In this document: positions 1 through 64,000 of the stretch, one piece after another
Layout of the letters: the number at the start of each line of letters is the position of its first letter
How positions within the stretch are numbered: the first letter of the stretch is position 1
Origin: Kineosporia babensis
Lineage (GTDB): Bacteria; Actinomycetota; Actinomycetes; Actinomycetales; Kineosporiaceae
Length of the DNA stretch: 64,000 nucleotides
Reading direction: 5' to 3'
Assembly (NCBI RefSeq): GCF_021129305.1
Contig: NZ_JAJOMB010000005.1
Coordinates: forward strand, 186,001-250,000
The notes under the pieces: model-generated
Told to the model about the DNA's origin: nothing
What the model saw: only the letters and a program-made list of their open reading frames with translations
Database searches by the model: none
Position numbers and translations under genes: made by a program

Positions 1-2328
1 CAGGTACTCGGTAACGCTCTGAAACTGTGGCGAGGACGCCCGTATCCCGACCTGGAAGCGTTCGGCGACGCCGAGCGTCATCAATTGACCGAACAACACG
101 CCACCGCCATCGAAGACCACGCCGCCACCCTGCTCGCGTTGGGCGACGCCCCGGTAGCAGTCAGCGAAATGCGTTCCGCCGTCGATGAAGACCCGTATCG
201 GGAGCGCCGCTGGGAACTACTCATCCTGGGTCTGTACCGCAGTGCCCGCCAGGCCGAAGCATTTTCGGCACTGCGGCAGGTGCGCGCGCTGCTGGCCGAC
301 GACCTCGGCGTGGACCCCGGCCCCGAACTGCAGAGCCTCGAACGACGCCTGCTCGCCCAGGACCCGACCCTGCTCCTGGATGCCACCGCCCGGCCGCCCG
401 CACCCCGGCGTCCGTTGACCAAATTCGTCGGTCGCGATCGCGAACAGGCCCTTCTGCGAACGACAATGACCGAATCCCGATTGATGACGCTGGTGGGCCC
501 GGGTGGGGCCGGCAAGACTCGACTGGCTCTGGAGTGGGCGGGACCGGCCCCGTTCGCCCGGCTGGCCGATGTGCACTCGCCGCTCGATCTGCCCTCGGTG
601 GTCGCGCAGGCTCTGGGGCTGCTCGAGATCCCGGAGCGTTTCACTGGCCTGGACGGCCTGCTGGTGCTGGACAACTGCGAGCATCTGACCGGTGCGGTGG
701 CCGATCTGGCAACGGCGCTGCTGGCCGACAACCCGAGTCTGAGCCTGCTGACGACCAGTCGCGAAGGGCTCGGGGTGGACGGGGAACGTCTGCTGCCGGT
801 CGATCCGCTGCCCCAGAACGATGCAGTTGCCCTGCTGACCGACCGGATCGCCGCCGTACGACCGGGCTGGCAACCGAGTGCCACCGAGACGCAGGAACTC
901 GACCGGCTGGCCGAGGCGCTGGACGGCATTCCGCTGGCGCTGGAACTTGCTGCGGCCCGGGCTCGTTTGCTGAGCCTGAGCGACATCACCGGGTTGCTGG
1001 GGTCAAGATTCCCATCTCTCGGCCAGGTTCCGCGCAATGCGGTCACGCCGCACGCCACGCTGGAGGCCACCGTCGCCTGGAGCGTGGATCTGCTGCCGGA
1101 GAACGAGCGCTACACGTTGCTTCGGCTGTGGCCGTTCGAGGGCGGCTTCACCCTGGAGGCCGCCGAGGCGGTCGGCTGCGATCTGGATGTGCTGTCGTCG
1201 CTGGTCTCTCGCTCGGTGGTGAGCGCCGACACCACGTCCACGCCGACCCGCTACCGGATGCTGGAGATCATCCGGGCCTACTGCCGCGAGCACGATCCCG
1301 ACCCTGCCGACAGCCGCGACCGGCACGCCACCTGGAGCCGCGACCTGGTTGCCCGGATCGTGCACGACCTGCGGGGCAAGCGCTCGGCCCGCTCGATCCG
1401 GGTGCTCAACCGCGAACTGCCCAACCTGCGCGCCGGTCTGGTCCACGACCTCGCCGTTCGCCCCTCGGCCGCATTGCGCACCGCCGGTCTGCTGGAGTGG
1501 TTCTGGCTGCGGACCGGGCACGTGGCCGAAGGCCTGCGGCTGCTGAATCAGGCGCTCGAACGGGCTCCGGAGGCTCCGGCCGTCGATCGGGCCCGGGCCA
1601 CGGCCGCTTGCGGCACGCTGTTCTGGCTCGGGCGTGACCTTTCCGAGGGGCGGAACCTGGTGCTGCGGGCGCTGGAGATCCTCGGGGAACCGCAGGACAC
1701 GGAGGGACGCCTGCTGCTCGGGCAGTTGCGTTACTACGAGGGCATGCTCTGGATCTATTTCGGCGATTACCAGCGCGCGGCCGAAAGTGCGCGGGAATCG
1801 ATCGTTCTGGCGCGGAGCACCGACGAGGCGTGGTTCGGGACCGTGCCGCAGGCCATTCTCGGCGCGGCGCTCGACGGCCTCGGGCACCAGAGCGAAGCCC
1901 GACAGACGCTTCGGGGCGCCATCGCGCAGTCCCGGCAGAACGGTTACGGCTGGGCGGGCGGTTTCGCCAGCGTCCTGTTGGCCCGCGCTCTGATCAGGGA
2001 CGATCCCGGGGCCGCGTTCGGGCCGTTGCGGGAGGCGGTGGCCTGGTTCCGGGACGAGGACGACGCTGCCCAGGTCCTGGTCTGCGTGATCACTGCGGCG
2101 CTGGCCCTGTTCCGGCTGGGCCGGCCGCTGGAAGCAGCCACCTTGCACGCGGCCGCCTATCGGCACGCCGAGCGGCGAGGGGTTCGGCTGGACAACTCCG
2201 ATCCGCCCACCACGGCAGCGCTGAACGCCGAACTGGCGCTGGTTGCGCCCTCGGTCCGGGCGCAAGCCCGGGCGGCCGATCTTTCCGAGGACGAGATGGT
2301 GGCGATGCTCGAGGCGCTTGGACGCTGA
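1..2328 (+). CDS. SARP/AfsR-type regulator (BTAD + NB-ARC ATPase + TPR), 5'-truncated by window edge
   Basis: The reading frame is open from base 1, so the gene begins before the window. The first residues (ALKLWRGRPYPDLEAF) match the start of a bacterial transcriptional activation domain (BTAD), so the N-terminal OmpR-like DNA-binding domain should lie just upstream. After the BTAD comes a P-loop NTPase module with the Walker A motif GPGGAGKT near base 500 and a Walker B-like LLVLDNCEH near 660. The remaining part is helical and TPR-like. This architecture is that of AfsR/SARP regulators, which bind direct repeats at promoters and activate secondary-metabolite or developmental genes. No biosynthetic cluster follows it here, so its target is unknown. 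A TTG at base 85 is only an internal codon, not a credible start. Confidence 0.85.
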   Translation, partial: QVLGNALKLWRGRPYPDLEAFGDAERHQLTEQHATAIEDHAATLLALGDAPVAVSEMRSAVDEDPYRERRWELLILGLYRSARQAEAFSALRQVRALLADDLGVDPGPELQSLERRLLAQDPTLLLDATARPPAPRRPLTKFVGRDREQALLRTTMTESRLMTLVGPGGAGKTRLALEWAGPAPFARLADVHSPLDLPSVVAQALGLLEIPERFTGLDGLLVLDNCEHLTGAVADLATALLADNPSLSLLTTSREGLGVDGERLLPVDPLPQNDAVALLTDRIAAVRPGWQPSATETQELDRLAEALDGIPLALELAAARARLLSLSDITGLLGSRFPSLGQVPRNAVTPHATLEATVAWSVDLLPENERYTLLRLWPFEGGFTLEAAEAVGCDLDVLSSLVSRSVVSADTTSTPTRYRMLEIIRAYCREHDPDPADSRDRHATWSRDLVARIVHDLRGKRSARSIRVLNRELPNLRAGLVHDLAVRPSAALRTAGLLEWFWLRTGHVAEGLRLLNQALERAPEAPAVDRARATAACGTLFWLGRDLSEGRNLVLRALEILGEPQDTEGRLLLGQLRYYEGMLWIYFGDYQRAAESARESIVLARSTDEAWFGTVPQAILGAALDGLGHQSEARQTLRGAIAQSRQNGYGWAGGFASVLLARALIRDDPGAAFGPLREAVAWFRDEDDAAQVLVCVITAALALFRLGRPLEAATLHAAAYRHAERRGVRLDNSDPPTTAALNAELALVAPSVRAQARAADLSEDEMVAMLEALGR

Positions 2329-2393
2329 AGGTCAACTGCTGAATCGCTATGCACTTCTTGACGCCCGGCCGCCCTCGCCGCAAGATGCTTGAG

Positions 2394-2419
2394 ATATGCA
2401 TTCGATGACGAATGCATAT
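2394..2419. promoter_or_regulatory. Perfect 11-bp inverted repeat upstream of the Sde182-like gene
   Basis: Arms ATATGCATTCG (2394-2404) and CGAATGCATAT (2409-2419) are perfect reverse complements separated by 4 nt. The element is AT-rich within very GC-rich DNA and lies about 20 nt before the likely start codon of the next gene. It could be an operator or an RNA hairpin in the leader. It overlaps the ATG at 2412, which argues against that ATG being the start. Confidence 0.5.
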
Positions 2420-2438
2420 TCATGCCTCAAGGAAGAGG

Positions 2439-4004
2439 ATGCGCATGCCCCGACGGTCCGCGCGGCTGAAACTCGCCGCCTGTGCAGCGATCACCGGCCT
2501 TTCCGCACTCGGTCTGATCACCGCTCCCGGAGCCTCAGCCACTGAGATCCCGGCATTGGAACGGTCGGCCGAGGAGCGCCCGCGTACGGTGGTCACCACC
2601 GACATGGAGCAGGACGACCTGGCCTCCCTGATCCGCTACCTGCTCTACACGAACGACGTCGAGACGCAGGGAATCATCTACGCCAGTGGACGTTTCCACT
2701 GGGCCGGGGACGGGAAGGGCACCGAGTTCTTCCTGCCGGACCGGGAGTACGACACCCCGCAGACCTCCTGGCGCTGGACCGGCACCCGCACCATCGAGGA
2801 CCAGGTGCTCAAGGCTTACGCCAAGGTGTACCCGAACCTGCGTCGGCACGACCCGGACTACCCCTCGCCGCAGGAACTTCTGAAGACGGTGAAGATCGGC
2901 AACATAGAGTTCGAGGGCGACATCAGTAAGGACACGCCGGGCTCCGACCTGATCCGTAAACTGCTGCTGGACAACGATCCCCGCCCGCTCTACCTACAGG
3001 CTTGGGGCGGCAGCAGCACCATCGGCCGGGCGCTGAAGTCGCTGGAGGAGGAGTACGGCAAGAGCCCGAGATGGCCCGCGCTGAAGCAGAAGATCTCGGC
3101 CAAGGCGGTGATCCTGGCCAGCGGCTTCCAGGACGAGACGTACACCGACTACATCGCAACCAACTGGCCCGGCCTGCGGGTGCAGGAGCTTTCGGCCGGC
3201 TACGCCACCTGGGGCTACAACTGCGAGCGCGGCCAAGGCAATGTGCGCGGGCTGCCGGAGGACCGTAAGTACTTCCAGGGTGCCTGGACCCGGAAGAACA
3301 TCCAGGTCGGCCCGTACGGTTCGCTGTACCGCTCGTGGCTGGACGGGCAGGCAATGCCGGGCGACCAGCTGGACATCTTCGGCCTGCCGGAACTGGCCCC
3401 GACCGGCTGGTGCAAGCCGCTGCAGCCGTACGACTTCCTTTCCGAGGGCGACAACGTGGCGTTCAACCCGCTGCTGCGTACCGGTCTGGAGGATCCGTCG
3501 AACCCGGCGATCGGCGGCTGGGGCGGACGTTCGGAGAAGGTGAGTTCCAGCCCCGAGTTGTGGGAACTGGTTGCCACCGAGAAGGACGAATCAGGTAAGG
3601 ACGTCTCTGATCTCACCACTTTGCGGTGGGCGGGGGCCGCGCAGAACGACTTCGCCGCCCGGATGCGCTGGACGCTGGAGCCGAAGTACCAGAACGGGAA
3701 TCACGCGCCCTCGGTGCGGGCGGCGGCCTCGAGCGTGAAGGTGCGGCCCGGCCAGTCGGTGAAACTTTCGGCGGCGGTCAAGGATCCGGACCGGGACCAG
3801 GTGAAACTCCTGTGGTGGCAGTACGGCGAGGAGGGCACCTACCCGGGTTCGGTCCGCTTCGGCAAGGCGTCCGACCGGGCGGTGACCGTGACCGTACCCA
3901 AGGACGCCAAGCGCGGGCAGACCGTCTCGGTCATCGTCGAGGCCACCGACAACGGCAGGCACCCGCTCACCCGTTACGACCGGATCACCCTGCACGTCCG
4001 GTAA
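2439..4004 (+). CDS. Secreted Sde182/DUF1593 family protein (nucleoside-hydrolase-like domain + C-terminal Ig-like domain)
   Basis: The product of about 521 aa starts with a positively charged segment, a hydrophobic helix and an ASA-T cleavage site, so it is probably exported. The mature N-terminus has VVTTDMEQDDLASL, the Asp-rich pattern of nucleoside-hydrolase-like DUF1593 (Sde182) proteins. The last 100 residues look like the Ig-like Sde182 C-terminal domain (VRPGQSVKLSAAVKDPD...). Family members occur beside polysaccharide-degradation genes, but their substrate is not firmly known. The start is placed at the ATG at 2439 behind AAGGAAGAGG; an ATG at 2445 with GAGG 6 nt upstream is equally good. 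The gene follows the SARP-type regulator by about 110 bp, which suggests but does not prove a regulatory link. Confidence 0.75.
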   Translation: MRMPRRSARLKLAACAAITGLSALGLITAPGASATEIPALERSAEERPRTVVTTDMEQDDLASLIRYLLYTNDVETQGIIYASGRFHWAGDGKGTEFFLPDREYDTPQTSWRWTGTRTIEDQVLKAYAKVYPNLRRHDPDYPSPQELLKTVKIGNIEFEGDISKDTPGSDLIRKLLLDNDPRPLYLQAWGGSSTIGRALKSLEEEYGKSPRWPALKQKISAKAVILASGFQDETYTDYIATNWPGLRVQELSAGYATWGYNCERGQGNVRGLPEDRKYFQGAWTRKNIQVGPYGSLYRSWLDGQAMPGDQLDIFGLPELAPTGWCKPLQPYDFLSEGDNVAFNPLLRTGLEDPSNPAIGGWGGRSEKVSSSPELWELVATEKDESGKDVSDLTTLRWAGAAQNDFAARMRWTLEPKYQNGNHAPSVRAAASSVKVRPGQSVKLSAAVKDPDRDQVKLLWWQYGEEGTYPGSVRFGKASDRAVTVTVPKDAKRGQTVSVIVEATDNGRHPLTRYDRITLHVR

Positions 4005-4068
4005 GCCGCAGAACTATCTACCCGGACAGCACTTGCGCTCTAAGTAGACCGGGCGCATCATCGCGGCT

Positions 4069-4494
4069 ATGACCACGATCACACTGACCTTCGACCCGGA
4101 CAACCCGGCCGAGGTGGAGAAGGCCCGCAGCGTGCTCGACCGCCTGGCTCCCCCGGCGCCGGCCCCGGATCCGGAGGTGCTCCGGCAGAAGGTGATCGCG
4201 CTGCTGCGGGGTTACGGCGAAAAGCGCACCGAGTACATCCGGCACGTGGCCCAGGCCTCCCCCGCCGCGGCCGAGTACGACGATCTGGTCGCGATCATCG
4301 GCTCGGCCAAGGCGGTGGGCGGCACCCACTCGGCGATCGAGCGGGCCTGGCGGGCGAAGAACATGCCCGGGCCGTTCATCGCCACCGACGACCTGGGCGG
4401 CGCCGTGATGGAGCAGGACCTCGCCGACATCGTGCTCTCGGTGCTGCACGACGTGATCGACGAGCCGGACCCGTTACGCGCCGCCACCTACTGA
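4069..4494 (+). CDS. Hypothetical protein, 141 aa
   Basis: A small soluble acidic protein that I do not recognise. It begins MTTITLTFDPDNPAEVEKA and has a helical middle with KRTEYIRHVAQ; the segment DLVAIIGSAKAVGGTHSAIERAW could be a helix-turn-helix-like or packing helix pair. No signal peptide or membrane segment is visible. Codon use is typical of the genome (G/C at third positions), which supports a real gene, but no clear ribosome-binding site precedes the ATG. Its stop overlaps tail to tail by 7 bp with the minus-strand membrane-protein gene. It lies 64 bp after the Sde182-like gene and could be co-transcribed with it. Confidence 0.6.
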   Translation: MTTITLTFDPDNPAEVEKARSVLDRLAPPAPAPDPEVLRQKVIALLRGYGEKRTEYIRHVAQASPAAAEYDDLVAIIGSAKAVGGTHSAIERAWRAKNMPGPFIATDDLGGAVMEQDLADIVLSVLHDVIDEPDPLRAATY

Positions 4495-5219
4495 ACCTTG
4501 GGCACCCCGATCACCGGATCGAAAAGCCCACGCAGCGGCGGCAACAGCGGCTGACCGGCCTTGCCCAGACGCTTCTTCGCCCGCACCTTGGTCCGCACCG
4601 CGTTCTCCGCCAGACCTTCAGCCGGCAGCCCGAAATCGCACATCGCCGACTCAATCTCAGCCGCCAGCTTCTCCGGGCTACGCGTTCCGATCAGCCAGTA
4701 CGCGAAAGGCGGATTCCCCGGGTACTTGCCACAAACCACCAACCCCCGGTCAGCAATACCAGCGTGATGGGTGACCGGCAGGCTGAGATCCGGGTGCCAG
4801 CTCGCCGATGAGAAGTTGTCGATGTGATGAACCCGGCCGGGATCGATGGTTTCCCAGGGAATGACCGTTCGCCCTCGGAACCCTAGGACCAGACCGTTCT
4901 GGCAGACCCGCTGCTTGTACGAGACCCCGCTCAGCAGAACCATGATCAGGTAGGGAAGCGCGAAGGGAGTGTAGGTGATCCAGGCGATCGTCACCCGGTC
5001 GAAAAGGCTCCCGGGCCAGCAGACGAAGAATGCCAGGGCCACCACCGTGTTGATCAGCATCACCCAACCGAGCCGCCGCCAGGTCGCCCACGCACGAAAG
5101 CCCACCCGTTGCAGACCCATGTCCCGGCGCTCAAGCATCAGGTAGTGCTCCAGCCCGGACTTCAGCCGAGGATCCTCCGCATTCTTGAGCTCGAAGAACT
5201 CCTCCTGCGCCGCTGTCAC
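4488..5219 (-). CDS. Membrane protein with PH-like segment, last gene of the ESX-type cassette
   Basis: A 243-aa protein with two adjacent hydrophobic helices near residues 50-95 (WVMLINTVVALAFFVCW and ALPYLIMVLLSGV), preceded by a charged helical N-terminus. After the helices, GLVLGFRGRTVIPWETIDP resembles the beta-strand pattern of bacterial PH-like domains that follow membrane helices; that is my inference. The C-terminus is basic. The GTG start overlaps the stop of the upstream gene by 4 nt (GTGA), so translation is probably coupled. It may anchor, or protect against, the ESX-like proteins encoded upstream. I do not recognise a named family. Confidence 0.6.
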   Translation of the reverse strand: MTAAQEEFFELKNAEDPRLKSGLEHYLMLERRDMGLQRVGFRAWATWRRLGWVMLINTVVALAFFVCWPGSLFDRVTIAWITYTPFALPYLIMVLLSGVSYKQRVCQNGLVLGFRGRTVIPWETIDPGRVHHIDNFSSASWHPDLSLPVTHHAGIADRGLVVCGKYPGNPPFAYWLIGTRSPEKLAAEIESAMCDFGLPAEGLAENAVRTKVRAKKRLGKAGQPLLPPLRGLFDPVIGVPKVQ

Positions 5220-6052
5220 CGTTCCTCCGTCTCGTTCACCAGAATGTCCGACCAGTGCCGACGAACGTCCCAGTCACCAACACCCACGTACTGCACCCCG
5301 CTCGCCCCCGCACGACCGAGAAAACAGCCTTCCGAACCCACATGAAGCGAACTCCAGCTTTCGCCGACACTGGTCTCCCCCGCCGTGGCGTCGAACCGGG
5401 TGATGAGCATCATCGTCGAGCACTGTTCAATTGCATAAGGCAGTCGGGCCTCACCCGGGGGGACCAGCGTTTCAAAGTATGGCGCTGAACGGTTCTCGTT
5501 ACCTACTTCGCTCCAGTGCATCAGCTTGTCCACCCAGTGTTCCGGCCGGGCCAGACCGAACCGGTGGATGCCGTTGCCGTCGATACTTTCCCGAAGCCAG
5601 AGTTGCCCGGCCTGCGGATAGAAAACCTGCCAGTCCGCCTGGTCGCCGATGTGTCGTTCCACCATCACTATGGACGACACCAGACGCCGCAGACTCATCA
5701 GGGCCAGTGCCATGACGCCGACTTCGATATCGAACTCGGTTGCATCTTGGCCACGAGAGGTCACTCGGTACAGGCCCCGCGCGCTGAGCCCACGCCTGGC
5801 GGTCGCCAAAGTGATTTCTGTCTGCTGCGCGTCGAGCTGCGCCAGCCAGGGAGCGGGCGCCGGTGGGTTCCCACCCGGCTGCTCCAGAACGGCTACCTCT
5901 TCGTCGGTGTAAGTACCCACCTCGATCGGCCCTGGCACCGCCAGCTTCAGCAAGGAAATTCTTGCTTCGACCAGCAGTTCCGAATCCCAGCGGGTGAGCT
6001 GTCCTGCGCCGCCAGGAATGCCGTTGAGAGGTCCTTGCGGGAAACCTGCCAT
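5216..6052 (-). CDS. EspG-like protein (putative ESX secretion chaperone)
   Basis: A 278-aa soluble protein without signal or membrane segments. The layout is weakly reminiscent of ESX secretion-associated EspG proteins: an N-terminal helical half with TARRGLSARGLY, a central LRRLVSSIVMVER strand-helix stretch, and a C-terminal sheet ending EGCFLGRA...VRRHWSDIL. EspG proteins bind PE/PPE-type substrates in the cytosol and keep them soluble for secretion. The assignment rests on this pattern plus position directly after two ESX-substrate-like genes and needs a profile or structure comparison. The start codon overlaps the upstream stop by 1 nt (TGATG), indicating an operon. Confidence 0.45.
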   Translation of the reverse strand: MAGFPQGPLNGIPGGAGQLTRWDSELLVEARISLLKLAVPGPIEVGTYTDEEVAVLEQPGGNPPAPAPWLAQLDAQQTEITLATARRGLSARGLYRVTSRGQDATEFDIEVGVMALALMSLRRLVSSIVMVERHIGDQADWQVFYPQAGQLWLRESIDGNGIHRFGLARPEHWVDKLMHWSEVGNENRSAPYFETLVPPGEARLPYAIEQCSTMMLITRFDATAGETSVGESWSSLHVGSEGCFLGRAGASGVQYVGVGDWDVRRHWSDILVNETEER

Positions 6053-7446
6053 CAGAAAATGCTTCCTAACTTGCTGACGCCGCCGGAGACCAAGCCACCG
6101 ACCCTGTCACCGGCTGCTCCGAGCTTGTCGCCAGCTGCGCCGGCCACATCGCCAACCGTATCCAGACCGCTGGAAAGCGCGTGACCGATCTGCTCTCGGT
6201 GTTCGTAAGCAGCAGCGCCAGCGGCGATCACGCTACCGCCCACCACAACTCCCAAAGCAACCGGCGCTGCTGCTGGGGCGATCAGTCCGAGAGCGAGAAC
6301 AGTAGTTGTGCCGCCGCTGACAGCGGACGCCACTCCACCGACTCCCTTCGCAATTCGCTGGTCGGTCGCGGCATCGTCGTCCCGTACCGCGTCGTAGACG
6401 TCCTTCGCTCCCAGCCCGACCTCCACCGGCCCCATGACAGCCCCGGTGAACGCCCCCACCTTGGTAGCGCCCCGCACCAAGAAGTTCTTGTCGAACTTGC
6501 TCATCATCCGGGTGACGTCGTCGGCGACCACCGTCGGGTACAAGGTCTGTACCGTTTTCATGGCCTGCTTCTCGCCCTGGACCCCGCGTAGTTGGTCCCA
6601 GAGCAGGTAGGCCTTGTTGGTGTCGTACATCCGCTCGACGTCGGCCAGTGAGGCCGCGCTGTCCAGCCCGGCGACCGCCTGATTGATGCGCTTGACCGAA
6701 CTGTTCAGCGGAAGCAGGTTCTGGGCATCGGTCAGTTGTCCCACCCCCAGATCCGGCCCGGCCGGTCGCATCCGCGCGTACCTTGACAGCTCACGCAGAT
6801 AGCTGCCGTAGTCGCTGGGAGCGTGAGCCGCGGATCTGGCCGCCTTCCACTTCGCGTAGTCGACAGTGCCGGTCACCCCGGAGTAGAGCTCCTTGACCTC
6901 CTTCGCCGGAGCCTTGAACTGCTCGTCAAAGGTCATCGTCTTGTCAATCGCCTTGACCAGGTAGTTGTCGGCGTCCTTGGCCTTCTCGACTACCTTCGCA
7001 ATCCGTCGGGCCAACTGATCGACCAGGTCCTGGCGCCCGGCGGTGTACTCTGCGGCCTCTTCCTCGCTGGCGCACAACGCCGGTTCCAGCTCGTCGCTGA
7101 CGGTGCCGTCATCGGCGATCGTCAGCGAGACCGCTGGACCGGCCGCGTACTCCTTGATCCGGCGCACCTCGTCGACCACCTCACGGACGTCGGCGACCGC
7201 GTCGCGCAGGCCATTCTTGAGCGTTTCGGCGGCCTCGCCGTACTCCTCGATCGTCTTGCGCTGCTGACGGGCCGCGGTGGCGGCCGCATCAGCGGCGTCA
7301 CCGCTCCAGGTCTTCACCTCGGTCTGCGGCAGGCTCGCCTCGGTCCGGTCCAGAGCGCCGGAGATTCTGGTCGCATCGGTGTACCCCGACTCGACCGGGT
7401 TGGTGTCCCAGCGGCTCACTTCGGCCCAGCTCAGGAGGGCACTCAT
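6052..7446 (-). CDS. Large WXG/LXG-like putative type VII secretion substrate
   Basis: A 464-aa protein whose N-terminus (LLSWAEVSRWD...) and central WSGDAADAA follow the pattern of long actinobacterial WXG100-like ESX substrates, with a WxG turn between two long helices. Residues of about 50-190 are rich in Ala/Glu/Lys and predicted helical or coiled coil. Near the C-terminus a hydrophobic Gly/Ala/Val stretch (TTTVLALGLIAPAAAPVALG and the following helix) could insert in a membrane; the last 40 residues contain repeated GDxxGAAGDxxGAAG-like units. No toxin domain is recognisable. The start overlaps the EspC-like gene by 4 nt (ATGA). Base composition of this operon looks lower in GC than its neighbours, consistent with accessory DNA. 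Confidence 0.6.
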   Translation of the reverse strand: MSALLSWAEVSRWDTNPVESGYTDATRISGALDRTEASLPQTEVKTWSGDAADAAATAARQQRKTIEEYGEAAETLKNGLRDAVADVREVVDEVRRIKEYAAGPAVSLTIADDGTVSDELEPALCASEEEAAEYTAGRQDLVDQLARRIAKVVEKAKDADNYLVKAIDKTMTFDEQFKAPAKEVKELYSGVTGTVDYAKWKAARSAAHAPSDYGSYLRELSRYARMRPAGPDLGVGQLTDAQNLLPLNSSVKRINQAVAGLDSAASLADVERMYDTNKAYLLWDQLRGVQGEKQAMKTVQTLYPTVVADDVTRMMSKFDKNFLVRGATKVGAFTGAVMGPVEVGLGAKDVYDAVRDDDAATDQRIAKGVGGVASAVSGGTTTVLALGLIAPAAAPVALGVVVGGSVIAAGAAAYEHREQIGHALSSGLDTVGDVAGAAGDKLGAAGDRVGGLVSGGVSKLGSIF

Positions 7447-7880
7447 GGCTGTGTGTTCTCCGGTGAGTCTCTCTCGACGAGCTGGGGCAGCCGGTAACCC
7501 GGAATCCGTTCGGTCTCAAGCAAGGGCCTGGTCGGCACGTACTGCCGATCCCGGCTGACTCCGGGGTAGTACGTCTGAGGGGGCGTCAGCGGATGGCTAC
7601 GGGCATACTCCTGAGCGGCGGCCCGCTCAGTGGCTTCGTACGTCTCGGCCGCCCGGGTGAGGCTCCGGGAGTAGGACGACTCATCGAGCACCCAGCCTTC
7701 CAGAGCGGACGTGACCCGCTCTTGGACCAGATCGAGCAAGGCACTCGCCGTCGAGCCCGGCATCCCGTTACCGGCCACGGCGAATGCGGGCTTCAGGTCC
7801 TTGAGAAGATCTGCGGCCCGCTGGGCCTGGGCAGCAGACTCCTTCAGATCATCAGACCTGACCTCGAACGCGCCAGCCAT
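7443..7880 (-). CDS. EspC-like small type VII secretion target
   Basis: A 145-aa protein with the arrangement of the ESX EspC/DUF2580-type family: FEVRSDDL start, two helices of about 35 residues around a loop with a Trp (LEGWVLDES), and then LTRAAETYEATE. The YEATE segment matches the YxxxD/E type VII export signal that follows the second helix. A Pro/Tyr/Arg-rich tail of about 50 residues extends beyond it. This is the first gene of the minus-strand operon; GGAGGAAG lies just before the ATG. No EccC-type ATPase or other ESX machinery is in the window, so secretion would depend on a system elsewhere. Confidence 0.65.
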   Translation of the reverse strand: MAGAFEVRSDDLKESAAQAQRAADLLKDLKPAFAVAGNGMPGSTASALLDLVQERVTSALEGWVLDESSYSRSLTRAAETYEATERAAAQEYARSHPLTPPQTYYPGVSRDRQYVPTRPLLETERIPGYRLPQLVERDSPENTQP

Positions 7881-8031
7881 TGTCTTCCTCCACCGTCACA
7901 CGAGCCGTGAACCTCATCAATTGAGCCCTCAGCTTGCGCTATGCGACGACCGTCGGAGAAATGATCTCGACCACACGCGTCGGTGAACCGAAAATTCAGG
8001 GCGGAGAAACGTCCTCAATCGGGCGCAAAAC

Positions 8032-8080
8032 GCGAGGGGCCCGCGACCGGTGACCGGCCACGGACCCTCTCGGTGACGGA
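8032..8080 (-). terminator. Terminator-like hairpin after glnII
   Basis: On the minus strand GAGAGGGTCCGTGGCC and GGTCGCGGGCCCCTC can pair with a few G-U pairs and a bulge around a short loop. It begins just past the glnII stop codon. No clear U tract follows, which is common for actinobacterial terminators. Confidence 0.55.
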
Positions 8081-8085
8081 AGTGC

Positions 8086-9096
8086 TCAGCTCTCCTCGCC
8101 GGCCAGGGCGGCGCAGCAGGTGGTGATCAGCATCCGGGAGACCACGTACGGGTCGACGTTGGCGTTCGGACGGCGGTCCTCCAGCCAGCCCTTCTTCGCC
8201 TTCTCGACGGCCCACGGGATCCGGATCGAGGCCGAGCGGTCGGAGGCGCCCCAGCTGAAGGTCTGGTAGCTGGCGGTCTCGTGGGCGCCGGTCAGGCGGT
8301 CCTCGATGCCCGCGCCGTAGGCGGCCACGTGCTCGGCGGCCTTCTTGCCCAGGGCCTCGCAGGCGGTGACGATGGCGTCGTAGCTCTCCATCGTGGCGGC
8401 GGTGGAGAAGTTGGTGTGCGCGCCGGCCCCGTTCCAGTCGCCCTTCACCGGCTTGGCGTCCCACGACACCTCGACGTCGTAGTCCTCGGCGATCCGGGCC
8501 AGCAGCCAGCGGGCGACCCAGATGTGGTCACCGATGAGCGGGGCGGGGAGCACGCCGATCTGGAACTCCCACTGGCCCATCATCACCTCGGCGTTGGTGC
8601 CCTCGATGGCCAGACCGGCCTTCAGGCAGGCGTCGGTGTGCTTCTCGACGATCTCGCGGCCGACCATCTTGCCGCCGCCGACACCGCAGTAGTACGGGCC
8701 CTGCGGAGCCGGGTAGCCCACCGCCGGCCAGCCCAGCGGGCGGCCGTCCTGCATGAACGTGTACTCCTGCTCGATCCCGAACATCGGGCTCTGGTCGGCG
8801 TACTTCTCGGCCGCGGCGACGTTGGCGGCGCGGGTGTTGGTGGGGTGCGGGGTGAAGTCGGTGAGCTCGACCTCGCACAGCACCAGGACGTCGTTCTCGC
8901 CGCGCAGCGGGTCGGGGCAGGTGAACACCGGGCGCAGCACGCAGTCGGAGTTCTCACCGGGCGCCTGGTTGGTGCTGGAGCCGTCGAAACCCCAGATCTC
9001 CGGCTCCTTCCCGTCCGCGACGATGCGGGTCTTGCTGCGCATCAGCGGGGTCGGCGCGGTGCCGTCGATCCAGATGTATTCAGCGCGGTAGGGCAT
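8086..9096 (-). CDS. glnII: Type II (eukaryote-like) glutamine synthetase
   Basis: Makes glutamine from glutamate, ammonia and ATP in the cytosol. The 336-aa length and sequence are those of the short GSII class, not the 450-470-aa GSI class: EIWGFDGSSTNQAPG near the N-terminus, MFGIEQEYTF with metal-binding glutamates, EVMMGQWEFQIG, GAGAHTNFS, and the C-terminal ASIRIPW arginine region. GSII enzymes are not adenylylated by GlnE; in streptomycetes glnII is controlled at transcription by GlnR. The ATG follows GAGGAG at a good distance. A long hairpin lies just upstream in the leader. The antiporter gene precedes it on the same strand 168 bp away, far enough for a separate promoter. Confidence 0.95.
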   Translation of the reverse strand: MPYRAEYIWIDGTAPTPLMRSKTRIVADGKEPEIWGFDGSSTNQAPGENSDCVLRPVFTCPDPLRGENDVLVLCEVELTDFTPHPTNTRAANVAAAEKYADQSPMFGIEQEYTFMQDGRPLGWPAVGYPAPQGPYYCGVGGGKMVGREIVEKHTDACLKAGLAIEGTNAEVMMGQWEFQIGVLPAPLIGDHIWVARWLLARIAEDYDVEVSWDAKPVKGDWNGAGAHTNFSTAATMESYDAIVTACEALGKKAAEHVAAYGAGIEDRLTGAHETASYQTFSWGASDRSASIRIPWAVEKAKKGWLEDRRPNANVDPYVVSRMLITTCCAALAGEES

Positions 9097-9117
9097 TCGG
9101 GCTCCTCGAAAGACGAA

Positions 9118-9149
9118 GACCGGCCGCCCGGTTGAACCGGGGGCCGGTC
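9118..9149 (-). promoter_or_regulatory. Strong leader hairpin just upstream of glnII ribosome-binding site
   Basis: GACCGGCC...CCGGTT pairs with AACCGG...GGCCGGTC to give a near-perfect 15-bp stem with one mismatch and a very short loop, 9118-9149. On the coding strand it is followed by the pyrimidine-rich stretch TTCGTCTTTCG and then the glnII Shine-Dalgarno. It could be an attenuator of glnII or the terminator of the upstream antiporter gene. No riboswitch family is recognised. Confidence 0.5.
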
Positions 9150-9264
9150 GATCGCCGCTCCTGCGGCGTACAACCGTTCCTGCTAAGACCTTCGCCGGAA
9201 GATGCTGCGCAACGGTTGCCGGAGCGTGAAGAACTGATTTCCCGGGTTTCCGGGATGTTTCAGA

Positions 9265-10620
9265 TCAGCTGCCGTCCTTGGCGGAGGAGCCGGAGATCAC
9301 ACCGCGGAACTGGCCGTTCTGGCCGAGCTCGCCGATCTCCCGGCCGTCGGCGCCGATCGGGCCGTTGCCCGGCGGGTCGCCCCGGTCCACGCCCTCGCCG
9401 TCGTCGTTGCCCGGCACGTCGGCCATCAGTTCCGGGCGCTCGGGCAGCCAGCGGCCCAGCACCTTCTCCATCCCCTTGGCGAAGTAGTCCGAGCGGCTCA
9501 CCGCCAGCGGGCCGAGGATGGCCAGGATCAGCACGTAACCGGCGACGAACGCGGAGATCCGGGGATCCAGCCCGGCAGCGGCCGCCATCGAGGCCAGGAT
9601 CAGCGCGAACTCACCGCGGGCGAGCACGGTCAGCGAGACGAAACTGGCCCGCTCGGTGCCGAATCCGTAGATCCGCGAGGACAGGGTGCCGGCCACCAGG
9701 TTCCCGACGATGGTGATCACCACCGCGATCACGATCGGCACCCAGACACTGAACACGTCACCCGGGTCGATGGTCAGGCCGAAGGTGAAGAAGAACAGCG
9801 CGGCGAAGGCGTCGCGCAGCGGGTGCACCAGCTTCTGGATCCGCACCCCGGCCTTGCCCGAGCCGAGGATCAGGCCGATCATGAACGCTCCGATCGCGTC
9901 GGAGACCCCGATCGACTCGGCGACCCCGGCGCTGAGCACGGCCAGACCCACGAAGGTGACGATCAGCAGCTCGTCGTCGCGGGTCTCGACCAGCCGGCCG
10001 ACCAGGGTGGCCCCCCAGCGGGCGATGGCGGTCAGGATGAGCAGGAAGGCCAGCGCCACGCCGAACTTCTGGGCGGCCTCCCAGAATCCGCTGGCGTCGC
10101 TGAGCACCGGCTGCAGCAGGGCCAGGTAGAGCGCCAGGAACACGTCCTCGACCACGATGATGCCGAGGATCAGCTTGCTCTCCGGCCGGCCCAGCCGCCC
10201 GGTCTCGACCAGCACCTTGGTGACGATCGCCGAGCTGGAGATGCCGATCACACCGGCCAGGACGAAGGCCTCCCGGCTGCCCCAGCCCAGCAGGTAGCCG
10301 AAGCCCAGGCCGAGACCGACGTTGATCAGCAGGTACAGGCTGCCCGCGGCGAGCAGCTTCCTGCCGCCGCCGAGCAGGTCGTCGAGGTGGAACTCCAGGC
10401 CCAGGTAGAACAGCAGCAGGATCAGGCCGAGCGAGGAGAGCAGGGCGAACTCGGTCGGGTCCTCGACCAGGGCCAGACCGGGGGTGTGCGGGCCGAGCAG
10501 CAGGCCGGCCACCATGAACAGGGGGATCGTGGGCAGACCGACTCGTCGGCCCAGGCGGGCGGCCAGCCCGGCGGCGAGGAACGCACCACCGAGGGCCATC
10601 AGTGTTTCAGCCAGATGCAC
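9265..10620 (-). CDS. CPA2-family (Kef-type) cation:proton antiporter
   Basis: An integral membrane protein of 451 aa with about 11-13 hydrophobic helices over its first 390 residues. Motifs fit monovalent cation:proton antiporter-2 proteins: GLPTIPLFMVAGLLLGPH at the N-terminus, LLLFYLGLEF, GISSSAIVTKVLVETGR, SIGVSDAIGAFMIGLILG and VLARGEFALILA. The C-terminus is a hydrophilic acidic Gly/Asp/Pro-rich tail, and no TrkA-N NAD-binding domain is fused. Such proteins exchange K+ or Na+ for H+ and often work with a separate TrkA-C subunit, which I do not see here. The GTG start has GGAGGACACCC in front. It lies 53 bp after secDF and is probably in the same transcript. Confidence 0.85.
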   Translation of the reverse strand: MHLAETLMALGGAFLAAGLAARLGRRVGLPTIPLFMVAGLLLGPHTPGLALVEDPTEFALLSSLGLILLLFYLGLEFHLDDLLGGGRKLLAAGSLYLLINVGLGLGFGYLLGWGSREAFVLAGVIGISSSAIVTKVLVETGRLGRPESKLILGIIVVEDVFLALYLALLQPVLSDASGFWEAAQKFGVALAFLLILTAIARWGATLVGRLVETRDDELLIVTFVGLAVLSAGVAESIGVSDAIGAFMIGLILGSGKAGVRIQKLVHPLRDAFAALFFFTFGLTIDPGDVFSVWVPIVIAVVITIVGNLVAGTLSSRIYGFGTERASFVSLTVLARGEFALILASMAAAAGLDPRISAFVAGYVLILAILGPLAVSRSDYFAKGMEKVLGRWLPERPELMADVPGNDDGEGVDRGDPPGNGPIGADGREIGELGQNGQFRGVISGSSAKDGS

Positions 10621-10712
10621 GGGTGTCCTCCTTTGCGACCGGACCGCGACTCAGCTGGAGAACCATCAGCGTTTCAGCGAGATGCATTGCTGTCCTCCGT
10701 CTCTCGACCGGA
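10596..10712. repeat. Tandem imperfect duplication of the antiporter translation-start region
   Basis: Bases 10596-10643 and 10663-10712 align with few differences: CCATCAGYGTTTCAGCSAGATGCA, then TGTCCTCC, then CGACCGGA. Each copy contains, on the minus strand, a Shine-Dalgarno GGAGGAC, a start codon and codons for MHLAETLM. The period is 67-69 bp. The downstream copy starts the antiporter gene; the upstream copy overlaps the end of secDF. Confidence 0.75.
10607..10687 (-). CDS. Possible 26-codon leader ORF duplicating the antiporter N-terminus
   Basis: An ATG at 10687 behind GGAGGACAGCA opens a frame MHLAETLMVLQLSRGPVAKE... that ends at 10607, inside the antiporter coding region. Its first eight residues equal those of the antiporter (MHLAETLM). 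It overlaps the secDF stop by 14 bp and the antiporter start by 14 bp, so it sits as a translational bridge between the two genes. It may be a non-functional by-product of the local duplication or a coupling ORF. No protein function is proposed. Confidence 0.3.
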   Translation of the reverse strand: MHLAETLMVLQLSRGPVAKEDTRASG

Positions 10713-13103
10713 AGGGATGTGGGCGTAGGGGTCGACGGCGCCACGCTTCAGCGGCCGGCGCTCGGGGCGCTGACCGTTGGTCGGGCGGTGCGGCTCGTCT
10801 TCGTCGTCTTCGAGGTCGGGCTCGTCCGGCCAGAACCGTTCGAGCAGGATGGCCAGGGGCGAAGCAGTGAACACGCTGGACAGGAACGCCACGACCAGGC
10901 CGATCAGCAGGGCCAGGGCGAAGTCGGTGAGCGAGTCACCACCCAGCAAGGTCAGTGCCGCCAGGATGAAGACGGCGCCCAGCCCGGTGTTGATCGTGCG
11001 CGGGAAGGTCTGCAGGATCGCGCTGTTCACGACCTTGCCGAACTTCTCGTGCGGGTTCTCACGTCGCATCTCACGGACCCGGTCGAAGACGACGACGGTG
11101 TCGTTCACGCTCAGGCCGATCACGGTGAGGGCCGCTGCCAGGAACACGCCGTCGATCGGCTTGCCCAGCCAGACGAAGATCCCGATCACCGCCAGCACAT
11201 CATGGAACATCGTTACAGCAGCGGATATTCCGAACGTCCAGCGGAATCTCACGGCCAGGTAGAGCATCTGCGCCAGGATCGCCGCGCCCAGCGCGATCAG
11301 CGCCTTGGTCCGCAGCTCGTCGCCCAGGCTCGGGCCGATCAGCTCGTCGGTCTCCTTGGTGACCTCGCCACCCACCCCGGCCAGGGCGTTCTCGATGTCG
11401 AGGGCCTGTTCGTTGGTCAGCTCCTCGGTGCGCACGCTGATGCTCTCGGCGGCCCCGCCGGTGGGCGAGGAGGTCTGCACCACCGCGCGCGGGAAACCGG
11501 CCTCGCTGACTGCTTCCCGGGCCTGGTCGGCGGTGACTGCCTGGCTGGTGCTGAAGGTCAGCAGCCGGCCGCCGGTGAACTCGACGCCCAGGTTGAGCCC
11601 GCGGATCGCGATCCCGGCGAAGGCGAAGACGACGATCGCGGCCGAGACGCCGAGCCACAGGTTGCCGCGCTTCATCAGGTCCGGGCCGGAGGTGGCCAGC
11701 CACTGCCGCAGCCGGCCGTTGCCGGCCAGACCGCTGATCGCCGGGCGCTTGCGCACCAGGTTGCGGCGCACCGCCCACTCGGCGAACACCCGGGCCACGA
11801 TCAGCGCGGAGATCATCGAGGCGATGACACCGATCGAGAGGGTCACCCCGAAGCCCCGGACCGGGCCGGTGGCCAGGAAGAACAGCAGGGCCGCGGCGAG
11901 CAGGGTGGTGACGTTGGTGTCGATGATCGCGGTCCAGGCCTTGTCGAACCCGATCTGCAGGGCGTTCGGCAGGGCCCCCTTGCGCTTGCGGTTGGCCGCC
12001 GGGACCTTGCCGAACTCCTCCCGGGCGCGCTCGAACACCAGCACGTTGGCGTCGATCGCCATCCCGATCGCGAGCACGAAACCGGCCAGGCCGGGCAGGG
12101 TCAGGGTGGCGCCGAGGAAGACCATGAAGGCGTAGGCGATCAGCGCGTAGCAGCCCAGGGCGATGGTCGCCAGGAACCCCACCACGCGGTAGACCACGGT
12201 GATGAACAGGCCGGTCAGGATCATGCCGATGATCGCGGCCTGGATCGAGGCGTCGATCGCGTCGGCACCCAGGGTCGGGCCGACGGTGCGCTGCTCGATC
12301 ACCTCGACCGGCAGCGGCAGGGCGCCGCCCTTGATCAGGATGGCCAGGTCCTGCGCCTCTTCGGAGCTGAACTGGCCGGTGATCTCGGTGCTGTTGCCGG
12401 ACATCCCGACGCCGCAGCCGATGCTCGGGTCGACCTGCGGGGAGGAGATCACCTCGTCGTCCAGGACGATCGCGATCCGGCGGGCCGGGTCACCCGGCTG
12501 GGCGCAGGCGGCGTCGGCGGTCAGCTGACGCCAGGTCTCACCGCCGGCGCTCTTGAAGTCGATGGTGACGAACCAGCCGCCACCGCGGGTGGGGTCGGTG
12601 ACCCCGGCCGCGTCGCTGACTCCTTCACCGGTCATCACCTGGGGGCCGATGACCAGCGGCATGCCGTCTTCGTCGACCAGGCGCTGCTGGCCTTCCTCGA
12701 GCTTCTCCTCCGGAGCCTCCTCGCCCTCGGCCTCGGCGGCCGGCGGCGGGTCGGCGTTGACGACCGGATGGAAGGTCAGCTGGGCGGTACGGCCGACCAC
12801 CTCGGCCGCCTCCCGCGGGTCCTGGACCCCGGGCAGCTCGATGATGATCCGGTTGTCGCCGGAACGGGTCACGCTGGGCTCGGTGACGCCCAGCGCGTCG
12901 ATCCGGTTGCGCAGGACACCGAGGGCCCGGTCGGTCGACTCGGCGTTCGCCTCGACCGTTTCGGTGCTCTTGGTCTCCAGGACGATCTGGGTACCGCCAC
13001 GCAGGTCGAGCCCCAGGCGGGGGGACATCGTCAGCGCTATGTACAGGGAAAGGGCGACCACGGCCACAGCAGCCAGGGCTCGCACCACGGGGACGGCTTT
13101 CAT
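10674..13103 (-). CDS. secDF: Fused protein translocase subunit SecDF
   Basis: A single 809-aa chain carries both SecD and SecF halves. The SecD half has LGLDLRGGTQI near the N-terminus, the periplasmic P1 region, and GMAIDANVLVFERARE; the SecF half has GLNLGVEFTGGRL and ALTVIGLSVNDTVVVFDRVRE. Twelve membrane helices are expected. SecDF uses proton motive force to pull exported proteins through SecYEG. The ATG at 13103 directly follows GGAGGAATC; longer upstream extensions are Pro-rich and unlikely. The usual yajC, ruvB or relA neighbours are absent, so this may be a second, accessory SecDF as in other actinomycetes that also have separate secD and secF; that is inference. It probably shares a transcript with the antiporter. 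Confidence 0.9.
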   Translation of the reverse strand: MKAVPVVRALAAVAVVALSLYIALTMSPRLGLDLRGGTQIVLETKSTETVEANAESTDRALGVLRNRIDALGVTEPSVTRSGDNRIIIELPGVQDPREAAEVVGRTAQLTFHPVVNADPPPAAEAEGEEAPEEKLEEGQQRLVDEDGMPLVIGPQVMTGEGVSDAAGVTDPTRGGGWFVTIDFKSAGGETWRQLTADAACAQPGDPARRIAIVLDDEVISSPQVDPSIGCGVGMSGNSTEITGQFSSEEAQDLAILIKGGALPLPVEVIEQRTVGPTLGADAIDASIQAAIIGMILTGLFITVVYRVVGFLATIALGCYALIAYAFMVFLGATLTLPGLAGFVLAIGMAIDANVLVFERAREEFGKVPAANRKRKGALPNALQIGFDKAWTAIIDTNVTTLLAAALLFFLATGPVRGFGVTLSIGVIASMISALIVARVFAEWAVRRNLVRKRPAISGLAGNGRLRQWLATSGPDLMKRGNLWLGVSAAIVVFAFAGIAIRGLNLGVEFTGGRLLTFSTSQAVTADQAREAVSEAGFPRAVVQTSSPTGGAAESISVRTEELTNEQALDIENALAGVGGEVTKETDELIGPSLGDELRTKALIALGAAILAQMLYLAVRFRWTFGISAAVTMFHDVLAVIGIFVWLGKPIDGVFLAAALTVIGLSVNDTVVVFDRVREMRRENPHEKFGKVVNSAILQTFPRTINTGLGAVFILAALTLLGGDSLTDFALALLIGLVVAFLSSVFTASPLAILLERFWPDEPDLEDDEDEPHRPTNGQRPERRPLKRGAVDPYAHIPSGRETEDSNASR

Positions 13104-13129
13104 GATTCCTCCGGGCCAGGGGTGACAGG

Positions 13130-13179
13130 CACCCCCTCCCGAAGGAAGTGGCTCACGGCAAAGAGCCTCAGGAGGGGTG
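13130..13179 (-). promoter_or_regulatory. Structured leader upstream of secDF
   Basis: An outer stem (CACCCCCTCC at 13130-13139 with GGAGGGGTG at 13171-13179, one bulged base) encloses an inner GGCTC/GAGCC stem. It lies about 27 nt before the secDF start codon, within the leader if transcription begins upstream. A regulatory role is possible, but only pairing is seen. Confidence 0.3.
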
Positions 13180-13255
13180 GGTGGGCCCCGAGGCGGGGGT
13201 AGCACCGATCACCCCAACGCAGTTCTTGCGCGGGATTCAGTGACCGGTGTGACTA

Positions 13256-13271
13256 CCCCCGGAAAAGGGGG
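13256..13271 (-). terminator. Short GC hairpin after the small membrane-protein gene
   Basis: CCCCC and GGGGG pair around a 6-nt loop directly after the stop codon at 13275. It could terminate the short upstream gene. The stem is only 5 bp, so support is limited. Confidence 0.35.
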
Positions 13272-13274
13272 CCC

Positions 13275-13742
13275 TTAGATGCCGTACTGCACGACTGGTG
13301 GTGCCCGACCCCGGTGCGAGACGCTGACCTGGGTCTTCAGGACCTGGGCGGAGGCGTCTACCGGAAGATCGACCAGGTCGGTGAGGAGCTGCCAGTCCCG
13401 GGTGGCCAGGGCGACGGGGACGTCGGGCGAGCCGCCGGGGAAGTGGATCTCGGCGCTGTGGCCCGGGGTGGCGGCGGTGAGCCGGCGCTCGGGGGTCTGG
13501 ACGGCGGCGCGGTGCGATGCCGGTGAGGCCATCGAACCGGGGCGGTTGTTGGCCGCGTGCCGGCCTTCTTCGGGCACGGCCCAGGCCAGCCGCTCCTGCG
13601 CGCCGGCCGAGCGCCCGGCCGCCAGGTGCGGGCCGTTCTTCAGGGCCAGGTTGCTCACGCTGAGCAGAGTCAGGACGACGGCGACAAACGTGATCAGCAC
13701 GGCGGCGGCTCCGGCCGGGCGCAGGCTGATACGTGGCGTCAT
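13275..13742 (-). CDS. Hypothetical single-pass exported or membrane protein, 155 aa
   Basis: Starting at the ATG at 13742, the N-terminus MTPRISLRPAGAAAVLITF runs into a strong hydrophobic helix ending LTLLSVSNLAL, so the protein is membrane-anchored or exported. The rest is Ala/Pro/Arg-rich and of low complexity until a more ordered C-terminus (DVPVALATRDWQLLTDLVDL...). No family is recognised. An opposite-strand frame covers the same bases but is Arg/Ser-rich and has no domain features, so the minus strand is preferred. It sits between glnE and secDF on the same strand. The ribosome-binding site is weak. Confidence 0.5.
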   Translation of the reverse strand: MTPRISLRPAGAAAVLITFVAVVLTLLSVSNLALKNGPHLAAGRSAGAQERLAWAVPEEGRHAANNRPGSMASPASHRAAVQTPERRLTAATPGHSAEIHFPGGSPDVPVALATRDWQLLTDLVDLPVDASAQVLKTQVSVSHRGRAPPVVQYGI

Positions 13743-13847
13743 CACCGGCAGTCTACCGGTGAGGGCACACCGCTCTCTTCGGCCACCCATGTATTGCTGG
13801 GAATGGGCTATGAATATTGCCCTTCCAGGACAGGTGCAGGACAGGCC

Positions 13848-16800
13848 CTAGACGTCCCAGCCGTAGAAGAGCCGCTCGACCACGGTCCGGGCCCGGCGGG
13901 TGACCCGCTGGTAGTCGTCGTCGAGCCGCCCCGCCGACCCGGGCGGGTACCCCATGATCCGGGCCACCCCGTCCAGCGAGGTGTGGTTGGTCGGCGGCAC
14001 GTCCGAGGCGTTGCCCTTCCAGAGCATGATCGCGTTGCGGAACCGGGCGGCCAGCCGCCAGGCCTCGGCCAGCACCTCGCCGTCCTCTGCGGAGATCAGC
14101 CCGGCCCCGACCGCCGCCGCCAGCGCCTCCATCGTCCCGGTGACCCGAAGCTCCGGAATCTCGTGGGCGTGCTGCAGCTGGTAGAGCTGCACCGTCCACT
14201 CCACGTCGGCCAGCGCGCCGCGGCCGAGCTTGAGGTGGCGGTGCGGGTCGGCGCCGCGGGGCAGGCGCTCGGACTCCACCCGGGCCTTGATCCGGCGGAT
14301 CTCCTTGAGCGAAGCGTCGGGCAGACCACCCGGCCGCCAGCGCAGCGGATCGATCAGCTCGATGAACTCGGCGCCCAGGTCCTTCTCCCCGGCGATCGGC
14401 AGCGCCCGGGTCAGGGCCTGCGCCTCCCAGGCCACCGACCAGCGGGCGTAGTAGTCGCGGTAGGACGCCAGGGACCGCACCAGAGGACCGTTACGCCCTT
14501 CCGGCCGGAGGTTCGCGTCTACCGCCAGCGCCGGTTCCGGACCGGTCATCGACAGCAGGCGGCGCAGTTCCGAGCACAGGTCGGTGGCCGCGGCCTGGGC
14601 CTCGTGCGGGTCAACACCGGGCAGCGGGTCGGCCACGAACATGACGTCGGCGTCGCTGGAGTAGCTCAGTTCCCGCCCGCCGAGCCGGCCCATCGCGATC
14701 ACCGCCATCCGCACCGGCAGATCGCCCCGCTTGGCCCGCACCGAATCGGCCGCCGCGACCAGCGCCCCGTCGACCGCCGCGATCGCACAGTCGCTCAGGG
14801 CCCGGCCCACCGAGTCGATGTCGCTCAGCCCCACCACGTCGGCCACCCCGGTGCGAATGATCTCGCGCCGGCGCACGGCCCGGGCCGCCATCACCGCGGC
14901 CACCGGATCACCCTCGTGCCGGGCGGCGCCCTTGCGCACCCCCGCGATCATCGACGAAAGGGGTTGCGGCTGCAGCACTTCGTCGGTCTCCAGCAGCGCC
15001 ACCGCCTCGGGAGCCCGCTGCAGCAGCTCGGCCACCAGCTGACTGGACGAGAGCACGTGGGCCAGGCGCTCGGCCGCGGCCCCCGAGTCACGCAGCATCT
15101 TCAGGTACCAGTGGGTGGAGCCGAGCGCCTCGGAGAGCCGGCGGAAGTCCAGCAGGCCGGCATCCGGATCGGCGCCGTCGGCGAACCAGCCCAGCATCAC
15201 CGGCAGCAGCTGCCGCTGGATCGCCGCCCGGCGCGAGACCCCGAGGGTGAGCGCGGTGAGGTGACGCATGGCCCCGGCCGGGTCACGGTAGCCGAGCGCG
15301 GCCAGCCGGACCCGCGCAGCCTCGGGAGTGAGCCGGGCCTCGTCGCTGGTGAGCTCCGCCGCGGCCGCCAGAAGCGGCCGGTAGAAAAGCTTCTCGTGCA
15401 GGCGGCGGACCTCCCGGGCCTGCTTGCGCCACAGCGCGCTCAGCCCTTCCCCGGCATTGGCCCGGAAGCCGAATTCCCGGCCCAGCCGGCGCAGATCGGC
15501 CTCACCGCTGGGCACCACGTGGGTGCGCTGCAGCCGGAACAACTGGATCCGGTGCTCCAGCGCGCGCAGCATCCGGTAGGCCCGGTCGAGCTCGGCCGCA
15601 TCAGCCCGGCCGACGTAGCCGAAGGTGCTCAGCGCCTCCAGCCCGAGCAGGGTGTTCGGGGTCCGCAGCCGCGCGTCGATCCGGCCGTGCACCAGTTGCA
15701 GCAGCTGGACCGAGAACTCCACGTCGCGCAGGCCGCCCGCACCGAGCTTGAGTTCCCGGTCGGCGTCCGGGCCCTTCAGCGTCTCCTCCACCCGGCGGCG
15801 CATGGCCTGCACGTCGGCGACGAAGTTCTCGCGCTCGGCCGCCTTCCAGACCATCGGCTCGATCCCGGCCAGGTAGCGCGCGCCCAGATCCGCGTCGCCG
15901 GCCACCAGCCGGGCCTTCAGCAGGGCCTGGAACTCCCAGGTCTTGGCCCAGCGCTCGTAGTACGTCAGGTGGCTGGCCAGGGTGCGCACCAGCGGGCCCT
16001 GGCGGCCTTCGGGGCGCAGGTTGGGGTCGACCGGCCAGAGTGTGCCCTCGGGCGTGGCTTTCGAGCAGACCAGGCCGAGAGTGCTGGCCAGCCTGGTGCC
16101 TTCGGTGATCGCCTTGTGCTCGTCGGCGCCCTCGACCGCCTCGACCACGTAGATCACGTCCACGTCGCTGACGTAGTTGAGCTCGCGGCCGCCGCACTTG
16201 CCCATGCCGATCACGGCCAGGCGGCAGTCCTTGCCGTGGCCGGGCAGGGATCCGCGGGCCACGGCGAGCGCAGCCTCCAGCGCCGCGGCGGCCAGGTCTG
16301 CCAGGATCGCGGCGACGGTGGGCAGGATGGCCAGCGGGTTGTCGGCGGCCAGGTCACGAGCGGCCAGGCCGAGCAGGCGCCGGCGGTAGGCCACCCGTAG
16401 TGCGTCGGTGGCCTCGTCCTGCGGGAGCTCGCCGACCGGCATCGCGGCGGTGGGGTCGGCGCCCACGGCCTGAAGCAGCTCCGAGCGCATCTGGTCGGCG
16501 GTGAACGACGAGAAGGGCCGGGGTGGAACGCCTTCCAGGAACTCGCGGGCGTGCCCGTGGTGGTCGGCCTCGAAGTCGGACGAGGGGTTCGCCGGGCCGG
16601 GCGGCAGATCGTCGCCGCCCAGCTCGCCGTCGATCACCGGCCACTGCCGGGGGTGGCGGACCAGGTGGTCGCCCAGGGCCGCGGACCCGCCCAGGACTGC
16701 GAACAGCCGGCGCGCCGTCAGGTCGTCGCGGTGCAGGGCGTCGCCGAGCTGGGCCACCGCACTGCCCTCGCCCAGACTCTGCAGGGCCTGGGTGGTGAGC

Positions 16801-17069
16801 CCGCCCAGACCGGCCTCCGCGCGGCCACCGGTGGACATCGACTCGGCCAGCCGCCCGAGTGCGGCCAGGGCCAGGTCGGGGTCGGGACTGTCGGCCAGCG
16901 CGGACAGCAGCTTCTCGTCGGTGGGGCCGGCCCGGAGCTCGCCCATCACCGGAGCACTGAGCACCTGCTCGGCAGCGGCCGGGTCGGCGAACCCGAACCG
17001 GGCGAGCCGGGCCGCGAAACTTGCCTGACGCGCAGTCGTCACCTGACCAACCGTAGTCCGCCGGGCCAC
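13848..17069 (-). CDS. glnE: Bifunctional glutamine-synthetase adenylyltransferase/deadenylase
   Basis: GlnE attaches AMP to a tyrosine of type I glutamine synthetase to switch it off when nitrogen is plentiful, and removes it again. The 1073-aa protein has the expected duplicated nucleotidyltransferase layout: an N-terminal domain with GMGKCGGRELNYVSDVDVIYV near residue 288, and a C-terminal domain with AMGRLGGRELSYSSDADVMFV near residue 790. Both keep the GG and DxD catalytic signatures, so both activities should be intact. The first possible start is the GTG at 17069; a GTG at 17042 is also possible, and neither has a strong Shine-Dalgarno. It follows glnA2 as in mycobacteria and streptomycetes. 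The canonical target GlnA1 is not in this window. Confidence 0.95.
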   Translation of the reverse strand: MARRTTVGQVTTARQASFAARLARFGFADPAAAEQVLSAPVMGELRAGPTDEKLLSALADSPDPDLALAALGRLAESMSTGGRAEAGLGGLTTQALQSLGEGSAVAQLGDALHRDDLTARRLFAVLGGSAALGDHLVRHPRQWPVIDGELGGDDLPPGPANPSSDFEADHHGHAREFLEGVPPRPFSSFTADQMRSELLQAVGADPTAAMPVGELPQDEATDALRVAYRRRLLGLAARDLAADNPLAILPTVAAILADLAAAALEAALAVARGSLPGHGKDCRLAVIGMGKCGGRELNYVSDVDVIYVVEAVEGADEHKAITEGTRLASTLGLVCSKATPEGTLWPVDPNLRPEGRQGPLVRTLASHLTYYERWAKTWEFQALLKARLVAGDADLGARYLAGIEPMVWKAAERENFVADVQAMRRRVEETLKGPDADRELKLGAGGLRDVEFSVQLLQLVHGRIDARLRTPNTLLGLEALSTFGYVGRADAAELDRAYRMLRALEHRIQLFRLQRTHVVPSGEADLRRLGREFGFRANAGEGLSALWRKQAREVRRLHEKLFYRPLLAAAAELTSDEARLTPEAARVRLAALGYRDPAGAMRHLTALTLGVSRRAAIQRQLLPVMLGWFADGADPDAGLLDFRRLSEALGSTHWYLKMLRDSGAAAERLAHVLSSSQLVAELLQRAPEAVALLETDEVLQPQPLSSMIAGVRKGAARHEGDPVAAVMAARAVRRREIIRTGVADVVGLSDIDSVGRALSDCAIAAVDGALVAAADSVRAKRGDLPVRMAVIAMGRLGGRELSYSSDADVMFVADPLPGVDPHEAQAAATDLCSELRRLLSMTGPEPALAVDANLRPEGRNGPLVRSLASYRDYYARWSVAWEAQALTRALPIAGEKDLGAEFIELIDPLRWRPGGLPDASLKEIRRIKARVESERLPRGADPHRHLKLGRGALADVEWTVQLYQLQHAHEIPELRVTGTMEALAAAVGAGLISAEDGEVLAEAWRLAARFRNAIMLWKGNASDVPPTNHTSLDGVARIMGYPPGSAGRLDDDYQRVTRRARTVVERLFYGWDV

Positions 17070-17111
17070 CGGCGGGGCAAGACCTTGGTCACCACTTGAG
17101 GCAAAGCAGAG

Positions 17112-17139
17112 CGGCCGGGCCGATGCGAAGGCCCGGCCG
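17112..17139 (-). terminator. Hairpin terminator between glnA2 and glnE
   Basis: CGGCCGGGCC (17112-17121) and GGCCCGGCCG (17130-17139) form a perfect 10-bp stem with an 8-nt loop, 13 nt after the glnA2 stop codon and 43 nt before the glnE start. It suggests that glnA2 and glnE are at least partly separate transcripts. Confidence 0.65.
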
Positions 17140-17151
17140 CCCGGCGACGGT

Positions 17152-18489
17152 CTACAGCAGCGGCAGGTACCGCTTCAGCTCGAACGGGGTGACCTGGGAG
17201 CGGTACTCGTCCCACTCGGCCCGCTTGTTGCGCAGGAAGAAGTCGAACACGCCCTCGCCCAGGGTCTGGGCCACCAGCTCGGAGTCCTCCATCACCTGGA
17301 TCGCCTGGCCCAGGCTGGAGGGCAGCCGGGTGATCCCCATCGCCCGGCGCTCGCCCTCGGTCAGCGACCAGACGTTGTCGTCGGCCCCGTCGGGCAGCTC
17401 CAGGCCCTCCTCGATCCCCTTCAGGCCCGCGTTCAGCATCAGCGCGAAGGCCAGGTAGGGGTTCGTGGCGGTGTCCAGGCCGCGGTACTCGACCCGGGTG
17501 GACTGGCCCTTGCCCGGCTTGTACATCGGCACCCGGATCAGCGCCGAACGGTTGTTGTGCCCCCAGCAGACGTAGGCCGGGGCCTCGGCGCCGCCCCAGA
17601 TCCGCTTGTAGGAGTTCACCCACTGGTTGGTCACCGCGGTGATCTCGGCGGCGTGCTTGAGCAGGCCGGCGATGAACTGCCGGCCGATCTTGCTGAGCTG
17701 GTACTCGGCCCCGGCCTCGTGGAAGGCGTTCTGGTCGCCCTCGAACAGCGAGAAGTGGGTGTGCATGCCCGAACCCGGGTGGGCGCTCAGCGGCTTGGGC
17801 ATGAACGAGGCGTACAGCCCCTGCTCGAGCGCGACCTCCTTGATCACGGTCCGGAAGGTCATGATGTTGTCGGCCATCGTGAGCGCGTCGGCGTAGCGCA
17901 GGTCGATCTCGTTCTGCCCCGGGCCGGCCTCGTGGTGGCTGAACTCGACCGAGATGCCCATCGACTCCAGCACCCCGATGGCGGCCCGCCGGAAGTCGTG
18001 GGTGGTGCCCCGGGCGACGTGGTCGAAGTACCCGGCCTGGTCGACCGGCTCGGGCTCCTGGCCCTCCGTGGTCGGCTCCTTGAACAGGTAGAACTCGATC
18101 TCGGGGTGGGTGTAGAAGCTCAGGCCGTGCTCGGCCGCCCCGTTCAGCGCGCGCTTGAGCACGTTGCGCGGGTCCATCATGGCCGGCTCGCCGCTGGGGG
18201 TGAGGATGTCGCAGAACATCCGGGCGGTGCCCTGGGACTCCCCGCGCCAGGGCAGCACCTGGAAGGTCGCCGGGTCGGGTTTGGCCAGCATGTCGGCCTC
18301 GTGCACCCGGGCCAGGCCCTCGATCGCCGAGCCGTCGAACCCGATGCCCTCGGCGAATGCGCCCTCCAGCTCGGCCGGGGCGATCGCCACGCTCTTCAGC
18401 GATCCGAGGATGTCGGTGAACCAGAGCCGGATGAACCGGATGTCCCGCTCCTCGATCGAGCGGAGAATGAACTCCTGCTGCCTGTCCAT
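17152..18489 (-). CDS. glnA2: Type I glutamine synthetase-like GlnA2
   Basis: A 445-aa member of the GSI fold and the usual length of actinobacterial GlnA2. Visible motifs are GFDGSAIEG, HPEIEFYLF with metal-ligand Glu residues, SHHEAGPGQNEID, the ATP-site KPLSAHPGSGMHTH, and NNRSALIRVP with the substrate-binding arginine. The region that holds the adenylylated Tyr in GlnA1 reads DDNVWSLTEGE, so a Trp near residue 374 replaces it. In Streptomyces, GlnA2-type enzymes are reported to gamma-glutamylate polyamines rather than serve as the main ammonia assimilator, so true glutamine synthesis should not be assumed. The start is the ATG at 18489 behind GAGGAAAGGA; an upstream TTG at 18516 lacks a ribosome site. 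Confidence 0.9.
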   Translation of the reverse strand: MDRQQEFILRSIEERDIRFIRLWFTDILGSLKSVAIAPAELEGAFAEGIGFDGSAIEGLARVHEADMLAKPDPATFQVLPWRGESQGTARMFCDILTPSGEPAMMDPRNVLKRALNGAAEHGLSFYTHPEIEFYLFKEPTTEGQEPEPVDQAGYFDHVARGTTHDFRRAAIGVLESMGISVEFSHHEAGPGQNEIDLRYADALTMADNIMTFRTVIKEVALEQGLYASFMPKPLSAHPGSGMHTHFSLFEGDQNAFHEAGAEYQLSKIGRQFIAGLLKHAAEITAVTNQWVNSYKRIWGGAEAPAYVCWGHNNRSALIRVPMYKPGKGQSTRVEYRGLDTATNPYLAFALMLNAGLKGIEEGLELPDGADDNVWSLTEGERRAMGITRLPSSLGQAIQVMEDSELVAQTLGEGVFDFFLRNKRAEWDEYRSQVTPFELKRYLPLL

Positions 18490-18867
18490 GCCGGTCCTTT
18501 CCTCTTCCCTGTCCAACGAACTGGCTCACCGATAACCGGTGGTGCCGAGCCTGCCAGATCGCGCCGCGCTCGGTGCACCCGCCGTACCGCTCGGTCCCTG
18601 TTCAGCAGCTCAGCGTGGCGCACCTAACACCTCCGCCGACGCCGCTGGATCGGCACCGGACGCCGGCCGGTGAACCCCGATCAGCCGAACCCACCCGCAC
18701 AGGTGCCGCGAGCCGTCCCCAGTTAAACGCCCCTACCCCCGCTACCGCGCCCGACCGCTGCAGGCGCGCAAGGCGTCCCCTTGTGATCGCCCGCACGCAC
18801 CTGGCCGTAGTGGTTCAGTACAAGCAGAGGACGATAGGTAGGTGCACCTTTGCGAGGAGGTAGATCG
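18490..18867. other. Divergent intergenic region glnA2 / panB
   Basis: About 380 bp separates two divergent genes and must hold both promoters. The panB side is AT-richer, with CGATAGGTAGGTGC about 30 nt before the panB start as a possible -10 region, but no matching -35 is obvious. No credible ORF or strong hairpin was seen. Confidence 0.5.
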
Positions 18868-19719
18868 ATGAGCCAGCAGCCGGAAGAAACCGCCCCCTAC
18901 GGCGGCGCCACGGTCACACCCAAGAAGATCCGGATCCATCACCTGCAGCAGATGAAGGCCCGGGGAGAACGCTGGGCCATGCTGACCGCCTACGACCAGC
19001 TCTCGTCGGCCGTTTTCGACGCGGCGGGGATCCCGGTGCTCCTGGTCGGCGACTCGGCGGCGAACAACGTGCTGGGCCACAAGACGACGCTGCCGATCAC
19101 CACCGACGAGATGATCCCCCTGGTGCGGGCGGTGGCCGGCGCGGCCGAGCACGCCCTGGTGGTGGCCGATCTGGCGTTCGGCACCTATCAGGAGTCACCC
19201 CAGCAGGCCTTCGCCACCGCGGCCCGGCTGATGAAGGAGGGCCTGGCCCACGCGGTGAAGCTGGAGGGCGGGGCGGCGATGGCCCCGACGGTGAAGCTGC
19301 TGACCGAGTCGGGCATCCCGGTGATGGCGCACATCGGCTTTACCCCGCAGAGCGAGCACGCCCTGGGCGGTTACCGGGTGCAGGGGCGGGGCGAGGCGGC
19401 CGAGCGGCTGCTGGAAGATGCCCTGGCACTGCAGGCCGCCGGTGCGTTCTCCGTGCTGATGGAGATGGTGCCGGCGCCCGCCGCGGCCGCCGTGACCAAG
19501 GCCCTGGACGTACCCACGGTCGGGATCGGTGCCGGACCGGACTGCGATGCCCAGGTGCTGGTCTGGACCGACATGGCGGGCCTGACCGCCGGGAAGACCC
19601 CGCGCTTCGTCAAGAAGTACGCGGACCTGCGCGGCGTACTGACCCAGGCCGCGCAGGAATACGCCCGCGACGTCCGGCACGGCACCTTCCCCGCGCCGGA
19701 GCACTCCTTCGAGGAGTAG
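18868..19719 (+). CDS. panB: 3-methyl-2-oxobutanoate hydroxymethyltransferase (ketopantoate synthesis)
   Basis: PanB transfers a hydroxymethyl group from 5,10-methylene-tetrahydrofolate to alpha-ketoisovalerate, the first committed step of pantothenate and CoA synthesis. The 283-aa protein is a TIM barrel with family motifs: [26 protein letters not shown] with the metal-binding Asp, [25 protein letters not shown], and [14 protein letters not shown]. The C-terminal [19 protein letters not shown] is also typical. The ATG at 18868 lies 7 nt after GAGGAGG, which fixes the start against an upstream TTG. It is convergent with the next small gene; the two stop codons are directly adjacent. CoA supply connects it loosely with the fab and aceE genes further right. 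Confidence 0.95.
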
Positions 19720-19914
19720 TCAGTCCTCGTCGTTCCAGCGGCGGTCTTCCTCGTCCCACGCCTCGGTCCGGCTCTTGGCGCTGGCCAGGGCCGCCTCGGC
19801 CGCCTCCCGGGTGGGGTAAGGACCCATCACGTCCTTGCCCTGCCCCTTGTGGTCGGTCACCTCGACCTGGTTGGTCGCGAGGTTGTACCAGTACTGCTGC
19901 GCGCCTTCGCTCAT
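19720..19914 (-). CDS. Small SPOR-like conserved protein, 64 aa
   Basis: A short acidic protein with YWYNLATNQVEVTDHKG at the start and MGPYPTREAAEAALASAKSR in the middle, a pattern of small actinobacterial proteins usually labelled SPOR domain-containing. The tail is Trp/Glu/Asp-rich (EAWDEEDRRWNDED). There is no export signal, so a peptidoglycan-binding role is doubtful. The ATG at 19914 gives the compact conserved length; longer frames upstream are low-complexity. The ribosome-binding site is weak, with a GTG two codons upstream as an alternative. Confidence 0.6.
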   Translation of the reverse strand: MSEGAQQYWYNLATNQVEVTDHKGQGKDVMGPYPTREAAEAALASAKSRTEAWDEEDRRWNDED

Positions 19915-19990
19915 GATCACGACGATAATCCGGCCCGCCGCCCTCCGCCTGCGCAGAAACTGATGTTCAAGATGATCTGAGGATTCACCG

Positions 19991-20416
19991 ATGTCATCTC
20001 CATCACCTTCCGCTCTCACGGATGAGACCGGCCGTGACCATCGTGCTCGGGGGCACACAGCCATGGACCTACGTATCGGCGGGCAACCGCTCAGCACCAG
20101 CCTGATCCAGACCACCTCGCCCGACCCGGACGCCAACCCGGCCGGGTCGCAGGCCGGTGCCTGGTCTTCCGGCAACGGGGAGACCACTCAGACCGGCGGC
20201 CGGACCGTCGGTTTCGGCCTGATCGCCGACGGCCCCAAGGGCGCCCAGCCCTCGGCCTCGGACGACTACCTCACCGCGATGTACGTGCAGTACGTCGACT
20301 ACCGGGGGCCCAAGCGCGGCACGGTGGAGAACCCGTTCTCGCCGGGCAACGTGCGTGGCGCCCAGACCGTGCCGATGTCGCGGGCCGAGGGCACCTGGGT
20401 CGACTACCGGGTGTAG
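19991..20416 (+). CDS. Hypothetical protein, 141 aa
   Basis: The ATG at 19991 has GAGGA 7 nt upstream, a good ribosome site; an internal ATG at 20063 ([13 protein letters not shown]) is an alternative start. The protein is polar, without signal peptide or membrane segment. The N-terminal half is low-complexity (Ser/Thr/Pro/Gly). The C-terminal half looks more structured: [22 protein letters not shown] and [19 protein letters not shown] recognise no family. It lies between the SPOR-like gene (divergent) and map (same strand, 47 bp downstream). Confidence 0.5.
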
Positions 20417-20449
20417 GGCGTGAGTGGTTCGCCCCGGGCGAGAAGGCAA

Positions 20450-20455
20450 TAAACT
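20450..20455 (+). promoter_or_regulatory. Candidate -10 box of map
   Basis: TAAACT lies 8 nt before the map ATG, and no Shine-Dalgarno is present in between. This spacing would place transcription start at or within a base or two of the start codon, giving a leaderless message. Confidence 0.45.
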
Positions 20456-20463
20456 CACCCACC

Positions 20464-21342
20464 ATGAGTACTGCGCCACTGGGCACGCTGGTTCCCGGAG
20501 AGATCAGCCCGCGACGGGCGGTCCCCGCCTCGATCACGCGCCCGGAGTACGTGGACAAGCCCGCCCCGGCCAAGTACACCGGCCCGGAGGTCAAGGACGC
20601 GGCCACCATCGAGCTGATGCGCGAGGCCGGCCGGATCGCCGGTTCGGCGCTGGCCGAGGTGGGCAAGCACGTGCAGCCCGGGATCACCACCGACGAGCTG
20701 GACCGGATCGGGCACGAGTACCTGCTGGACCACGGCGCGTACCCCTCCACCCTGGGCTACAAGCGGTTCCCGAAGTCGTTGTGCACCAGCCTGAACGAGG
20801 TGGTCTGCCACGGCATCCCGGACTCCACGGTGGTCCAGGACGGCGACATCATCAACATCGACATCACCGGCTACCTGACCCGCGACGGGCTGGGCGTGCA
20901 CGGCGACTGCGACGCCACCTTCCTGGCCGGCGACGTCGACGAGGAGTCGCGGCTACTGGTCGAGCGTACCCACGAGGCGATGATGCGCGGGATCAAGGCG
21001 GTCCGGCCGGGCCGCCAGATCAACGTGATCGGCCGGGTGATCGAGGCCTACGCCAAGCGTTTCGGCTACGGCGTGATCCGTGACTTCACCGGTCACGGCA
21101 TCGGCACCGGCTTCCACACCGGCCTGGTGATCCCGCACTACGACGCCGCGCCGAACTTCGACATGGTGATCGAGGCGGGCATGACCTTCACCATCGAGCC
21201 GATGCTGACCCTGGGCACCCACGAGTGGGAGATGTGGGCCGACGGCTGGACCGTGGTGACCAAGGACCGTCGGCGGACGGCCCAGTTCGAGCACACGCTG
21301 CTGGTCACCGAGACCGGCGCCGAGATCCTCACCCTGCCCTGA
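20464..21342 (+). CDS. map: Type I methionine aminopeptidase
   Basis: Removes the initiator methionine from new proteins. The 292-aa protein has the pita-bread fold signatures with the five metal ligands in order: [39 protein letters not shown] and [11 protein letters not shown]. An N-terminal extension of about 40 residues (Pro-rich, [26 protein letters not shown]) before the catalytic domain is the form seen in actinobacterial MetAP1c. It stands alone rather than in the ribosomal-protein/adk operon, so it may be one of two map genes. The gene is followed closely by ppgK (33 bp). Confidence 0.95.
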
Positions 21343-21375
21343 TCCTCCTTTAACTGCATAGAACTAGGGACGTTT

Positions 21376-22167
21376 ATGAGCACCGAACAGCCTCTGCTCA
21401 CCACTGGTTTCGGGATCGACATCGGTGGTTCCGGGATCAAGGGCGCGCCGGTCGACCTGGCCGAGGGGCGGTTCGCGGCCGAGCGGCTGCGGATCCCCAC
21501 GCCGCAGCCCTCCACCCCGGGTGCGGTGGCGGACGTGGTGGCGCAGATCGTGGAGAGCTTCGGCGCGGACGCAGGCACCGGGCCGATCGGGGTCACCTTC
21601 CCGGCCGTGATCCAGCACGGGGTGGCCCGGACCGCGGCCAACGTGGACAAGACCTGGATCGACACCGACGTGGACACGCTGTTCACCGCCCGGCTGAACC
21701 GCAGCGTGCACGTGGTGAACGACGCGGACGCGGCCGGGGTGGCCGAGGCCCGCTACGGCGCCGCCCGCGGGGTCAAGGGCACGGTGATCGTGGCCACGCT
21801 GGGTACCGGGATCGGCTCGGCGGTGCTGCTGGACGGCAAGCTGGTGCCGAACACCGAGCTGGGGCACCTGGAGATCGAGGGCCACGACGCGGAGACCCGG
21901 GCGGCCGACAGCGCCCGCGAGCGTGAGGACCTGTCCTGGGAGAAGTGGGCCCACCGGCTGCAGACCTATTTCCGCACGGTGGAGAACCTGTTCTGGCCGG
22001 ACCTGTTCGTGATCGGCGGCGGGGTGAGCAAGAAGAGCGCGAAGTTCCTGCCGCTGCTCGACCTGCGCACCCCGATCGTGCCGGCCGAGCTGCTGAACGA
22101 CGCCGGGATCATCGGCGCGGCCGCGCTGGCCGCCGAGAGCCCGGACCTCGTCCCGCCAGGCGCCTGA
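21376..22167 (+). CDS. ppgK: Polyphosphate glucokinase
   Basis: Phosphorylates glucose with polyphosphate (or ATP) in the cytosol. The 263-aa protein is a ROK-type kinase: phosphate-binding [17 protein letters not shown] near the N-terminus, the catalytic Asp segment [17 protein letters not shown], and [27 protein letters not shown]-free polyphosphate use is typical of this actinobacterial subfamily. A second glycine-rich adenosine site, [12 protein letters not shown], lies near residue 215. It sits downstream of map on the same strand and just before a convergent small gene. Glucose released by the GH3 enzyme encoded later in the window could be its substrate, but that link is only metabolic. 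Confidence 0.93.
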
Positions 22168-22184
22168 TCGAGCGGCCGGGCCGT

Positions 22185-22445
22185 TCAGTCGAGCGGCTCG
22201 GCCAGGCTCGCGCTGGTCTCGGCGACCATCCGGAAGTAGTCCATCGCCTGTGCCTCGCCCATGTGCTTGCTGGCGATGGTGGCCGACAACGAGGCCAGCG
22301 CGGTGACGAACGACAGCTGGGCCGGGCCCTGCAGATCACGCAGGATGAAGCCCATGGCCTCATGGTCGCCGAGCATCTGGAAACGGATGAACGCGGCGGC
22401 CCGCTGGTTGGCGAGGGCGGCGGCACGTTGCTCTGGGCTGAACAC
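22185..22445 (-). CDS. Hypothetical small helical protein, 86 aa
   Basis: An Ala-rich, probably all-helical soluble protein (FSPEQRAAALANQRAAAFIRFQML...). The GTG start at 22445 has AGAAGGG upstream at suitable distance, and codon use fits the genome, so I regard it as real. It contains a single Cys-free core with FRMVAETSASL near the C-terminus. No family is recognised. It is convergent with ppgK (18 bp between stops) and lies downstream of the RNase P RNA gene on the same strand. Confidence 0.6.
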   Translation of the reverse strand: MFSPEQRAAALANQRAAAFIRFQMLGDHEAMGFILRDLQGPAQLSFVTALASLSATIASKHMGEAQAMDYFRMVAETSASLAEPLD

Positions 22446-22568
22446 GAGAACCCTTCTGGTCGACTCCCCCGGGCTCTCAGTATGCGCATCTGTCCCTGTC
22501 AGACCTCACTGGTGGTGCACCAAACCCCCAGTGGGGTGAATGGAGCTCATCACGGTGAGTGATCTCTG

Positions 22569-22960
22569 AGGCGGACGAGCTGGACTGTAAGCCGGATCTT
22601 GTGCCAGGCCGGGCGAACCCGGCCTGCGACGACCATCCATCTCGGGGCGCCGTTGCCGGCGTCCTCGTGCGGCCTACCCGGATACTCGGGCGAGCAGCCC
22701 TCGAGCGCATCCTGTCTGGCCTTGCTCCGGGTGGGGTTTACCTAGCCGCTCCGGTCACCCGGAGCGCTGGTGGTCTCTTACACCACCGTTTCACCCTTAC
22801 CGATCCGCCCTTGCGGGCCGATCGGCGGTCTGTTTTCTGTGGCACTGTCCCGCGGGTCACCCCGGGTGGGCGTTACCCACCACCCTGCCCTGTGGAGTCC
22901 GGACTTTCCTCGGCGGACGGCGAACCGTCCGACGCGGTCGCCCGTCCAACTCGTCCGCAG
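22569..22960 (-). ncRNA. rnpB: RNase P RNA (class A)
   Basis: The catalytic RNA that matures tRNA 5' ends. Read on the minus strand, the RNA opens near GCGGACGAGTTGGACGG, which pairs with its 3' end CCAGCTCGTCCGC to form stem P1. Conserved elements follow in order: GAGGAAAGTCCGGACTCC (CR-I/P4 5' half) near 22905, ACAGAAAACAGACCG near 22835, GGGTGAAACGGTGGTGTAAG near 22785, GCTAGGTAAACCCC near 22735, and the 3' CR-V element AAGATCCGGCTTACAG near 22590. Length is about 390 nt, normal for high-GC actinobacteria. Exact ends are uncertain by several bases. Open reading frames across it are artefacts. Confidence 0.95.
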
Positions 22961-23273
22961 TAGCCATCCTAGGGCCTTGCGCTGTTCACCCGGACCAGCC
23001 CACCTCCGGAACCGGCTCGGCATCCTTCCTCCCGGCGGTGCGAGCAGTCCGCCGGTACCGCCCCGAGCTTTCCCGCCCGGCCGTCCGGAGGCTCGTTCAC
23101 CAGCGGGACAGCCTTCCTTCATCGCGTTCCGGCGCGCCATTCGCCCGTTTATCACCTCATCTTTCCCTTCGTCTCCTGGTCGCTCAGCGCACACATTCGT
23201 TCACCTTCCGCGTCACTGGGGTCGGGAAGCTTGGACGGATTACTCCCTGACGGCCCGTGGAGGTGCGCGGAAC
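22961..23273. other. Intergenic region between rnpB and the 5'-nucleotidase gene
   Basis: About 310 bp of divergent spacer that should contain the rnpB promoter and the promoter of the secreted nucleotidase. The right half is less GC-rich (TTTATCACCTCATCTTTCCC). I found no clear -35/-10 pair, gene or hairpin. Confidence 0.5.
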
Positions 23274-25037
23274 ATGACGGCTGCGAAGAACAAGAGCAAG
23301 TGGGGCACCCGGGCCAGAGTGGGCACCGCTGTAGCCGTGGCCGGGCTGGTCGCCGTTCCTGGATGGCTGGTGACCAACGCCCAGGCGAACACTCCCCCGG
23401 CGGCGAGCACCCCGTCTCAAATTTCTGCGGTTCAGGCCCCCGCCGGGAAGAAGGTGACCGCCCAGCTGCTGGCGTTCAACGACCTTCACGGCCACATGAC
23501 GTCCGACGGACTGTCGATCAGTGCCAAGACGTCTACGTCCAAGGGTTCGGGTTACGTCACCGCGGGTGGCACGCCCTGGCTGGCCGGAAAGATCGCCGCC
23601 GCCAAGAAGGACAACCCCAACTCGCTGGTGCTCTCCGTAGGCGATCAGGTCGGGGGTAGCCCGCTGATCTCGGGGTACTACCACGATGAAGGCACCATCG
23701 AGGCGATGAACCAGTTCGTCGACGTGGCGGTGGTGGGTAACCACGAATTCGACGAGGGCACGGCCGAACTGCGGCGCCTGGTCAACGGTGGCTGCCACCC
23801 AGACGACGGCTGCTCCCCCGCGTCCCCGAAGTACTCCGGCGCCAAGTTCGACATGCTCGCGGCGAACGTGATCGACCGGAAGACAGGTAAGTCGATGCTG
23901 CCGGGGTACGTGATCAAGAACGTCGGTGGGGCCAAGATCGGCATCATCGGCACGGTCACCCCCGACACCACCGATCTGGTTCCCCTGCAGGGAATCCGCG
24001 ACGTGAAGTTCAAGCACGAAGCACCGATCATCCGTGACCTGGCCAAGAAGCTGCGCAGCCAGGGGGTGGACGCGGTGATCGCGATGACCCACTCCGGTGC
24101 CGACCCCACGCCGCGTACCCCGATCAACTCCTGCGAGAAGCTGGCCGGGCCGGCCCGTGACCTGACCGCCGCCGTGTCCGGAAGTGTGGATGCCGTGCTC
24201 AGCGCGCACACCCACCAGGCCTACAACTGCAAGGTCAAGGGCACGCTGCTGACCAGCGCGGCCTCCTACGGCCGGCTGCTGACCAAGATCGACGTCACGG
24301 TCGACACCGGAAAGCACCAGGTCACCAGGATCAAGGCGAACAACGTCGTGATCAGCCACACCGGCAAGCGGGACAAGAAGGTCTCGGCGGTGGTGGACCG
24401 CTACCGCAAGGCCACCGACCCGATCGCCTCCAAGAAGGTCACCACGCTGAAGCAGACCCTCACCCGGACCCTGACCCGCCACGGGGAGACGTACCTGGGC
24501 CGGGTGATCGGCGACGCCCAGCTGGCCGCCACCAAGTCCAAGAAGAACGGCGGCGCGCAACTGGCCGTCATCAACCGCGGCCTGGCCCGGATGAACCTGG
24601 AGAAGGGCAAGGTCACCTACGGCGACGTGTTCGACGCCCAGCCGATGGGCAACCGGCTGGTCACCATGACGCTGACCGGGCGGCAGATCGACGCGGCGCT
24701 GGAGAGCACGTTCTGCCACGACGCGGCGGTGGACAACGACCAGCGGATGCCGATCGAGGTGAGCAAGAGCTTCTACTTCAGCTTCGACATGGACAAGAAG
24801 TGCGGCCACAAGATCCGGATCCGGGACATGCGGCTGAACGGTGAGCGGATGTACGCGGACAAGAAGTACCGGGTCACCACCATCGACTTCTTCTCCGAAG
24901 GGGGCAGCGGCCTGGCCGGCTTCCCGGACGGCAAGAACAAGGTCACCGGCGTCCTGGAGCGCGACGCCCTGACCCAGTACCTAAAGAAGAACCCCGGTCT
25001 CGGTCTGCCCCGGGGTACGCGGATCCGCTCGCTGTAA
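23274..25037 (+). CDS. Secreted 5'-nucleotidase / 2',3'-cyclic phosphodiesterase family protein (UshA-like)
   Basis: A 587-aa exported metallophosphoesterase that should release nucleosides and phosphate from extracellular nucleotides. A basic start and a hydrophobic helix (VGTAVAVAGLVAVPGWLV) end at an AQA-N cleavage site. The catalytic N-domain has the dimetal motifs in order: FNDLHGH, VGDQVGGSP, VVGNHEFDEG, AMTHSGAD and LSAHTHQAYNC. The C-terminal 5'-nucleotidase domain follows, with INRGLARMNLEKGKVTYGD and substrate-stacking region QPMGNRLVTMTLTG. No C-terminal anchor is seen, so it is probably released. The ATG at 23274 lies 10 nt after GGAGG; frames reaching further left run through rnpB and are spurious. 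Confidence 0.9.
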   Translation: MTAAKNKSKWGTRARVGTAVAVAGLVAVPGWLVTNAQANTPPAASTPSQISAVQAPAGKKVTAQLLAFNDLHGHMTSDGLSISAKTSTSKGSGYVTAGGTPWLAGKIAAAKKDNPNSLVLSVGDQVGGSPLISGYYHDEGTIEAMNQFVDVAVVGNHEFDEGTAELRRLVNGGCHPDDGCSPASPKYSGAKFDMLAANVIDRKTGKSMLPGYVIKNVGGAKIGIIGTVTPDTTDLVPLQGIRDVKFKHEAPIIRDLAKKLRSQGVDAVIAMTHSGADPTPRTPINSCEKLAGPARDLTAAVSGSVDAVLSAHTHQAYNCKVKGTLLTSAASYGRLLTKIDVTVDTGKHQVTRIKANNVVISHTGKRDKKVSAVVDRYRKATDPIASKKVTTLKQTLTRTLTRHGETYLGRVIGDAQLAATKSKKNGGAQLAVINRGLARMNLEKGKVTYGDVFDAQPMGNRLVTMTLTGRQIDAALESTFCHDAAVDNDQRMPIEVSKSFYFSFDMDKKCGHKIRIRDMRLNGERMYADKKYRVTTIDFFSEGGSGLAGFPDGKNKVTGVLERDALTQYLKKNPGLGLPRGTRIRSL

Positions 25038-25057
25038 GTGGGGCGGGCAGTGGGCCG

Positions 25058-25063
25058 TACACT
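25058..25063 (+). promoter_or_regulatory. Candidate -10 box of yaaA
   Basis: TACACT lies 6 nt before the GTG start of yaaA with no usable ribosome-binding site, which fits a leaderless transcript. Confidence 0.45.
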
Positions 25064-25069
25064 CCCGGA

Positions 25070-25858
25070 GTGCTCGTCCTGCTGCCCCCTTCAGAGTCCA
25101 AAGCTGCCCCGGCCAAGCGGGGTAAGCCCGTCGAGGTTGCGCAGCTGTCGTTCCCAGAGCTGACCGATCTGCGTAAGCAGGCTCTGGAAGCGCTGATCGA
25201 GGTCAGCGCCCAGCCCGACGCTCTCACGCGGCTGGGCGTGGGGGCCTCGCTGGCCGACGAGGTAGCCCGGAACCTCACCCTGCACACCGCGCCCGCGCGC
25301 CCGGCGCATCAGGTGTACACGGGGGTTCTTTACGACGCCCTGGGCTGGGATTCGCTCTCCCCGGCGGCTCGGCGGCGGGGTAACAACCGGGTGCTGGTGA
25401 TCTCGGCGCTGTGGGGTGCGTTGCGCCCGGGCGATCGGGTTCCGTCGTACCGGCTGTCCATGGACGGCGAACTGCCCTCCCTCGGCCCGCTGGCGCGGCA
25501 CTGGCGTAGCGAACTCCCTGGCGTGCTGGCCGCTGCAGCCGGCAAGCGCGGTGTGATCGTCGACTGCCGCTCCGGGCCGTACGCCGCTGCTGCCCCGGTT
25601 ACTTCGTTCCCCTCCGACGTGGCTGCTCGGACGGTCGCGGTGCGCGTGCTGCGGGAGACCAACGGCAAGCGCTCGGTGGTGAGTCACCTGGCCAAGCACA
25701 CCCGCGGCGAGGTCACCCGCTACCTGCTGGAGCAGGACACTGATCCGCTCACCCCTGCCGCCCTGCGCGACCTGGTCGGCTCGCGCTGGCCCGCGGAGTT
25801 GTCTGAGCCAGCCCGCGCCGGCTCCTCCTGGACCTTGGACGTCGTCCTCCACGACTGA
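25070..25858 (+). CDS. yaaA: YaaA-family peroxide stress protein
   Basis: A 262-aa cytosolic protein of the YaaA/DUF328 family. It begins VLVLLPPSESKA (the conserved LxSPAK-like start), with the middle motifs VYTGVLYDALGWDSL and LWGALRPGDRVPSYRLSM, and the DNA-binding-like cleft residues in VVSHLAKHTRGEVTRYLL. In E. coli YaaA lowers intracellular free iron during peroxide stress and so limits DNA damage; the mechanism in actinobacteria is not established. It begins 32 bp after the nucleotidase stop and appears to have its own promoter. The first copy of the palindromic repeat element follows 115 bp after its stop. Confidence 0.85.
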   Translation: MLVLLPPSESKAAPAKRGKPVEVAQLSFPELTDLRKQALEALIEVSAQPDALTRLGVGASLADEVARNLTLHTAPARPAHQVYTGVLYDALGWDSLSPAARRRGNNRVLVISALWGALRPGDRVPSYRLSMDGELPSLGPLARHWRSELPGVLAAAAGKRGVIVDCRSGPYAAAAPVTSFPSDVAARTVAVRVLRETNGKRSVVSHLAKHTRGEVTRYLLEQDTDPLTPAALRDLVGSRWPAELSEPARAGSSWTLDVVLHD

Positions 25859-25973
25859 TCCACGGCCAACCACGCCATCTTCCGGCCCGGCCCCTCCTCA
25901 TCCACCGCTCTCTGAACCTTCCGTGGCCCACCCATATCCGCCTGCCGCCCGGCCCGACTTCGCCATCTTCCAC

Positions 25974-26048
25974 GGCCTGTTATCACGACGGCCAACCATG
26001 ATCGGGGAGACAAAGCACGCTATATCGTCGCTTTGTCTTCCCGATCAT
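25974..26048. repeat. Palindromic intergenic repeat, copy 1
   Basis: ATGATCGGGGAGACAAAGC (25998-26016) and GCTTTGTCTTCCCGATCAT (26030-26048) pair over 19 bp with one G-T position, around a 13-nt loop. The motif GGCCTGTTATC lies upstream at 25974-25984. A second copy with the same stem core and the same flanking motif lies at 57923-57992. It sits between yaaA and the decarboxylase gene, ending 21 nt before the latter's start. Confidence 0.85.
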
Positions 26049-26069
26049 CACTCGGGGCAGACTGAGCGC

Positions 26070-27536
26070 GTGACCCCAGAAGAGTTCCGCACTGCAGGCC
26101 ATCAGCTGATCGACTGGATCGCCGACTACCGCACCGGGCTCCCCGACCGTCCGGTGCAATCCACGGTCAAGCCCGGGGACGTGACTGGCGCCCTCCCCGC
26201 CACTCCCCCGACCGCGCCCGAGGATCTGGCCGCGGTGATGCGCGACCTGGACGAGATCATCGTGCCGGGCCTGATGCAGGTTCAGCACCCGCGCCACACC
26301 GGCTGGTTCCCCTCCAACGCATCGCTCGCCTCCGTGCTCGGCGACATCGCCTCCTCCGGCATCGGCGCCCTAGGTATCTCCTGGCAGTCCGCCCCGGCGC
26401 TGACCGAACTGGAGGAGGTGGTCTGCGACTGGATGCGTCAGCTGACCGGCCTGTCCGAGGGCTGGCGCGGCGTCATTCAGGACACTGCTTCGACCGGCTG
26501 CCTGGTGGCCCTGCTCGCCGCCCGGGAGCGCGCGGCCGACTACGTCAGCGAGCGCGGCGGTCTACAGTCACTCGAAGCTCCCCTGACGGTCTACTCCTCC
26601 GAGCACGCACATTCCGCCACCCCAAAGGCCGCTCTGCTGGCGGGCTTCGGCCGCGACAACATCCGTAGCATCGCCACTGACCCCGCGACCCACGCGCTGG
26701 ACCCCGCGGCTCTGCGCGCGGCGATCGAGAAGGACGTCAATGAGGGACGTCGGCCCGCGGCGATCGTCGTAAGCGTGGGTACGACGGCAACCACCGCAGT
26801 GGACCCGCTGGCCGAGATCATGCAGATCGCCGCGGGCTACGGAATCTGGGTCCACATCGACGCCGCGATGGCCGGATCCGCCCTGCTGCTGCCCGAATAT
26901 CGCTGGCTGGTCGAGGGGATCGAGGGGTTCACGACGCCGGACGGGTTCACTGTGCCGCCCGCGGACTCGCTGGGCTGGAACCCGCACAAGTGGATGGGCA
27001 CGATCCTGGACACGTCGCTGCTGTACGTGCGTGAGCCGGAGCGGCTGATCCGGGTGATGTCGACCAACCCCAGCTTCCTGCGTAACTCCGGGGCGGTCGT
27101 AGCCACCGAGTACCGCGACTGGGGCATTCCCCTGGGCCGGCGGTTCCGCGCCCTGAAGCTGTGGTTCCACCTGCGCCTGGACGGCGTCGAGGCGATCCGC
27201 GAGCGCCTACGCCGAGACCTCGCCAACGCCCAGCGCCTGGCCCGCCTGGTGACCGCCGAGCCGGACTGGACTGTCGTAGCCCCGGTTTCGCTGCAGACGG
27301 TGTGCATCCGCCACACGCCCTCCGGCCCGAACGGCGAAACCCTGGACGGCGAGGCGCTCGAGCAGCACACCCTGGCCTGGGCGGACGCGCTGAATCGCAG
27401 CGGCGTGGGCACGGTGACCCCGGCGAAGCTGGCCGGGCAGTGGATGGTCCGGATCTCGATCGGCGTGGAGAGCACGGAATGGTCTGACGTGGAAGCGGTC
27501 TGGACCGCGGCGAAGGAGCTGGCCGCTCAGGCCTGA
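26070..27536 (+). CDS. PLP-dependent group II decarboxylase (aromatic-L-amino-acid type)
   Basis: A 488-aa fold-type I PLP enzyme of the DOPA/tryptophan/tyrosine decarboxylase family, expected to make an amine from an amino acid. Hallmarks are the N-terminal helical arm (EEFRTAGHQLIDWIADY), QHPRHTGWFPSNAS in the substrate channel, TASTGCLVALLAARE, the PLP-ring Asp in WVHIDAAMAGSA near residue 263, and the Schiff-base Lys in NPHKWMGT near residue 307. The GTG at 26070 gives the normal N-terminus; the Shine-Dalgarno is weak. The specific substrate cannot be told from sequence. It stands alone; its stop overlaps the next minus-strand gene by 10 bp. Confidence 0.9.
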   Translation: MTPEEFRTAGHQLIDWIADYRTGLPDRPVQSTVKPGDVTGALPATPPTAPEDLAAVMRDLDEIIVPGLMQVQHPRHTGWFPSNASLASVLGDIASSGIGALGISWQSAPALTELEEVVCDWMRQLTGLSEGWRGVIQDTASTGCLVALLAARERAADYVSERGGLQSLEAPLTVYSSEHAHSATPKAALLAGFGRDNIRSIATDPATHALDPAALRAAIEKDVNEGRRPAAIVVSVGTTATTAVDPLAEIMQIAAGYGIWVHIDAAMAGSALLLPEYRWLVEGIEGFTTPDGFTVPPADSLGWNPHKWMGTILDTSLLYVREPERLIRVMSTNPSFLRNSGAVVATEYRDWGIPLGRRFRALKLWFHLRLDGVEAIRERLRRDLANAQRLARLVTAEPDWTVVAPVSLQTVCIRHTPSGPNGETLDGEALEQHTLAWADALNRSGVGTVTPAKLAGQWMVRISIGVESTEWSDVEAVWTAAKELAAQA

Positions 27537-27979
27537 ACGCTCAGAGGGTGGCGCCGCAGAAAAGCGGCGCCCACCCTCGCATCACGTTCGATCCGGAAGG
27601 CCGCCGCCGCGTAGAGCACTGCCCACAGCGCCACGAGAAGCTTGAGCCAGATGGAGACATCCATGAACATCCAGGCCGCCTGCCCCAGCACGAGACCCAC
27701 GATCACCAGCCCAACGGGACGTCGGGCCACCAGGGCCTTGGCCAGAGTCTGCAGCACCACCAGCTCTCGGCCGGGCAACTCCTCGTCGGCCTTGGCCTGC
27801 AGCAGACGCACCGAGACCCGGTGATCGCCCGGGGCAAAGTCGGTCAACCCCGCAGCGCGCCGCCGCTCAGCCTCCTCGATGTTGCTGCGGTAGAGCCGGC
27901 CACCAGCCACCAGAGCCAGCACGACACCGAGAATCTGGACCACGACCAGCACCGGTACCCAGAAGTCCGGATCGCCCAT
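27527..27979 (-). CDS. Hypothetical membrane protein, 150 aa
   Basis: Three hydrophobic helices are visible: one at the N-terminus (FWVPVLVVVQILGVVLALVAGG) and two near the C-terminus (VGLVIVGLVLGQAAWMF and LLVALWAVLYAAAAF). A charged middle loop of about 60 residues contains RAAGLTDFAPGDHRVSV, probably cytosolic. I know no named family. It is convergent with the decarboxylase (10-bp overlap). A long plus-strand frame over the same bases is an artefact. Confidence 0.6.
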   Translation of the reverse strand: MGDPDFWVPVLVVVQILGVVLALVAGGRLYRSNIEEAERRRAAGLTDFAPGDHRVSVRLLQAKADEELPGRELVVLQTLAKALVARRPVGLVIVGLVLGQAAWMFMDVSIWLKLLVALWAVLYAAAAFRIERDARVGAAFLRRHPLSVQA

Positions 27980-28051
27980 GCCGGAACTTCACCGTGCAGC
28001 TGGGCCTCCCGCAACCGCAGGCCCTCGCACTCCGGCGAGACGCCAACCGGA

Positions 28052-28082
28052 CCGCGGGTGAGCGAGATCCACTCACCCGCGG
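28052..28082 (-). terminator. Terminator hairpin after metZ
   Basis: CCGCGGGTGAG (28052-28062) and CTCACCCGCGG (28072-28082) form a perfect 11-bp stem with a 9-nt loop, 11 nt past the metZ stop codon. Confidence 0.75.
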
Positions 28083-28092
28083 CCGGCCCGGC

Positions 28093-29274
28093 TCAGCTCA
28101 GCGCGTTGTCCAGGTCTTCCAGCAGGTCCTGCACGTCTTCCAGACCGACCGAGATGCGCACCGTGCCGTCGCTGATCCCCGCAGCCGCCCGGGCCTCGGG
28201 GGTGAGGCGGCGGTGGGTGGTGGTGGCCGGGTGGGTCACCATCGACTTGGCGTCACCCAGGTTGTTCGAGATGTCGACGACGCGCAGCCGGTCCAGGAAG
28301 CTGAACGCCTTCTCCTTGCCACCCAGCTCGAAGGTGACCACCGTGCCGCCCGCGCTCATCTGCGACTTGGCCAGCTCGTACTGGGGGTGGCTGGGCAGGT
28401 GCGGGTACTTCACCGCGCCGACCCGGGCGTCGGCCTCGAGGAACTCGGCGATCCGCAGCGCGCCGGCGCACTGGTGGTCGACCCGCAGCCGCAGCGTCTC
28501 CAGGCCCTTCAGCAGCACCCAGGCGTTGAACGGGCTGAGCGAGGGCCCGGTGTGGCGCATCAGGTTCTGCACCTTCTCGTTGATGTACTCCTCCGGGCCG
28601 AGGATGGCCCCACCGAGCACCCGGCCCTGGCCGTCGATGTGCTTGGTGGCGGAGTAGACCACGATGTCGGCGCCCAGCTCGAGCGGCTTCTGCAGCAGCG
28701 GGGTAGCGAAGACGTTGTCCACCACGACCTGGGCCCCGGCCGCGTGCGCCAGCTCGCTGACCGCGCGGATGTCGACCAGCTCCTGGGCCGGGTTGGACGG
28801 CGACTCGAAGAAGACGGCCTGGGTGGGCTGGCTGAGCGCCTGTTCCCACTGGGCCAGGTCGGGGCCGTCGACGAACACCGTCTCCACGCCCCAGCGCGGC
28901 AGGATCTCGTCGAGGATGACGAAGCAGGAGCCGAACAGCGCCTTGGAGGCGACGATCCGGTCACCGGCGCCGAGCAGCGCGGCCAGGGCGTTGAAGACCG
29001 CGGACATCCCGGTGGCGGTGGCGAAGGCGGCCGGGGCGCCCTCGATCAGCCGCAACCGCTCCTCGAACATGGACACGGTGGGGTTGCCGTAGCGCGAGTA
29101 GACGAAGTGCTCCAGCTCGCCCTTGAACGCCGACTCGGCCTCGCCGGCCGAGCCGTAGGTGTACCCCTGGGTGAGGAACAGCCCCTCGGACATCTCCGCG
29201 AAGTTCGACCGGACGGTGCCGCCCCGCACGCTCAGGGTGTCGGGTCGGCGGGGGTCTGGGGTGTCGCTGCTCAT
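28093..29274 (-). CDS. metZ: O-succinylhomoserine sulfhydrylase
   Basis: Makes homocysteine from an activated homoserine and sulfide in methionine synthesis. The 393-aa protein is a Cys/Met-metabolism PLP enzyme: YSRYGNPTVSMFEERL near the N-terminus, ATGMSAVFNALAALL, VVVDNVFATPLLQKPLELGAD with the cofactor Asp, and the PLP Lys in YSATKHIDGQGRVLGG near residue 211. Overall likeness to MetZ of mycobacteria and streptomycetes is good, but MetB/MetY specificity cannot be excluded. It begins at an ATG behind GAGGAACG and is the last gene of a DUF1737-rhodanese-metZ operon; the rhodanese may supply or handle sulfur for it. Confidence 0.88.
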   Translation of the reverse strand: MSSDTPDPRRPDTLSVRGGTVRSNFAEMSEGLFLTQGYTYGSAGEAESAFKGELEHFVYSRYGNPTVSMFEERLRLIEGAPAAFATATGMSAVFNALAALLGAGDRIVASKALFGSCFVILDEILPRWGVETVFVDGPDLAQWEQALSQPTQAVFFESPSNPAQELVDIRAVSELAHAAGAQVVVDNVFATPLLQKPLELGADIVVYSATKHIDGQGRVLGGAILGPEEYINEKVQNLMRHTGPSLSPFNAWVLLKGLETLRLRVDHQCAGALRIAEFLEADARVGAVKYPHLPSHPQYELAKSQMSAGGTVVTFELGGKEKAFSFLDRLRVVDISNNLGDAKSMVTHPATTTHRRLTPEARAAAGISDGTVRISVGLEDVQDLLEDLDNALS

Positions 29275-29374
29275 CTGCTCGTTCCTCGAATGGTGGGACG
29301 GGGGTGGGGCGGTTCGGGCACGGCGAACCGGCGGGGTGGCCGGCCGGAGAACCAGGCGGCCGCCCCGGCCGGAC

Positions 29375-29791
29375 TCAGCCCTGTTTCCAGGGCAGGCCGC
29401 GGACCTTCCAGCCGGCCTTGCGGCCACGGTGGCTCTGCTCGTCGGGCGGGCCCTCGAAGCCCTCCAGAATGTTGAACGCAGCGGTGTACCCGGCTGCGGT
29501 GGCGGCCTCGGCCGCGGCGACCGAGCGCACCCCGGAACGGCACAGGAACACCACCGGCGCGGACTTGTCGGCCGAGACGGCACCGACCTCGTCCAGGAAG
29601 GCGGGGTTGCGGGCGCCGTCGGGGAACGAGGTCCACTCGATCAGGGCCACGTCCTTGGCCAGCGCGGTCAGGTCGGGCACCCCGACGTAGGACCACTCGG
29701 CCCGGGTGCGCACGTCCACCAGGACGGCGCCCGGGTTGGACTGCACCAGTTCCCAGGCCTGTTCGGGGGAAAGATCTCCGGCGTACGGCAC
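29375..29791 (-). CDS. Rhodanese-domain protein (sulfurtransferase)
   Basis: A single-domain rhodanese of 138 aa. It has VLVDVRTRAEWSYVGVPD at the N-terminus and the active-site loop CRSGVRS with Cys near residue 84, followed by EAATAAGYTAAFNILEGFEG. Rhodaneses carry sulfane sulfur as a cysteine persulfide. The C-terminal HRGRKAGWKVRGLPWKQG matches a common actinobacterial and proteobacterial form found beside methionine genes. It is 3 bp from the DUF1737 gene and 100 bp upstream of metZ, so a sulfur-delivery role in homocysteine formation is a reasonable inference. Confidence 0.88.
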   Translation of the reverse strand: MPYAGDLSPEQAWELVQSNPGAVLVDVRTRAEWSYVGVPDLTALAKDVALIEWTSFPDGARNPAFLDEVGAVSADKSAPVVFLCRSGVRSVAAAEAATAAGYTAAFNILEGFEGPPDEQSHRGRKAGWKVRGLPWKQG

Positions 29792-29794
29792 GGC

Positions 29795-30013
29795 TCAGGC
29801 CTCCTGGATGTGCGGGCGGTTCGGGCTGGGACGACCGGGTGGTTCGGGCAGCACTACGGCCTGCCCGGCGATCACCCGCTCGCCGTCGAAGGTCAGGGTG
29901 GGCGGACCGTGCAGCACGTAGCCCTCGGCGAGGGCGGCGCTGACCCGCTCGCAGAAACTGCGGTCGTCGGGGCCGGTGAGCAGCTTGTAACGCAACGGCT
30001 CGGTCTCTGCCAT
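29795..30013 (-). CDS. DUF1737 small protein
   Basis: A 72-aa protein with the DUF1737 pattern: RYKLLTGPDDRSFCERVSAA, ALAEGYVLHGPPTLTFDGE and IAGQAVVLP. The function of the family is unknown. It is the first gene of the putative operon with the rhodanese and metZ genes, with 3 bp to the next start, so it may be linked with sulfur or methionine metabolism. The Pro-rich C-terminal tail is probably disordered. Confidence 0.75.
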   Translation of the reverse strand: MAETEPLRYKLLTGPDDRSFCERVSAALAEGYVLHGPPTLTFDGERVIAGQAVVLPEPPGRPSPNRPHIQEA

Positions 30014-30130
30014 GAACCAGTTCTACCTCAGCGCCCCGACAGTCTTAAGCGCAGGACCCGTCCGCTTGCCTGATCACCCGTAACTTTCACCACGATCAGC
30101 CGTTCGGGGGCAGCGCTGGATCACGCTGGA

Positions 30131-30754
30131 TCACGCCGGGGTGCTCCGGTTGACCCCGGCGACCTCGATCCCACCGTCGGCCCACATCCGTACCGTGGTG
30201 ATCCCGGTCGGGTCGATCCGCAGGCGCCAGAACGCGGCGGGACCGGCGTCCAGGGCGCTCGCGACGGCTGCGCGGATCAGACCGGTATGGGTGACGACGA
30301 CGACGGACTTTCCCGGGTACGACGAGCGCAACCGCCGCCAGCAGGCGTCCGTACGTTCTGCGAGATCCTGAACCGACTCGCCACCCGGAGGCCGGGCCGA
30401 CGGGGAGTGCCGCCACTGCGCGTACTCCTTCGGCCAGCGCTCGGCGATCTCCCGGTAGGACAGGCCGTCCCACTCCCCCAGCCGGAGCTCGGCCAGTTCC
30501 GGATCGGCCACCGGCTCGCAGCCCACCGCCGCGCGCAGCGCCCAGGCGGTCTGCCAGGTGCGCAGCAAGGGCGAGGTGAGCAGCGCGTCCGCCGGGCCCA
30601 GCACCCGAGCCAGAGCCTCGGCCTCGGCCACGCCCTGCTCGCTCAGCGCCGGGCCGTGCCGGTCGCCGCCGCTGGGCACCGAGCCGGTGTGCGCGGTGCT
30701 GGCGTGCCGGACCAGGTGCAGCGTCAACGGCTGACCGAGGTCCGGCGCCGCCAC
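30131..30754 (-). CDS. Histidine phosphatase family protein (phosphoglycerate-mutase-like)
   Basis: A 207-aa cytosolic phosphatase with the branch-1 signature LHLVRHASTAHTG (nucleophilic His), LLTSPLLRTWQTA with catalytic Arg, LAELRLGEWDGLSYREI with the acid residue, and VVVVTHTGLIRA with the second His. The substrate may be alpha-ribazole phosphate (CobC), a sugar phosphate or another phosphoester; sequence alone does not decide. In mycobacteria the equivalent position next to the zinc-ribbon and Nif3-like genes holds an RNase HI-CobC fusion, so here the phosphatase appears to stand without the RNase H part. It begins 3 bp after the zinc-ribbon gene. Confidence 0.85.
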   Translation of the reverse strand: MAAPDLGQPLTLHLVRHASTAHTGSVPSGGDRHGPALSEQGVAEAEALARVLGPADALLTSPLLRTWQTAWALRAAVGCEPVADPELAELRLGEWDGLSYREIAERWPKEYAQWRHSPSARPPGGESVQDLAERTDACWRRLRSSYPGKSVVVVTHTGLIRAAVASALDAGPAAFWRLRIDPTGITTVRMWADGGIEVAGVNRSTPA

Positions 30755-30757
30755 CGT

Positions 30758-31501
30758 CTAGAGGCCGGACTCGGCCGTGCGCACCAGGATCCGGCTGCAC
30801 TCCTCGCAGCGGAGCACCTGGTTCTCGGCCGCGGCGCGGATCCGGTTCAGGTCGTTCGGCGGCAGGGTGAGCTGGCAGCCCTCGCAGCGCCGCTGGTACA
30901 GCCGGGCCGCGCCGACCCCGTTGCTGTTCTCGCGGATGCGCTCGTACAGCGCCAGGAGCTCCTTCGGGATGCCCCCGGCCGCGGTCTCGCGGTCGCGCTT
31001 CTCGCCCTCGGCCTCACCGCTCAGCGTCTCGAGCTGCTTGTCGCGGGCCGCGGCCGCCTCGGCGATCTCGGCGCTGACCGCCTCGCGCCGGGTGGTGGCC
31101 TCCTCGACCGAGGCCTGGGCCGCCTCCTGGCGCTCCATCACCTCGAGCTCGGCGTCCTCCAGCACGCTCTGCCGGTTGGCCAGGTTCTCCAGCTCGTGCT
31201 GGATCGCCTGCAGGTCCTTCGCGCTGCCCTGACCGGCGTCGAGCCGGGCCTGGTTACGAGCCGCCCGCTGGCGCACCTGCTCCACGTCGGCCTCGGCCTT
31301 GGTGAGCTCGCGAGCCGCGTCGGTGAGCGCCGTGCGGGCCACCACCAGCTCGTCGTCGATGCCCTGGCGCTTCTTCTCCAGCTCGGCGATCTTCGCGAGC
31401 TCGGGCAGCGAGCGCTGCCGGTGCGCGATCTGAGTGAGCCGGATGTCGTGCGCCTGCACGTCCAGCAGCCGCCACTGATCCTGAGCCGCCGCCGTTACCA
31501 C
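30758..31501 (-). CDS. Coiled-coil C4 zinc-ribbon protein (DUF164/CdsZ-like)
   Basis: A 247-aa protein made of a long N-terminal antiparallel coiled coil (about residues 10-180, heptads rich in Ala/Glu/Arg) and a C-terminal zinc ribbon with CEGC and CEEC pairs (YQRRCEGCQLTLPP...VLRCEECSRIL). Proteins of this type in actinobacteria bind zinc and are thought to act as nucleic-acid or complex adaptors. AGGAGG abuts the ATG at 31510, so the GTG at 31501, nine bases further, is the better spaced start; both give nearly the same protein. It lies between the Nif3-like and phosphatase genes, a conserved trio. Confidence 0.85.
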   Translation of the reverse strand: MVTAAAQDQWRLLDVQAHDIRLTQIAHRQRSLPELAKIAELEKKRQGIDDELVVARTALTDAARELTKAEADVEQVRQRAARNQARLDAGQGSAKDLQAIQHELENLANRQSVLEDAELEVMERQEAAQASVEEATTRREAVSAEIAEAAAARDKQLETLSGEAEGEKRDRETAAGGIPKELLALYERIRENSNGVGAARLYQRRCEGCQLTLPPNDLNRIRAAAENQVLRCEECSRILVRTAESGL

Positions 31502-31590
31502 AGCAACCATCCTCCTAGCTAAAGTCCCCCGCGGGAGCATCAGCTTAGAGGGCGGGGCGGGCCTGCGATCACCACCGGGCAGGGCAGGTC

Positions 31591-32769
31591 TCAGCGAACC
31601 ATGCCGCCTGGGCTGGGCACCCGGAACACCCACGGGTCGGTGCTGCGGGCCGAGACCAGCACCTCGACCGCCCGGCCGGAATCAGCCAGAGCGCCCTCCA
31701 GCCGGTTGGAAACCCCGTTCAGCCAAGGCCATTCGCTGGCCCAGTGAGCCACGTCGACCAGGTAGGGCGCGCCGTCGCCGGCCGCTTCGCGGGCCTCGGA
31801 GGCGGGATGGTGCCGCAGGTCGGCAGTGACGTAGACATCGGCCTGGGAGGCCCGCACCGCTGCGAACAACGAATCGCCGGCACCGCCGCAGACCGCCACC
31901 CGGGAGACCTCGGCCGTGGGATCACCGGCCACCCGCACCCCCTGAGACGTGCTGGGCAGGGCCTCGGCGACCAGCATGGCGAACTCGCGCAGGCTGGTGG
32001 GCTGCTCCAGGGTGCCGACCCGGCCGATGCCCCGGGGGCCGGACCAGGTGGACAGCTCGTAAAGGTCGATCGCGGGTTCTTCGTAGGGGTGCGCGGTGCG
32101 CAACGCGGCCAGCGCCTCGGACCGGCGCTTGCGGGGCAGGACCATCTCGATCCGCCGCTCCTCGACCACCTCACGCTCGCCCGGCGTACCGATCGCCGGG
32201 GTGGCCGAAGAACCCGGCACGAACGTTCCCGTGCCCACCGCCGTCCAGGCGCAGCGCGCGTACTCGCCGATCTCCCCGGCGCCGGCCGCCGACAGCGCGT
32301 CCAGCACCTTCTCCACCGCGGTCTCCGGGACGAAGGTGACCAGCTTGTCCACCGGATCGGCGGGGTCGGCCGACAGCGGCACCAGGTCGGTCAGGCCGAG
32401 CACCCGGGCCAGCGCGTCGGAGACCCCGGGGGCAGCCGCATCGGCGTTGGTGTGAGCGGTGTAGAGCGCGCAGCCGCCGCGGATCAACTGGTGGATCACC
32501 TTGCCCTTGGGCGTGGTGATGGGCACGCCGTGGACACCGCGCAGCAGCAGGGGGTGGTGGGTGATCAGCAGATCGGCCCGCCAGGTGAGCGCCTCTTCGA
32601 CGACCGCCGGCGCCGGGTCGATCGCCAGCAGGATCCGGCGGACCTGCGCGTCCGGGTCACCGCAGACCAGCCCCACGGCGTCCCAGTCGCGCGCCCAGGC
32701 CGGGTCGTACATCCGTTCCAGCACGGCGATGACGTCGGCGAGCGAAGGTGAAGCGGCTTCGGTGGTCAC
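31591..32769 (-). CDS. Nif3-like dinuclear metal centre hexameric protein
   Basis: A 392-aa member of the GTP cyclohydrolase I type 2/NIF3 family. Metal-binding signatures are visible: WDAVGLVCGDPDAQV near the N-terminus, LLITHHPLLLRG, LYTAHTNADAA, and near the C-terminus VYVTADLRHHPASEA and VDVAHWASEWPWL. An inserted middle domain (about residues 130-240) with YEEPAIDLYEL is the PII-like/CutA-like insert of the longer form. Biochemical function is unsettled across the family. The GTG start has TAGAGT 6 nt upstream and no Shine-Dalgarno, so the gene is probably leaderless. Confidence 0.88.
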   Translation of the reverse strand: MTTEAASPSLADVIAVLERMYDPAWARDWDAVGLVCGDPDAQVRRILLAIDPAPAVVEEALTWRADLLITHHPLLLRGVHGVPITTPKGKVIHQLIRGGCALYTAHTNADAAAPGVSDALARVLGLTDLVPLSADPADPVDKLVTFVPETAVEKVLDALSAAGAGEIGEYARCAWTAVGTGTFVPGSSATPAIGTPGEREVVEERRIEMVLPRKRRSEALAALRTAHPYEEPAIDLYELSTWSGPRGIGRVGTLEQPTSLREFAMLVAEALPSTSQGVRVAGDPTAEVSRVAVCGGAGDSLFAAVRASQADVYVTADLRHHPASEAREAAGDGAPYLVDVAHWASEWPWLNGVSNRLEGALADSGRAVEVLVSARSTDPWVFRVPSPGGMVR

Positions 32770-32775
32770 TCTCAG

Positions 32776-32781
32776 ACTCTA
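32776..32781 (-). promoter_or_regulatory. Candidate -10 box of the Nif3-like gene
   Basis: On the minus strand TAGAGT ends 6 nt before the GTG start, with no ribosome-binding site between them. Confidence 0.4.
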
Positions 32782-32892
32782 TCGGGCACAGCGCGTTCAT
32801 GTGTCATGACTTGGCGTGGTCTTCGACAAGCGTCCAAAGACACTGTTCAGGGGTTCTGGTGGGGCCGGCGCAGACCGGCCCCACCAGAGGAT

Positions 32893-34638
32893 TCAGAACT
32901 CGATCTGCCCCAGCCGCAGCCCGTCCACGAACTGCGCGGACGGGTGGGCCATGGCCTCGAGCTCGAGCACGACGATCCGGTTACGCCCGGCCCGGGTGAC
33001 CGGGGCGGGCACGTAGAGCGTCTGGGTCGGGCCCTTGCGCCAGTACCGGCCCAGGTTGAAGCCGTTGACCCAGACCAGGCCCTTGCCCCAGGCGCTGGTC
33101 TCGAGGAACAGGTCGGCCGCCTCGGCCAGCTCGAACTCGCCGTCCAGCACCTGCGGCCCCAGGTTGAGGGAGCAGCCCTCCAGGTCGAGCTCAGGCAGCC
33201 GGTCCACGTCCAGGCGCCAGGATGTCCAGTCGGTCAGCGGGATCCCGTCCACGGTGACCTCGCCGATCAGGCCCTTGGCCTCACCGAGGCGCGGTCCGTA
33301 GTTCACCCGGCCCTGGTCCTCCACCAGGATCTGCACCGGCGAGGCCAGCAGCGGCAGTGCCAGCGCCCGCTCGTGCGCGTCCCGGGCCATGATCCCGACC
33401 GGGATGCCGTCCTGGAACACGTAGGCCCGGTCACGCACCTCCTCGCCGATCCGCAGCGTGCCCGGGGCGATGTCGACGGCCGGAGCCTGGTAGAACACGA
33501 AACCCGTGTCCTGCTCGAGCTCTTCGTAGGTGGCCGGGTGATCGCCCGGGCGCGCCTCGCCGATCTCACCCAGCAGGTCGAGCAGCGAGGCCCGCGGGGT
33601 GAGGCTCGCGTCAAACACCGGCGCCGGGGTTGCCTCGGCCGGAAGCTCGTCCAGCACCGGCGCGTACTTGGCGATCGTCTTGCGGAACGCGTGGTACTTC
33701 GCGGTGGGGTTACCGGCCTCGTCCAGCGGCGCGTCGTAGTCGTACGACGTCACCAGCGGAACGTAGGCGCCCTTGTCGTTGGCGCCGTTGGTCATCCCGA
33801 AGTTGGTGCCGCCGTGGAACATGTAGAAGTTCACCGAGCCACCCACCCGCAGGATCTCGTCCAGCGCGGTGTCGGAGTCCTCCACCGTGGTGGTGTGGTG
33901 GTGGAAACCCCAGCTGTCGAACCAGCCGTCCCAGAACTCCATGCACATCAGCGGCCCGGTGGGCTGGAACTCGCGCAGCGTCTTGAACCGCTCGGTGCTG
34001 CGAGACCCGAACGAGGCGGTCATGTGCAGCCCGTCCAGCCGGCCGTCCTCGAGCATCTGCGGGTCCGGCTGGTCGATCGTGGTCAGCGGCACGGTGATCC
34101 CGGCCTCGCGGGTCACCCGGACCAGCTCGGCCAGGTACTCCTTGTCGGAACCGTAGGCGCCGTACTCGTTCTCGATCTGGACCAGGAAGACCGGCCCGCC
34201 GCGGTCGACCTGCAGGGGGGCCACGATCTGGTAGACCGCCTGCAGGTACTCGGTCAGCGCCGACAGGTACTGCGGTTCAGCGCGGCGCAGCTCGACACCT
34301 TCAATACGCAGCAGCCACGGCGGCAGACCGCCGTTGCTCCACTCCGCGCAGATGTACGGGCCGGGCCGGACGATCGCGTGCATCCCCTCGGCGGCAACCA
34401 GTTTCAGGAACCGCTCAAGGTCCAGACCAGCGGACGTGTCGAACTCGCCCCGGGTGGGTGCGTGCAGGTTCCACGGGACGTACGTCTCGATCGTGTTCAG
34501 GCCCATCAGCCGGGCCTTGTGGATCCGGTCGGCCCACTGGTCCGGGTGCACCCGGAAGTAGTGCAGCGCACCGGAAATGATCTGGAAGGGCTCGCCGTCG
34601 AGAAGGAAGTCCTTCTCACCGATCTTCAGTTCAGGCAC
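32893..34638 (-). CDS. GH35 beta-galactosidase
   Basis: A 581-aa glycoside hydrolase of family 35, predicted to remove terminal beta-galactosyl units. The (beta/alpha)8 barrel carries the acid/base Glu in VQIENEYGAYG near residue 158 and the nucleophile Glu in CMEFWDGWFDSWG near residue 234; the N-terminus HYFRVHPDQWADRIHKARLMGLN... and YVPWNLHAP are also diagnostic. The C-terminal third holds beta-sandwich jelly-roll regions (VWVNGFNLGRYW). No signal peptide, so it acts on imported oligosaccharides. Its GTG start overlaps the GH51 stop by 8 bp. With GH51 and an ABC importer it suggests use of arabinogalactan or galacto-oligosaccharides. Confidence 0.92.
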   Translation of the reverse strand: MPELKIGEKDFLLDGEPFQIISGALHYFRVHPDQWADRIHKARLMGLNTIETYVPWNLHAPTRGEFDTSAGLDLERFLKLVAAEGMHAIVRPGPYICAEWSNGGLPPWLLRIEGVELRRAEPQYLSALTEYLQAVYQIVAPLQVDRGGPVFLVQIENEYGAYGSDKEYLAELVRVTREAGITVPLTTIDQPDPQMLEDGRLDGLHMTASFGSRSTERFKTLREFQPTGPLMCMEFWDGWFDSWGFHHHTTTVEDSDTALDEILRVGGSVNFYMFHGGTNFGMTNGANDKGAYVPLVTSYDYDAPLDEAGNPTAKYHAFRKTIAKYAPVLDELPAEATPAPVFDASLTPRASLLDLLGEIGEARPGDHPATYEELEQDTGFVFYQAPAVDIAPGTLRIGEEVRDRAYVFQDGIPVGIMARDAHERALALPLLASPVQILVEDQGRVNYGPRLGEAKGLIGEVTVDGIPLTDWTSWRLDVDRLPELDLEGCSLNLGPQVLDGEFELAEAADLFLETSAWGKGLVWVNGFNLGRYWRKGPTQTLYVPAPVTRAGRNRIVVLELEAMAHPSAQFVDGLRLGQIEF

Positions 34639-36190
34639 TGGGGTTCTCTTTCGGGGCAGCAGCCGGGCGCAGCGTGAGCACCGACCAGGAGATGGGGGGA
34701 AGCGTCAGGGAGAGCCGGGTGGCCGAATCGGCCGCGCTCACCGTCACGCCGGCGAGGGCCACCGGGGCAACCGGCTGCGAGCTCTGGGTGTTGGTGGTGA
34801 AGCGGTCGCCGCCCTCGGGCACGGTCAGGGTCAGCGCGTCCTCGAGAACCAGCTCGGCACCGTCCAGTTCGACCGAAAGGGCCGACACCGAGTCCACGGA
34901 GCGGTTCACCACGAACAGCGACACCGAGCCGTCCTCGGCAACGGTGCTCACCGCGTCCACCAGTTCGACATCGCCGTACTTCGCGGTGGGCCCGGAGGCC
35001 ACGTCCAGCGACAGCGGAACCACCCGGCCGCGCGCCCGCGCCGCGGTCAGCGCGAACGGGAAGAACGTGGTCTGCCGCCAGGCGGCGCCGTCGGGTTCGC
35101 TGCGGATCGGGGCGATCACGTTCACCAGCTGGGCCAGGTTGGCCATCGTGACCCGGTCGCTGTGCCGCAGCAGCGAGATCAGCAGCGAGCCGACCACCAC
35201 CGCGTCGGTGACGTTGTACTCGTCCTCGATCAGCCGCGGGGCCTCGGGCCAGCCGCCGGAAAGCACCGCGTCCTTGTGGTTCTCGTTCCAGTCGCGCTGG
35301 TACCAGACGTTCCACTCGTCGACGCTGATCCCGATCTGCTTCTGCAGACCCAGTTCCTCGCGGACCTCGTCGATGATCGCGGCCACGGTGTCCAGGTACC
35401 GGTCCAGCCCGGCGGCGGAGGCGAGGAAGCTCGCCACGTCACCGTCGGACTCCTCGTAGTAGGCGTGCACCGAGATGTGGTCGGCCTGGTCGGCGGTGTG
35501 CCGCAGGACGGTGCGTTCCCACTCCCCGAAGGTCGGCATCTCCATGTTCGAGCTGCCGGCCACCACCAGCTCGACCCGGTGGTCGAGAAAGCGCATGTAG
35601 CGGGCGGCCTCGGCGGCCAGCCGGCCGTACTCGTCGGCCGTCTTGTGACCGATCTGCCAGGGGCCGTCCATCTCGTTGCCCAGGCACCACAGGGTGATCC
35701 CGAACGGTTCCTCGGCGCCGTTGGCCCGGCGCCGGTCGCTCAGCGCGGTGCCGCCCGGGTGGTTGGAGTACTCCAGCAGGTCGCCGGCCGCCTCGATCCC
35801 CCGGGTGCCCAGGTTCACCGCCTGCATGACCTCGACCCCGGCCTGAGCGGCCCAGGAGGCGAACTCGTGCAGCCCGACCTGGTTGGTCTCGGTCTGGTGC
35901 CAGGCCGCGTCCAGCCGCACCGGGCGCTCCGAGCGCGGGCCGACCCCGTCCTCCCAGCGGTAGCCGGAGACGAAATTGCCGCCGGGATAACGCACCACGG
36001 TCACCCCGAGCTCACGGACGAGCTCCAGGACGTCGGCGCGGAACCCCTCGGAGTCGGCGCTCGGGTGCTGCGGTTCGTAGATGCCCTGGTAGACGCAGCG
36101 GCCCATGTGCTCGACGAAACCGCCGAACAGCCGCGGCGGAACGTCCGCCACCGTCTCGCCGAGCCGGACCCGCAGGTCTGCCGGAATCAT
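34631..36190 (-). CDS. GH51 alpha-L-arabinofuranosidase
   Basis: A 519-aa intracellular glycoside hydrolase that cleaves terminal alpha-L-arabinofuranosyl residues. Family signatures: LFGGFVEHMGRCVYQGIY at the N-terminus, VVRYPGGNFVSGYRWEDGVGP, the acid/base Glu in LWCLGNEMDGPW near residue 173 and the nucleophile Glu in ISVDEWNVWYQ near residue 292. The C-terminal beta-sandwich domain ends with PISWSVLTLRP. The ATG follows AGAGG. It lies between the solute-binding protein gene and the GH35 gene, overlapping the latter, so the two enzymes are co-translated. Confidence 0.93.
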   Translation of the reverse strand: MIPADLRVRLGETVADVPPRLFGGFVEHMGRCVYQGIYEPQHPSADSEGFRADVLELVRELGVTVVRYPGGNFVSGYRWEDGVGPRSERPVRLDAAWHQTETNQVGLHEFASWAAQAGVEVMQAVNLGTRGIEAAGDLLEYSNHPGGTALSDRRRANGAEEPFGITLWCLGNEMDGPWQIGHKTADEYGRLAAEAARYMRFLDHRVELVVAGSSNMEMPTFGEWERTVLRHTADQADHISVHAYYEESDGDVASFLASAAGLDRYLDTVAAIIDEVREELGLQKQIGISVDEWNVWYQRDWNENHKDAVLSGGWPEAPRLIEDEYNVTDAVVVGSLLISLLRHSDRVTMANLAQLVNVIAPIRSEPDGAAWRQTTFFPFALTAARARGRVVPLSLDVASGPTAKYGDVELVDAVSTVAEDGSVSLFVVNRSVDSVSALSVELDGAELVLEDALTLTVPEGGDRFTTNTQSSQPVAPVALAGVTVSAADSATRLSLTLPPISWSVLTLRPAAAPKENPSA

Positions 36191-36220
36191 CGTTTCTCAC
36201 ACCTCTCTTCGGACAAAGAA

Positions 36221-36249
36221 CGGGCCGGGCTGCGCAACAGCCCGGCCCG
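36221..36249 (-). terminator. Hairpin between binding-protein gene and GH51 gene
   Basis: CGGGCCGGGCT (36221-36231) and AGCCCGGCCCG (36239-36249) form a perfect 11-bp stem with a 7-nt loop; on the coding strand TTCTTTGTCC follows. It may be a partial terminator that lets the transporter genes be expressed above the hydrolase genes. Confidence 0.6.
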
Positions 36250-36269
36250 CTCTCGCGTGGAACTCGGTC

Positions 36270-37634
36270 TTACTCGACGGTGAAGCCCTGCTGCGTGGCG
36301 TACTCGTCGATCTTGGCCTTCCAGGCCGCGAGCCCGGCGTTCAGGTCGCTGTTGTTGTTGTACGACGTCTTGCCCGCGGTGTCACCGAAGATGGTGTTGG
36401 CGTAGGCCTGGATCGGCAGGTAGGACCAGTTGGGCTGGACCGTGCCGGCCGCGGCGGCGAGCACCTCGTTGATCTTCTGACCACCGAAGTACTCCGACTC
36501 GGCGCCGGTGAAGGCCGGGTCGCTCAGGTCGGCCGTGGTCGACGGGAAGCCGCCGGACTCGATGAAGATCTTGATGCTCTCCGGGTCGTGGTTCAGCCAG
36601 CGCACGAACGCGGCGGCCAGGGCCGGGTTCTCGCTCTGCTTGATGACGGCCATCGAGGAGCCACCGCTCTCGGCGGTGACCGGGGTGCCACCGTCGTAGG
36701 TCGGCATCGGGGCGACCTTCCAGTCACCCGAGCCGGCCGCGGCGTTGGCGATCATGTTGCCCGGCATCCAGGCGCCCGACAGCAGGGTGACCAGCGAGCC
36801 GTCGCCCATCGCGCGGAACCACTCGTCGGTCCAGCCGACCTGGTCGGACAGCAGGTCCGCCTCGTGGAGCTGGTTCCACATCGCGGTGTACTTCTTGGAA
36901 CCCTCGTCCTCGAAGTTGATGTTGATCTTGTCGCCGTCGACGTTCAGCGGGTGACCGCCGGCCTGCCAGATCATGCTCAGGGTCTGGCCACCGTCACCGG
37001 TGTCGGAGGTGATGTGCCAGTCCGGGTTGTACTCGTTGACCTTCTTCGCCGCGGCGATGTACTCGTCCCAGGTCTTCGGCACCTCGGTGACACCGGCCGC
37101 CTCGAACGACTTCTCGTTGTAGAACATCGCCATCGGTCCCGAGTCCTGCGGCAGGCCGAACAGCTTGCCGTCGACCGTGACCTGGCCCCAGGTGGAGGCG
37201 GTGTACGAGCTCTCCAGCTCGCCGAGGCCGTAGCTGTTCAGGTCCAGGAGCGACTCGGACAGCGCGTACTGCGGGATCGCGTAGTACTCGACCTGGGCCA
37301 CGTCCGGGGCGCCGGAGCCGGCCTCGATCGCGTTGGTCAGCTTGGTGTACTCGTCGACGTTGGTGCCGACGTTCGCGTAGTTGACCTTGACGTTCGGGTA
37401 GGCCTTCTCGAACGCGGCGACCTGGTCCTTGGCCGAGGGGGTCCAGCTCCAGTAGGTGAGCTCGCCACCCGCCTCGAGCGCGGCGTCCAGGTCGGCCTGG
37501 GTACCGGCGGCCGCGGTGTCGCCACCGTCGGAGTCGGAACCGCCACCGCAGGCGGCCAGAACCGTACCGAGGGCGACCGCTGCGGCCAGGCCGGCAACGG
37601 CCCGGGACCGGGGCTTGAAGAACTTGCGGGACAT
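36270..37634 (-). CDS. ABC transporter sugar-binding lipoprotein (locus 1)
   Basis: A 454-aa extracellular solute-binding protein of family 1. The signal peptide has basic residues, a hydrophobic core and a lipobox VLAACGG, so the mature protein is lipid-anchored outside the membrane. The ligand-binding fold is indicated by ELTYWSWTPSAKDQVAAFEKAYPNV split by a linker of Gly/Ser, GKLFGLPQDSGPMAMFYN and TWDEYIAAAKKVNEYNP. The specific ligand is likely an arabino- or galacto-oligosaccharide from the neighbouring hydrolases. The ATG at 37634 is behind AAGGGAAG; an earlier GTG is less likely. It is unusual that the permease genes come first in this operon. Confidence 0.9.
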   Translation of the reverse strand: MSRKFFKPRSRAVAGLAAAVALGTVLAACGGGSDSDGGDTAAAGTQADLDAALEAGGELTYWSWTPSAKDQVAAFEKAYPNVKVNYANVGTNVDEYTKLTNAIEAGSGAPDVAQVEYYAIPQYALSESLLDLNSYGLGELESSYTASTWGQVTVDGKLFGLPQDSGPMAMFYNEKSFEAAGVTEVPKTWDEYIAAAKKVNEYNPDWHITSDTGDGGQTLSMIWQAGGHPLNVDGDKININFEDEGSKKYTAMWNQLHEADLLSDQVGWTDEWFRAMGDGSLVTLLSGAWMPGNMIANAAAGSGDWKVAPMPTYDGGTPVTAESGGSSMAVIKQSENPALAAAFVRWLNHDPESIKIFIESGGFPSTTADLSDPAFTGAESEYFGGQKINEVLAAAAGTVQPNWSYLPIQAYANTIFGDTAGKTSYNNNSDLNAGLAAWKAKIDEYATQQGFTVE

Positions 37635-37715
37635 CGCGTTGCTTCCCTTCACTTCACTGTGTTTTGGGAGCCCGGCGCTGGGGGAAGCACCGGGGTCGGA
37701 ACTGGGTGGGGCGAG

Positions 37716-38636
37716 TTACTTCACACTTCCGGCGGACAGACCGGACTGCCACTGCCGCTGCAGGACGAGGAAGGCGACCACGATCGGGATGATCGACAGC
37801 AGCGAACCCGTCAGGACGAGGTCGAACACCGGCTGTGAACCGGCACTCTGGGCCTGGGCGTTCCACTGGTTCAGACCCACGGTCAGCGGGTAGAGATCCG
37901 GATCGCTCAGCATGATCAGCGGCAGGAAGTAGTTGTTCCAGGTGGCCACCGTGGTGAACAGCAGCACCGTCACGATACCCGGTGCGAGCAGCTTGACGGA
38001 GATGGTGAAGAAGGTGCGCAGCTCGCTGGCACCGTCCATCCGGGCCGCCTCGAGGATCTCGGTCGGCACCGCCTCGATCGCGAACACCCACATCAGGTAC
38101 AGACCGAAAGGGCTGATCAGCGAGGGGATGATGACGGCCCAGATGGTGTTGGTCAGGTCCATCTTGCTGAACATCAGGAAGGTCGGGACGGCCAGCGCGG
38201 TACCGGGCACGGCCACCGCGCCCAGGACGATCGCGAAAACCGCACCCCGGCCCGGGAACCGGTACTTGGCCATGCCGTAACCGGCCAGGGTGGCCAGCAA
38301 CGTGGCCCCGCCGGCCCCGATCACCACGTACAGCAGGGTGTTCAGGATCCAGCGGCCGAAGATGCCGTCCTGGTAGCTCAGCGTGTCACTGATGTTACTG
38401 AACAACGAGAACCCGTCGGCGAACCAGAGGCCGAACGAGTCGAACAGCTGCTCCTGGGTCTTGGAGGCGTTGACCACCAGCCAGAACAGCGGCAGGACGG
38501 TGTAGATCAGGAACGCACCCATCAGAACGGTGAGCGCGATGGACTTCTGGGCCCCGGGACGACCCGGGTCCTTGCGCGCCTTGCGGCGCGCGGCGCGGCC
38601 TTCCGAATCGGGCCGCGACAGCGTGGACGAACTCAT
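37716..38636 (-). CDS. Sugar ABC transporter permease, MalG type (locus 1)
   Basis: A 306-aa inner-membrane permease with six predicted helices starting at IALTVLMGAFLIYTVLPL. The cytoplasmic EAA loop reads EAARMDGASELRTFFTISVKL, the contact site for the ATPase. The N-terminal 25 residues are charged and cytosolic. It begins 1 bp after the stop of the partner permease, so the pair is translationally coupled, and ends 81 bp before the binding-protein gene. No ATPase gene is in this operon; a shared MsmK/MsiK-type ATPase elsewhere is expected. Confidence 0.9.
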   Translation of the reverse strand: MSSSTLSRPDSEGRAARRKARKDPGRPGAQKSIALTVLMGAFLIYTVLPLFWLVVNASKTQEQLFDSFGLWFADGFSLFSNISDTLSYQDGIFGRWILNTLLYVVIGAGGATLLATLAGYGMAKYRFPGRGAVFAIVLGAVAVPGTALAVPTFLMFSKMDLTNTIWAVIIPSLISPFGLYLMWVFAIEAVPTEILEAARMDGASELRTFFTISVKLLAPGIVTVLLFTTVATWNNYFLPLIMLSDPDLYPLTVGLNQWNAQAQSAGSQPVFDLVLTGSLLSIIPIVVAFLVLQRQWQSGLSAGSVK

Positions 38637-38637
38637 C

Positions 38638-39558
38638 TCAGCGGTCCTCCGTCCGCGAACCGCGCAGCTGCACCACGTACGCGATGATCGCGGTGACGAG
38701 ACCCATCACGATCGCGACGGTCGCCGAGTAGTTCTGCTGCTGGCCACTGAAGGCCAGGTTGTAGGCGTACATGTTCGGGGTGTAGTCCGTGGTGATGATG
38801 CTCTTCACCAGCGGGCGCAGGATGTTCGGCTCGTTGAACAGCTGGAAGCTGCCGATGATCGAGAAGATCGTGGCGATCACCAGGGTGCCGCGCAGGGCCG
38901 GCAGCTTGATCGCCCGCATGATCCACAGCTGGTTGGCGCCGTCCAGCTCGGCCGCCTCGTACAGCTCCGCCGGGATGGTCTTCAGCGTCGTGTAGAAGAG
39001 CAGCATGTTGTAGCCGACGAACGACCAGGTCACGATGTTACCGATCGAGACCAGGATCCAGCTGGGGTCGAACGGGTTGAACCCGGTGCCGATCGCGTCG
39101 TTCAGCTGGCCGACCAGACCGAACTGGTCACCGTAGATGAAGCCCCACATCAGCACGGCCACGACCGCGGGCACCGCGTAGGGCAGGAACAGCGCGATCC
39201 GGAACAGGTTCGCCCCGTAGATCCGGGCACCGTCGATGATCATGGCCGCGACCAGCGCGATGATCAGCATGATGGGGACCTGGATGACCAGGAACAGCAG
39301 CACCCGGGTGAGCGAGGTCCAGAACGCCGCGTCCTGGAAGAGCTGTACGTAGTTGTCCAGGCCGACGAAGCTGTTGCCACCGATCAACTGCCGCCGGAAC
39401 AGGCTCAGGTAGATCGCGTAGGCCAGCGGGGCGATGAAGACCAGGGCGAAGACCGCCATGAACGGCCCGACGAAGATCCAACCACGCCAGTTCCTACGCG
39501 TTTTCCGCCGAACGGGCGGACTCGTGGGCGGGACCGTAGCGGCGGTCGCCGACGCCAT
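38638..39558 (-). CDS. Sugar ABC transporter permease, MalF type (locus 1)
   Basis: A 306-aa membrane permease. After a Pro/Arg-rich cytosolic head (TSPPVRRKTRRNWRG) come six helices, and the EAA loop is YEAAELDGANQLWIMRAIKLP. It is the first gene of the operon. AAAGAGG lies directly before an ATG at 39564 and 6 nt before the ATG at 39558, so the latter is the better start. Two LacI-type operators lie 34-87 bp upstream, between it and the divergent regulator gene. Confidence 0.9.
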   Translation of the reverse strand: MASATAATVPPTSPPVRRKTRRNWRGWIFVGPFMAVFALVFIAPLAYAIYLSLFRRQLIGGNSFVGLDNYVQLFQDAAFWTSLTRVLLFLVIQVPIMLIIALVAAMIIDGARIYGANLFRIALFLPYAVPAVVAVLMWGFIYGDQFGLVGQLNDAIGTGFNPFDPSWILVSIGNIVTWSFVGYNMLLFYTTLKTIPAELYEAAELDGANQLWIMRAIKLPALRGTLVIATIFSIIGSFQLFNEPNILRPLVKSIITTDYTPNMYAYNLAFSGQQQNYSATVAIVMGLVTAIIAYVVQLRGSRTEDR

Positions 39559-39591
39559 CGTCATCCTCTTTACCTCTCTGGAAAGACCCGC

Positions 39592-39609
39592 AATGTTTAC
39601 GTCAACATT
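39592..39609. promoter_or_regulatory. LacI-type operator, site 1 (locus 1)
   Basis: AATGTTTACGTCAACATT is an almost perfect palindrome centred on CG (8 of 9 positions per half). It closely matches site 2, whose start lies 36 bp away. It lies 33 nt before the MalF-type permease start, inside the divergent promoter region. Confidence 0.8.
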
Positions 39610-39627
39610 TCGGTCTTCGGAAGCTAG

Positions 39628-39645
39628 CATGTTTACGTGAACATG
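39628..39645. promoter_or_regulatory. LacI-type operator, site 2 (locus 1)
   Basis: CATGTTTACGTGAACATG shares the core ATGTTTACGTNAACAT with site 1 and overlaps TAGCAT (39625-39630), a possible -10 of the lacI-type gene. Binding here would allow autoregulation. Confidence 0.8.
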
Positions 39646-39662
39646 ACCACGGGCGGCCGACG

Positions 39663-40757
39663 GTGAATCACCCGGACGACACGGTGACCGCCTCCGAAAC
39701 CCCCGCTGTACAGGCAAAACCGCGACGGCGCGGGCCCTCTATGGCCGACGTTGCCCGAATTGCGGGGGTTTCCGGACAGACGGTTTCCCGGGTCGTGAAC
39801 GGACATAACAATGTGGACGAGGGCACGCGCAGTCGCGTCCTCGCCGCGATGCGCAGCATCGGTTACCGGCCGAACAATGCTGCGCGCGCTCTGCGACTGG
39901 GACGCTTCGGGAACATCGGCGTGATCATGTTCACCCTTTCGTCGTTCGGCAACATGCGCACGCTCGACGAGATCGCGATGGCGGCCTCCGACGCCAACTA
40001 CTCGATCACCCTGATCCCGGTGCGCCGGCCCTCGCAGACCGACGTCACCAAGGCCTTCGCCCGGCTGAACGAGCAGGCGGTGGACGGGGTGATCATCGTG
40101 ATCGAGACCAGCCTGATCGACACCGCCGAGGTGCACTGGCCGACCGGCCTGCCGGTGGTGGTGATCGACGCGGGCGCCGACCTGCCGCACCCGATCGTGG
40201 ACACCGACCAGGCCGAAGGCGCCCGGCTGGCCACCGAGCACCTGCTGGAGCTGGGCCACGAGACGGTCTGGCACGTCTCCGGGCCGGCGAACTCCTACTC
40301 CGCCAACCGCCGCCGCCAGTCCTGGCTGGAGACGCTGCAGCGGCACGGCTGCCCGGTCCCGCCGGTGATCGACGGCAACTGGTCCTCCGACTCGGGTTAC
40401 CAGGCCGGCCTGGTGCTGGCCCACCGGCCCGGAGTCACTGCCGTCTTCACCGCGAACGACCAGATGGCGCTGGGCCTGCTGCGAGCCCTGCACGAGCAGG
40501 GACGCCGGGTGCCCGGCGAGGTGAGCGTGGTCGGCTTCGACGACATGGAGGAGTCGCGCAACTTCTGGCCGCCGCTGACCACCGTGCGGCAGAACTTCGA
40601 GGGGGTGGGGCGGCGCAGCGTGGACATGCTGATCCACGGCATCCGCACCGGGCAGAACGCCGGGCCGCTGCGCGCGAGTACCAGCACGCCCGAAAACGTG
40701 CTGGTACCCACCCATCTGGTGTTCCGGGACAGCTCCGCCGCCCCGCGCCCGCGTTAG
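39663..40757 (+). CDS. LacI-family transcriptional regulator (locus 1)
   Basis: A 364-aa repressor. The HTH is preceded by about 22 extra residues and reads MADVARIAGVSGQTVSRVVNGHNNVDEGTRSRV, followed by the hinge helix YRPNNAARALRLGR. The periplasmic-binding-protein-like sensor domain spans the rest, with FTANDQMALGLLRALHEQGRRVPGEVSVVGFDD near the end. It is divergent from the sugar-transport/hydrolase operon and two matching palindromes lie between them, so it should repress that operon and itself, with an arabinose- or galactose-containing sugar as inducer. The GTG start lacks a strong ribosome site. Its stop overlaps the next, convergent gene by 4 bp. Confidence 0.92.
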   Translation: MNHPDDTVTASETPAVQAKPRRRGPSMADVARIAGVSGQTVSRVVNGHNNVDEGTRSRVLAAMRSIGYRPNNAARALRLGRFGNIGVIMFTLSSFGNMRTLDEIAMAASDANYSITLIPVRRPSQTDVTKAFARLNEQAVDGVIIVIETSLIDTAEVHWPTGLPVVVIDAGADLPHPIVDTDQAEGARLATEHLLELGHETVWHVSGPANSYSANRRRQSWLETLQRHGCPVPPVIDGNWSSDSGYQAGLVLAHRPGVTAVFTANDQMALGLLRALHEQGRRVPGEVSVVGFDDMEESRNFWPPLTTVRQNFEGVGRRSVDMLIHGIRTGQNAGPLRASTSTPENVLVPTHLVFRDSSAAPRPR

Positions 40758-41254
40758 TCCTTGGCGTCGTCCTTACGGGCGGCGGCCAGGTCCAGCGCCA
40801 GCACCGAGGCGAGGATCAGCAGGTGGTCCTCGCCCTCGTCGATCCGCACCGCGTAGGTGTCCCGGAACGACAGCCAGCGCTTGGACACGTTCGCCACCTC
40901 ACGGCCGCCGCGGGAGACGGTGTACTCGTGGTCGAACAGGTCGCCCTTCATCTCCAGGTCGTCCGGGCCGGGCACGTCGATGGTGAACCGGTCCACGAAC
41001 GGGGTGAAGAACTTCTTGCGCACCTCGGCGGCCTTGGCGTCGCCGACCTTGATCGTGTACGTCTCGCGCAGCGCGATCAGCTGCCGGTGCACCGAGGCCA
41101 GTTCCTGGCCGGACGGGTCCTCGATCACCAGCCGGCCGCGCGGGCTGAACACCTTGCCGTCCACGTGCAGCACCAGCCGGCCGTCCTCGTCGGTGATGTC
41201 GAAGTCGTCGCCGATGTCGAAGAAGCGTTCCTTGATCACGTACATGTCACTCAT
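40754..41254 (-). CDS. LURP-one-related (DUF567) family protein
   Basis: A 166-aa protein made of repeated beta-strands typical of the tubby-like LURP-one fold: MYVIKERFFDIGDDFDITDEDG, VFSPRGRLVIEDPSGQELASV, LFDHEYTVSRGGREVANVSKRW and DTYAVRIDEGEDHLLILAS. A hydrophobic C-terminal helix (LLILASVLALDLAAA) follows. The family may bind phosphoinositides or other ligands in plants; its bacterial role is unknown. The ATG at 41254 or 41245 could be the start, as neither has a good Shine-Dalgarno. Longer frames to the left are read-through over the neighbouring EAL domain. Confidence 0.8.
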   Translation of the reverse strand: MSDMYVIKERFFDIGDDFDITDEDGRLVLHVDGKVFSPRGRLVIEDPSGQELASVHRQLIALRETYTIKVGDAKAAEVRKKFFTPFVDRFTIDVPGPDDLEMKGDLFDHEYTVSRGGREVANVSKRWLSFRDTYAVRIDEGEDHLLILASVLALDLAAARKDDAKD

Positions 41255-41268
41255 TCTGAGCGAAGCAC

Positions 41269-43029
41269 CTAACTGCGCGAGCGCAGCCAGCCGACCAGGT
41301 CGGCCGAGCCCGGGCAGGGCCGGGAGATCAGCCAGCCCTGCAGCACGTCGCAGCCCATCCCGGTGAGCTGCTCGGCCTGGGGCGCCGTCTCCACCCCCTC
41401 GGCACACACCCGCATGCCGAGCGAATGGGCGGTGCTGATCACCAGCTTGGTCAGCACGCTGTCGGTGGAGCACTCGGTGACCCGGTCGATGAACGACTTG
41501 TCGATCTTGACCACGTCGGCCGGAAGGTCGCGCAGCATGGTCAGCGACGAGTAGCCGGTGCCGAAGTCGTCCAGCGCGATGCTCACCCCGAGGGCGCGGA
41601 TCTCCCGCAGCAGCTCGGCGGTGGCGCTCAGGTCGTCGATCACCGCGGTCTCGGTGATCTCCAGGCACAGGCTGCGCGGCGGCAGGCCGGAGTCCTCCAG
41701 CGCGGCCAGCACCTCGCGGAAGAACGAGGGCTGGGCGATCTGCACGGGTGAGACGTTCACGGTCACCTTCAGCCGTTTCAGGCTGCCGTCCGGATGCCGC
41801 ACCGCGGGCCAGGTGGCGGCCTCGAAGCAGGCCGTGCGCAGCACCCAGCGGCCCAGGTCCAGGATCAGCCCGGTCTCCTCGGCCACGGTGATGAAGTCGG
41901 CCGGTGAGACCCGGCCCAGCTCCGCGTCCTCCCAGCGGGCCAGCGCCTCGGCCCCGATGATCCGGTTGCTGGCCACCCCGGCCAGCGGCTGGTAGGCCAC
42001 GCTGAGCCCGTCGTCGTGCTGCAGGGCGGCGCGCAGCCGGCGTTCCATGTGCCGCCGGGCCCGCAGCTCGGCCAGCCGGGCCTGGGCCGCCAGCAGATCG
42101 GCGTCGAAGTGCGTGACCCGCCCCCGGCCGTGCGTCTTGGACTGGAACATCGCCTGGTCGGCCCGGGTGACCAGATCGGCCAGCGGCAGCTGCGGGCCGT
42201 CCGCGGCGTCGGACACCCCGACACTGGCGCCGATCGTCACCAGGGTCTGCGCCTCGTCGACGGTCACGGCGAACGGCCGGGCCGCCTCCTGAACGATCCG
42301 CTCGGCCACCGACCGGGCCTGGCCGGGGGTGAGCCGGCCGTTCAGCAACACGGCGAACTCGTCACCACCCAGCCGGACCACCCGGTCACCCAGCCGGGCG
42401 ATCCGCCGCAGCCGGTCGGCGAACTGCTTCAGCACCTGGTCGCCGACCGCGTGACCGAGACCGTCGTTGATGTCCTTGAACCGGTCGAGGTCCACGTAGA
42501 GCACGGTGATCTCGGGAGCCAGGGTGTCCGGCCGGGCCACCCACTCCATCAGCGAGGACCGGTTGGGCAGCCCGGTCAGCGCGTCGTGCCGGGCCTGGAA
42601 GGCGTAGTCCCGCGAGAGCGCCCGGAACAGCGTGGTCGCCCCGACCGTCATCACCTCGCCGTCGGGCAGCTGCACCCCGACCGTGCTGACCATGGTCTGC
42701 CCGGACTCGTCGGTGACCACCGCCGCGGCCTCGGCGATGCTGGTACCGGCCGGCAGCAGCACGGTGGGCACCTCGCCGAGGCGGCCCAGCGTCAGCCGGG
42801 TGTTCACCGCCCGGCCGAAACCCAGCCGGCCGGTGAGCCAGCGCTCGAACCAGATCCGGTCGATCACCACCGTCCCGCCGGCCCGGTGCACCACCACCCC
42901 GGCGGCGTGCGGGTTGCGCCGGAACCACTCGTCCAGGTCCAGCACCCGCATGCTCGCGGGCATCGCCACCGCCGGCTCGGCGATGTCACTCAGAACGGCG
43001 CCGGTGACCGGCGGCAGGGCGATCGTCAT
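41269..43029 (-). CDS. GGDEF-EAL c-di-GMP protein with CBS-like N-terminus (gene 2 of tandem pair)
   Basis: A 586-aa cytosolic protein predicted to make and/or break cyclic di-GMP. Residues 1-150 look like a CBS-like sensory region (FRRNPHAAGVVVHRAGGTVVI...LTGRLGFGRAVNTR...LPAGTSIAEAA). The GGDEF domain has DALTGLPNRSSLMEW and VRLGGDEFAVLL, with the product-inhibition site RLGD five residues before GGDEF. The EAL domain keeps GAEALARW, CLEITETAVI, IALDDFGTGYSSL and KIDKSFID. Both catalytic domains appear intact, so net activity is open. It starts with a 1-nt overlap (TGATG) with the paralogous upstream gene, to which it is similar throughout. Confidence 0.92.
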   Translation of the reverse strand: MTIALPPVTGAVLSDIAEPAVAMPASMRVLDLDEWFRRNPHAAGVVVHRAGGTVVIDRIWFERWLTGRLGFGRAVNTRLTLGRLGEVPTVLLPAGTSIAEAAAVVTDESGQTMVSTVGVQLPDGEVMTVGATTLFRALSRDYAFQARHDALTGLPNRSSLMEWVARPDTLAPEITVLYVDLDRFKDINDGLGHAVGDQVLKQFADRLRRIARLGDRVVRLGGDEFAVLLNGRLTPGQARSVAERIVQEAARPFAVTVDEAQTLVTIGASVGVSDAADGPQLPLADLVTRADQAMFQSKTHGRGRVTHFDADLLAAQARLAELRARRHMERRLRAALQHDDGLSVAYQPLAGVASNRIIGAEALARWEDAELGRVSPADFITVAEETGLILDLGRWVLRTACFEAATWPAVRHPDGSLKRLKVTVNVSPVQIAQPSFFREVLAALEDSGLPPRSLCLEITETAVIDDLSATAELLREIRALGVSIALDDFGTGYSSLTMLRDLPADVVKIDKSFIDRVTECSTDSVLTKLVISTAHSLGMRVCAEGVETAPQAEQLTGMGCDVLQGWLISRPCPGSADLVGWLRSRS

Positions 43030-44924
43030 CAGCGCTGTCCCAGGCACTCGGGCAGCACGGCGGTGGGCAGCCATTGGGTGAAAGCATCGGATCCGGGCAG
43101 CGGCTTGGAGATCAGCCAGCCCTGCAGGGTGTCGCAGCCCATGTCGGCCAGCCGCTCGGCCTGCTCGTTGGTCTCCACGCCCTCGGCGCAGACCCCCATC
43201 CCGAGCGAGTGCGCGGTCTCGATCACCAGCCGGGCCAGCACGCTGTCGGTGGAGGTCTCGTCGGCGATCTTGTCGATGAACGACTTGTCGATCTTGACCA
43301 CGTCGGCCGGCAGGTCGCGCAGCATGGTCAGCGACGAGTAGCCGGTGCCGAAGTCGTCCAGCGCGATCGTCACCCCCAGGTCGCGGATGTCCTGCAGGAT
43401 CTTGGCGGTGGCCTCCATGTCGCCGATCACCGCGGTCTCGGTGATCTCCAGGCACAGGCAGCGCGGCAGCAGGCCGGACTCGACCAGGGCGTTGGAGACG
43501 TCCTGGACGAACGAGGGCTGCGAGAGCTGCACCGCCGAGACGTTCACGGTGACCTTCATCCGGCGCCGGATCCCGTCCGAGGACTCGAACATCGGCCAGG
43601 TCGCGGCCTCCCGGCAGGCGCTGCGCAGCGCCCAGCGGCCCAGGTCGACGATCAGGCCGGTCTCCTCGGCGATCTTGATGAAGTCGATCGGGGCCACCGG
43701 CCCGAGCTCGTCGTCGGCCCAGCGGGCCAGCGCCTCGGCGCCGACGATCCGGTTGCTGGCCACCTCGGCCAGCGGCTGGTAGTGCAGCCGCAGGTCGCCG
43801 TTGACGATGCCCGAGCGCAGCCGCCGTTCCATGTGGTGGCGGGCCCGCAGCTCGGCCTGTGAGCCGCGCACCGCGAGCACCTCGGCGTCGAAGTGGGTGA
43901 CCCGGCTGCGGCCCAGCGACTTGGACTGGAACATCGCCAGGTCGGCCTGGGAGACCAGGTCCTCCAGGCTGACCCCGGTCATCACCGAGTCCGCGCCGGC
44001 CACCCCGACGCTGGCGCCGATCGTGGCCACCGCCTCGAGGAGCTGGCCGTCACCGTGGTCGACGGTGACGCTGAACGGCATCGAGGCCTCGTGCACGATC
44101 CGCTCGGCCACCGAGCGGGCCTCCTCCGGGGTCAGCGCCCCGGCCAGCACCATCGCGAACTCGTCGCCGCCGAGCCGGGCCACCCGGTCCTCGGCCCGGG
44201 CGATGTTGCCCAGCCGCTCGGCGAACAGCTGCAGCACCTGGTCGCCGACCGCGTGGCCGAGGCTGTCGTTGACGTCCTTGAACCGGTCGAGGTCGATGTA
44301 GAGCACGGTCAGGTCGCCGGACTGGGCGTCGTGCCCGCGCATCCACTCCATCAGCGAGGCCCGGTTCGGCAGGCCGGTCAGCACGTCGTGCCGGGCCTGG
44401 TAGGCGTAGCTGTACGACAGCGCCCGGAACAGCGTGGTCACCGAGACCGTCATCAGCGTGCCGTCGGTCGCGATCACCCCGACCGTGCTGACCGAGGACT
44501 CCTCGCTGGGGGCCTCGTCGGTGACCACCGCCGCGGCCGCGTCGATGGTGGTGTCGGCGCTCAGGAAGATGCTGGGCACGTCGTCGAGGTCGGCCAGGGT
44601 CATCCGCTTGAACACCGAGCGGCCGTACCCCAGGGCCCCGGCCACCCAGCGGTCGAACCAGGCCCGGTCGACCACGATCGGCCCGGCCGCCAGCGGCACC
44701 ACCACGGTGGTGGCCCGCGGGTTGCCGCGGAACCAGTCCTCCAGCTCGGTGACCCGCATCTCCGCGGGCATGGTGACTGCGGGCACCGCGATGTCGGCCA
44801 GGATCGCCTTGGCCCAGCCGGACAGCGGTTCGGGCTTGGAGGCCTGGGTGTCGGGCAGACGGTGCCGACCCCGGCGGGGCCGGCCGGTAGCCTGGGCCCA
44901 CGGCATGGCTGGTGCCACCGCCAC
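43029..44924 (-). CDS. GGDEF-EAL c-di-GMP protein with CBS-like N-terminus (gene 1 of tandem pair)
   Basis: A 631-aa paralogue of the next gene, with an extra 40-residue head (MAVAPAMPWAQATGRPRRGR...). The order is again CBS-like region (FRGNPRATTVVVPLAAGPIVV...GALGYGRSVFKRMT...), GGDEF with VARLGGDEFAMVL and the inhibitory RAED, and EAL with GAEALARW, CLEITETAVIGD and DDFGTGYSSLTMLRDLPADV. Both active sites appear complete. The GTG follows AAGGGG at 7 nt. Upstream is a 177-bp gap to the GH3 gene, with a GTGTGACG direct repeat of 15-bp period. The tight pairing of two near-duplicates suggests recent tandem duplication. Confidence 0.92.
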   Translation of the reverse strand: MAVAPAMPWAQATGRPRRGRHRLPDTQASKPEPLSGWAKAILADIAVPAVTMPAEMRVTELEDWFRGNPRATTVVVPLAAGPIVVDRAWFDRWVAGALGYGRSVFKRMTLADLDDVPSIFLSADTTIDAAAAVVTDEAPSEESSVSTVGVIATDGTLMTVSVTTLFRALSYSYAYQARHDVLTGLPNRASLMEWMRGHDAQSGDLTVLYIDLDRFKDVNDSLGHAVGDQVLQLFAERLGNIARAEDRVARLGGDEFAMVLAGALTPEEARSVAERIVHEASMPFSVTVDHGDGQLLEAVATIGASVGVAGADSVMTGVSLEDLVSQADLAMFQSKSLGRSRVTHFDAEVLAVRGSQAELRARHHMERRLRSGIVNGDLRLHYQPLAEVASNRIVGAEALARWADDELGPVAPIDFIKIAEETGLIVDLGRWALRSACREAATWPMFESSDGIRRRMKVTVNVSAVQLSQPSFVQDVSNALVESGLLPRCLCLEITETAVIGDMEATAKILQDIRDLGVTIALDDFGTGYSSLTMLRDLPADVVKIDKSFIDKIADETSTDSVLARLVIETAHSLGMGVCAEGVETNEQAERLADMGCDTLQGWLISKPLPGSDAFTQWLPTAVLPECLGQR

Positions 44925-45002
44925 GTCGTTACCCCTTCCGAACCGGACCGAAATACTTCCCTATCCGTCGTCTGATCACCGTGCGGCGATGATCCGCCAA
45001 AG

Positions 45003-45025
45003 GTGTGACGACCGTTCGTGTGACG
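45003..45025. promoter_or_regulatory. Direct repeat upstream of the c-di-GMP gene pair
   Basis: GTGTGACG occurs at 45003-45010 and again at 45018-45025, a 15-bp period, about 80-100 bp before the GTG start of the first GGDEF-EAL gene. It could bind an activator dimer, but there is no other support. Confidence 0.25.
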
Positions 45026-45101
45026 GTAACGGTCTGAAGGGGGTGCTGTGCATCTGCCCGGGCCCGACTCAGGGGTAAACCACCGGCCGATTCCCGGCAA
45101 G

Positions 45102-47438
45102 TCAGGCTTTTTCGAGCACCACCGGGGTACTCAGGACCCGGTCGGCGCCGACCACCCGGGCCGGGCCACCGAGGGTGACGGCCTGCTCGAACGGTAGGTC
45201 ACGCAGCGAGGTGCCCAGGCTCACCCGGATCCGGCCGGGCTCGACCACCCGGCGCAGGTCGCGGCCGACCAGCGCGGTGCGATCCGCGTGCACTTGCATC
45301 CGCACCCGCACCCGCTCCTCCGGTTCCAGCCGGACCCGGGCGAAACCGGCCAGCCAGCGCACCGGCCGCACCACCGAGGCCACCGGGTCGCTCAGGTAGA
45401 GCTGGACCACCTCGGTGCCGGCCCGCACGCCACTGTTACGCACCAGCACGCCCACCTCGAAGCTGCCGTCGGTGGCGATCTCGGTCTGATCGACCTCGAA
45501 CTCGCTCAGCTCGAACGTGGTGTAGGAGCAGCCGTGCCCGAACGGGAACAGCGGGCTCACGTCGACGCTGCTGATCATGCTGGGCTCGCCCAGCGGCGGC
45601 TGCAGATAGGTGTGCGGCTGGCCGCCCGGGCTGCGCGGGATCTGGACCGGCAGTCGTCCGCCCGGTTCCAGCCGGCCGGAAAGTACCCCGGCCAGCGCCG
45701 CGCCGCCTTCTTCGCCCGGCATGAACGCCTGCACCAGGCCCGCTACGCGCGGGGCCAGGTCGCCCAGGGCGTAGGGGCGCCCCGAGACCACGACGACGAC
45801 CACCGGAGTGCCGGTGGCCAGCACTGCGTCGAGCAGATCGGTCTGCACACCGGGCAGTTTCAGGTCGTCGACGTCGCAGCCCTCTCCGGAGGAACCGCGG
45901 CCGAACATGCCGGCCAGGTCGCCGACGAACGCGATGCACAGGTCGGCCTCGGCGGTGGCGGCAACCGCGGCGGGGATGCCCGAGCGGTCCTGGCCCATCA
46001 CCTCACAACCAGAACTATGGACGATGTGCGCACCTTGAAGTTCGGAGCGCAGGGCTTGCAGGGCGGTCGGGATCTCGATGCCGAGCCCGGCGTCGTGCTC
46101 GGGGAACTTGGGCAGGACGTGGTTGGGGAAGGCGTAACAACCCATGAACGTGCGGGGATCGTCGGCACAGGGGCCGATCACCGCGACGTTGGCAGGCCGG
46201 CGCAACGGCAGGGCGGTTCCCGGGTCGAGCAGAACTATGGACGTTTGCGCGATCCGGTGCGCGATGGCCCGGTTGCCCGGCGGGTCCAGTTCGATCGTCT
46301 CCGGCGCGTCCGGCTTCGGGTTCCACCCCGGATCCAGCAGGCCCAGTTCGGCCTTCTGGGTAAGCACCCGGCGCACCGCCCGGTCCAGGTACTCCGGCGC
46401 CAGCTCGCCGTCGTGCACCAGGTTCGGCAGGTGCGAGAAGCAGATCGTGTCGGGCAGCTCGACATCCATTCCCGCCTTGAGGGTTTCGGCTGCCGCCCCG
46501 GCGTAGTCCTCGACCACGCGGTGCATGCTGGCCAGGAACGGAGTGGCCCAGTAGTCGGACACCACCGTCCCCTCGAAACCCCAATCCTCCCTGAGAATCT
46601 CGTTCAGCAACCAGTGGTCGACACCGGCCGGTACCGCATCGTTGTCGTTGTAGGAGTGCATCACCGAACCGGCTCCGGCCTTCACCGCGGCCTCGAACGG
46701 CGGGAGCAGAAGGTCGAGGATCTCGCGCCGCCCCAGGGAGGCCGGCCCGTGGTTACGCCCGGCCCGCGAGGCCGAGTAACCGACGAAGTGCTTCAGCGTG
46801 GCAATGATTCCCGCGCTCTGCAGCCCCTGGACGTAAGCCGATCCGAGTTCCGAAACCAGGTACGGGTCTTCCCCGAGGGTCTCTTCGACGCGCCCCCAGC
46901 GATAGTCGCGCACCACGTCCATCAGCGGTGAAAGCCCTTGATGCACACCCAGCCGGGCCAGGTCGCGGCCGATCGCCGCGGCCATCTGCCCGATCAGCTC
47001 CGGGTCGAAGGTGGCCGCCCAGGCGATAGCCGCCGGATAAACCGTTGCCCCGTAGGTAGTCACGCCGGTCAGGCATTCCTCGTGCGCAATCGCCGGGATC
47101 CCCAGCCGCGAGCTCTCCACCACCACGCTCTGCTGCCGCGCCAGCTCCGCCGCGCCCTCGGCCGGACTCACCGGTGCGCTGCCGTAGACCCGGGTGAGGT
47201 GACCGAGCCCGAACCGGGCCGCCTGCTCCAGTGACACCTGACCACCCTCGTGCGCGAACGCGTCCTCCATCGGAGCGCTCTGGGCCCCGGGCTCCTGAGC
47301 ACCGTCGGCCGGCGGTCGCGGGGTGTTACCCAGCCAGCGACTGCCGAGCTGCCCGGCCTTCTCCTCGATGCTCATCCGGGCGAGGAGATCCTCCACCCGC
47401 TCGGCCACTGCGCGACTGGGATCCTGCCAAGGCTGCAC
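45102..47438 (-). CDS. GH3 beta-glucosidase/beta-xylosidase
   Basis: A 778-aa family 3 glycoside hydrolase without export signal, so it should act on imported oligosaccharides. It starts EDLLARMSIEEKAGQL; conserved barrel motifs include IPAIAHEECLTGVTTYGATVYPAAIAWAATFD, GLSPLMDVVRDYRWGRVEETLGEDPYLVSELGSAYVQGLQ and KHFVGYSASRAGRNH. The nucleophile Asp is in GTVVSDYWATPFL. An alpha/beta sandwich domain and a C-terminal fibronectin III-like domain (SFEVGVLVRNSGVRAGTEVVQLYL) follow. Specificity (glucose versus xylose) cannot be fixed. The GTG is behind AAGGAG. It is divergent from the second sugar ABC locus and probably co-regulated with it. Confidence 0.92.
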   Translation of the reverse strand: MQPWQDPSRAVAERVEDLLARMSIEEKAGQLGSRWLGNTPRPPADGAQEPGAQSAPMEDAFAHEGGQVSLEQAARFGLGHLTRVYGSAPVSPAEGAAELARQQSVVVESSRLGIPAIAHEECLTGVTTYGATVYPAAIAWAATFDPELIGQMAAAIGRDLARLGVHQGLSPLMDVVRDYRWGRVEETLGEDPYLVSELGSAYVQGLQSAGIIATLKHFVGYSASRAGRNHGPASLGRREILDLLLPPFEAAVKAGAGSVMHSYNDNDAVPAGVDHWLLNEILREDWGFEGTVVSDYWATPFLASMHRVVEDYAGAAAETLKAGMDVELPDTICFSHLPNLVHDGELAPEYLDRAVRRVLTQKAELGLLDPGWNPKPDAPETIELDPPGNRAIAHRIAQTSIVLLDPGTALPLRRPANVAVIGPCADDPRTFMGCYAFPNHVLPKFPEHDAGLGIEIPTALQALRSELQGAHIVHSSGCEVMGQDRSGIPAAVAATAEADLCIAFVGDLAGMFGRGSSGEGCDVDDLKLPGVQTDLLDAVLATGTPVVVVVVSGRPYALGDLAPRVAGLVQAFMPGEEGGAALAGVLSGRLEPGGRLPVQIPRSPGGQPHTYLQPPLGEPSMISSVDVSPLFPFGHGCSYTTFELSEFEVDQTEIATDGSFEVGVLVRNSGVRAGTEVVQLYLSDPVASVVRPVRWLAGFARVRLEPEERVRVRMQVHADRTALVGRDLRRVVEPGRIRVSLGTSLRDLPFEQAVTLGGPARVVGADRVLSTPVVLEKA

Positions 47439-47459
47439 TGCTCACTCCTTCGTGAGACG

Positions 47460-47474
47460 TCGAAAAGTTTTCGA
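47460..47474. promoter_or_regulatory. Palindromic candidate operator near GH3 gene
   Basis: TCGAAAAGTTTTCGA is a perfect palindrome with a single central base, 22 bp upstream of the GH3 start. The half-site AGTTTTCGAG resembles AGCTTTCGAG at 47599-47608, beside the divergent promoter. Confidence 0.5.
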
Positions 47475-47509
47475 GCGCCCAACGATCCGGACGTCCTCAA
47501 AAACTGTTC

Positions 47510-47526
47510 CGGACAACGGTTGTCCG
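47510..47526. promoter_or_regulatory. Palindrome in GH3/binding-protein divergent promoter region
   Basis: CGGACAACGGTTGTCCG is a perfect 8-bp inverted repeat around one base. A related weaker one, CTGTCC-GGCAG-GGACAG, lies at 47543-47559. The shared GGACA/TGTCC half-sites suggest a dimeric regulator. Confidence 0.5.
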
Positions 47527-47574
47527 TTCGTCGACGGATTCACTGTCCGGCAGGGACAGACCCGGACGCAAGGG

Positions 47575-47603
47575 TTGACACCGCCCGGCGGCGAAACTAG
47601 CTT
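47575..47603 (+). promoter_or_regulatory. Sigma70-type promoter for sugar ABC locus 2
   Basis: TTGACA (47575-47580) and TAGCTT (47598-47603) are separated by exactly 17 bp, a consensus vegetative promoter layout. The TSS would fall near 47610, about 160 nt before the binding-protein gene, over the sequence TTTCGAGAACTTCCG that partly resembles the palindrome at 47460. Confidence 0.6.
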
Positions 47604-47768
47604 TCGAGAACTTCCGACAAATGCGGCATCTCTTCTTCCCGGAGGAGCGGCCGATCCGAACGACAGTTTCCTGCTCTACCGAACTCTCCCAGCGCATCGG
47701 GGCGCTGTTCCGCCCCGCTGCGTCCGTTGCGCCGCGGCCGCCGCGGCCGGTACCCGATGGAGATCACC

Positions 47769-49118
47769 GTGGATCCCATGCGCAAGCCCAGCCCGTCCCG
47801 CAGAAGCTTCCTCGCCCTCAGCCTGGGACTCCCGATCGCCGGGGCCACGCTGGCCGCCTGCGGAAGTTCCGGTCCCGGAACCGAGAACGGCGGAGGTGGC
47901 GAGGGCTCGGGAGGCAGCTACTGGTACCTCTCGGTCGACCCCAACGAGACCATCCGCCGCAACTCGCTGGACCGGTTCAACAAGGCCGAGCCGGACTCCG
48001 CGATCAAGGGCACGGCCTTCCAGAACGACGCGTACAAGGAGAAGATCAAGGTCGCGATCGGGGCCGGGCAGGCGCCGACGGTGATCTGGGGCTGGGGCGG
48101 CGGTGGCCTGGCCAGCTGGGTGGACGCCGGTGCGGTGGAGGACCTGACCCCGTGGTTCGACGAGAACCCGGACCAGAAGGAACGGCGTTTCCCCGCGGCC
48201 TTCGCGGCCGCCACGGTCGACGGGAAGATCTACGCGGTCCCGGCCGAGACCGTCACCCCGATCGTGCTGTTCTGGAACAAGCAGGTTTTCGCCGACGCCG
48301 GGCTGCAGCCGCCGACGTCGTGGGAGGACATCCTCGCCCTGGTTCCGCAGTTCAACGACAAGAAGATCGCCCCGTTCTCGCTGGCCGGGCAGTCCCGCTG
48401 GACCAACATGATGTGGCTGGAGTTCCTGTTCGACCGGATCGGCGGCCCGGAGATCTTCCAGGCGGTGTTCGACGGCACCCCGAACGCCTGGTCCGACCCG
48501 GCCGCGATCAAGGCCCTCGGTGAGATCCAGAAGCTGGTCAAGGCCGACGGTTTCATCAAGGGCTTCTCCTCGATCACCGCCGACACCAACGCCGACCAGG
48601 CCCTGCTCACCTCGGGCAAGGCCGCGATGATGCTGCACGGCGCCTGGACGTACGGCTCGATGAAGGAAGAGAGCGACATCGTCAGCAGCGGCAACCTGGG
48701 CTACATGAACTTCCCGCCGGTGGCCGGCGGTACCGGCGACGCGAGCAACACCTACGGCAACCCGGGCCAGTACTACTCGCTCTCGTCCAAGGCCACCGAG
48801 GAGCAGAAGACCGCCGCCAAGGAGTTCTTCGCCACCCAGGTGCTCTCCGACGCCGAGCAGACCGACTGGGTCAACATGGCCGGTCAGGTCCCGATCGTGG
48901 TCGGCGTGGACAGCAAGTTCGAGGGTCTGGACGACGCCGAGTGGCTGCAGTTCGTCTACGACACGGCCAGCACCGCCTCGGTGTTCTCGCAGTCCTGGGA
49001 CCAGGCGCTCAGCCCCACCGCCGCCGAGGAACTGCTGGCCAACATCGCCAAGCTCTTCCAGCTCGACATCACCCCGGAAGAGTTCGCCGAGAGCATGAAC
49101 GCGGTCATCGGGAAATGA
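47769..49118 (+). CDS. ABC transporter sugar-binding lipoprotein, Tat-type signal (locus 2)
   Basis: A 449-aa solute-binding protein of family 1. The signal has a twin-arginine motif SRRSFLAL followed by a hydrophobic core and the lipobox TLAACGS, so export through Tat and lipidation are likely, unlike the locus 1 protein, which lacks the twin-arginine motif. A Gly-rich linker follows, then SYWYLSVDPNETIRRNSLDRFN and KIYAVPAETVTPIVLFWNKQVFAD. GGAG lies 6 nt before the GTG at 47769; the ATG at 47778 is an alternative. The stop overlaps the start of the permease gene (ATGA). The ligand is probably a beta-linked glucan or xylan fragment handled by the GH3 enzyme. Confidence 0.88.
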   Translation: MDPMRKPSPSRRSFLALSLGLPIAGATLAACGSSGPGTENGGGGEGSGGSYWYLSVDPNETIRRNSLDRFNKAEPDSAIKGTAFQNDAYKEKIKVAIGAGQAPTVIWGWGGGGLASWVDAGAVEDLTPWFDENPDQKERRFPAAFAAATVDGKIYAVPAETVTPIVLFWNKQVFADAGLQPPTSWEDILALVPQFNDKKIAPFSLAGQSRWTNMMWLEFLFDRIGGPEIFQAVFDGTPNAWSDPAAIKALGEIQKLVKADGFIKGFSSITADTNADQALLTSGKAAMMLHGAWTYGSMKEESDIVSSGNLGYMNFPPVAGGTGDASNTYGNPGQYYSLSSKATEEQKTAAKEFFATQVLSDAEQTDWVNMAGQVPIVVGVDSKFEGLDDAEWLQFVYDTASTASVFSQSWDQALSPTAAEELLANIAKLFQLDITPEEFAESMNAVIGK

Positions 49119-50047
49119 CCGTCCCGGTTCAGGTTCCACCCTCCGAGGTCGTTCCCGGCCGGACCGCCTCGCACACGGTCCGGCAGGGCTCGATCGCCTG
49201 GATGGTGCTGCCCGCGCTGGTGATGTTCGTGGCCTTCGCGGTGATCCCGCTGATCGGCGTGTTCGCCCTGAGCTTCACCGAGTGGAACGGGATCGGCGAC
49301 ATCCGCCCGGCCGGGTTCGACAGCTGGCGCGAGGTGCTCACCGATCCCGGTCTGCCGAACGCGCTGTGGGTGACGTTCGAGGTGATGGCGCTGTCCTGGG
49401 CGTTCCAGACCCCGCTGAGTCTGCTGCTGGGCGTGTTCCTGGCCGGCAAGCAGCGCTACCGCGGGGTGCTGGCCGTGCTGTTCTTCGTGCCGCTGCTGCT
49501 CAGCCAGGCCGCGATCGCGATCACCTTCAAGGCGCTGCTGGACCCCAACTTCGGCCTCGGTGCCGGGCTCGGGATCGACTTCCTGGTCCAGGACTGGCTC
49601 GGTGAGCCCACTCTCGCCCTGGCCACCGTGGTGTTCGTGGTGTCCTGGCAGTTCATCCCGTTCCACACGCTGATCTACCAGGGCGCGGTCCGGCAGATCC
49701 CGGTCTCGCTGTACGAGGCCGCGCAGCTGGACGGGGCCGGGCGGCTGCGGCAGTTCTTCAGCATCACCCTGCCGCAGCTGAAGAACACCGTGATCGCCTC
49801 CTCCACCCTGATGGTGATCGGGTCGCTGACCTTCTTCGACCTGATCTGGGTGCTCACCGCCGGTGGTCCCGGCGACGCCACCCGGGCGCTGGCCCTGGAC
49901 ATGTACATCCGCGGTTTCCGGGCCAACCTGATGGGCCCGGCCAGCGCGATCGCGGTGATCCTGGTCGTCGTCGGCCTGCTGCTGGCGCTGGCCCTGCGGC
50001 GCCTGGGCGGCGGCCGGGACGCCGGCAGCCAACTGGAGGGGATGTGA
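49115..50047 (+). CDS. Sugar ABC transporter permease, MalF type (locus 2)
   Basis: A 310-aa membrane permease with six helices beginning at IAWMVLPALVMFVAFAVIPL. The EAA loop is YEAAQLDGAGRLRQFFSITLPQ. The start ATG overlaps the binding-protein stop by 4 nt. Its own stop overlaps the next permease by 4 nt (GTGA), so the three genes are coupled. The short charged C-terminal tail ends RRLGGGRDAG. Confidence 0.9.
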   Translation: MTVPVQVPPSEVVPGRTASHTVRQGSIAWMVLPALVMFVAFAVIPLIGVFALSFTEWNGIGDIRPAGFDSWREVLTDPGLPNALWVTFEVMALSWAFQTPLSLLLGVFLAGKQRYRGVLAVLFFVPLLLSQAAIAITFKALLDPNFGLGAGLGIDFLVQDWLGEPTLALATVVFVVSWQFIPFHTLIYQGAVRQIPVSLYEAAQLDGAGRLRQFFSITLPQLKNTVIASSTLMVIGSLTFFDLIWVLTAGGPGDATRALALDMYIRGFRANLMGPASAIAVILVVVGLLLALALRRLGGGRDAGSQLEGM

Positions 50048-50931
50048 GCACCGTGACCGCCCCGGCACCCACCGGGACCCGGGCGCCCGAGCCGCGCACC
50101 GACGTCCGTAAGTTCCTGCAGCTGAACTGGATCGGTGGCCTGGGCGGGCTGTTCTGGCTGGTCGTGGTGATCCTGCCGGTCTACTGGATCGTCCTGACCA
50201 GCGTGAAGACCCGGGCCAACTACTACACCACCAACCCGCTCGCCCCACCCGGTGAGATCAGCTTCGAGAACTACAGTTTCGTGATGGAGTCGGGCTTCCC
50301 CCGGTACTTCGCGAACACCGCGATCGTCACCCTGGGCGCGGTGGTGCCGGCCGTGCTGATCTCGTTCATGGCCGCGTTCGCGATCGTCCGGGCCGGTGAC
50401 GGGCGGTTCCTGCGCTCGGTGAACCTGCTGTTCCTGGCCGGTCTGGCGATCCCGCTGCAGGCGGTGATCATCCCGGTGTACCTGATCATCATCCGGCTGC
50501 AGATGTACGACACCCTGCTGGCGATCATCCTGCCCTCGATCGCCTTCGCCATCCCGCTGACCGTGCTGATCCTGTCCAACTTCATCCGTGACGTGCCCAA
50601 GGAACTGTTCGAGTCGATGCGCCTGGACGGGGCCAGCGAGTGGCGTACCGCCTGGTCGCTGGCCTTTCCGCTGACCCGGCCGGCGCTGGTCACGGTCGGT
50701 ATCTACAACGCGCTGACGATCTGGAACGGCTTCCTGCTGCCGCTGGTGCTGACCACCGATCCGAACCAGCGCACCCTGCCCCTGGCGCTGTGGTCCTTCC
50801 AGGGGCAGTACGGCGTGAACGTGCCGGCCGTGGCCGCCGCGGTCGTGCTGACCACCCTGCCGATCCTCACGCTCTACGTGATCGGCCGGCGACAGCTGCT
50901 GAGCGGTCTGACCGCCGGCTTCGGCCGCTGA
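50044..50931 (+). CDS. Sugar ABC transporter permease, MalG type (locus 2)
   Basis: A 295-aa membrane permease with six helices, the first being GLFWLVVVILPVYWIVLTSV. The EAA loop is degenerate (FESMRLDGASEWRTAWSLAFP, with ESM in place of EAA), but the following Gly is kept, as in many MalG-like proteins. It is followed 38 bp later by the LacI gene on the same strand. As in locus 1, no ATPase gene is present. Confidence 0.9.
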   Translation: MSTVTAPAPTGTRAPEPRTDVRKFLQLNWIGGLGGLFWLVVVILPVYWIVLTSVKTRANYYTTNPLAPPGEISFENYSFVMESGFPRYFANTAIVTLGAVVPAVLISFMAAFAIVRAGDGRFLRSVNLLFLAGLAIPLQAVIIPVYLIIIRLQMYDTLLAIILPSIAFAIPLTVLILSNFIRDVPKELFESMRLDGASEWRTAWSLAFPLTRPALVTVGIYNALTIWNGFLLPLVLTTDPNQRTLPLALWSFQGQYGVNVPAVAAAVVLTTLPILTLYVIGRRQLLSGLTAGFGR

Positions 50932-50969
50932 CCTGCTATGGGCCTGGAGCCCTGGTGAAGGAGGCTCAC

Positions 50970-51974
50970 ATGAGCTCCAGGCCCGCACGGGCAACGTTGG
51001 CGACCATCGCCGAGGCCGCGGGAGTCTCGATCGCCACCGTCTCCAAGGTGGTGAACGGGCGCGACGACGTCTCCCCCGGCACCCGCGCGATGGTCGAGGA
51101 ACTGCTGCGCCAGCACTACTACACCGGCCGGGGCGGCAGCCGGCAGACCACCATCGAGGTGGTCTTCGCCGGGCCCTTGGCGGCCTACAGCAACGAGGTC
51201 ATGGAGGGCGTGCTGCAGGCCGCCGCCGAGCCCGGCGTGTCGGTGATGCTGAGCAAGGGCCGGGGCGCCTCGACCGCCACGGCCTGGGCCTTGGCGGTGG
51301 CCAAGGCCGGGCGCTGCGCGGTGATCAGCGTCAGCAACGAGATGACCCCCGAGGAGTCCACCGCCCTGGCCCGGGCCAACGTCCCGCTGGTCGTGGTGGA
51401 CCCGCTAACCCCGGCCGGCGCCGACGTCACCAGTGTCGGCTCCACCAACTACGCCGGCGGGACCACCGCCGCCGAGCACCTGCTCTCCCTGGGGCACACC
51501 CGCCTGGCCTACCTGGGCGGCGATGCCGAGGCGGGCTGCAATCAGGCGCGCTGGCAAGGTTTTCGCGCCACCCTGGAGGCTGCCGGTTACCCCGTGGCCC
51601 CGAAGCTGGCCCAGCACCTGACCTTCCGCTACGCCGCCGGGCTGAACGGCGGCGGCGCCCTGCTCGACTCCCCCAACCCGCCCACCGCGGTCTTCGCCGG
51701 CAGCGACGAGATCGCCGTGGGCCTGATCGAGGCCTGCCGCCGCCGCGGCCTGCGGGTGCCCGAGGACGTGAGCGTGATCGGCTTCGACGACACCCAGCTG
51801 GCCGAGTTCTGTTCGCCCCCGCTGACCGTGGTGCGCCAGCCGCTGCGGGAGATGGGGCGGGTGGCCGTGCGCACCGCGCTGCAACTGGCGGCCGGGGCCT
51901 CGGTGGACTCGCACCACGTGGAGCTGTCCACCAGCCTGGTGGTCCGCGCCTCGACCGCCCCACCCCGGCGCTGA
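50970..51974 (+). CDS. LacI-family transcriptional regulator (locus 2)
   Basis: A 334-aa repressor with an N-terminal HTH (TLATIAEAAGVSIATVSKVVNGRDDVSPGTRAMV) and a sugar-binding-protein-like sensor domain ending VSVIGFDDTQLAEFCSPPLTVVRQP. The hinge region (YYTGRGGSRQTTIEVVF) lacks the usual PNxxAR motif, so DNA contacts of the hinge helix may differ. GAAGGAGG is well placed before the ATG. It is the last gene of the operon it probably controls; candidate operators lie in the 47.46-47.62 kb region. Confidence 0.9.
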   Translation: MSSRPARATLATIAEAAGVSIATVSKVVNGRDDVSPGTRAMVEELLRQHYYTGRGGSRQTTIEVVFAGPLAAYSNEVMEGVLQAAAEPGVSVMLSKGRGASTATAWALAVAKAGRCAVISVSNEMTPEESTALARANVPLVVVDPLTPAGADVTSVGSTNYAGGTTAAEHLLSLGHTRLAYLGGDAEAGCNQARWQGFRATLEAAGYPVAPKLAQHLTFRYAAGLNGGGALLDSPNPPTAVFAGSDEIAVGLIEACRRRGLRVPEDVSVIGFDDTQLAEFCSPPLTVVRQPLREMGRVAVRTALQLAAGASVDSHHVELSTSLVVRASTAPPRR

Positions 51975-52060
51975 TCGTCTACTCGCCGGTCTCTGCACTC
52001 CTACTGCAACGCCCGCTGCAGTTTCGCCCGATCAGGCACGAAAACCCGTTCCGCCTGACG

Positions 52061-52066
52061 TAATCT
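52061..52066 (+). promoter_or_regulatory. Candidate -10 box of the pRiA4b ORF-3-like gene
   Basis: TAATCT ends 7 nt before the GTG start at 52074 with no ribosome-binding site between, fitting a leaderless transcript. Confidence 0.5.
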
Positions 52067-52073
52067 CCCGCAA

Positions 52074-53108
52074 GTGCAGACGACCCGCCTGAAAGTGACA
52101 CTCCGCGACGTCGAACCGAGAGTTCTGCGGGTGCTCGACGTCCCGGCCGACAGCACGCTGGGCGAGCTACACGACCTGCTCCAGATCGGGGTCGGCTGGC
52201 TGAGTCTGGAGCCGTACCAGTTCATCTCGGGGCCGGTCACCTACCTGCCCGGCGCCGTCGAGGACGTGCTCACCGACCTGGGGCGCAGCTTCGGCTACCT
52301 CTACGATCCGCAGTCCCGCTGGGCGCACGACGTGCTGGTGCTCGGGCCCGGTGGCGATCGGGTGGGCTGCGTCTACGGCGAGGGGGTCTGCCCGCCGGAC
52401 AGCACCGGCGGCCCGCGGGAGTACGCGGCCCGGCTGCGCGAGCTGCCCGAGAGCATGCGCGAGATGTTCTGGGCCCCGCATTCGCCGGAGTTCGATCAGG
52501 AGCTCACCGATCTGCGGGTGCGCCAAATGGCCGGGGTGGTGCCGGAATCCGTGCAGCAGCTGCTCCGGCTGGCCGACGACGCTCCGGAACTGGGTTCCGG
52601 CAGCCACCTTCCGCTCGAGATCGTGCGCAGCATGCACGATCTGCGCCCACGCTGGCAGCATTTCACCGGGATGCCCCCGCTGTCCGTGCTGCACGGCATC
52701 CTGCGCAGCTGCGGGCTGCTGGTGGCCGGGGCCGGCCGGGTGCGCGACGAGTTGTTCATCGTGCGCAAGCTCCGCTCCTGGTTCGCTCCCGGAACCTTCA
52801 CCGCCAGCGTGGCCGGGCTGGGGGTGGGGGCCCTGGCCGCCCGGGGCGCGCTCGACGAGGAGACGCTGGTCGGCATCGTGCTCAGCGAGACCGACCGCGC
52901 GTACCCGGCCGGGCCGCAGGAGATCCGCAACGCCCTGATGCACCTGCTGCCGGCGCTGACCGGTCTGGACCTGGCCGAGCGCACCGGTGGGGCCTGGCAG
53001 CCCGGCCCGTCCGCCCGGACCCTGCTTCCACAGGCCACCGCGCTGTCGGTCTACGCATCCGGCCCGCGCGAGGGCTCCGGGGCACCGGAACAGCAGATGC
53101 CGGTCTGA
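52074..53108 (+). CDS. Plasmid pRiA4b ORF-3-like protein with long C-terminal extension
   Basis: A 344-aa protein. Residues 1-125 match the pRiA4b ORF-3 family pattern: LKVTLRDVEPRVLRVLDVPADSTLGELHDLLQIGVGWLS, YDPQSRWAHDVLVL and CPPDSTGGPREYAARL. The family's function is unknown. About 200 further residues form a helical region (VPESVQQLLRLADDAPELG..., PRWQHFTGMPPLSVLHGILRSCGLL) that I cannot assign. A polar tail closes the protein. It stands alone after the LacI gene with its own candidate -10 box and ends before tRNA-Val. Confidence 0.75.
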   Translation: MQTTRLKVTLRDVEPRVLRVLDVPADSTLGELHDLLQIGVGWLSLEPYQFISGPVTYLPGAVEDVLTDLGRSFGYLYDPQSRWAHDVLVLGPGGDRVGCVYGEGVCPPDSTGGPREYAARLRELPESMREMFWAPHSPEFDQELTDLRVRQMAGVVPESVQQLLRLADDAPELGSGSHLPLEIVRSMHDLRPRWQHFTGMPPLSVLHGILRSCGLLVAGAGRVRDELFIVRKLRSWFAPGTFTASVAGLGVGALAARGALDEETLVGIVLSETDRAYPAGPQEIRNALMHLLPALTGLDLAERTGGAWQPGPSARTLLPQATALSVYASGPREGSGAPEQQMPV

Positions 53109-53237
53109 ACGAACCGCTACGAAAACCCGCCCACTACCGCACCTGCCGGCACCTACGGGCGGTGCCCACGGCGTCCGCGGTTGAAAAGAACCTCGCGTGC
53201 GCCACCTGACGCATCATGCAGCTCTCCAGGGAGAAAG

Positions 53238-53310
53238 TGGGCCCGGCCGGTCTCGAACCGACGACACCCGCGGTGTAAACGCGGTGCTCTACCAACTGAG
53301 CTACAGGCCC
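53238..53310 (-). tRNA. tRNA-Val (anticodon TAC)
   Basis: On the minus strand GGGCCTG pairs with CGGGCCC as the acceptor stem (one G-U), a D arm GCTC...GAGC is present, the anticodon loop TTTACAC carries TAC between CCGCG/CGCGG stems, and the T arm is GTCGG-TTCGAGA-CCGGC. A is the discriminator; CCA is not encoded. It reads GUA (and by wobble GUG) valine codons. Confidence 0.95.
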
Positions 53311-53345
53311 CGGCTCCGGACCGGCAAGCGGTCCGGAGCGACGTT

Positions 53346-53804
53346 CTACAAAGCGGCGATGGCCTCGCGGTAGCCGTCCAGCGACCGGGCCTCGCCCATG
53401 CCGTTGACGATGCTCCAGCGCAGCACGCCGTCCTTGTCGATCAGGAAGGTACCGCGAACCGAGCTGCCGGTGGTCTCGTTGAAGACCCCGTAGGCCTGCG
53501 CCACCGCCCCGTGCGGCCAGAAGTCGGACAGCAGCGGGAACGGGTACTTCTCGGCATCGGCCCAGGTCCGCAGGGCGAACATGGGGTCGCAGGAGATCGC
53601 CAGGACCTGTACCCCGCCGTCCTCGAAGGCCGCCAGATTGTCCCGGATCTCACACAGCTCACCGGTGCAGATCCCGGAGAAGGCGAACGGGTAGAACACC
53701 AGCGCGACGTTCTTCTCGCCCTGGAAGGCCGACAGTTCGACCACCTCGCCGTGCTCGCTCTTCAGAGCGAAGCCGGGAGCCGGCTGACCGATCTGGAGTG
53801 ACAT
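53346..53804 (-). CDS. AhpE-like peroxiredoxin
   Basis: A 152-aa thiol peroxidase that reduces hydroperoxides. The peroxidatic Cys lies near residue 46 in YPFAFSGICTGELCEIRD, which matches the one-Cys AhpE subgroup of actinobacteria; a second Cys sits five residues on (residue 51). Other conserved parts are IGQPAPGFALKSEHGE and GTFLIDKDGVLRW. The ATG at 53804 gives the normal N-terminus. Gene order (peroxiredoxin, DUF3052, then divergent aceE) is the same as in mycobacteria, which supports the assignment. Confidence 0.88.
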   Translation of the reverse strand: MSLQIGQPAPGFALKSEHGEVVELSAFQGEKNVALVFYPFAFSGICTGELCEIRDNLAAFEDGGVQVLAISCDPMFALRTWADAEKYPFPLLSDFWPHGAVAQAYGVFNETTGSSVRGTFLIDKDGVLRWSIVNGMGEARSLDGYREAIAAL

Positions 53805-53891
53805 CTGCGCCTGTTTCCTCTCGCCCGGGCCCATGACCGTTCCGCACGCCGGATCATGATCCGGCGTGCGGAACCCAGTCTGTCAGGAACC

Positions 53892-54320
53892 TCAGCGGCG
53901 GCCGGCCTTCGGGGTGGCCAGTCTCGTCCCGGTCCAGTCCCGGCACACGCTGATCGTGCTGGTCGCGTGCAGCCCGGCGGTCGGGGCCGATTCCTCGATC
54001 TCGCTGTGCTCGACGTGGCCTTCCCGGCCCGCCTTCGGCGTCAGCAGCCAGATGATCCCGCCCTCGGCCAGGTTCGTCAGCCCAGAGATGAGCGCGTCAA
54101 CGAGATCGCCGTCGTCGTCTCGCCACCAGAAGAGGACTGCGTCGGCAACCTCCTGCGCGTCCTCATCGGCCAGTTCGTTGCCCGTCAGCGTCTCGATTGC
54201 GAGCCGCAGCTCGTCGTCCACGTCGTCGTCGTACCCGAACTCCTGTACGAACTGACCGGGCTTGAGTCCAAGCCGGCCGGCCATGGACTGCTCAGCCGCG
54301 GGCTCCGCGGTCGCGCCCAC
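53892..54320 (-). CDS. DUF3052 family protein
   Basis: A 142-aa soluble acidic protein of an actinobacteria-specific family: LGLKPGQFVQEFGYDDDVDDELR, DAVLFWWRDDDGDLVDALI, GGIIWLLTPKAGREGHVEHSEI and STISVCRDWTGTRLATPK. The function is unknown. The best start is the GTG at 54320 with GGAGGAGG 8 nt upstream; the first conserved residues begin at an ATG 12 codons later. It lies upstream of the peroxiredoxin gene on the same strand and divergent from aceE, an arrangement kept across actinobacteria. Confidence 0.85.
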   Translation of the reverse strand: MGATAEPAAEQSMAGRLGLKPGQFVQEFGYDDDVDDELRLAIETLTGNELADEDAQEVADAVLFWWRDDDGDLVDALISGLTNLAEGGIIWLLTPKAGREGHVEHSEIEESAPTAGLHATSTISVCRDWTGTRLATPKAGRR

Positions 54321-54891
54321 CTCACTGACCTCCTCCGCTGCCAACGCTCCCGCGCGGCGGCACTGGCAGCCCCGTAGGGCCGCTCGTCTTCCCGAACGGA
54401 TCGTCCGACCCGCTCGCCCACCACTTCGGTGGTCCAGCGATGATGCAACCATCACCAGGCTGGTCAGGCTAGTGGACTCCATCCCCTCGGTGCCGCGCAA
54501 CCGCCCCGCCACCTCGCACGTCGTGTTTTTGCCCGAACGATCGACGGCCGGTGCACAGGCGAGCGGCCGACACAGGGTGAGCATCCCGCCCCGGCACTTC
54601 CTCCCGCACATGGTTTTCCGGATCGGGCTGCACGCCCGACATGCCCGGGTAACCACCGCGACACGCCGCCGACACGCCCGGGCCCGGTGATCAGGACCCG
54701 CCCCGCCGTGCCCACCCCGATCCCGAAGGGGCACACTGGAGGCTGGAGGGCAAGGCCGCCACGGACGCCGTGAACGACGGGGTACCGGTGACGTCACCGC
54801 CGCCCGTCAGCCAAGATAGGGCCCGGACCGGTCGCGATCCGGCGGGTTCGGCATGGTTTCACATCGTTGTCCTAAATCCAGGAGGGACGTC
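54321..54891. other. Divergent intergenic region DUF3052 / aceE
   Basis: 571 bp with no credible gene; it must contain the promoters of aceE and of the DUF3052 gene. The most notable feature is the 14-bp palindrome at 54786-54799 (listed separately). AAGATAGGG at about 54813-54821 could be a -10 region. Long frames through it are low-complexity and unsupported. Confidence 0.6.
54786..54799. promoter_or_regulatory. Perfect palindrome upstream of aceE
   Basis: CGGTGACGTCACCG is a perfect 14-bp palindrome about 92 bp before the aceE start and about 15-20 bp upstream of an AAGATAGGG that could serve as a -10 region. It looks like a dimeric regulator site; no regulator can be named from sequence. 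Confidence 0.4.
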
Positions 54892-57633
54892 GTGGTCGGA
54901 CGAGAATCATCAGGCCCGATCCTGAACGGGCTGCCGAGCCGGCTGCCCGACATCGATCCTGAGGAGACCGCTGAGTGGATCGCGTCCCTGGACGCGGCCA
55001 TCGACGGTCAGGGCCGTCAGCGGGCCCGCTACCTGATGCAGTCCCTGCTGCAGCGCGCCCGCGAGCGCGGTGTCGGTGTGCCGAGTCTCACGGCCACCGA
55101 CTACGTCAACACCATCCCGCCGGAGGCCGAGCCCTGGTTCCCGGGTGACGAAGAGGCCGAGCGCACCGCCCGCCGGTGGGTCCGCTGGAACGCCGCGGTG
55201 ATGGTGCACCGCGCCCAGCGCCCGGACATCGGCGTCGGCGGTCACATCTCCTCCTACGCCTCCTCGGCCTCGCTCTACGAGGTCGGCTTCAACCACTTCT
55301 TCCGGGGCAAGGATCACCCGGGTGGCGGTGACCAGGTCTTCTTCCAGGGCCACGCCTCCCCCGGCGTGTACGCCCGGGCGTTCCTCGAGGGCCGGCTGTC
55401 CGCCGACCAGCTCGACGGCTTCCGCCAGGAGCGCTCGCACCCGGCCGGCGGTCTGTCCTCGTACCCGCACCCGCGGCTGATGCCGGATTTCTGGGAGTTC
55501 CCGACCGTCTCGATGGGCCTGGGCCCGATGAACGCGGTCTACCAGGCCTCGTTCAACAAGTACCTGCACAACCGGGGCATCAAGGACACCTCCCAGCAGC
55601 ACGTCTGGGCCTTCCTCGGCGACGGCGAGATGGACGAGCCGGAGAGCCGCGGTTTCCTCCAGGTCGCCGCCCAGGAAGAGCTGGACAACCTGACCTTCGT
55701 GGTGAACTGCAACCTGCAGCGCCTGGACGGCCCGGTGCGTGGCAACGGCAAGATCATCCAGGAGCTGGAGGCGCAGTTCCGCGGCGCCGGCTGGAACGTG
55801 ATCAAGGTGGTCTGGGGCCGCGAGTGGGACCCGCTGCTGGCCGCCGACCGCGACCACGCCCTGGTCAACCTGATGAACATCACGCCCGACGGCGACTACC
55901 AGACCTTCCGGGCCGAGGACGGCGCGTACATCCGCGAGCACTTCTTCGGCCGTGACCCGCGCACCCTCAAGCTGGTCGAGAAGCTCTCGGACGACGACAT
56001 CTGGTGGAACCTCAAGCGCGGTGGGCACGACTACCGCAAGGTCTACGCGGCCTACCGGGCGGCGGTCGAGCACAACGGCCAGCCCACGGTGATCCTGGCC
56101 AAGACGATCAAGGGCTACGGCCTGGGCACGCACTTCGCCGGCCGTAACGCCACCCACCAGATGAAGAAGCTCACGCTGGACGACCTCAAGGCGTTCCGCG
56201 ACGGCCTGCGCATCCCGATCAGCGACGCCCAGCTGGAGGCGGACAAGTACCTGCCGCCGTACTTCCACCCGGGCGAGAACGACGAGACGCTGCAGTACCT
56301 GAAGGACCGCCGGCGCAAGCTCGGCGGGGCCGTGCCCTCGCGCCGGCACAGCGCGGGCTCGCTGAAGCTCCCCGACGACAAGGCCTACGCCGGCGCCAAC
56401 AAGGGCTCGGGCAAGCAGCAGGTCGCCACCACCATGGCGTTCGTCCGGATCCTGCGGGACCTGATGCGGGACAAGGACTTCGGCCCCCGGGTGGTGCCGA
56501 TCATCCCGGACGAGGCGCGCACCTTCGGGATGGACTCGTTCTTCCCGACCGCCAAGATCTACAACCCGCACGGCCAGCAGTACACCTCGGTCGACCGTGA
56601 GCTGATGCTCGCCTACACCGAGTCGGTCTCCGGGCAGATCCTGCACGTGGGCATCAACGAGGCCGGTTCGGTCGGGGCGTTCCAGGCGGCCGGCACCTCG
56701 TACGCCACGCACGGCGAGCCGATGGTCCCGGTCTACGTCTTCTACTCGATGTTCGGCTTCCAGCGCACCGGTGACAGCCTGTGGGCCGCGGCCGACCAGA
56801 TGTCCCGGGGCTTCCTGATCGGCGCCACCGCCGGGCGGACCACGCTGACCGGCGAGGGCCTGCAGCACGCCGACGGGCACTCCCCGCTGCTGGCCTCGAC
56901 CAACCCGGCGGCGGTGATCTACGACCCGGCCTACGGGTACGAGATCGGGCACATCATGAAGGACGGCCTGCGGCGGATGTACGGCGAGTCGCCGGAGGAC
57001 ATCTTCTACTACCTGACCGTCTACAACGAGCCGATCGTGCAGCCCCCGGCTCCCGAGAACGTCGATGTCGAGGGCATTCTCAAGGGCATCTACCAGCTGC
57101 GGCCGGCCGGTCAGGCGTCCGGCCCGAAGGCCCAGATCCTGGCCTCGGGGGTCTCGGTGCCGTGGGCCCTGGAGGCGCAGACCCTGCTGGCCAACGACTG
57201 GGGCGTGGCCGCCGACGTGTGGAGCGTGACCAGCTGGACCGAGCTGCGCCGCGACGCCCTGGCGGCGGACAACCACAGCTTCCTGAACCCCTCGGAGCCG
57301 GCCCGCAAGCCGTTCGTCACGCAGAAGCTCGAGGGGGCCGCCGGTCCGGTGGTCGCGGTCACCGACTACATGCGGGCGGTACCGGACCAGATCCGGCAGT
57401 GGGTGCCGCAGGAGTTCGTCTCCCTCGGCGCCGACGGCTTCGGCATCTCCGACACCCGCCCGGCGGCCCGCCGCTACTTCGGCATCGACAGCCCGTCGGT
57501 CGTGGTGCGGGTGCTGCAGCTGCTGGCCGCCCGCGGTGAGATCGCCGCGGACATCCCGCAGAAGGCCGTGGACAAGTACGACCTGCTGAACGTCCGGGCC
57601 GGCACCACCGGCACGGCGGGCGGCGACGCGTAG
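54892..57633 (+). CDS. aceE: Pyruvate dehydrogenase E1 component (homodimeric)
   Basis: Decarboxylates pyruvate with thiamine diphosphate and passes the acetyl unit to the lipoyl E2 component, giving acetyl-CoA for the citrate cycle and for fatty-acid synthesis. The 913-aa length fits the homodimeric alpha2 type. The TPP-binding motif runs from [12 protein letters not shown] to [15 protein letters not shown]; other hallmarks are [41 protein letters not shown] and [12 protein letters not shown]-like [21 protein letters not shown]-type segments. The GTG at 54892 follows GGAGGG at 5 nt; upstream residues are not conserved-looking. It stands as a single gene, ending in a clear hairpin, just before the fatty-acid genes. 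Confidence 0.95.
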
Positions 57634-57646
57634 TCCGTTCGTCAGG

Positions 57647-57689
57647 CGAGGGGCTGCTGGGGAGACTTCCCGGCGGCCCCTCGGCTTTT
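57647..57689 (+). terminator. aceE terminator
   Basis: CGAGGGGC (57647-57654) and GCCCCTCG (57676-57683) pair, with GG...CC pairing inside the loop possible, followed by GCTTTTG. Lies 14 nt after the aceE stop codon. Confidence 0.7.
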
Positions 57690-57922
57690 GCCTGCCTGAT
57701 TGAGGACGCTCGCCCGCCCCACGCTCCCACCGGGCCCTCCCGCTCGGGGCCGGCTTGGCCAACGCAACCCGGACTCACACCGGGCCAGTTCCTCCAACCC
57801 AACCCACGCTCACACAACCCCTGTCCTGACGGGCTTCTCCAACCACAAGCCACGCTCCCCATCAGCCCCTCCGCTCGGGGCCAGCTCTTCTACTCGCTCT
57901 CCTTCCACCCACCCGCTAGCAA

Positions 57923-57992
57923 GGCCTGTTATCGCTCGCCGTGTTGATCGGGAAGACAAAACGACGCTATGACGTGCTTTGTCTTCCCGATC
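57923..57992. repeat. Palindromic intergenic repeat, copy 2
   Basis: GATCGGGAAGACAAA (57946-57960) and TTTGTCTTCCCGATC (57978-57992) are perfect reverse complements over 15 bp around a 17-nt loop. GGCCTGTTATC precedes at 57923-57933, as it does in the copy at 25974-26048; the loop segment ACGCTAT is shared too. Here it sits between convergent genes. Confidence 0.85.
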
Positions 57993-58024
57993 CCGCCTCC
58001 GAACCGCAGGGGCCCGGACAGGCC

Positions 58025-58059
58025 GAAGGGCCGCCCGAGAACGCCCGGGGCGGCCCTTC
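58025..58059 (-). terminator. Terminator of the minus-strand helical-protein gene
   Basis: GAAGGGCCGCCC (58025-58036) and GGGCGGCCCTTC (58048-58059) form a perfect 12-bp stem with an 11-nt loop, 11 nt past the stop codon at 58071. Confidence 0.75.
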
Positions 58060-58070
58060 AGAAGGTGCAG

Positions 58071-58799
58071 CTAGAAGATGGTGGCGATGCCGGAGGCGCC
58101 GCCGGTGATGGGCATCGAGCCGGTGGGCGGGCCGAGCCGGTCGCCGATCTCCTGCCGCAGGGCCTGGACGGCCTGCTGGTCGGGGTGCTCGGCCAGGGCG
58201 GCCAGATGGCGCCGGGCCTCGCTGAGCCGCTCCACCTCGATCGCGGCCAGGATCAGCTCGCGAGCGGCGGGGAGCACGTGCTCCTTCGGGCGCCAGTGCC
58301 CGACCCCGAGGTTCAGCGCGTCGTTCGGGTGCCCGGCCTCGCGCAGCATCTCCAGGCCCTGGGCCAGTGCGTCGCCGGTGCTGTCCCGGTCGGCCGCCGT
58401 GCTGAGCCGGCGCAGCGCCGTCTCCCGGTCGTCGTCGATCGAGAGCCGGGCCAGCTGGATCAGCGGGTACCAGGCCCGCTGACTCTGGGCGACCTCCTCG
58501 GCCAGCGCCCAGACGGAGTCCTCCGCCGCGCGCTGAGGGTCACCGCCCTCGTGGTTCTCCGCGGCCATGGCGCCGACGATCTCGGCCAGCCGGTCGAACG
58601 CGACCACGTCGTTGGGGTCTTCTCCCAGCCGGGCGCGCAGCGCTTCCTCCTCGCTGCGGTCCTCGTCGGTGGCGTGCAGATCGCCGCCCCCGAGCTCGAC
58701 CGGGGTCTCGACAGAGTGAGCCGCGACCGTCTCCAGACGGCCGCCGCCGGCGACGGTGTCGTCCGCCGAGCGCCGCTTCAGCCGATCCAGCGCTGACAT
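58071..58799 (-). CDS. Hypothetical TPR-like helical protein, 242 aa
   Basis: A soluble protein, Ala/Glu/Asp/Arg-rich and probably all alpha-helical. After an 80-residue disordered acidic head (MSALDRLKRRSADDT...) come paired helices such as DVVAFDRLAEIVGAMAAEN, AWYPLIQLARLSIDDDRETALRRL and ELILAAIEVERLSEARRHLAALAEHP, resembling TPR repeats. The last 25 residues are Gly/Pro/Ile-rich. The ATG at 58799 is behind AAAGGGG. No exact family is recognised. It lies between aceE and the fatty-acid regulator on the opposite strand. Confidence 0.65.
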   Translation of the reverse strand: MSALDRLKRRSADDTVAGGGRLETVAAHSVETPVELGGGDLHATDEDRSEEEALRARLGEDPNDVVAFDRLAEIVGAMAAENHEGGDPQRAAEDSVWALAEEVAQSQRAWYPLIQLARLSIDDDRETALRRLSTAADRDSTGDALAQGLEMLREAGHPNDALNLGVGHWRPKEHVLPAARELILAAIEVERLSEARRHLAALAEHPDQQAVQALRQEIGDRLGPPTGSMPITGGASGIATIF

Positions 58800-59141
58800 A
58801 TCGCCCCTTTCGGCAACCTGCGGTGCAGTCCTGGTGCTGTGTGTGCTGGCTGTATTCGTGGTGCGTTCCGTGCAGAATCGATCCGCCACGCCTCACCGGA
58901 GATACAGGCCCGTCGGGTGACGGCCAGGTGACCCGGGTGCTGCCTCTGAGTGCCTCCTGTGTGACGTAGGACCGTCTCGACCCTAACGCGTGCTGCCCAC
59001 CCACGGCGACCGGTGCTGCCCTGTGCCGCGGGCGTCTGTGCAGCGTACGCCGCCGTAACCGGTCGGCGACCGGGGCCGAGGACTCCTTGACAGGACCCAC
59101 CCGGAGCCCGCTCACGCAGGTCAGGCCTTAATCTCGTCAGC
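58800..59141. other. Divergent intergenic region upstream of fasR
   Basis: About 340 bp between divergent genes. It holds a TTGACA at 59087-59092, too far from the TAATCT at 59129-59134 to form one promoter with it. No gene or strong hairpin was seen. Confidence 0.5.
59129..59134 (+). promoter_or_regulatory. Candidate -10 box of fasR
   Basis: TAATCT ends 7 nt before the GTG at 59142 with no ribosome-binding site between, which fits leaderless transcription. Confidence 0.5.
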
Positions 59142-60299
59142 GTGGTGACAGCGGACGAGGCAACCATCGCCAACCTGAGGGCGGCCCGGGGCACCCTCGC
59201 CGGCGAGGCCGTCCGCCGGATGGAGGAGACGCTGCCCTGGTACCGCGCGATGAGCGCGCAGGACCGCTCCTGGGTGGGGCTGATCGCCCACGCCGCCATC
59301 TCCGCCTTCATCGCCTGGTACCAGCAGCCGGACGGCGAGGTGCAGATCACCGCCGACGTCTTCGGCACCGCCCCGCGCGAGCTGACCCGTTCCATCTCGC
59401 TGCAGCACGCGCTGCAGATGGTCCGCACCGTGGTCGACTCCGTCGAGGAGCACGTCCCCGCGATCGCCGCCCCCGACGCCGAGCAGCACCTGCGCGAGTC
59501 CGTACTGCGTTACTCCCGGGACGTGGCCTTCGCCGCCGCGGAGATCTACGCCCGGGCGGCCGAGTCCCGAGGCTCCTGGGACGCCCGCCTGGAAGCCATG
59601 GTCGTGGACGCGGTGATGCGCGGGGCCGAGAGCGAGGACCTGCGTTCCCGGGCCGCGGCGCTGAACTGGGGCGCCACCACCAAGGTCGTCGTGGTGGCCG
59701 GTGAGGCCTCGGCGGCCACGCTCGAGGAGAGCAGAGAAAGCCTGCGCAGCACCGCCCGCAGCGGCGGCGGCGACCTGCTGATCGGTCTCCAGGGCGAACG
59801 GCTGATCCTGATCCTGGGCCACGGCGACGACCCGGGGGCGCTGGTGACCGACCTGGTGCAGTACTTCGGCCCCGGCCCGGTGGTGGTCGGCCCGGCCGTG
59901 AACGGGCTGATGGCGGCCTCGGAGTCGGCCCGGGCGGCGGTGTCCGGCCTCAGCGCGGCCCGGGCCTGGCCGGGTGCCCCCCGGCCGGTGGAGAGCGACG
60001 ACCTTCTGCCCGAACGGCTGCTGACCGGGGACACCGAGGCCCGCCGCACCTTGATCGAGCAGGCCTACCGCCCGTTGACCGAGGGCGCGGCGCACCTGCT
60101 GGACACGGTCTGGACCTACGTGGAGCTCGGCGGATCGCTGGAGGGGGCGGCCCGGGCGTTGTTCGTGCACCCCAACACGGTTCGCTACCGGCTCCGGCGC
60201 GTGAGTGACATCACTAGGTGGGACCCTACTGACGCGCGGGGTGCCTTCGTGTTACGCATTGCCATCATCGCAGGTCGGGTCAGCGATCCGCAGACCTGA
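59142..60299 (+). CDS. fasR: PucR-family regulator of fatty-acid synthesis
   Basis: A 385-aa transcription regulator of the PucR/CdaR type. The C-terminal HTH (about residues 325-385) reads WTYVELGGSLEGAARALFVHPNTVRYRLRRVSDITRWDP; a GGDEF-like middle domain and a helical N-terminal domain precede it. Directly upstream of fabD, at this position in Streptomyces coelicolor, lies FasR, a PucR-like activator of the fabD-fabH-acpP-fabF operon; the mycobacterial FasR is an unrelated TetR protein. The gene probably has its own start and should activate the operon behind it from a site in the 107-bp gap. Confidence 0.88.
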   Translation: MVTADEATIANLRAARGTLAGEAVRRMEETLPWYRAMSAQDRSWVGLIAHAAISAFIAWYQQPDGEVQITADVFGTAPRELTRSISLQHALQMVRTVVDSVEEHVPAIAAPDAEQHLRESVLRYSRDVAFAAAEIYARAAESRGSWDARLEAMVVDAVMRGAESEDLRSRAAALNWGATTKVVVVAGEASAATLEESRESLRSTARSGGGDLLIGLQGERLILILGHGDDPGALVTDLVQYFGPGPVVVGPAVNGLMAASESARAAVSGLSAARAWPGAPRPVESDDLLPERLLTGDTEARRTLIEQAYRPLTEGAAHLLDTVWTYVELGGSLEGAARALFVHPNTVRYRLRRVSDITRWDPTDARGAFVLRIAIIAGRVSDPQT

Positions 60300-60319
60300 C
60301 CGGATGTCGTCCAGCGACT

Positions 60320-60340
60320 CTTTGTAGGAAGTCTCCAAAG
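60320..60340 (+). promoter_or_regulatory. Inverted repeat / promoter candidate upstream of fabD
   Basis: CTTTG and CAAAG flank TAGGAAGTCTC within the 107-bp gap between fasR and fabD. The element could be the FasR binding site or part of the promoter; the arms are only 5 bp, so support is limited. Confidence 0.35.
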
Positions 60341-60406
60341 GCATGCGAAAAGCTTCGTGCGCTCCATGCCGTCCGCCGAGCCGCTGGGCGGCGCATCGTT
60401 GAGTCC

Positions 60407-61366
60407 GTGCTCGTCATCGTTGCGCCCGGACAGGGCTCCCAGACTCCCGGCTTCCTGCAGCCCTGGCTCGAGGAGCCCGCGGCTGCCGACCGGCTGAACT
60501 GGCTGTCCGCGGTCGCCGACATCGACCTGGTCGGGCACGGCACCACCTCGGACGCGGAGACCATCCAGGACACCGCCGTCGCCCAGCCGCTGCTGGTCGC
60601 CGCCGGGCTGGTCTCGCTGCTCACCCTGTTCCCGAGCCCGGCCGACGCCTACCGGCAGATCGGGGTCGGCGCCGGGCACTCGGTCGGCGAGATCACCGCG
60701 GCCGCGGCCGCCGGCGTGATCACCGCCGAGCAGGCGATGGTGCTGGTGCGCGAGCGCGGCCGGGCGATGGCCCAGGCCGCGGCGGCCACCCCGACCGGGA
60801 TGAGCGCGCTGCTGGGCGGTGACCCGGACGAGGTGCTGGAGACCCTGAAGCGCCTCGACCTCACCCCGGCGAACATGAACATGACCGGCCAGGTGGTCGC
60901 GGCCGGCACGCTGGAGAACCTGGAGCGGCTGAAGGCCGAGCCGCCGGCCAAGGCCCGGGTGCGCCCGCTGAAGGTGGCCGGTGCCTTCCACACCGAGTTC
61001 ATGGCCCCCGCGGTGGACGTGCTCGAGGGCTACAGCCGGGCGATCAGCACGCACGACGCCCGGGTCCGCCTGGCCTCCAACGCCGACGGCGCGGTGGTCG
61101 ACGACGGCCGCGAGGTGCTGGGCCGGATCGTGCGGCAGATCAGCCGCCCGGTGCGCTGGGACCTGTGCATGGAGACCTTCCGCGAGCTCGGCGTCACCGG
61201 CCTGCTGGAGCTGCCGCCGGCCGGCACCCTGACCGGGATCGCCAAGCGCGCGCTGCCCGGGGTCGAGCTGGTCGCCCTGAAGACGCCGGACGACCTGCCC
61301 GCCGCGAAGGCACTGATCGAGAAGCACGCCGAGCCCGCCAAGTCACTGCTGAGCGAGGGATCATGA
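60407..61366 (+). CDS. fabD: Malonyl-CoA:ACP transacylase
   Basis: Moves malonyl groups from CoA to acyl carrier protein to feed type II fatty-acid synthesis. The 319-aa protein has VAPGQGSQTPGFLQPWLE at the start, the nucleophilic Ser in GAGHSVGEITAA near residue 92, and the catalytic His in VAGAFHTEFM near residue 196. QTPGFL-type start and LVGHGTTSDAETIQDTAVAQPL are as in streptomycete FabD. The GTG start lies 107 bp after fasR. Its stop overlaps the fabH start (ATGA). Confidence 0.95.
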   Translation: MLVIVAPGQGSQTPGFLQPWLEEPAAADRLNWLSAVADIDLVGHGTTSDAETIQDTAVAQPLLVAAGLVSLLTLFPSPADAYRQIGVGAGHSVGEITAAAAAGVITAEQAMVLVRERGRAMAQAAAATPTGMSALLGGDPDEVLETLKRLDLTPANMNMTGQVVAAGTLENLERLKAEPPAKARVRPLKVAGAFHTEFMAPAVDVLEGYSRAISTHDARVRLASNADGAVVDDGREVLGRIVRQISRPVRWDLCMETFRELGVTGLLELPPAGTLTGIAKRALPGVELVALKTPDDLPAAKALIEKHAEPAKSLLSEGS

Positions 61367-62376
61367 CCCGCATCGGCAGCCGGCGCGGCGCCGAGTACGC
61401 CCGGATCCTGGCCACCGGGGCCCGGCGGCCCGACCGGATCGTCACCAACGACGAGATCTGCGAGGTGCTCGACTCCTCGGACCAGTGGATCCGGGAGCGC
61501 ACCGGGATCATCACCCGGCGCTTCGCCGCGCCCGGGGAGACCGTCGTCGACCTGGCCGCGCCGGCCGCGCAGCAGGCGATCGAGCGGGCCGGGCTGGCCC
61601 CGGCCGACGTCGACGCCGTGCTGGTCGCCACCAGCACCCACATGGTCTCGATGCCCTCCGCCGCCGCGCTCACCGCGGCCCGGATCGGCGCCGGTCAGGC
61701 CACCACGTTCGACCTGTCCACCGCCTGCGCCGGGTTCACCCACGGCGTCGCCGTGGCCAACGACCTGATCCGCGGCGGCTCCGCCCGGCACGTGCTGCTG
61801 GTCGGCGTGGACCGGATGACCGACGTGATCGACCCCCGCGACCGGGGCAGCGCGATGATCTTCGGCGACGGCGCCGGCGCGGCCGTGATCGGCCCGAGCG
61901 ACACCCCGGGCATCGGCCCGACGATCTGGGGCGGCGACGCCGATCAGTGGGAAGCGCTGTACCAGACCGCTTCCTGGACCGAGTACCGCGACGCCGTCCA
62001 GGCGGGCGGCGAACCGGACTGGCCGGTGCTGACCATGATGGGCCCGAAGATCTTCCGCTGGGCGGTCTGGCAGATGGCCGACGTGGCCCGCAAGGCGCTC
62101 GAGGCGGCCGAGGTGGACGTGGCCGACCTGGCCGCCTTCGTCCCGCACCAGGCCAACATCCGGATCATCGACCAGATGGCCAAGCAGCTCAAGGTGCCCG
62201 AGCACGTGGTGGTCGCGCGCGACGTGGTCGACGCCGGCAACACCACGGCCGGGAGTATCCCACTGGCCCTGGACCGCGTCGTCACCGAGGGCCAGGTACC
62301 CTCCGGAGGGCTCGCCCTGCTGATCGGTTTCGGCGCCGGGCTGAGCTACTCGGCGCAGGTCGTCGCGCTCCCCTGA
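61363..62376 (+). CDS. fabH: 3-oxoacyl-ACP synthase III
   Basis: Condenses an acyl-CoA primer with malonyl-ACP to start fatty-acid synthesis; in actinomycetes it usually prefers branched-chain primers. The 337-aa protein has the catalytic triad Cys in FDLSTACAGFTHG near residue 122, His in FVPHQANIRI near residue 262 and Asn in VDAGNTTAGSIPLAL near residue 293. FabH-type features SSDQWIRERTGIITRRFA and FGDGAGAAVIG are also present. The ATG overlaps the fabD stop by 4 nt, so the two are translationally coupled. acpP follows 121 bp later. Confidence 0.95.
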   Translation: MTRIGSRRGAEYARILATGARRPDRIVTNDEICEVLDSSDQWIRERTGIITRRFAAPGETVVDLAAPAAQQAIERAGLAPADVDAVLVATSTHMVSMPSAAALTAARIGAGQATTFDLSTACAGFTHGVAVANDLIRGGSARHVLLVGVDRMTDVIDPRDRGSAMIFGDGAGAAVIGPSDTPGIGPTIWGGDADQWEALYQTASWTEYRDAVQAGGEPDWPVLTMMGPKIFRWAVWQMADVARKALEAAEVDVADLAAFVPHQANIRIIDQMAKQLKVPEHVVVARDVVDAGNTTAGSIPLALDRVVTEGQVPSGGLALLIGFGAGLSYSAQVVALP

Positions 62377-62497
62377 TTTTCTCGCCCCTGGTGCATTCGG
62401 CCGGGGCAGACACGGGTGGGGCCGGCGCCGACGCCGTACAGTCCTCACGCCGTACATCGCACCGCAAGAAGCAACACTGACGAAATGGAGCAAAACC

Positions 62498-62755
62498 ATG
62501 GCGCACACCCAGGACGAGATCCTCGCCGGACTCGCCGAGCTCGTCGCTGAGGAGACCGGCATCCCGGCCGGCGACGTGCAGCTGGAGAAGTCCTTCACCG
62601 ACGACCTGGACATCGACTCGCTGTCGATGATGACGATCGTCGTCAACGCCCAGGACAAGTTCGACGTGGAGATCCCGGACGAGGCCGTGGGCGGCCTGAA
62701 GACCGTCCAGGACGCCGTCTCCTACATCAGCAACGCCGAGACGGCGAAGGCCTGA
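62498..62755 (+). CDS. acpP: Acyl carrier protein
   Basis: The 85-aa carrier of growing fatty-acyl chains. The phosphopantetheine attachment Ser lies near residue 41 in DDLDIDSLSMMTIV; the four-helix acidic fold is evident (EILAGLAELVAEETGIP..., FDVEIPDEAVGGLKTVQDAVSYI). A short Glu/Thr/Lys/Ala tail follows. It sits between fabH and fabF as in all actinobacterial fab operons and needs an AcpS-type transferase encoded elsewhere. Confidence 0.95.
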   Translation: MAHTQDEILAGLAELVAEETGIPAGDVQLEKSFTDDLDIDSLSMMTIVVNAQDKFDVEIPDEAVGGLKTVQDAVSYISNAETAKA

Positions 62756-62760
62756 CCTTC

Positions 62761-64000
62761 ATGCCGGGTTCAGACGACAGGGCGATCGCCGTCACCGGGC
62801 TGGGTGCCACCAGCCCGCTCGGCGGCGACGTGCAGACCACCTGGGACGCGCTGCTCGCGGGCAGCTCCGGCGCCCGGCCGATCGGTGAGATCTGGACGGA
62901 GCGGTACCCCACGCTTCCGGTCACGTTCGCCTGCAGCCTGGCCCAGCCCGCCTCGGAGAAGCTCACTCCGCAGGAGATCCGCCGGCTCGACCCCAGCGGT
63001 CAGTACGCGCTGATCGCGTCCCGGGAGGCGTGGGCCCACGCCGGCGCCCCCGAGGTCGAGAAGGAGCGTCTGGGCGTGTGCATGGCCTCCGGCATCGGCG
63101 GCCTGCACACCGTGCTCAACGCGTACGACACGCTGAACGACAAGGGCGCGCGGCGGATGCTGCCGATGACCGTGCCGATGCTGATGCCGAACGGCCCGGC
63201 CGCCGCGGTCGGGCTCGACCTCGGTGCCCGCGCCGGGGTGCACACGCCGGTCTCGGCGTGCGCGTCCGGGGCCGAGGCGATCGCCCAGGGCGCCGACCTG
63301 ATCCGTCGCGGTCTGGCGGACGTGGTGGTGGCCGGCGGTACCGAGGGCTGCATCCACCCGGTCACGATCGGCGCGTTCGCGGCGATGCAGGCGCTGTCGA
63401 AGTGGAACGACGACATCACCCGGGCCTCGCGCCCGTACGACGTCGAGCGCAACGGCTTCGTGATGGGTGAGGGTTCCGGCGCGGTGGTGCTGGAGTCGAT
63501 GGCCCACGCCAAGGCCCGCGGCGCCACGATCCACGCGGTGCTGGCCGGGGTCGGGGTCACCTCCGACGGCTATCACATCTCGGCTCCCGAGCCGGAGGGC
63601 AAGGGCGCGGCCCGGGCCATGCGGGCGGCGCTGGCCGACAGCGACCTGGCCGCCTCGGACATCGTGCACCTGAACGCGCACGCCACCTCCACCCCGGTCG
63701 GCGACGTCGCCGAGGCGCAGGCCATCCGCCTGGCCCTGGGCGAGGCGACCGACAGCGTGGCGGTCTCGGCGACCAAGTCGATGACCGGGCACCTGCTCGG
63801 CGCGGCGGGGGCGCTGGAGTCGATCTTCACGGTGCTGGCCGTGCGGGACGGGATCGCCCCGCCGACCACCAACCTGGACAGCCAGGACCCGAAGATCACC
63901 CTGGACGTGGTGAACAAGGATCCGCGCAAGCTGCCCGACGGTGAGCGCGCGGCGGTGAACAACGCCTTCGGGTTCGGCGGTCACAACGTCGGCCTGGTGT
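62761..64000 (+). CDS. fabF: 3-oxoacyl-ACP synthase II, 3'-truncated by window end
   Basis: The elongating condensing enzyme of type II fatty-acid synthesis. The frame is open to the last base with about 413 codons visible, so only a few C-terminal residues should be missing. The catalytic Cys is in VSACASGAEA near residue 167, the two catalytic His in LNAHATSTPVGD (near 307) and KSMTGHLLGAAG (near 344). The late AVNNAFGFGGHNV is the conserved C-terminal loop. The ATG lies 5 nt after the acpP stop, so the genes are co-transcribed. Mycobacterial equivalents at this place are the KasA/KasB enzymes. Confidence 0.95.
   Translation, partial: MPGSDDRAIAVTGLGATSPLGGDVQTTWDALLAGSSGARPIGEIWTERYPTLPVTFACSLAQPASEKLTPQEIRRLDPSGQYALIASREAWAHAGAPEVEKERLGVCMASGIGGLHTVLNAYDTLNDKGARRMLPMTVPMLMPNGPAAAVGLDLGARAGVHTPVSACASGAEAIAQGADLIRRGLADVVVAGGTEGCIHPVTIGAFAAMQALSKWNDDITRASRPYDVERNGFVMGEGSGAVVLESMAHAKARGATIHAVLAGVGVTSDGYHISAPEPEGKGAARAMRAALADSDLAASDIVHLNAHATSTPVGDVAEAQAIRLALGEATDSVAVSATKSMTGHLLGAAGALESIFTVLAVRDGIAPPTTNLDSQDPKITLDVVNKDPRKLPDGERAAVNNAFGFGGHNVGLV

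Follow-up and report, generated by a model that had tools for sequence, protein, structure and literature searches.

What are the two long intergenic palindromes in the window, a 64,000-nucleotide stretch of the Kineosporia babensis genome, and does the flank that they share belong to them? The original prediction had treated palindrome and flank as one element, belonging to a dispersed REP/MITE-like family or acting as a bidirectional terminator or as a binding site for a chromosome-structuring protein. The initial observation is confirmed, but it comprises two different things, a palindromic repeat and a terminus-polar site.

Palindromes and flanks in the window

Both palindromes are real. 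Copy 1 (26000..26046, no strand assigned; 68.9 bits with the covariance model described below) lies between tandem genes, with a yaaA-family gene on its 5' side (25070..25858, plus strand; PF03883, E 1.9e-39) and, on the other side, a gene for a PLP-dependent decarboxylase (26070..27536, plus strand; PF00282, E 3.5e-81), whose predicted start is located 23 nt after the palindrome. The left arm of this copy is GATCGGGGAGACAAA, with one G-T wobble against the right arm. Two extra flanking pairs extend the palindrome to 25998-26048, and the RNA fold of 67 nt has an energy of -36 kcal/mol (z -7.2). Copy 2 (57946..57992, no strand assigned; 72.7 bits, RNA fold also computed) has perfect arms of 15 bp and lies between convergent genes: an aceE-like pyruvate dehydrogenase E1 gene on its 5' side (54892..57633, plus strand; PF17831, E 7e-79) and a minus-strand gene (58071..58799) with no Pfam match at E<=0.001. 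These gene contexts are those originally described. The shared flank, GGCCTGTTATC, also takes the position assigned to it, beginning 26 and 23 bp ahead of the left arms of copies 1 and 2, respectively. The motif GCCTGTTATC of this flank occupies 25975..25984 (plus strand; profile score 21.9), 15 bp before copy 1, and 57924..57933 (plus strand; profile score 20.2), 12 bp before copy 2; both are putative Ter-like, terminus-polar sites. Chance hairpins had been considered improbable, and the numbers bear this out: the window contains four matches to the 11-mer of the arms (one mismatch allowed) against 0.23 expected, a count reached in none of 100 shuffles.

A palindromic repeat family specific to one species

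The genome that contains the window (G000) is a 9.4-Mb draft of 89 contigs. The covariance model was built from 20 palindrome copies, and 150 of the 2286 first-look candidates were scored with it, so decayed copies may be missed. It placed the 47-bp palindrome at 28 positions of this genome at E<=1, which again speaks against chance, and 25 of them were counted as clear intact copies, so the two in the window are not alone. Left out of the 25 were C14:189654 (a 38-bp relative), C1:145691 (27.8 bits), and C45:346826 (22 bits). One further copy, on C19, is interrupted by an insert of 1.4 kb. The insert, which we take to be IS30, carries a transposase-like gene of 367 aa with rve and HTH domains. 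The palindrome is 47 bp long in 23 of the 25 copies (L119 taken as 47), 48 bp in L035, and 46 bp in L107. Four copies of a sister family, GATCGGGGCAACAAAGT, were also found.

The arms are almost invariant across copies, and a change in one arm is in some cases matched in the other. Over 20 copies, 93% of the cells are paired and the covariation score was reached by 2 of 500 shuffles; changes on both sides occur in 3 of 18 pairs, which was equalled by 213 of 500 shuffles. No Rfam family matches the hairpins. Genes flanking the palindromes were called with a simple in-house script. Among the 31 rows examined (split copy counted twice), 20 are in tandem, seven in convergent, and two in divergent context; one row overlaps the end of an ORF and one is at a contig edge. 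In 12 of the 31 rows, the palindrome starts less than 50 nt after a predicted stop codon.

Exact copies of the palindrome are confined to G000 among the six genus genomes. With the covariance model, nothing above 26.5 bits was detected in the five congeners (G001-G005); this best match, in G003, is a sister palindrome, GATCGGATGACAAAAGTGG...CCACTTTTGTCATCCGATC, likewise 47 bp long. A scan for the exact arms over a genome collection, which may omit records of G000 itself and of genomes very close to it, gave four unrelated matches, none of them actinobacterial by title. Empty sites were identified in relatives. The palindrome of locus L044 is missing from the compared alignments of G001-G004, most cleanly in G003, where the flanks abut; G005 has 50 bases in its place, which are not a palindrome by the model. 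At L043 it is missing from G001, G003, G004, and G005, and G002 has matching shorter spacing, as judged from BLAST pieces. The aceE spacer is shorter in the four relatives compared, without a clean boundary.

Copy number, absence from five relatives, and empty sites show that the palindrome is a lineage-specific repeat of mobile type, which has spread recently in this species. The proposal of a dispersed REP/MITE-like family was thus well founded, with 25 intact copies that are mostly intergenic and species-specific among the genomes searched. Like REP/REPIN sequences and short MITEs, the palindrome is short, dispersed, intergenic, lineage-specific, and present in many copies; it differs from them in its nearly fixed length of 47 bp and its number of about 26 copies. 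It also differs from MITEs in lacking a target-site duplication, with no direct repeat of more than 2 bp at 27 copies. Mobilization by a transposase acting in trans may be envisaged. Insertion in a fixed orientation was considered and rejected: the 2/3-nt asymmetry of the palindrome centre shows, by eye, no constant orientation to the motif.

A genus-wide polar motif around dif

In G000, 30 matches to the motif GCCTGTTATC were counted, and each of the five congeners has 18-29, against 0-5 in each of seven genomes from other genera of the family; the reversed-pattern control gave a total of one match over the six genus genomes. The complete relative G005, a single contig of 8.07 Mb, reveals the arrangement of these sites on a chromosome. 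All 14 matches at 4.59-6.40 Mb are on the minus strand and all 15 elsewhere are on the plus strand. This minus total is complete: the ordered list reaches 6.4352 Mb, and the totals leave plus matches alone beyond it. The strand switch lies opposite the origin, with dnaA at 2.416 Mb and a dif-like sequence at 6,420,971. The latter resembles the dif proposed for Frankia alni, as quoted in PMC3025954. An initial idea that the motif is centred on the origin was overturned by these positions of dnaA and dif.

Seven of the 29 matches in G005 carry GCCTGTTATCCCC. We take these to be 23S rRNA genes, which carry GGGGATAACAGGC, and a functional role for all 29 was accordingly rejected. Without them, polarity is complete in the remaining 22 (10 minus, 12 plus). 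Across the six genomes, 24 contigs have at least two sites (111 in total, rRNA included), with no violation of polarity; 18 of these contigs are of single orientation and six have one minus-to-plus switch. In the four genomes covered (G000, G003, G004, and G005), the innermost opposed sites enclose dif. Most sites are intergenic (24 of the 28 non-rRNA sites covered in G000 and 14 of 19 in G005), and those seen in coding regions are antisense to their genes. A promoter -10 element, also considered for the motif, was dropped, as it disagrees with the strict polarity and with those intergenic sites that are remote from gene starts. GCCTGTTATC is polar and centred on dif. The suggested site of a chromosome-structuring protein suits the flank well.

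The KOPS-like heptamer GGGGGAG is co-oriented with GCCTGTTATC around dif in G005 and over 25 loci of G000. In the 380 kb around dif of G005, its strand ratio is 94:3 as compared to 10:0 for GCCTGTTATC. In the draft genome, its form CTCCCCC stands on the GCCTGTTATC strand at 50:0 over 25 loci and at 11:0 in the window, and the heptamer ratio is only 2:1 in the 20-kb stretch of this genome that adjoins dif (L195).

A Xer-like protein encoded near dif

A protein of about 330 aa is encoded in all six genus genomes, with 80-89% identity to that of G000. In each genome, its gene is located within the sole contig that has a strand switch of GCCTGTTATC, at a distance of 1.9-14 kb from dif in G000, G003, G004, and G005. 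A GCCTGTTATC site ends 9 nt before the start of this gene in G000 and G002-G005, and 8 nt before it in G001. Another site lies further upstream and one lies 3' of the stop codon (G000 and G002-G005), and the three sites of G001 are at matching places. An order-wide search revealed matches to this protein in 20 of 248 genomes at E<=1e-5, the six genus genomes giving by far the best ones; a homologue with 35% identity occurs in one further genus of the same family.

Pfam scans gave weak Phage_integrase matches in six of seven members (best E 1.6e-4), all below the curated cut-off where scores were given, and no match to Tus (PF05472) or RTP (PF02334). NCBIfam gave weak tyrosine-recombinase matches in two of five proteins and nothing else, and a sequence search against solved structures gave no match. 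A second AlphaFold model, which used 11 sequences, reached pLDDT 81 and pTM 0.57 (pLDDT 51 in the first model). A Foldseek comparison of this model with the PDB returned 36 matches at E<=0.001 (best E 3.1e-6), and the best 50 rows were all tyrosine recombinases (Cre, XerA, XerH, lambda Int, and others); query TM scores of these 36 matches were low (0.26-0.39), and domain placement is uncertain. The protein is thus predicted to have the fold of tyrosine recombinases, with a core-binding and a catalytic domain.

In tyrosine recombinases, the catalytic tyrosine is located about 30 residues after the HxxR box. All 11 chains analysed end 5-18 residues past the last arginine box (by eye), and the tyrosines of the four chains from another family stand 2-5 residues past it, too close for the nucleophile (by eye). 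Judging from these chain ends, the protein probably stops before the place of the catalytic tyrosine and would be catalytically dead. Apparently, this is a terminus system undescribed in actinobacteria and built from a broken DNA-cutting enzyme.

Polar sites in another family

Four homologues of this protein (L243, L244, L246, and L249) belong to two genera of another family and have GGTTCCGTTATC in their promoters. The GTTATC of this sequence begins 14-27 nt before the start in all four, and an inverted, sometimes slightly altered copy of GGTTCCGTTATC is present 161-170 nt before the start. A polar array around dif was predicted beforehand from these promoters; polar arrays next to dif were found in both genera, in agreement with the prediction in outline. 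In G081, GGTTCCGTTATC occurs twice, both times on the minus strand. The shorter TTCCGTTATC occurs seven times in 400 kb (reversed control 0), in the order of three minus sites (298,797-319,721) and four plus sites (319,864-353,743), with a dif-like sequence at 322,556. For G019, the GGTTCCGTTATC matches number three, one on the minus and two on the plus strand. A looser form, GGTNCYGTTATC, was chosen after viewing ten GTTATC matches, all but three of which it covers; it is represented by three minus sites (240,118-417,615) followed by four plus sites (417,758-433,846), with a dif-like sequence at 418,410.

In both genomes, the promoter pair of the homologue gene is also the innermost pair of opposed sites, and its plus site falls 0.7-2.7 kb from dif on the minus side. 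The orientation switch is 0.7-2.9 kb from dif, which therefore lies beside the switch and not inside it. The KOPS-like heptamer of G081 also switches at the homologue gene (138:19). G197, which has only a shorter and more distant homologue at 31 kb from dif, lacks a GTTATC array there, which speaks against generality. A recombinase-fold gene is tied to polar sites in two families.

Relation of the palindromes to the polar sites

For this comparison, a site profile was built from 60 sites of the relatives only, and 30 palindromes of G000 were scored. An exact GCCTGTTATC is present near nine of them (7 of 26 in the first family, split copy included, and 2 of 4 in the second), at a spacing of 10-15 bp, or 23 bp in L049; no exact site occurs within 60 bp of the other 21. 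The flank is thus a separate, genus-wide site and not a part of the palindrome, and a general composite of both was rejected. In all nine exact cases, the palindrome is located 3' of GCCTGTTATC, which is the origin-facing side. Weak site matches were seen on the usual side at L108 (score 7.7) and on the opposite side at L033 (score 6.7). Palindromes with arms of at least 10 within 100 nt occur downstream of 6 and upstream of 4 of the 60 relative sites, and downstream of 8 and upstream of 4 of 29 sites in G000; 12 of 400 random windows have palindromes with such arms. The side preference is clear in G000 only. Transcription from the palindrome side is mixed among the composites.

The palindromes gather just outside the likely footprint of the protein, on its origin-facing side, probably because bound sites favour or tolerate their insertion there. 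If outward forks are blocked, the palindromes are then on the permissive face, and a model of insertion at stalled forks is therefore unsupported. As a separate observation, one gene (hisA by eye) has the site next to it in both G000 and G003, each with the palindrome of its own species.

Proposed function and alternatives

The explanation that we favour, and regard as probable, combines a recent repeat of mobile type with Ter-like sites of a dead Xer-like protein, most likely forming a fork trap. The protein, encoded near dif, would bind the non-palindromic GCCTGTTATC sites, which point the same way along each chromosome arm, and may regulate its own gene through the promoter site. By analogy with Tus-Ter and RTP-Ter, forks would enter the terminus and be unable to leave it; fork arrest at GCCTGTTATC sites is suggested by this analogy. 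Traits of the class are present: polar sites occupy both arms with a switch in the terminus, and a gene near the terminus has a site at promoter position. The sites of G005 reach about 2 Mb to either side of dif, which exceeds the need of an efficient trap and counts against this function. Further points against the explanation as a whole are the position of dif outside the innermost opposed pair in G081 and G019, the missing array in G197, the 21 palindromes without an exact site, and the low heptamer ratio at L195. It is highly improbable that the polarity follows from the orientation of genes on the leading strand or from rRNA genes. The 23S rRNA matches of G005 are indeed co-directional, and the antisense position of coding sites could be read in the same way, but all other sites of this genome are still polar and most are intergenic, the reversed-pattern controls are nearly empty, and another family displays the same polarity with a different motif; this reading is already disfavoured. 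A possible, if tentative, alternative is that the polar sites guide segregation, with the Xer-like protein aiding FtsK/XerCD or organizing the terminus domain in the manner of KOPS or matS. Co-orientation with the KOPS-like heptamer and the relationship of the protein to Xer recombinases agree with this role. However, about 20-30 mostly intergenic sites per genome contrast with the abundance of the heptamer around dif, and low copy number together with a site in the own promoter suits terminator proteins better. In addition, matS is palindromic and not polar.

With regard to the palindromes, it is doubtful that they serve as bidirectional transcription terminators, favoured by selection at gene ends and also next to the sites, where they would keep RNA polymerase off the bound protein. 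The hairpins are strong, some of their changes are compensatory, and the rows close to stop codons or between convergent genes would suit such a role. Yet copy 1 lies 23 nt before a predicted start codon, two rows lie between divergent genes, a T-run (TTTT) follows the hairpin at L044 alone among 27 copies (by eye), covariation is modest, and the empty sites in relatives together with near-identical arms at unrelated loci require copying. We consider it unlikely that site and palindrome travel as a composite element that contains a Ter-like site, with selection removing those in the wrong orientation. In its favour, w2 and L119 share their upstream flank (score 16, reached by 1 of 200 shuffles) as the sole pair of 36 at p<=0.02, and a comparison of the nine exact composites with 63 of 120 relative sites gave no match that included the site itself. 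This idea is opposed by the many palindromes without an exact site, the absence of the palindrome from most sites, the variable spacing of 10-23 bp, and an arrangement common to two different palindrome families.

Comparison with known systems

Fork traps are represented by Tus and RTP and are restricted, according to PMC6549158, to four clades. Among the open-licence literature listed, no fork trap was reported for Actinobacteria, and no title concerned the motif GCCTGTTATC. We see about even chances that a third, independently evolved fork trap exists in Actinobacteria, in which a Xer-family protein devoid of its catalytic tyrosine binds single GTTATC sites of polar arrangement around dif; the array of one genus would comprise about 20-30 sites spread over half of the chromosome, with bound sites as palindrome hot spots. 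The reason for the existence of fork traps is debated. If true, such an unrelated third solution would show that selection for controlled termination has acted convergently, and would extend this question to Actinobacteria. It would also offer a simple, testable pair of protein and site, and a case of mobile palindromes collecting at terminus sites.

The GCCTGTTATC system resembles Tus-Ter and RTP-Ter and matches neither. In common with Tus-Ter, its sites are polar and not palindromic and surround dif on the far side of the chromosome from the origin, and a terminator-like gene close to the terminus carries a site in its promoter. According to PMC10331603, autoregulation of both Tus and RTP proceeds via a ter site in the respective promoter. 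The GCCTGTTATC system differs from Tus-Ter, known from Enterobacterales and a few other clades, in the predicted tyrosine-recombinase fold of its protein, the site sequence, and its occurrence in Actinobacteria, and Tus was absent from both the Pfam matches and the best 50 Foldseek rows. Polar terminus sites and a promoter site at the gene, with autoregulation presumed here, are also features of RTP-Ter of Bacillus. RTP acts as dimers on two half-sites (PMC10331603), whereas the protein described here is a Xer-like chain of about 330 aa without an RTP match in Pfam.

KOPS and architecture-imparting sequences share with GCCTGTTATC the polarity toward dif. Unlike KOPS, GCCTGTTATC is about nine times rarer (380 kb compared), longer, mostly intergenic, and tied to one gene; the KOPS role fits the separate GGGGGAG heptamer. 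As compared to XerC/XerD, the protein probably ends before the catalytic tyrosine and would bind about 20-30 separate single sites. It has in common with them the predicted fold and a gene near dif, and GCCTGTTATC contains, by eye, the GATAA of one dif arm.

The KOPS-like heptamer GGGGGAG was directed toward dif at a ratio of 94:3 in the single-contig congeneric genome G005 (6.228–6.608 Mb; stretches L215–L222, L191–L193, and L223–L230) and of 138:19 on contig C2 of G081 (L270–L289), which represents another family. On contig C1 of a further genome, G197 (L308–L327), the orientation of GGGGGAG flips sharply at the dif-like sequence. This heptamer is likely an FtsK-orienting sequence in these actinobacteria.

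Two congeneric genomes, G002 (L156, L159, and L160) and G004 (L175), possess their own palindrome family, whose arms contain CGTGTGCATT. These palindromes are close to the same terminus-polar sites and are placed either upstream or downstream of them. Also, a perfect palindrome of 56 bp was present ~59 bp downstream of a site in G004 (contig C4, L171).

One copy of the 47-bp palindrome in the K. babensis genome is interrupted by a ~1.4-kb insert with a transposase (contig C19, L047 2991–4409). A perfect 38-bp palindrome whose arms, GATCGTGAAGACAAG, are related to those of the 47-bp family was detected at C14:189654 of the same genome (L111 2055–2092); it is perhaps a deleted member of this family.

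Rfam identified RNase P RNA (22572–22953) and a tRNA (53238–53310) in the window, both on the minus strand.
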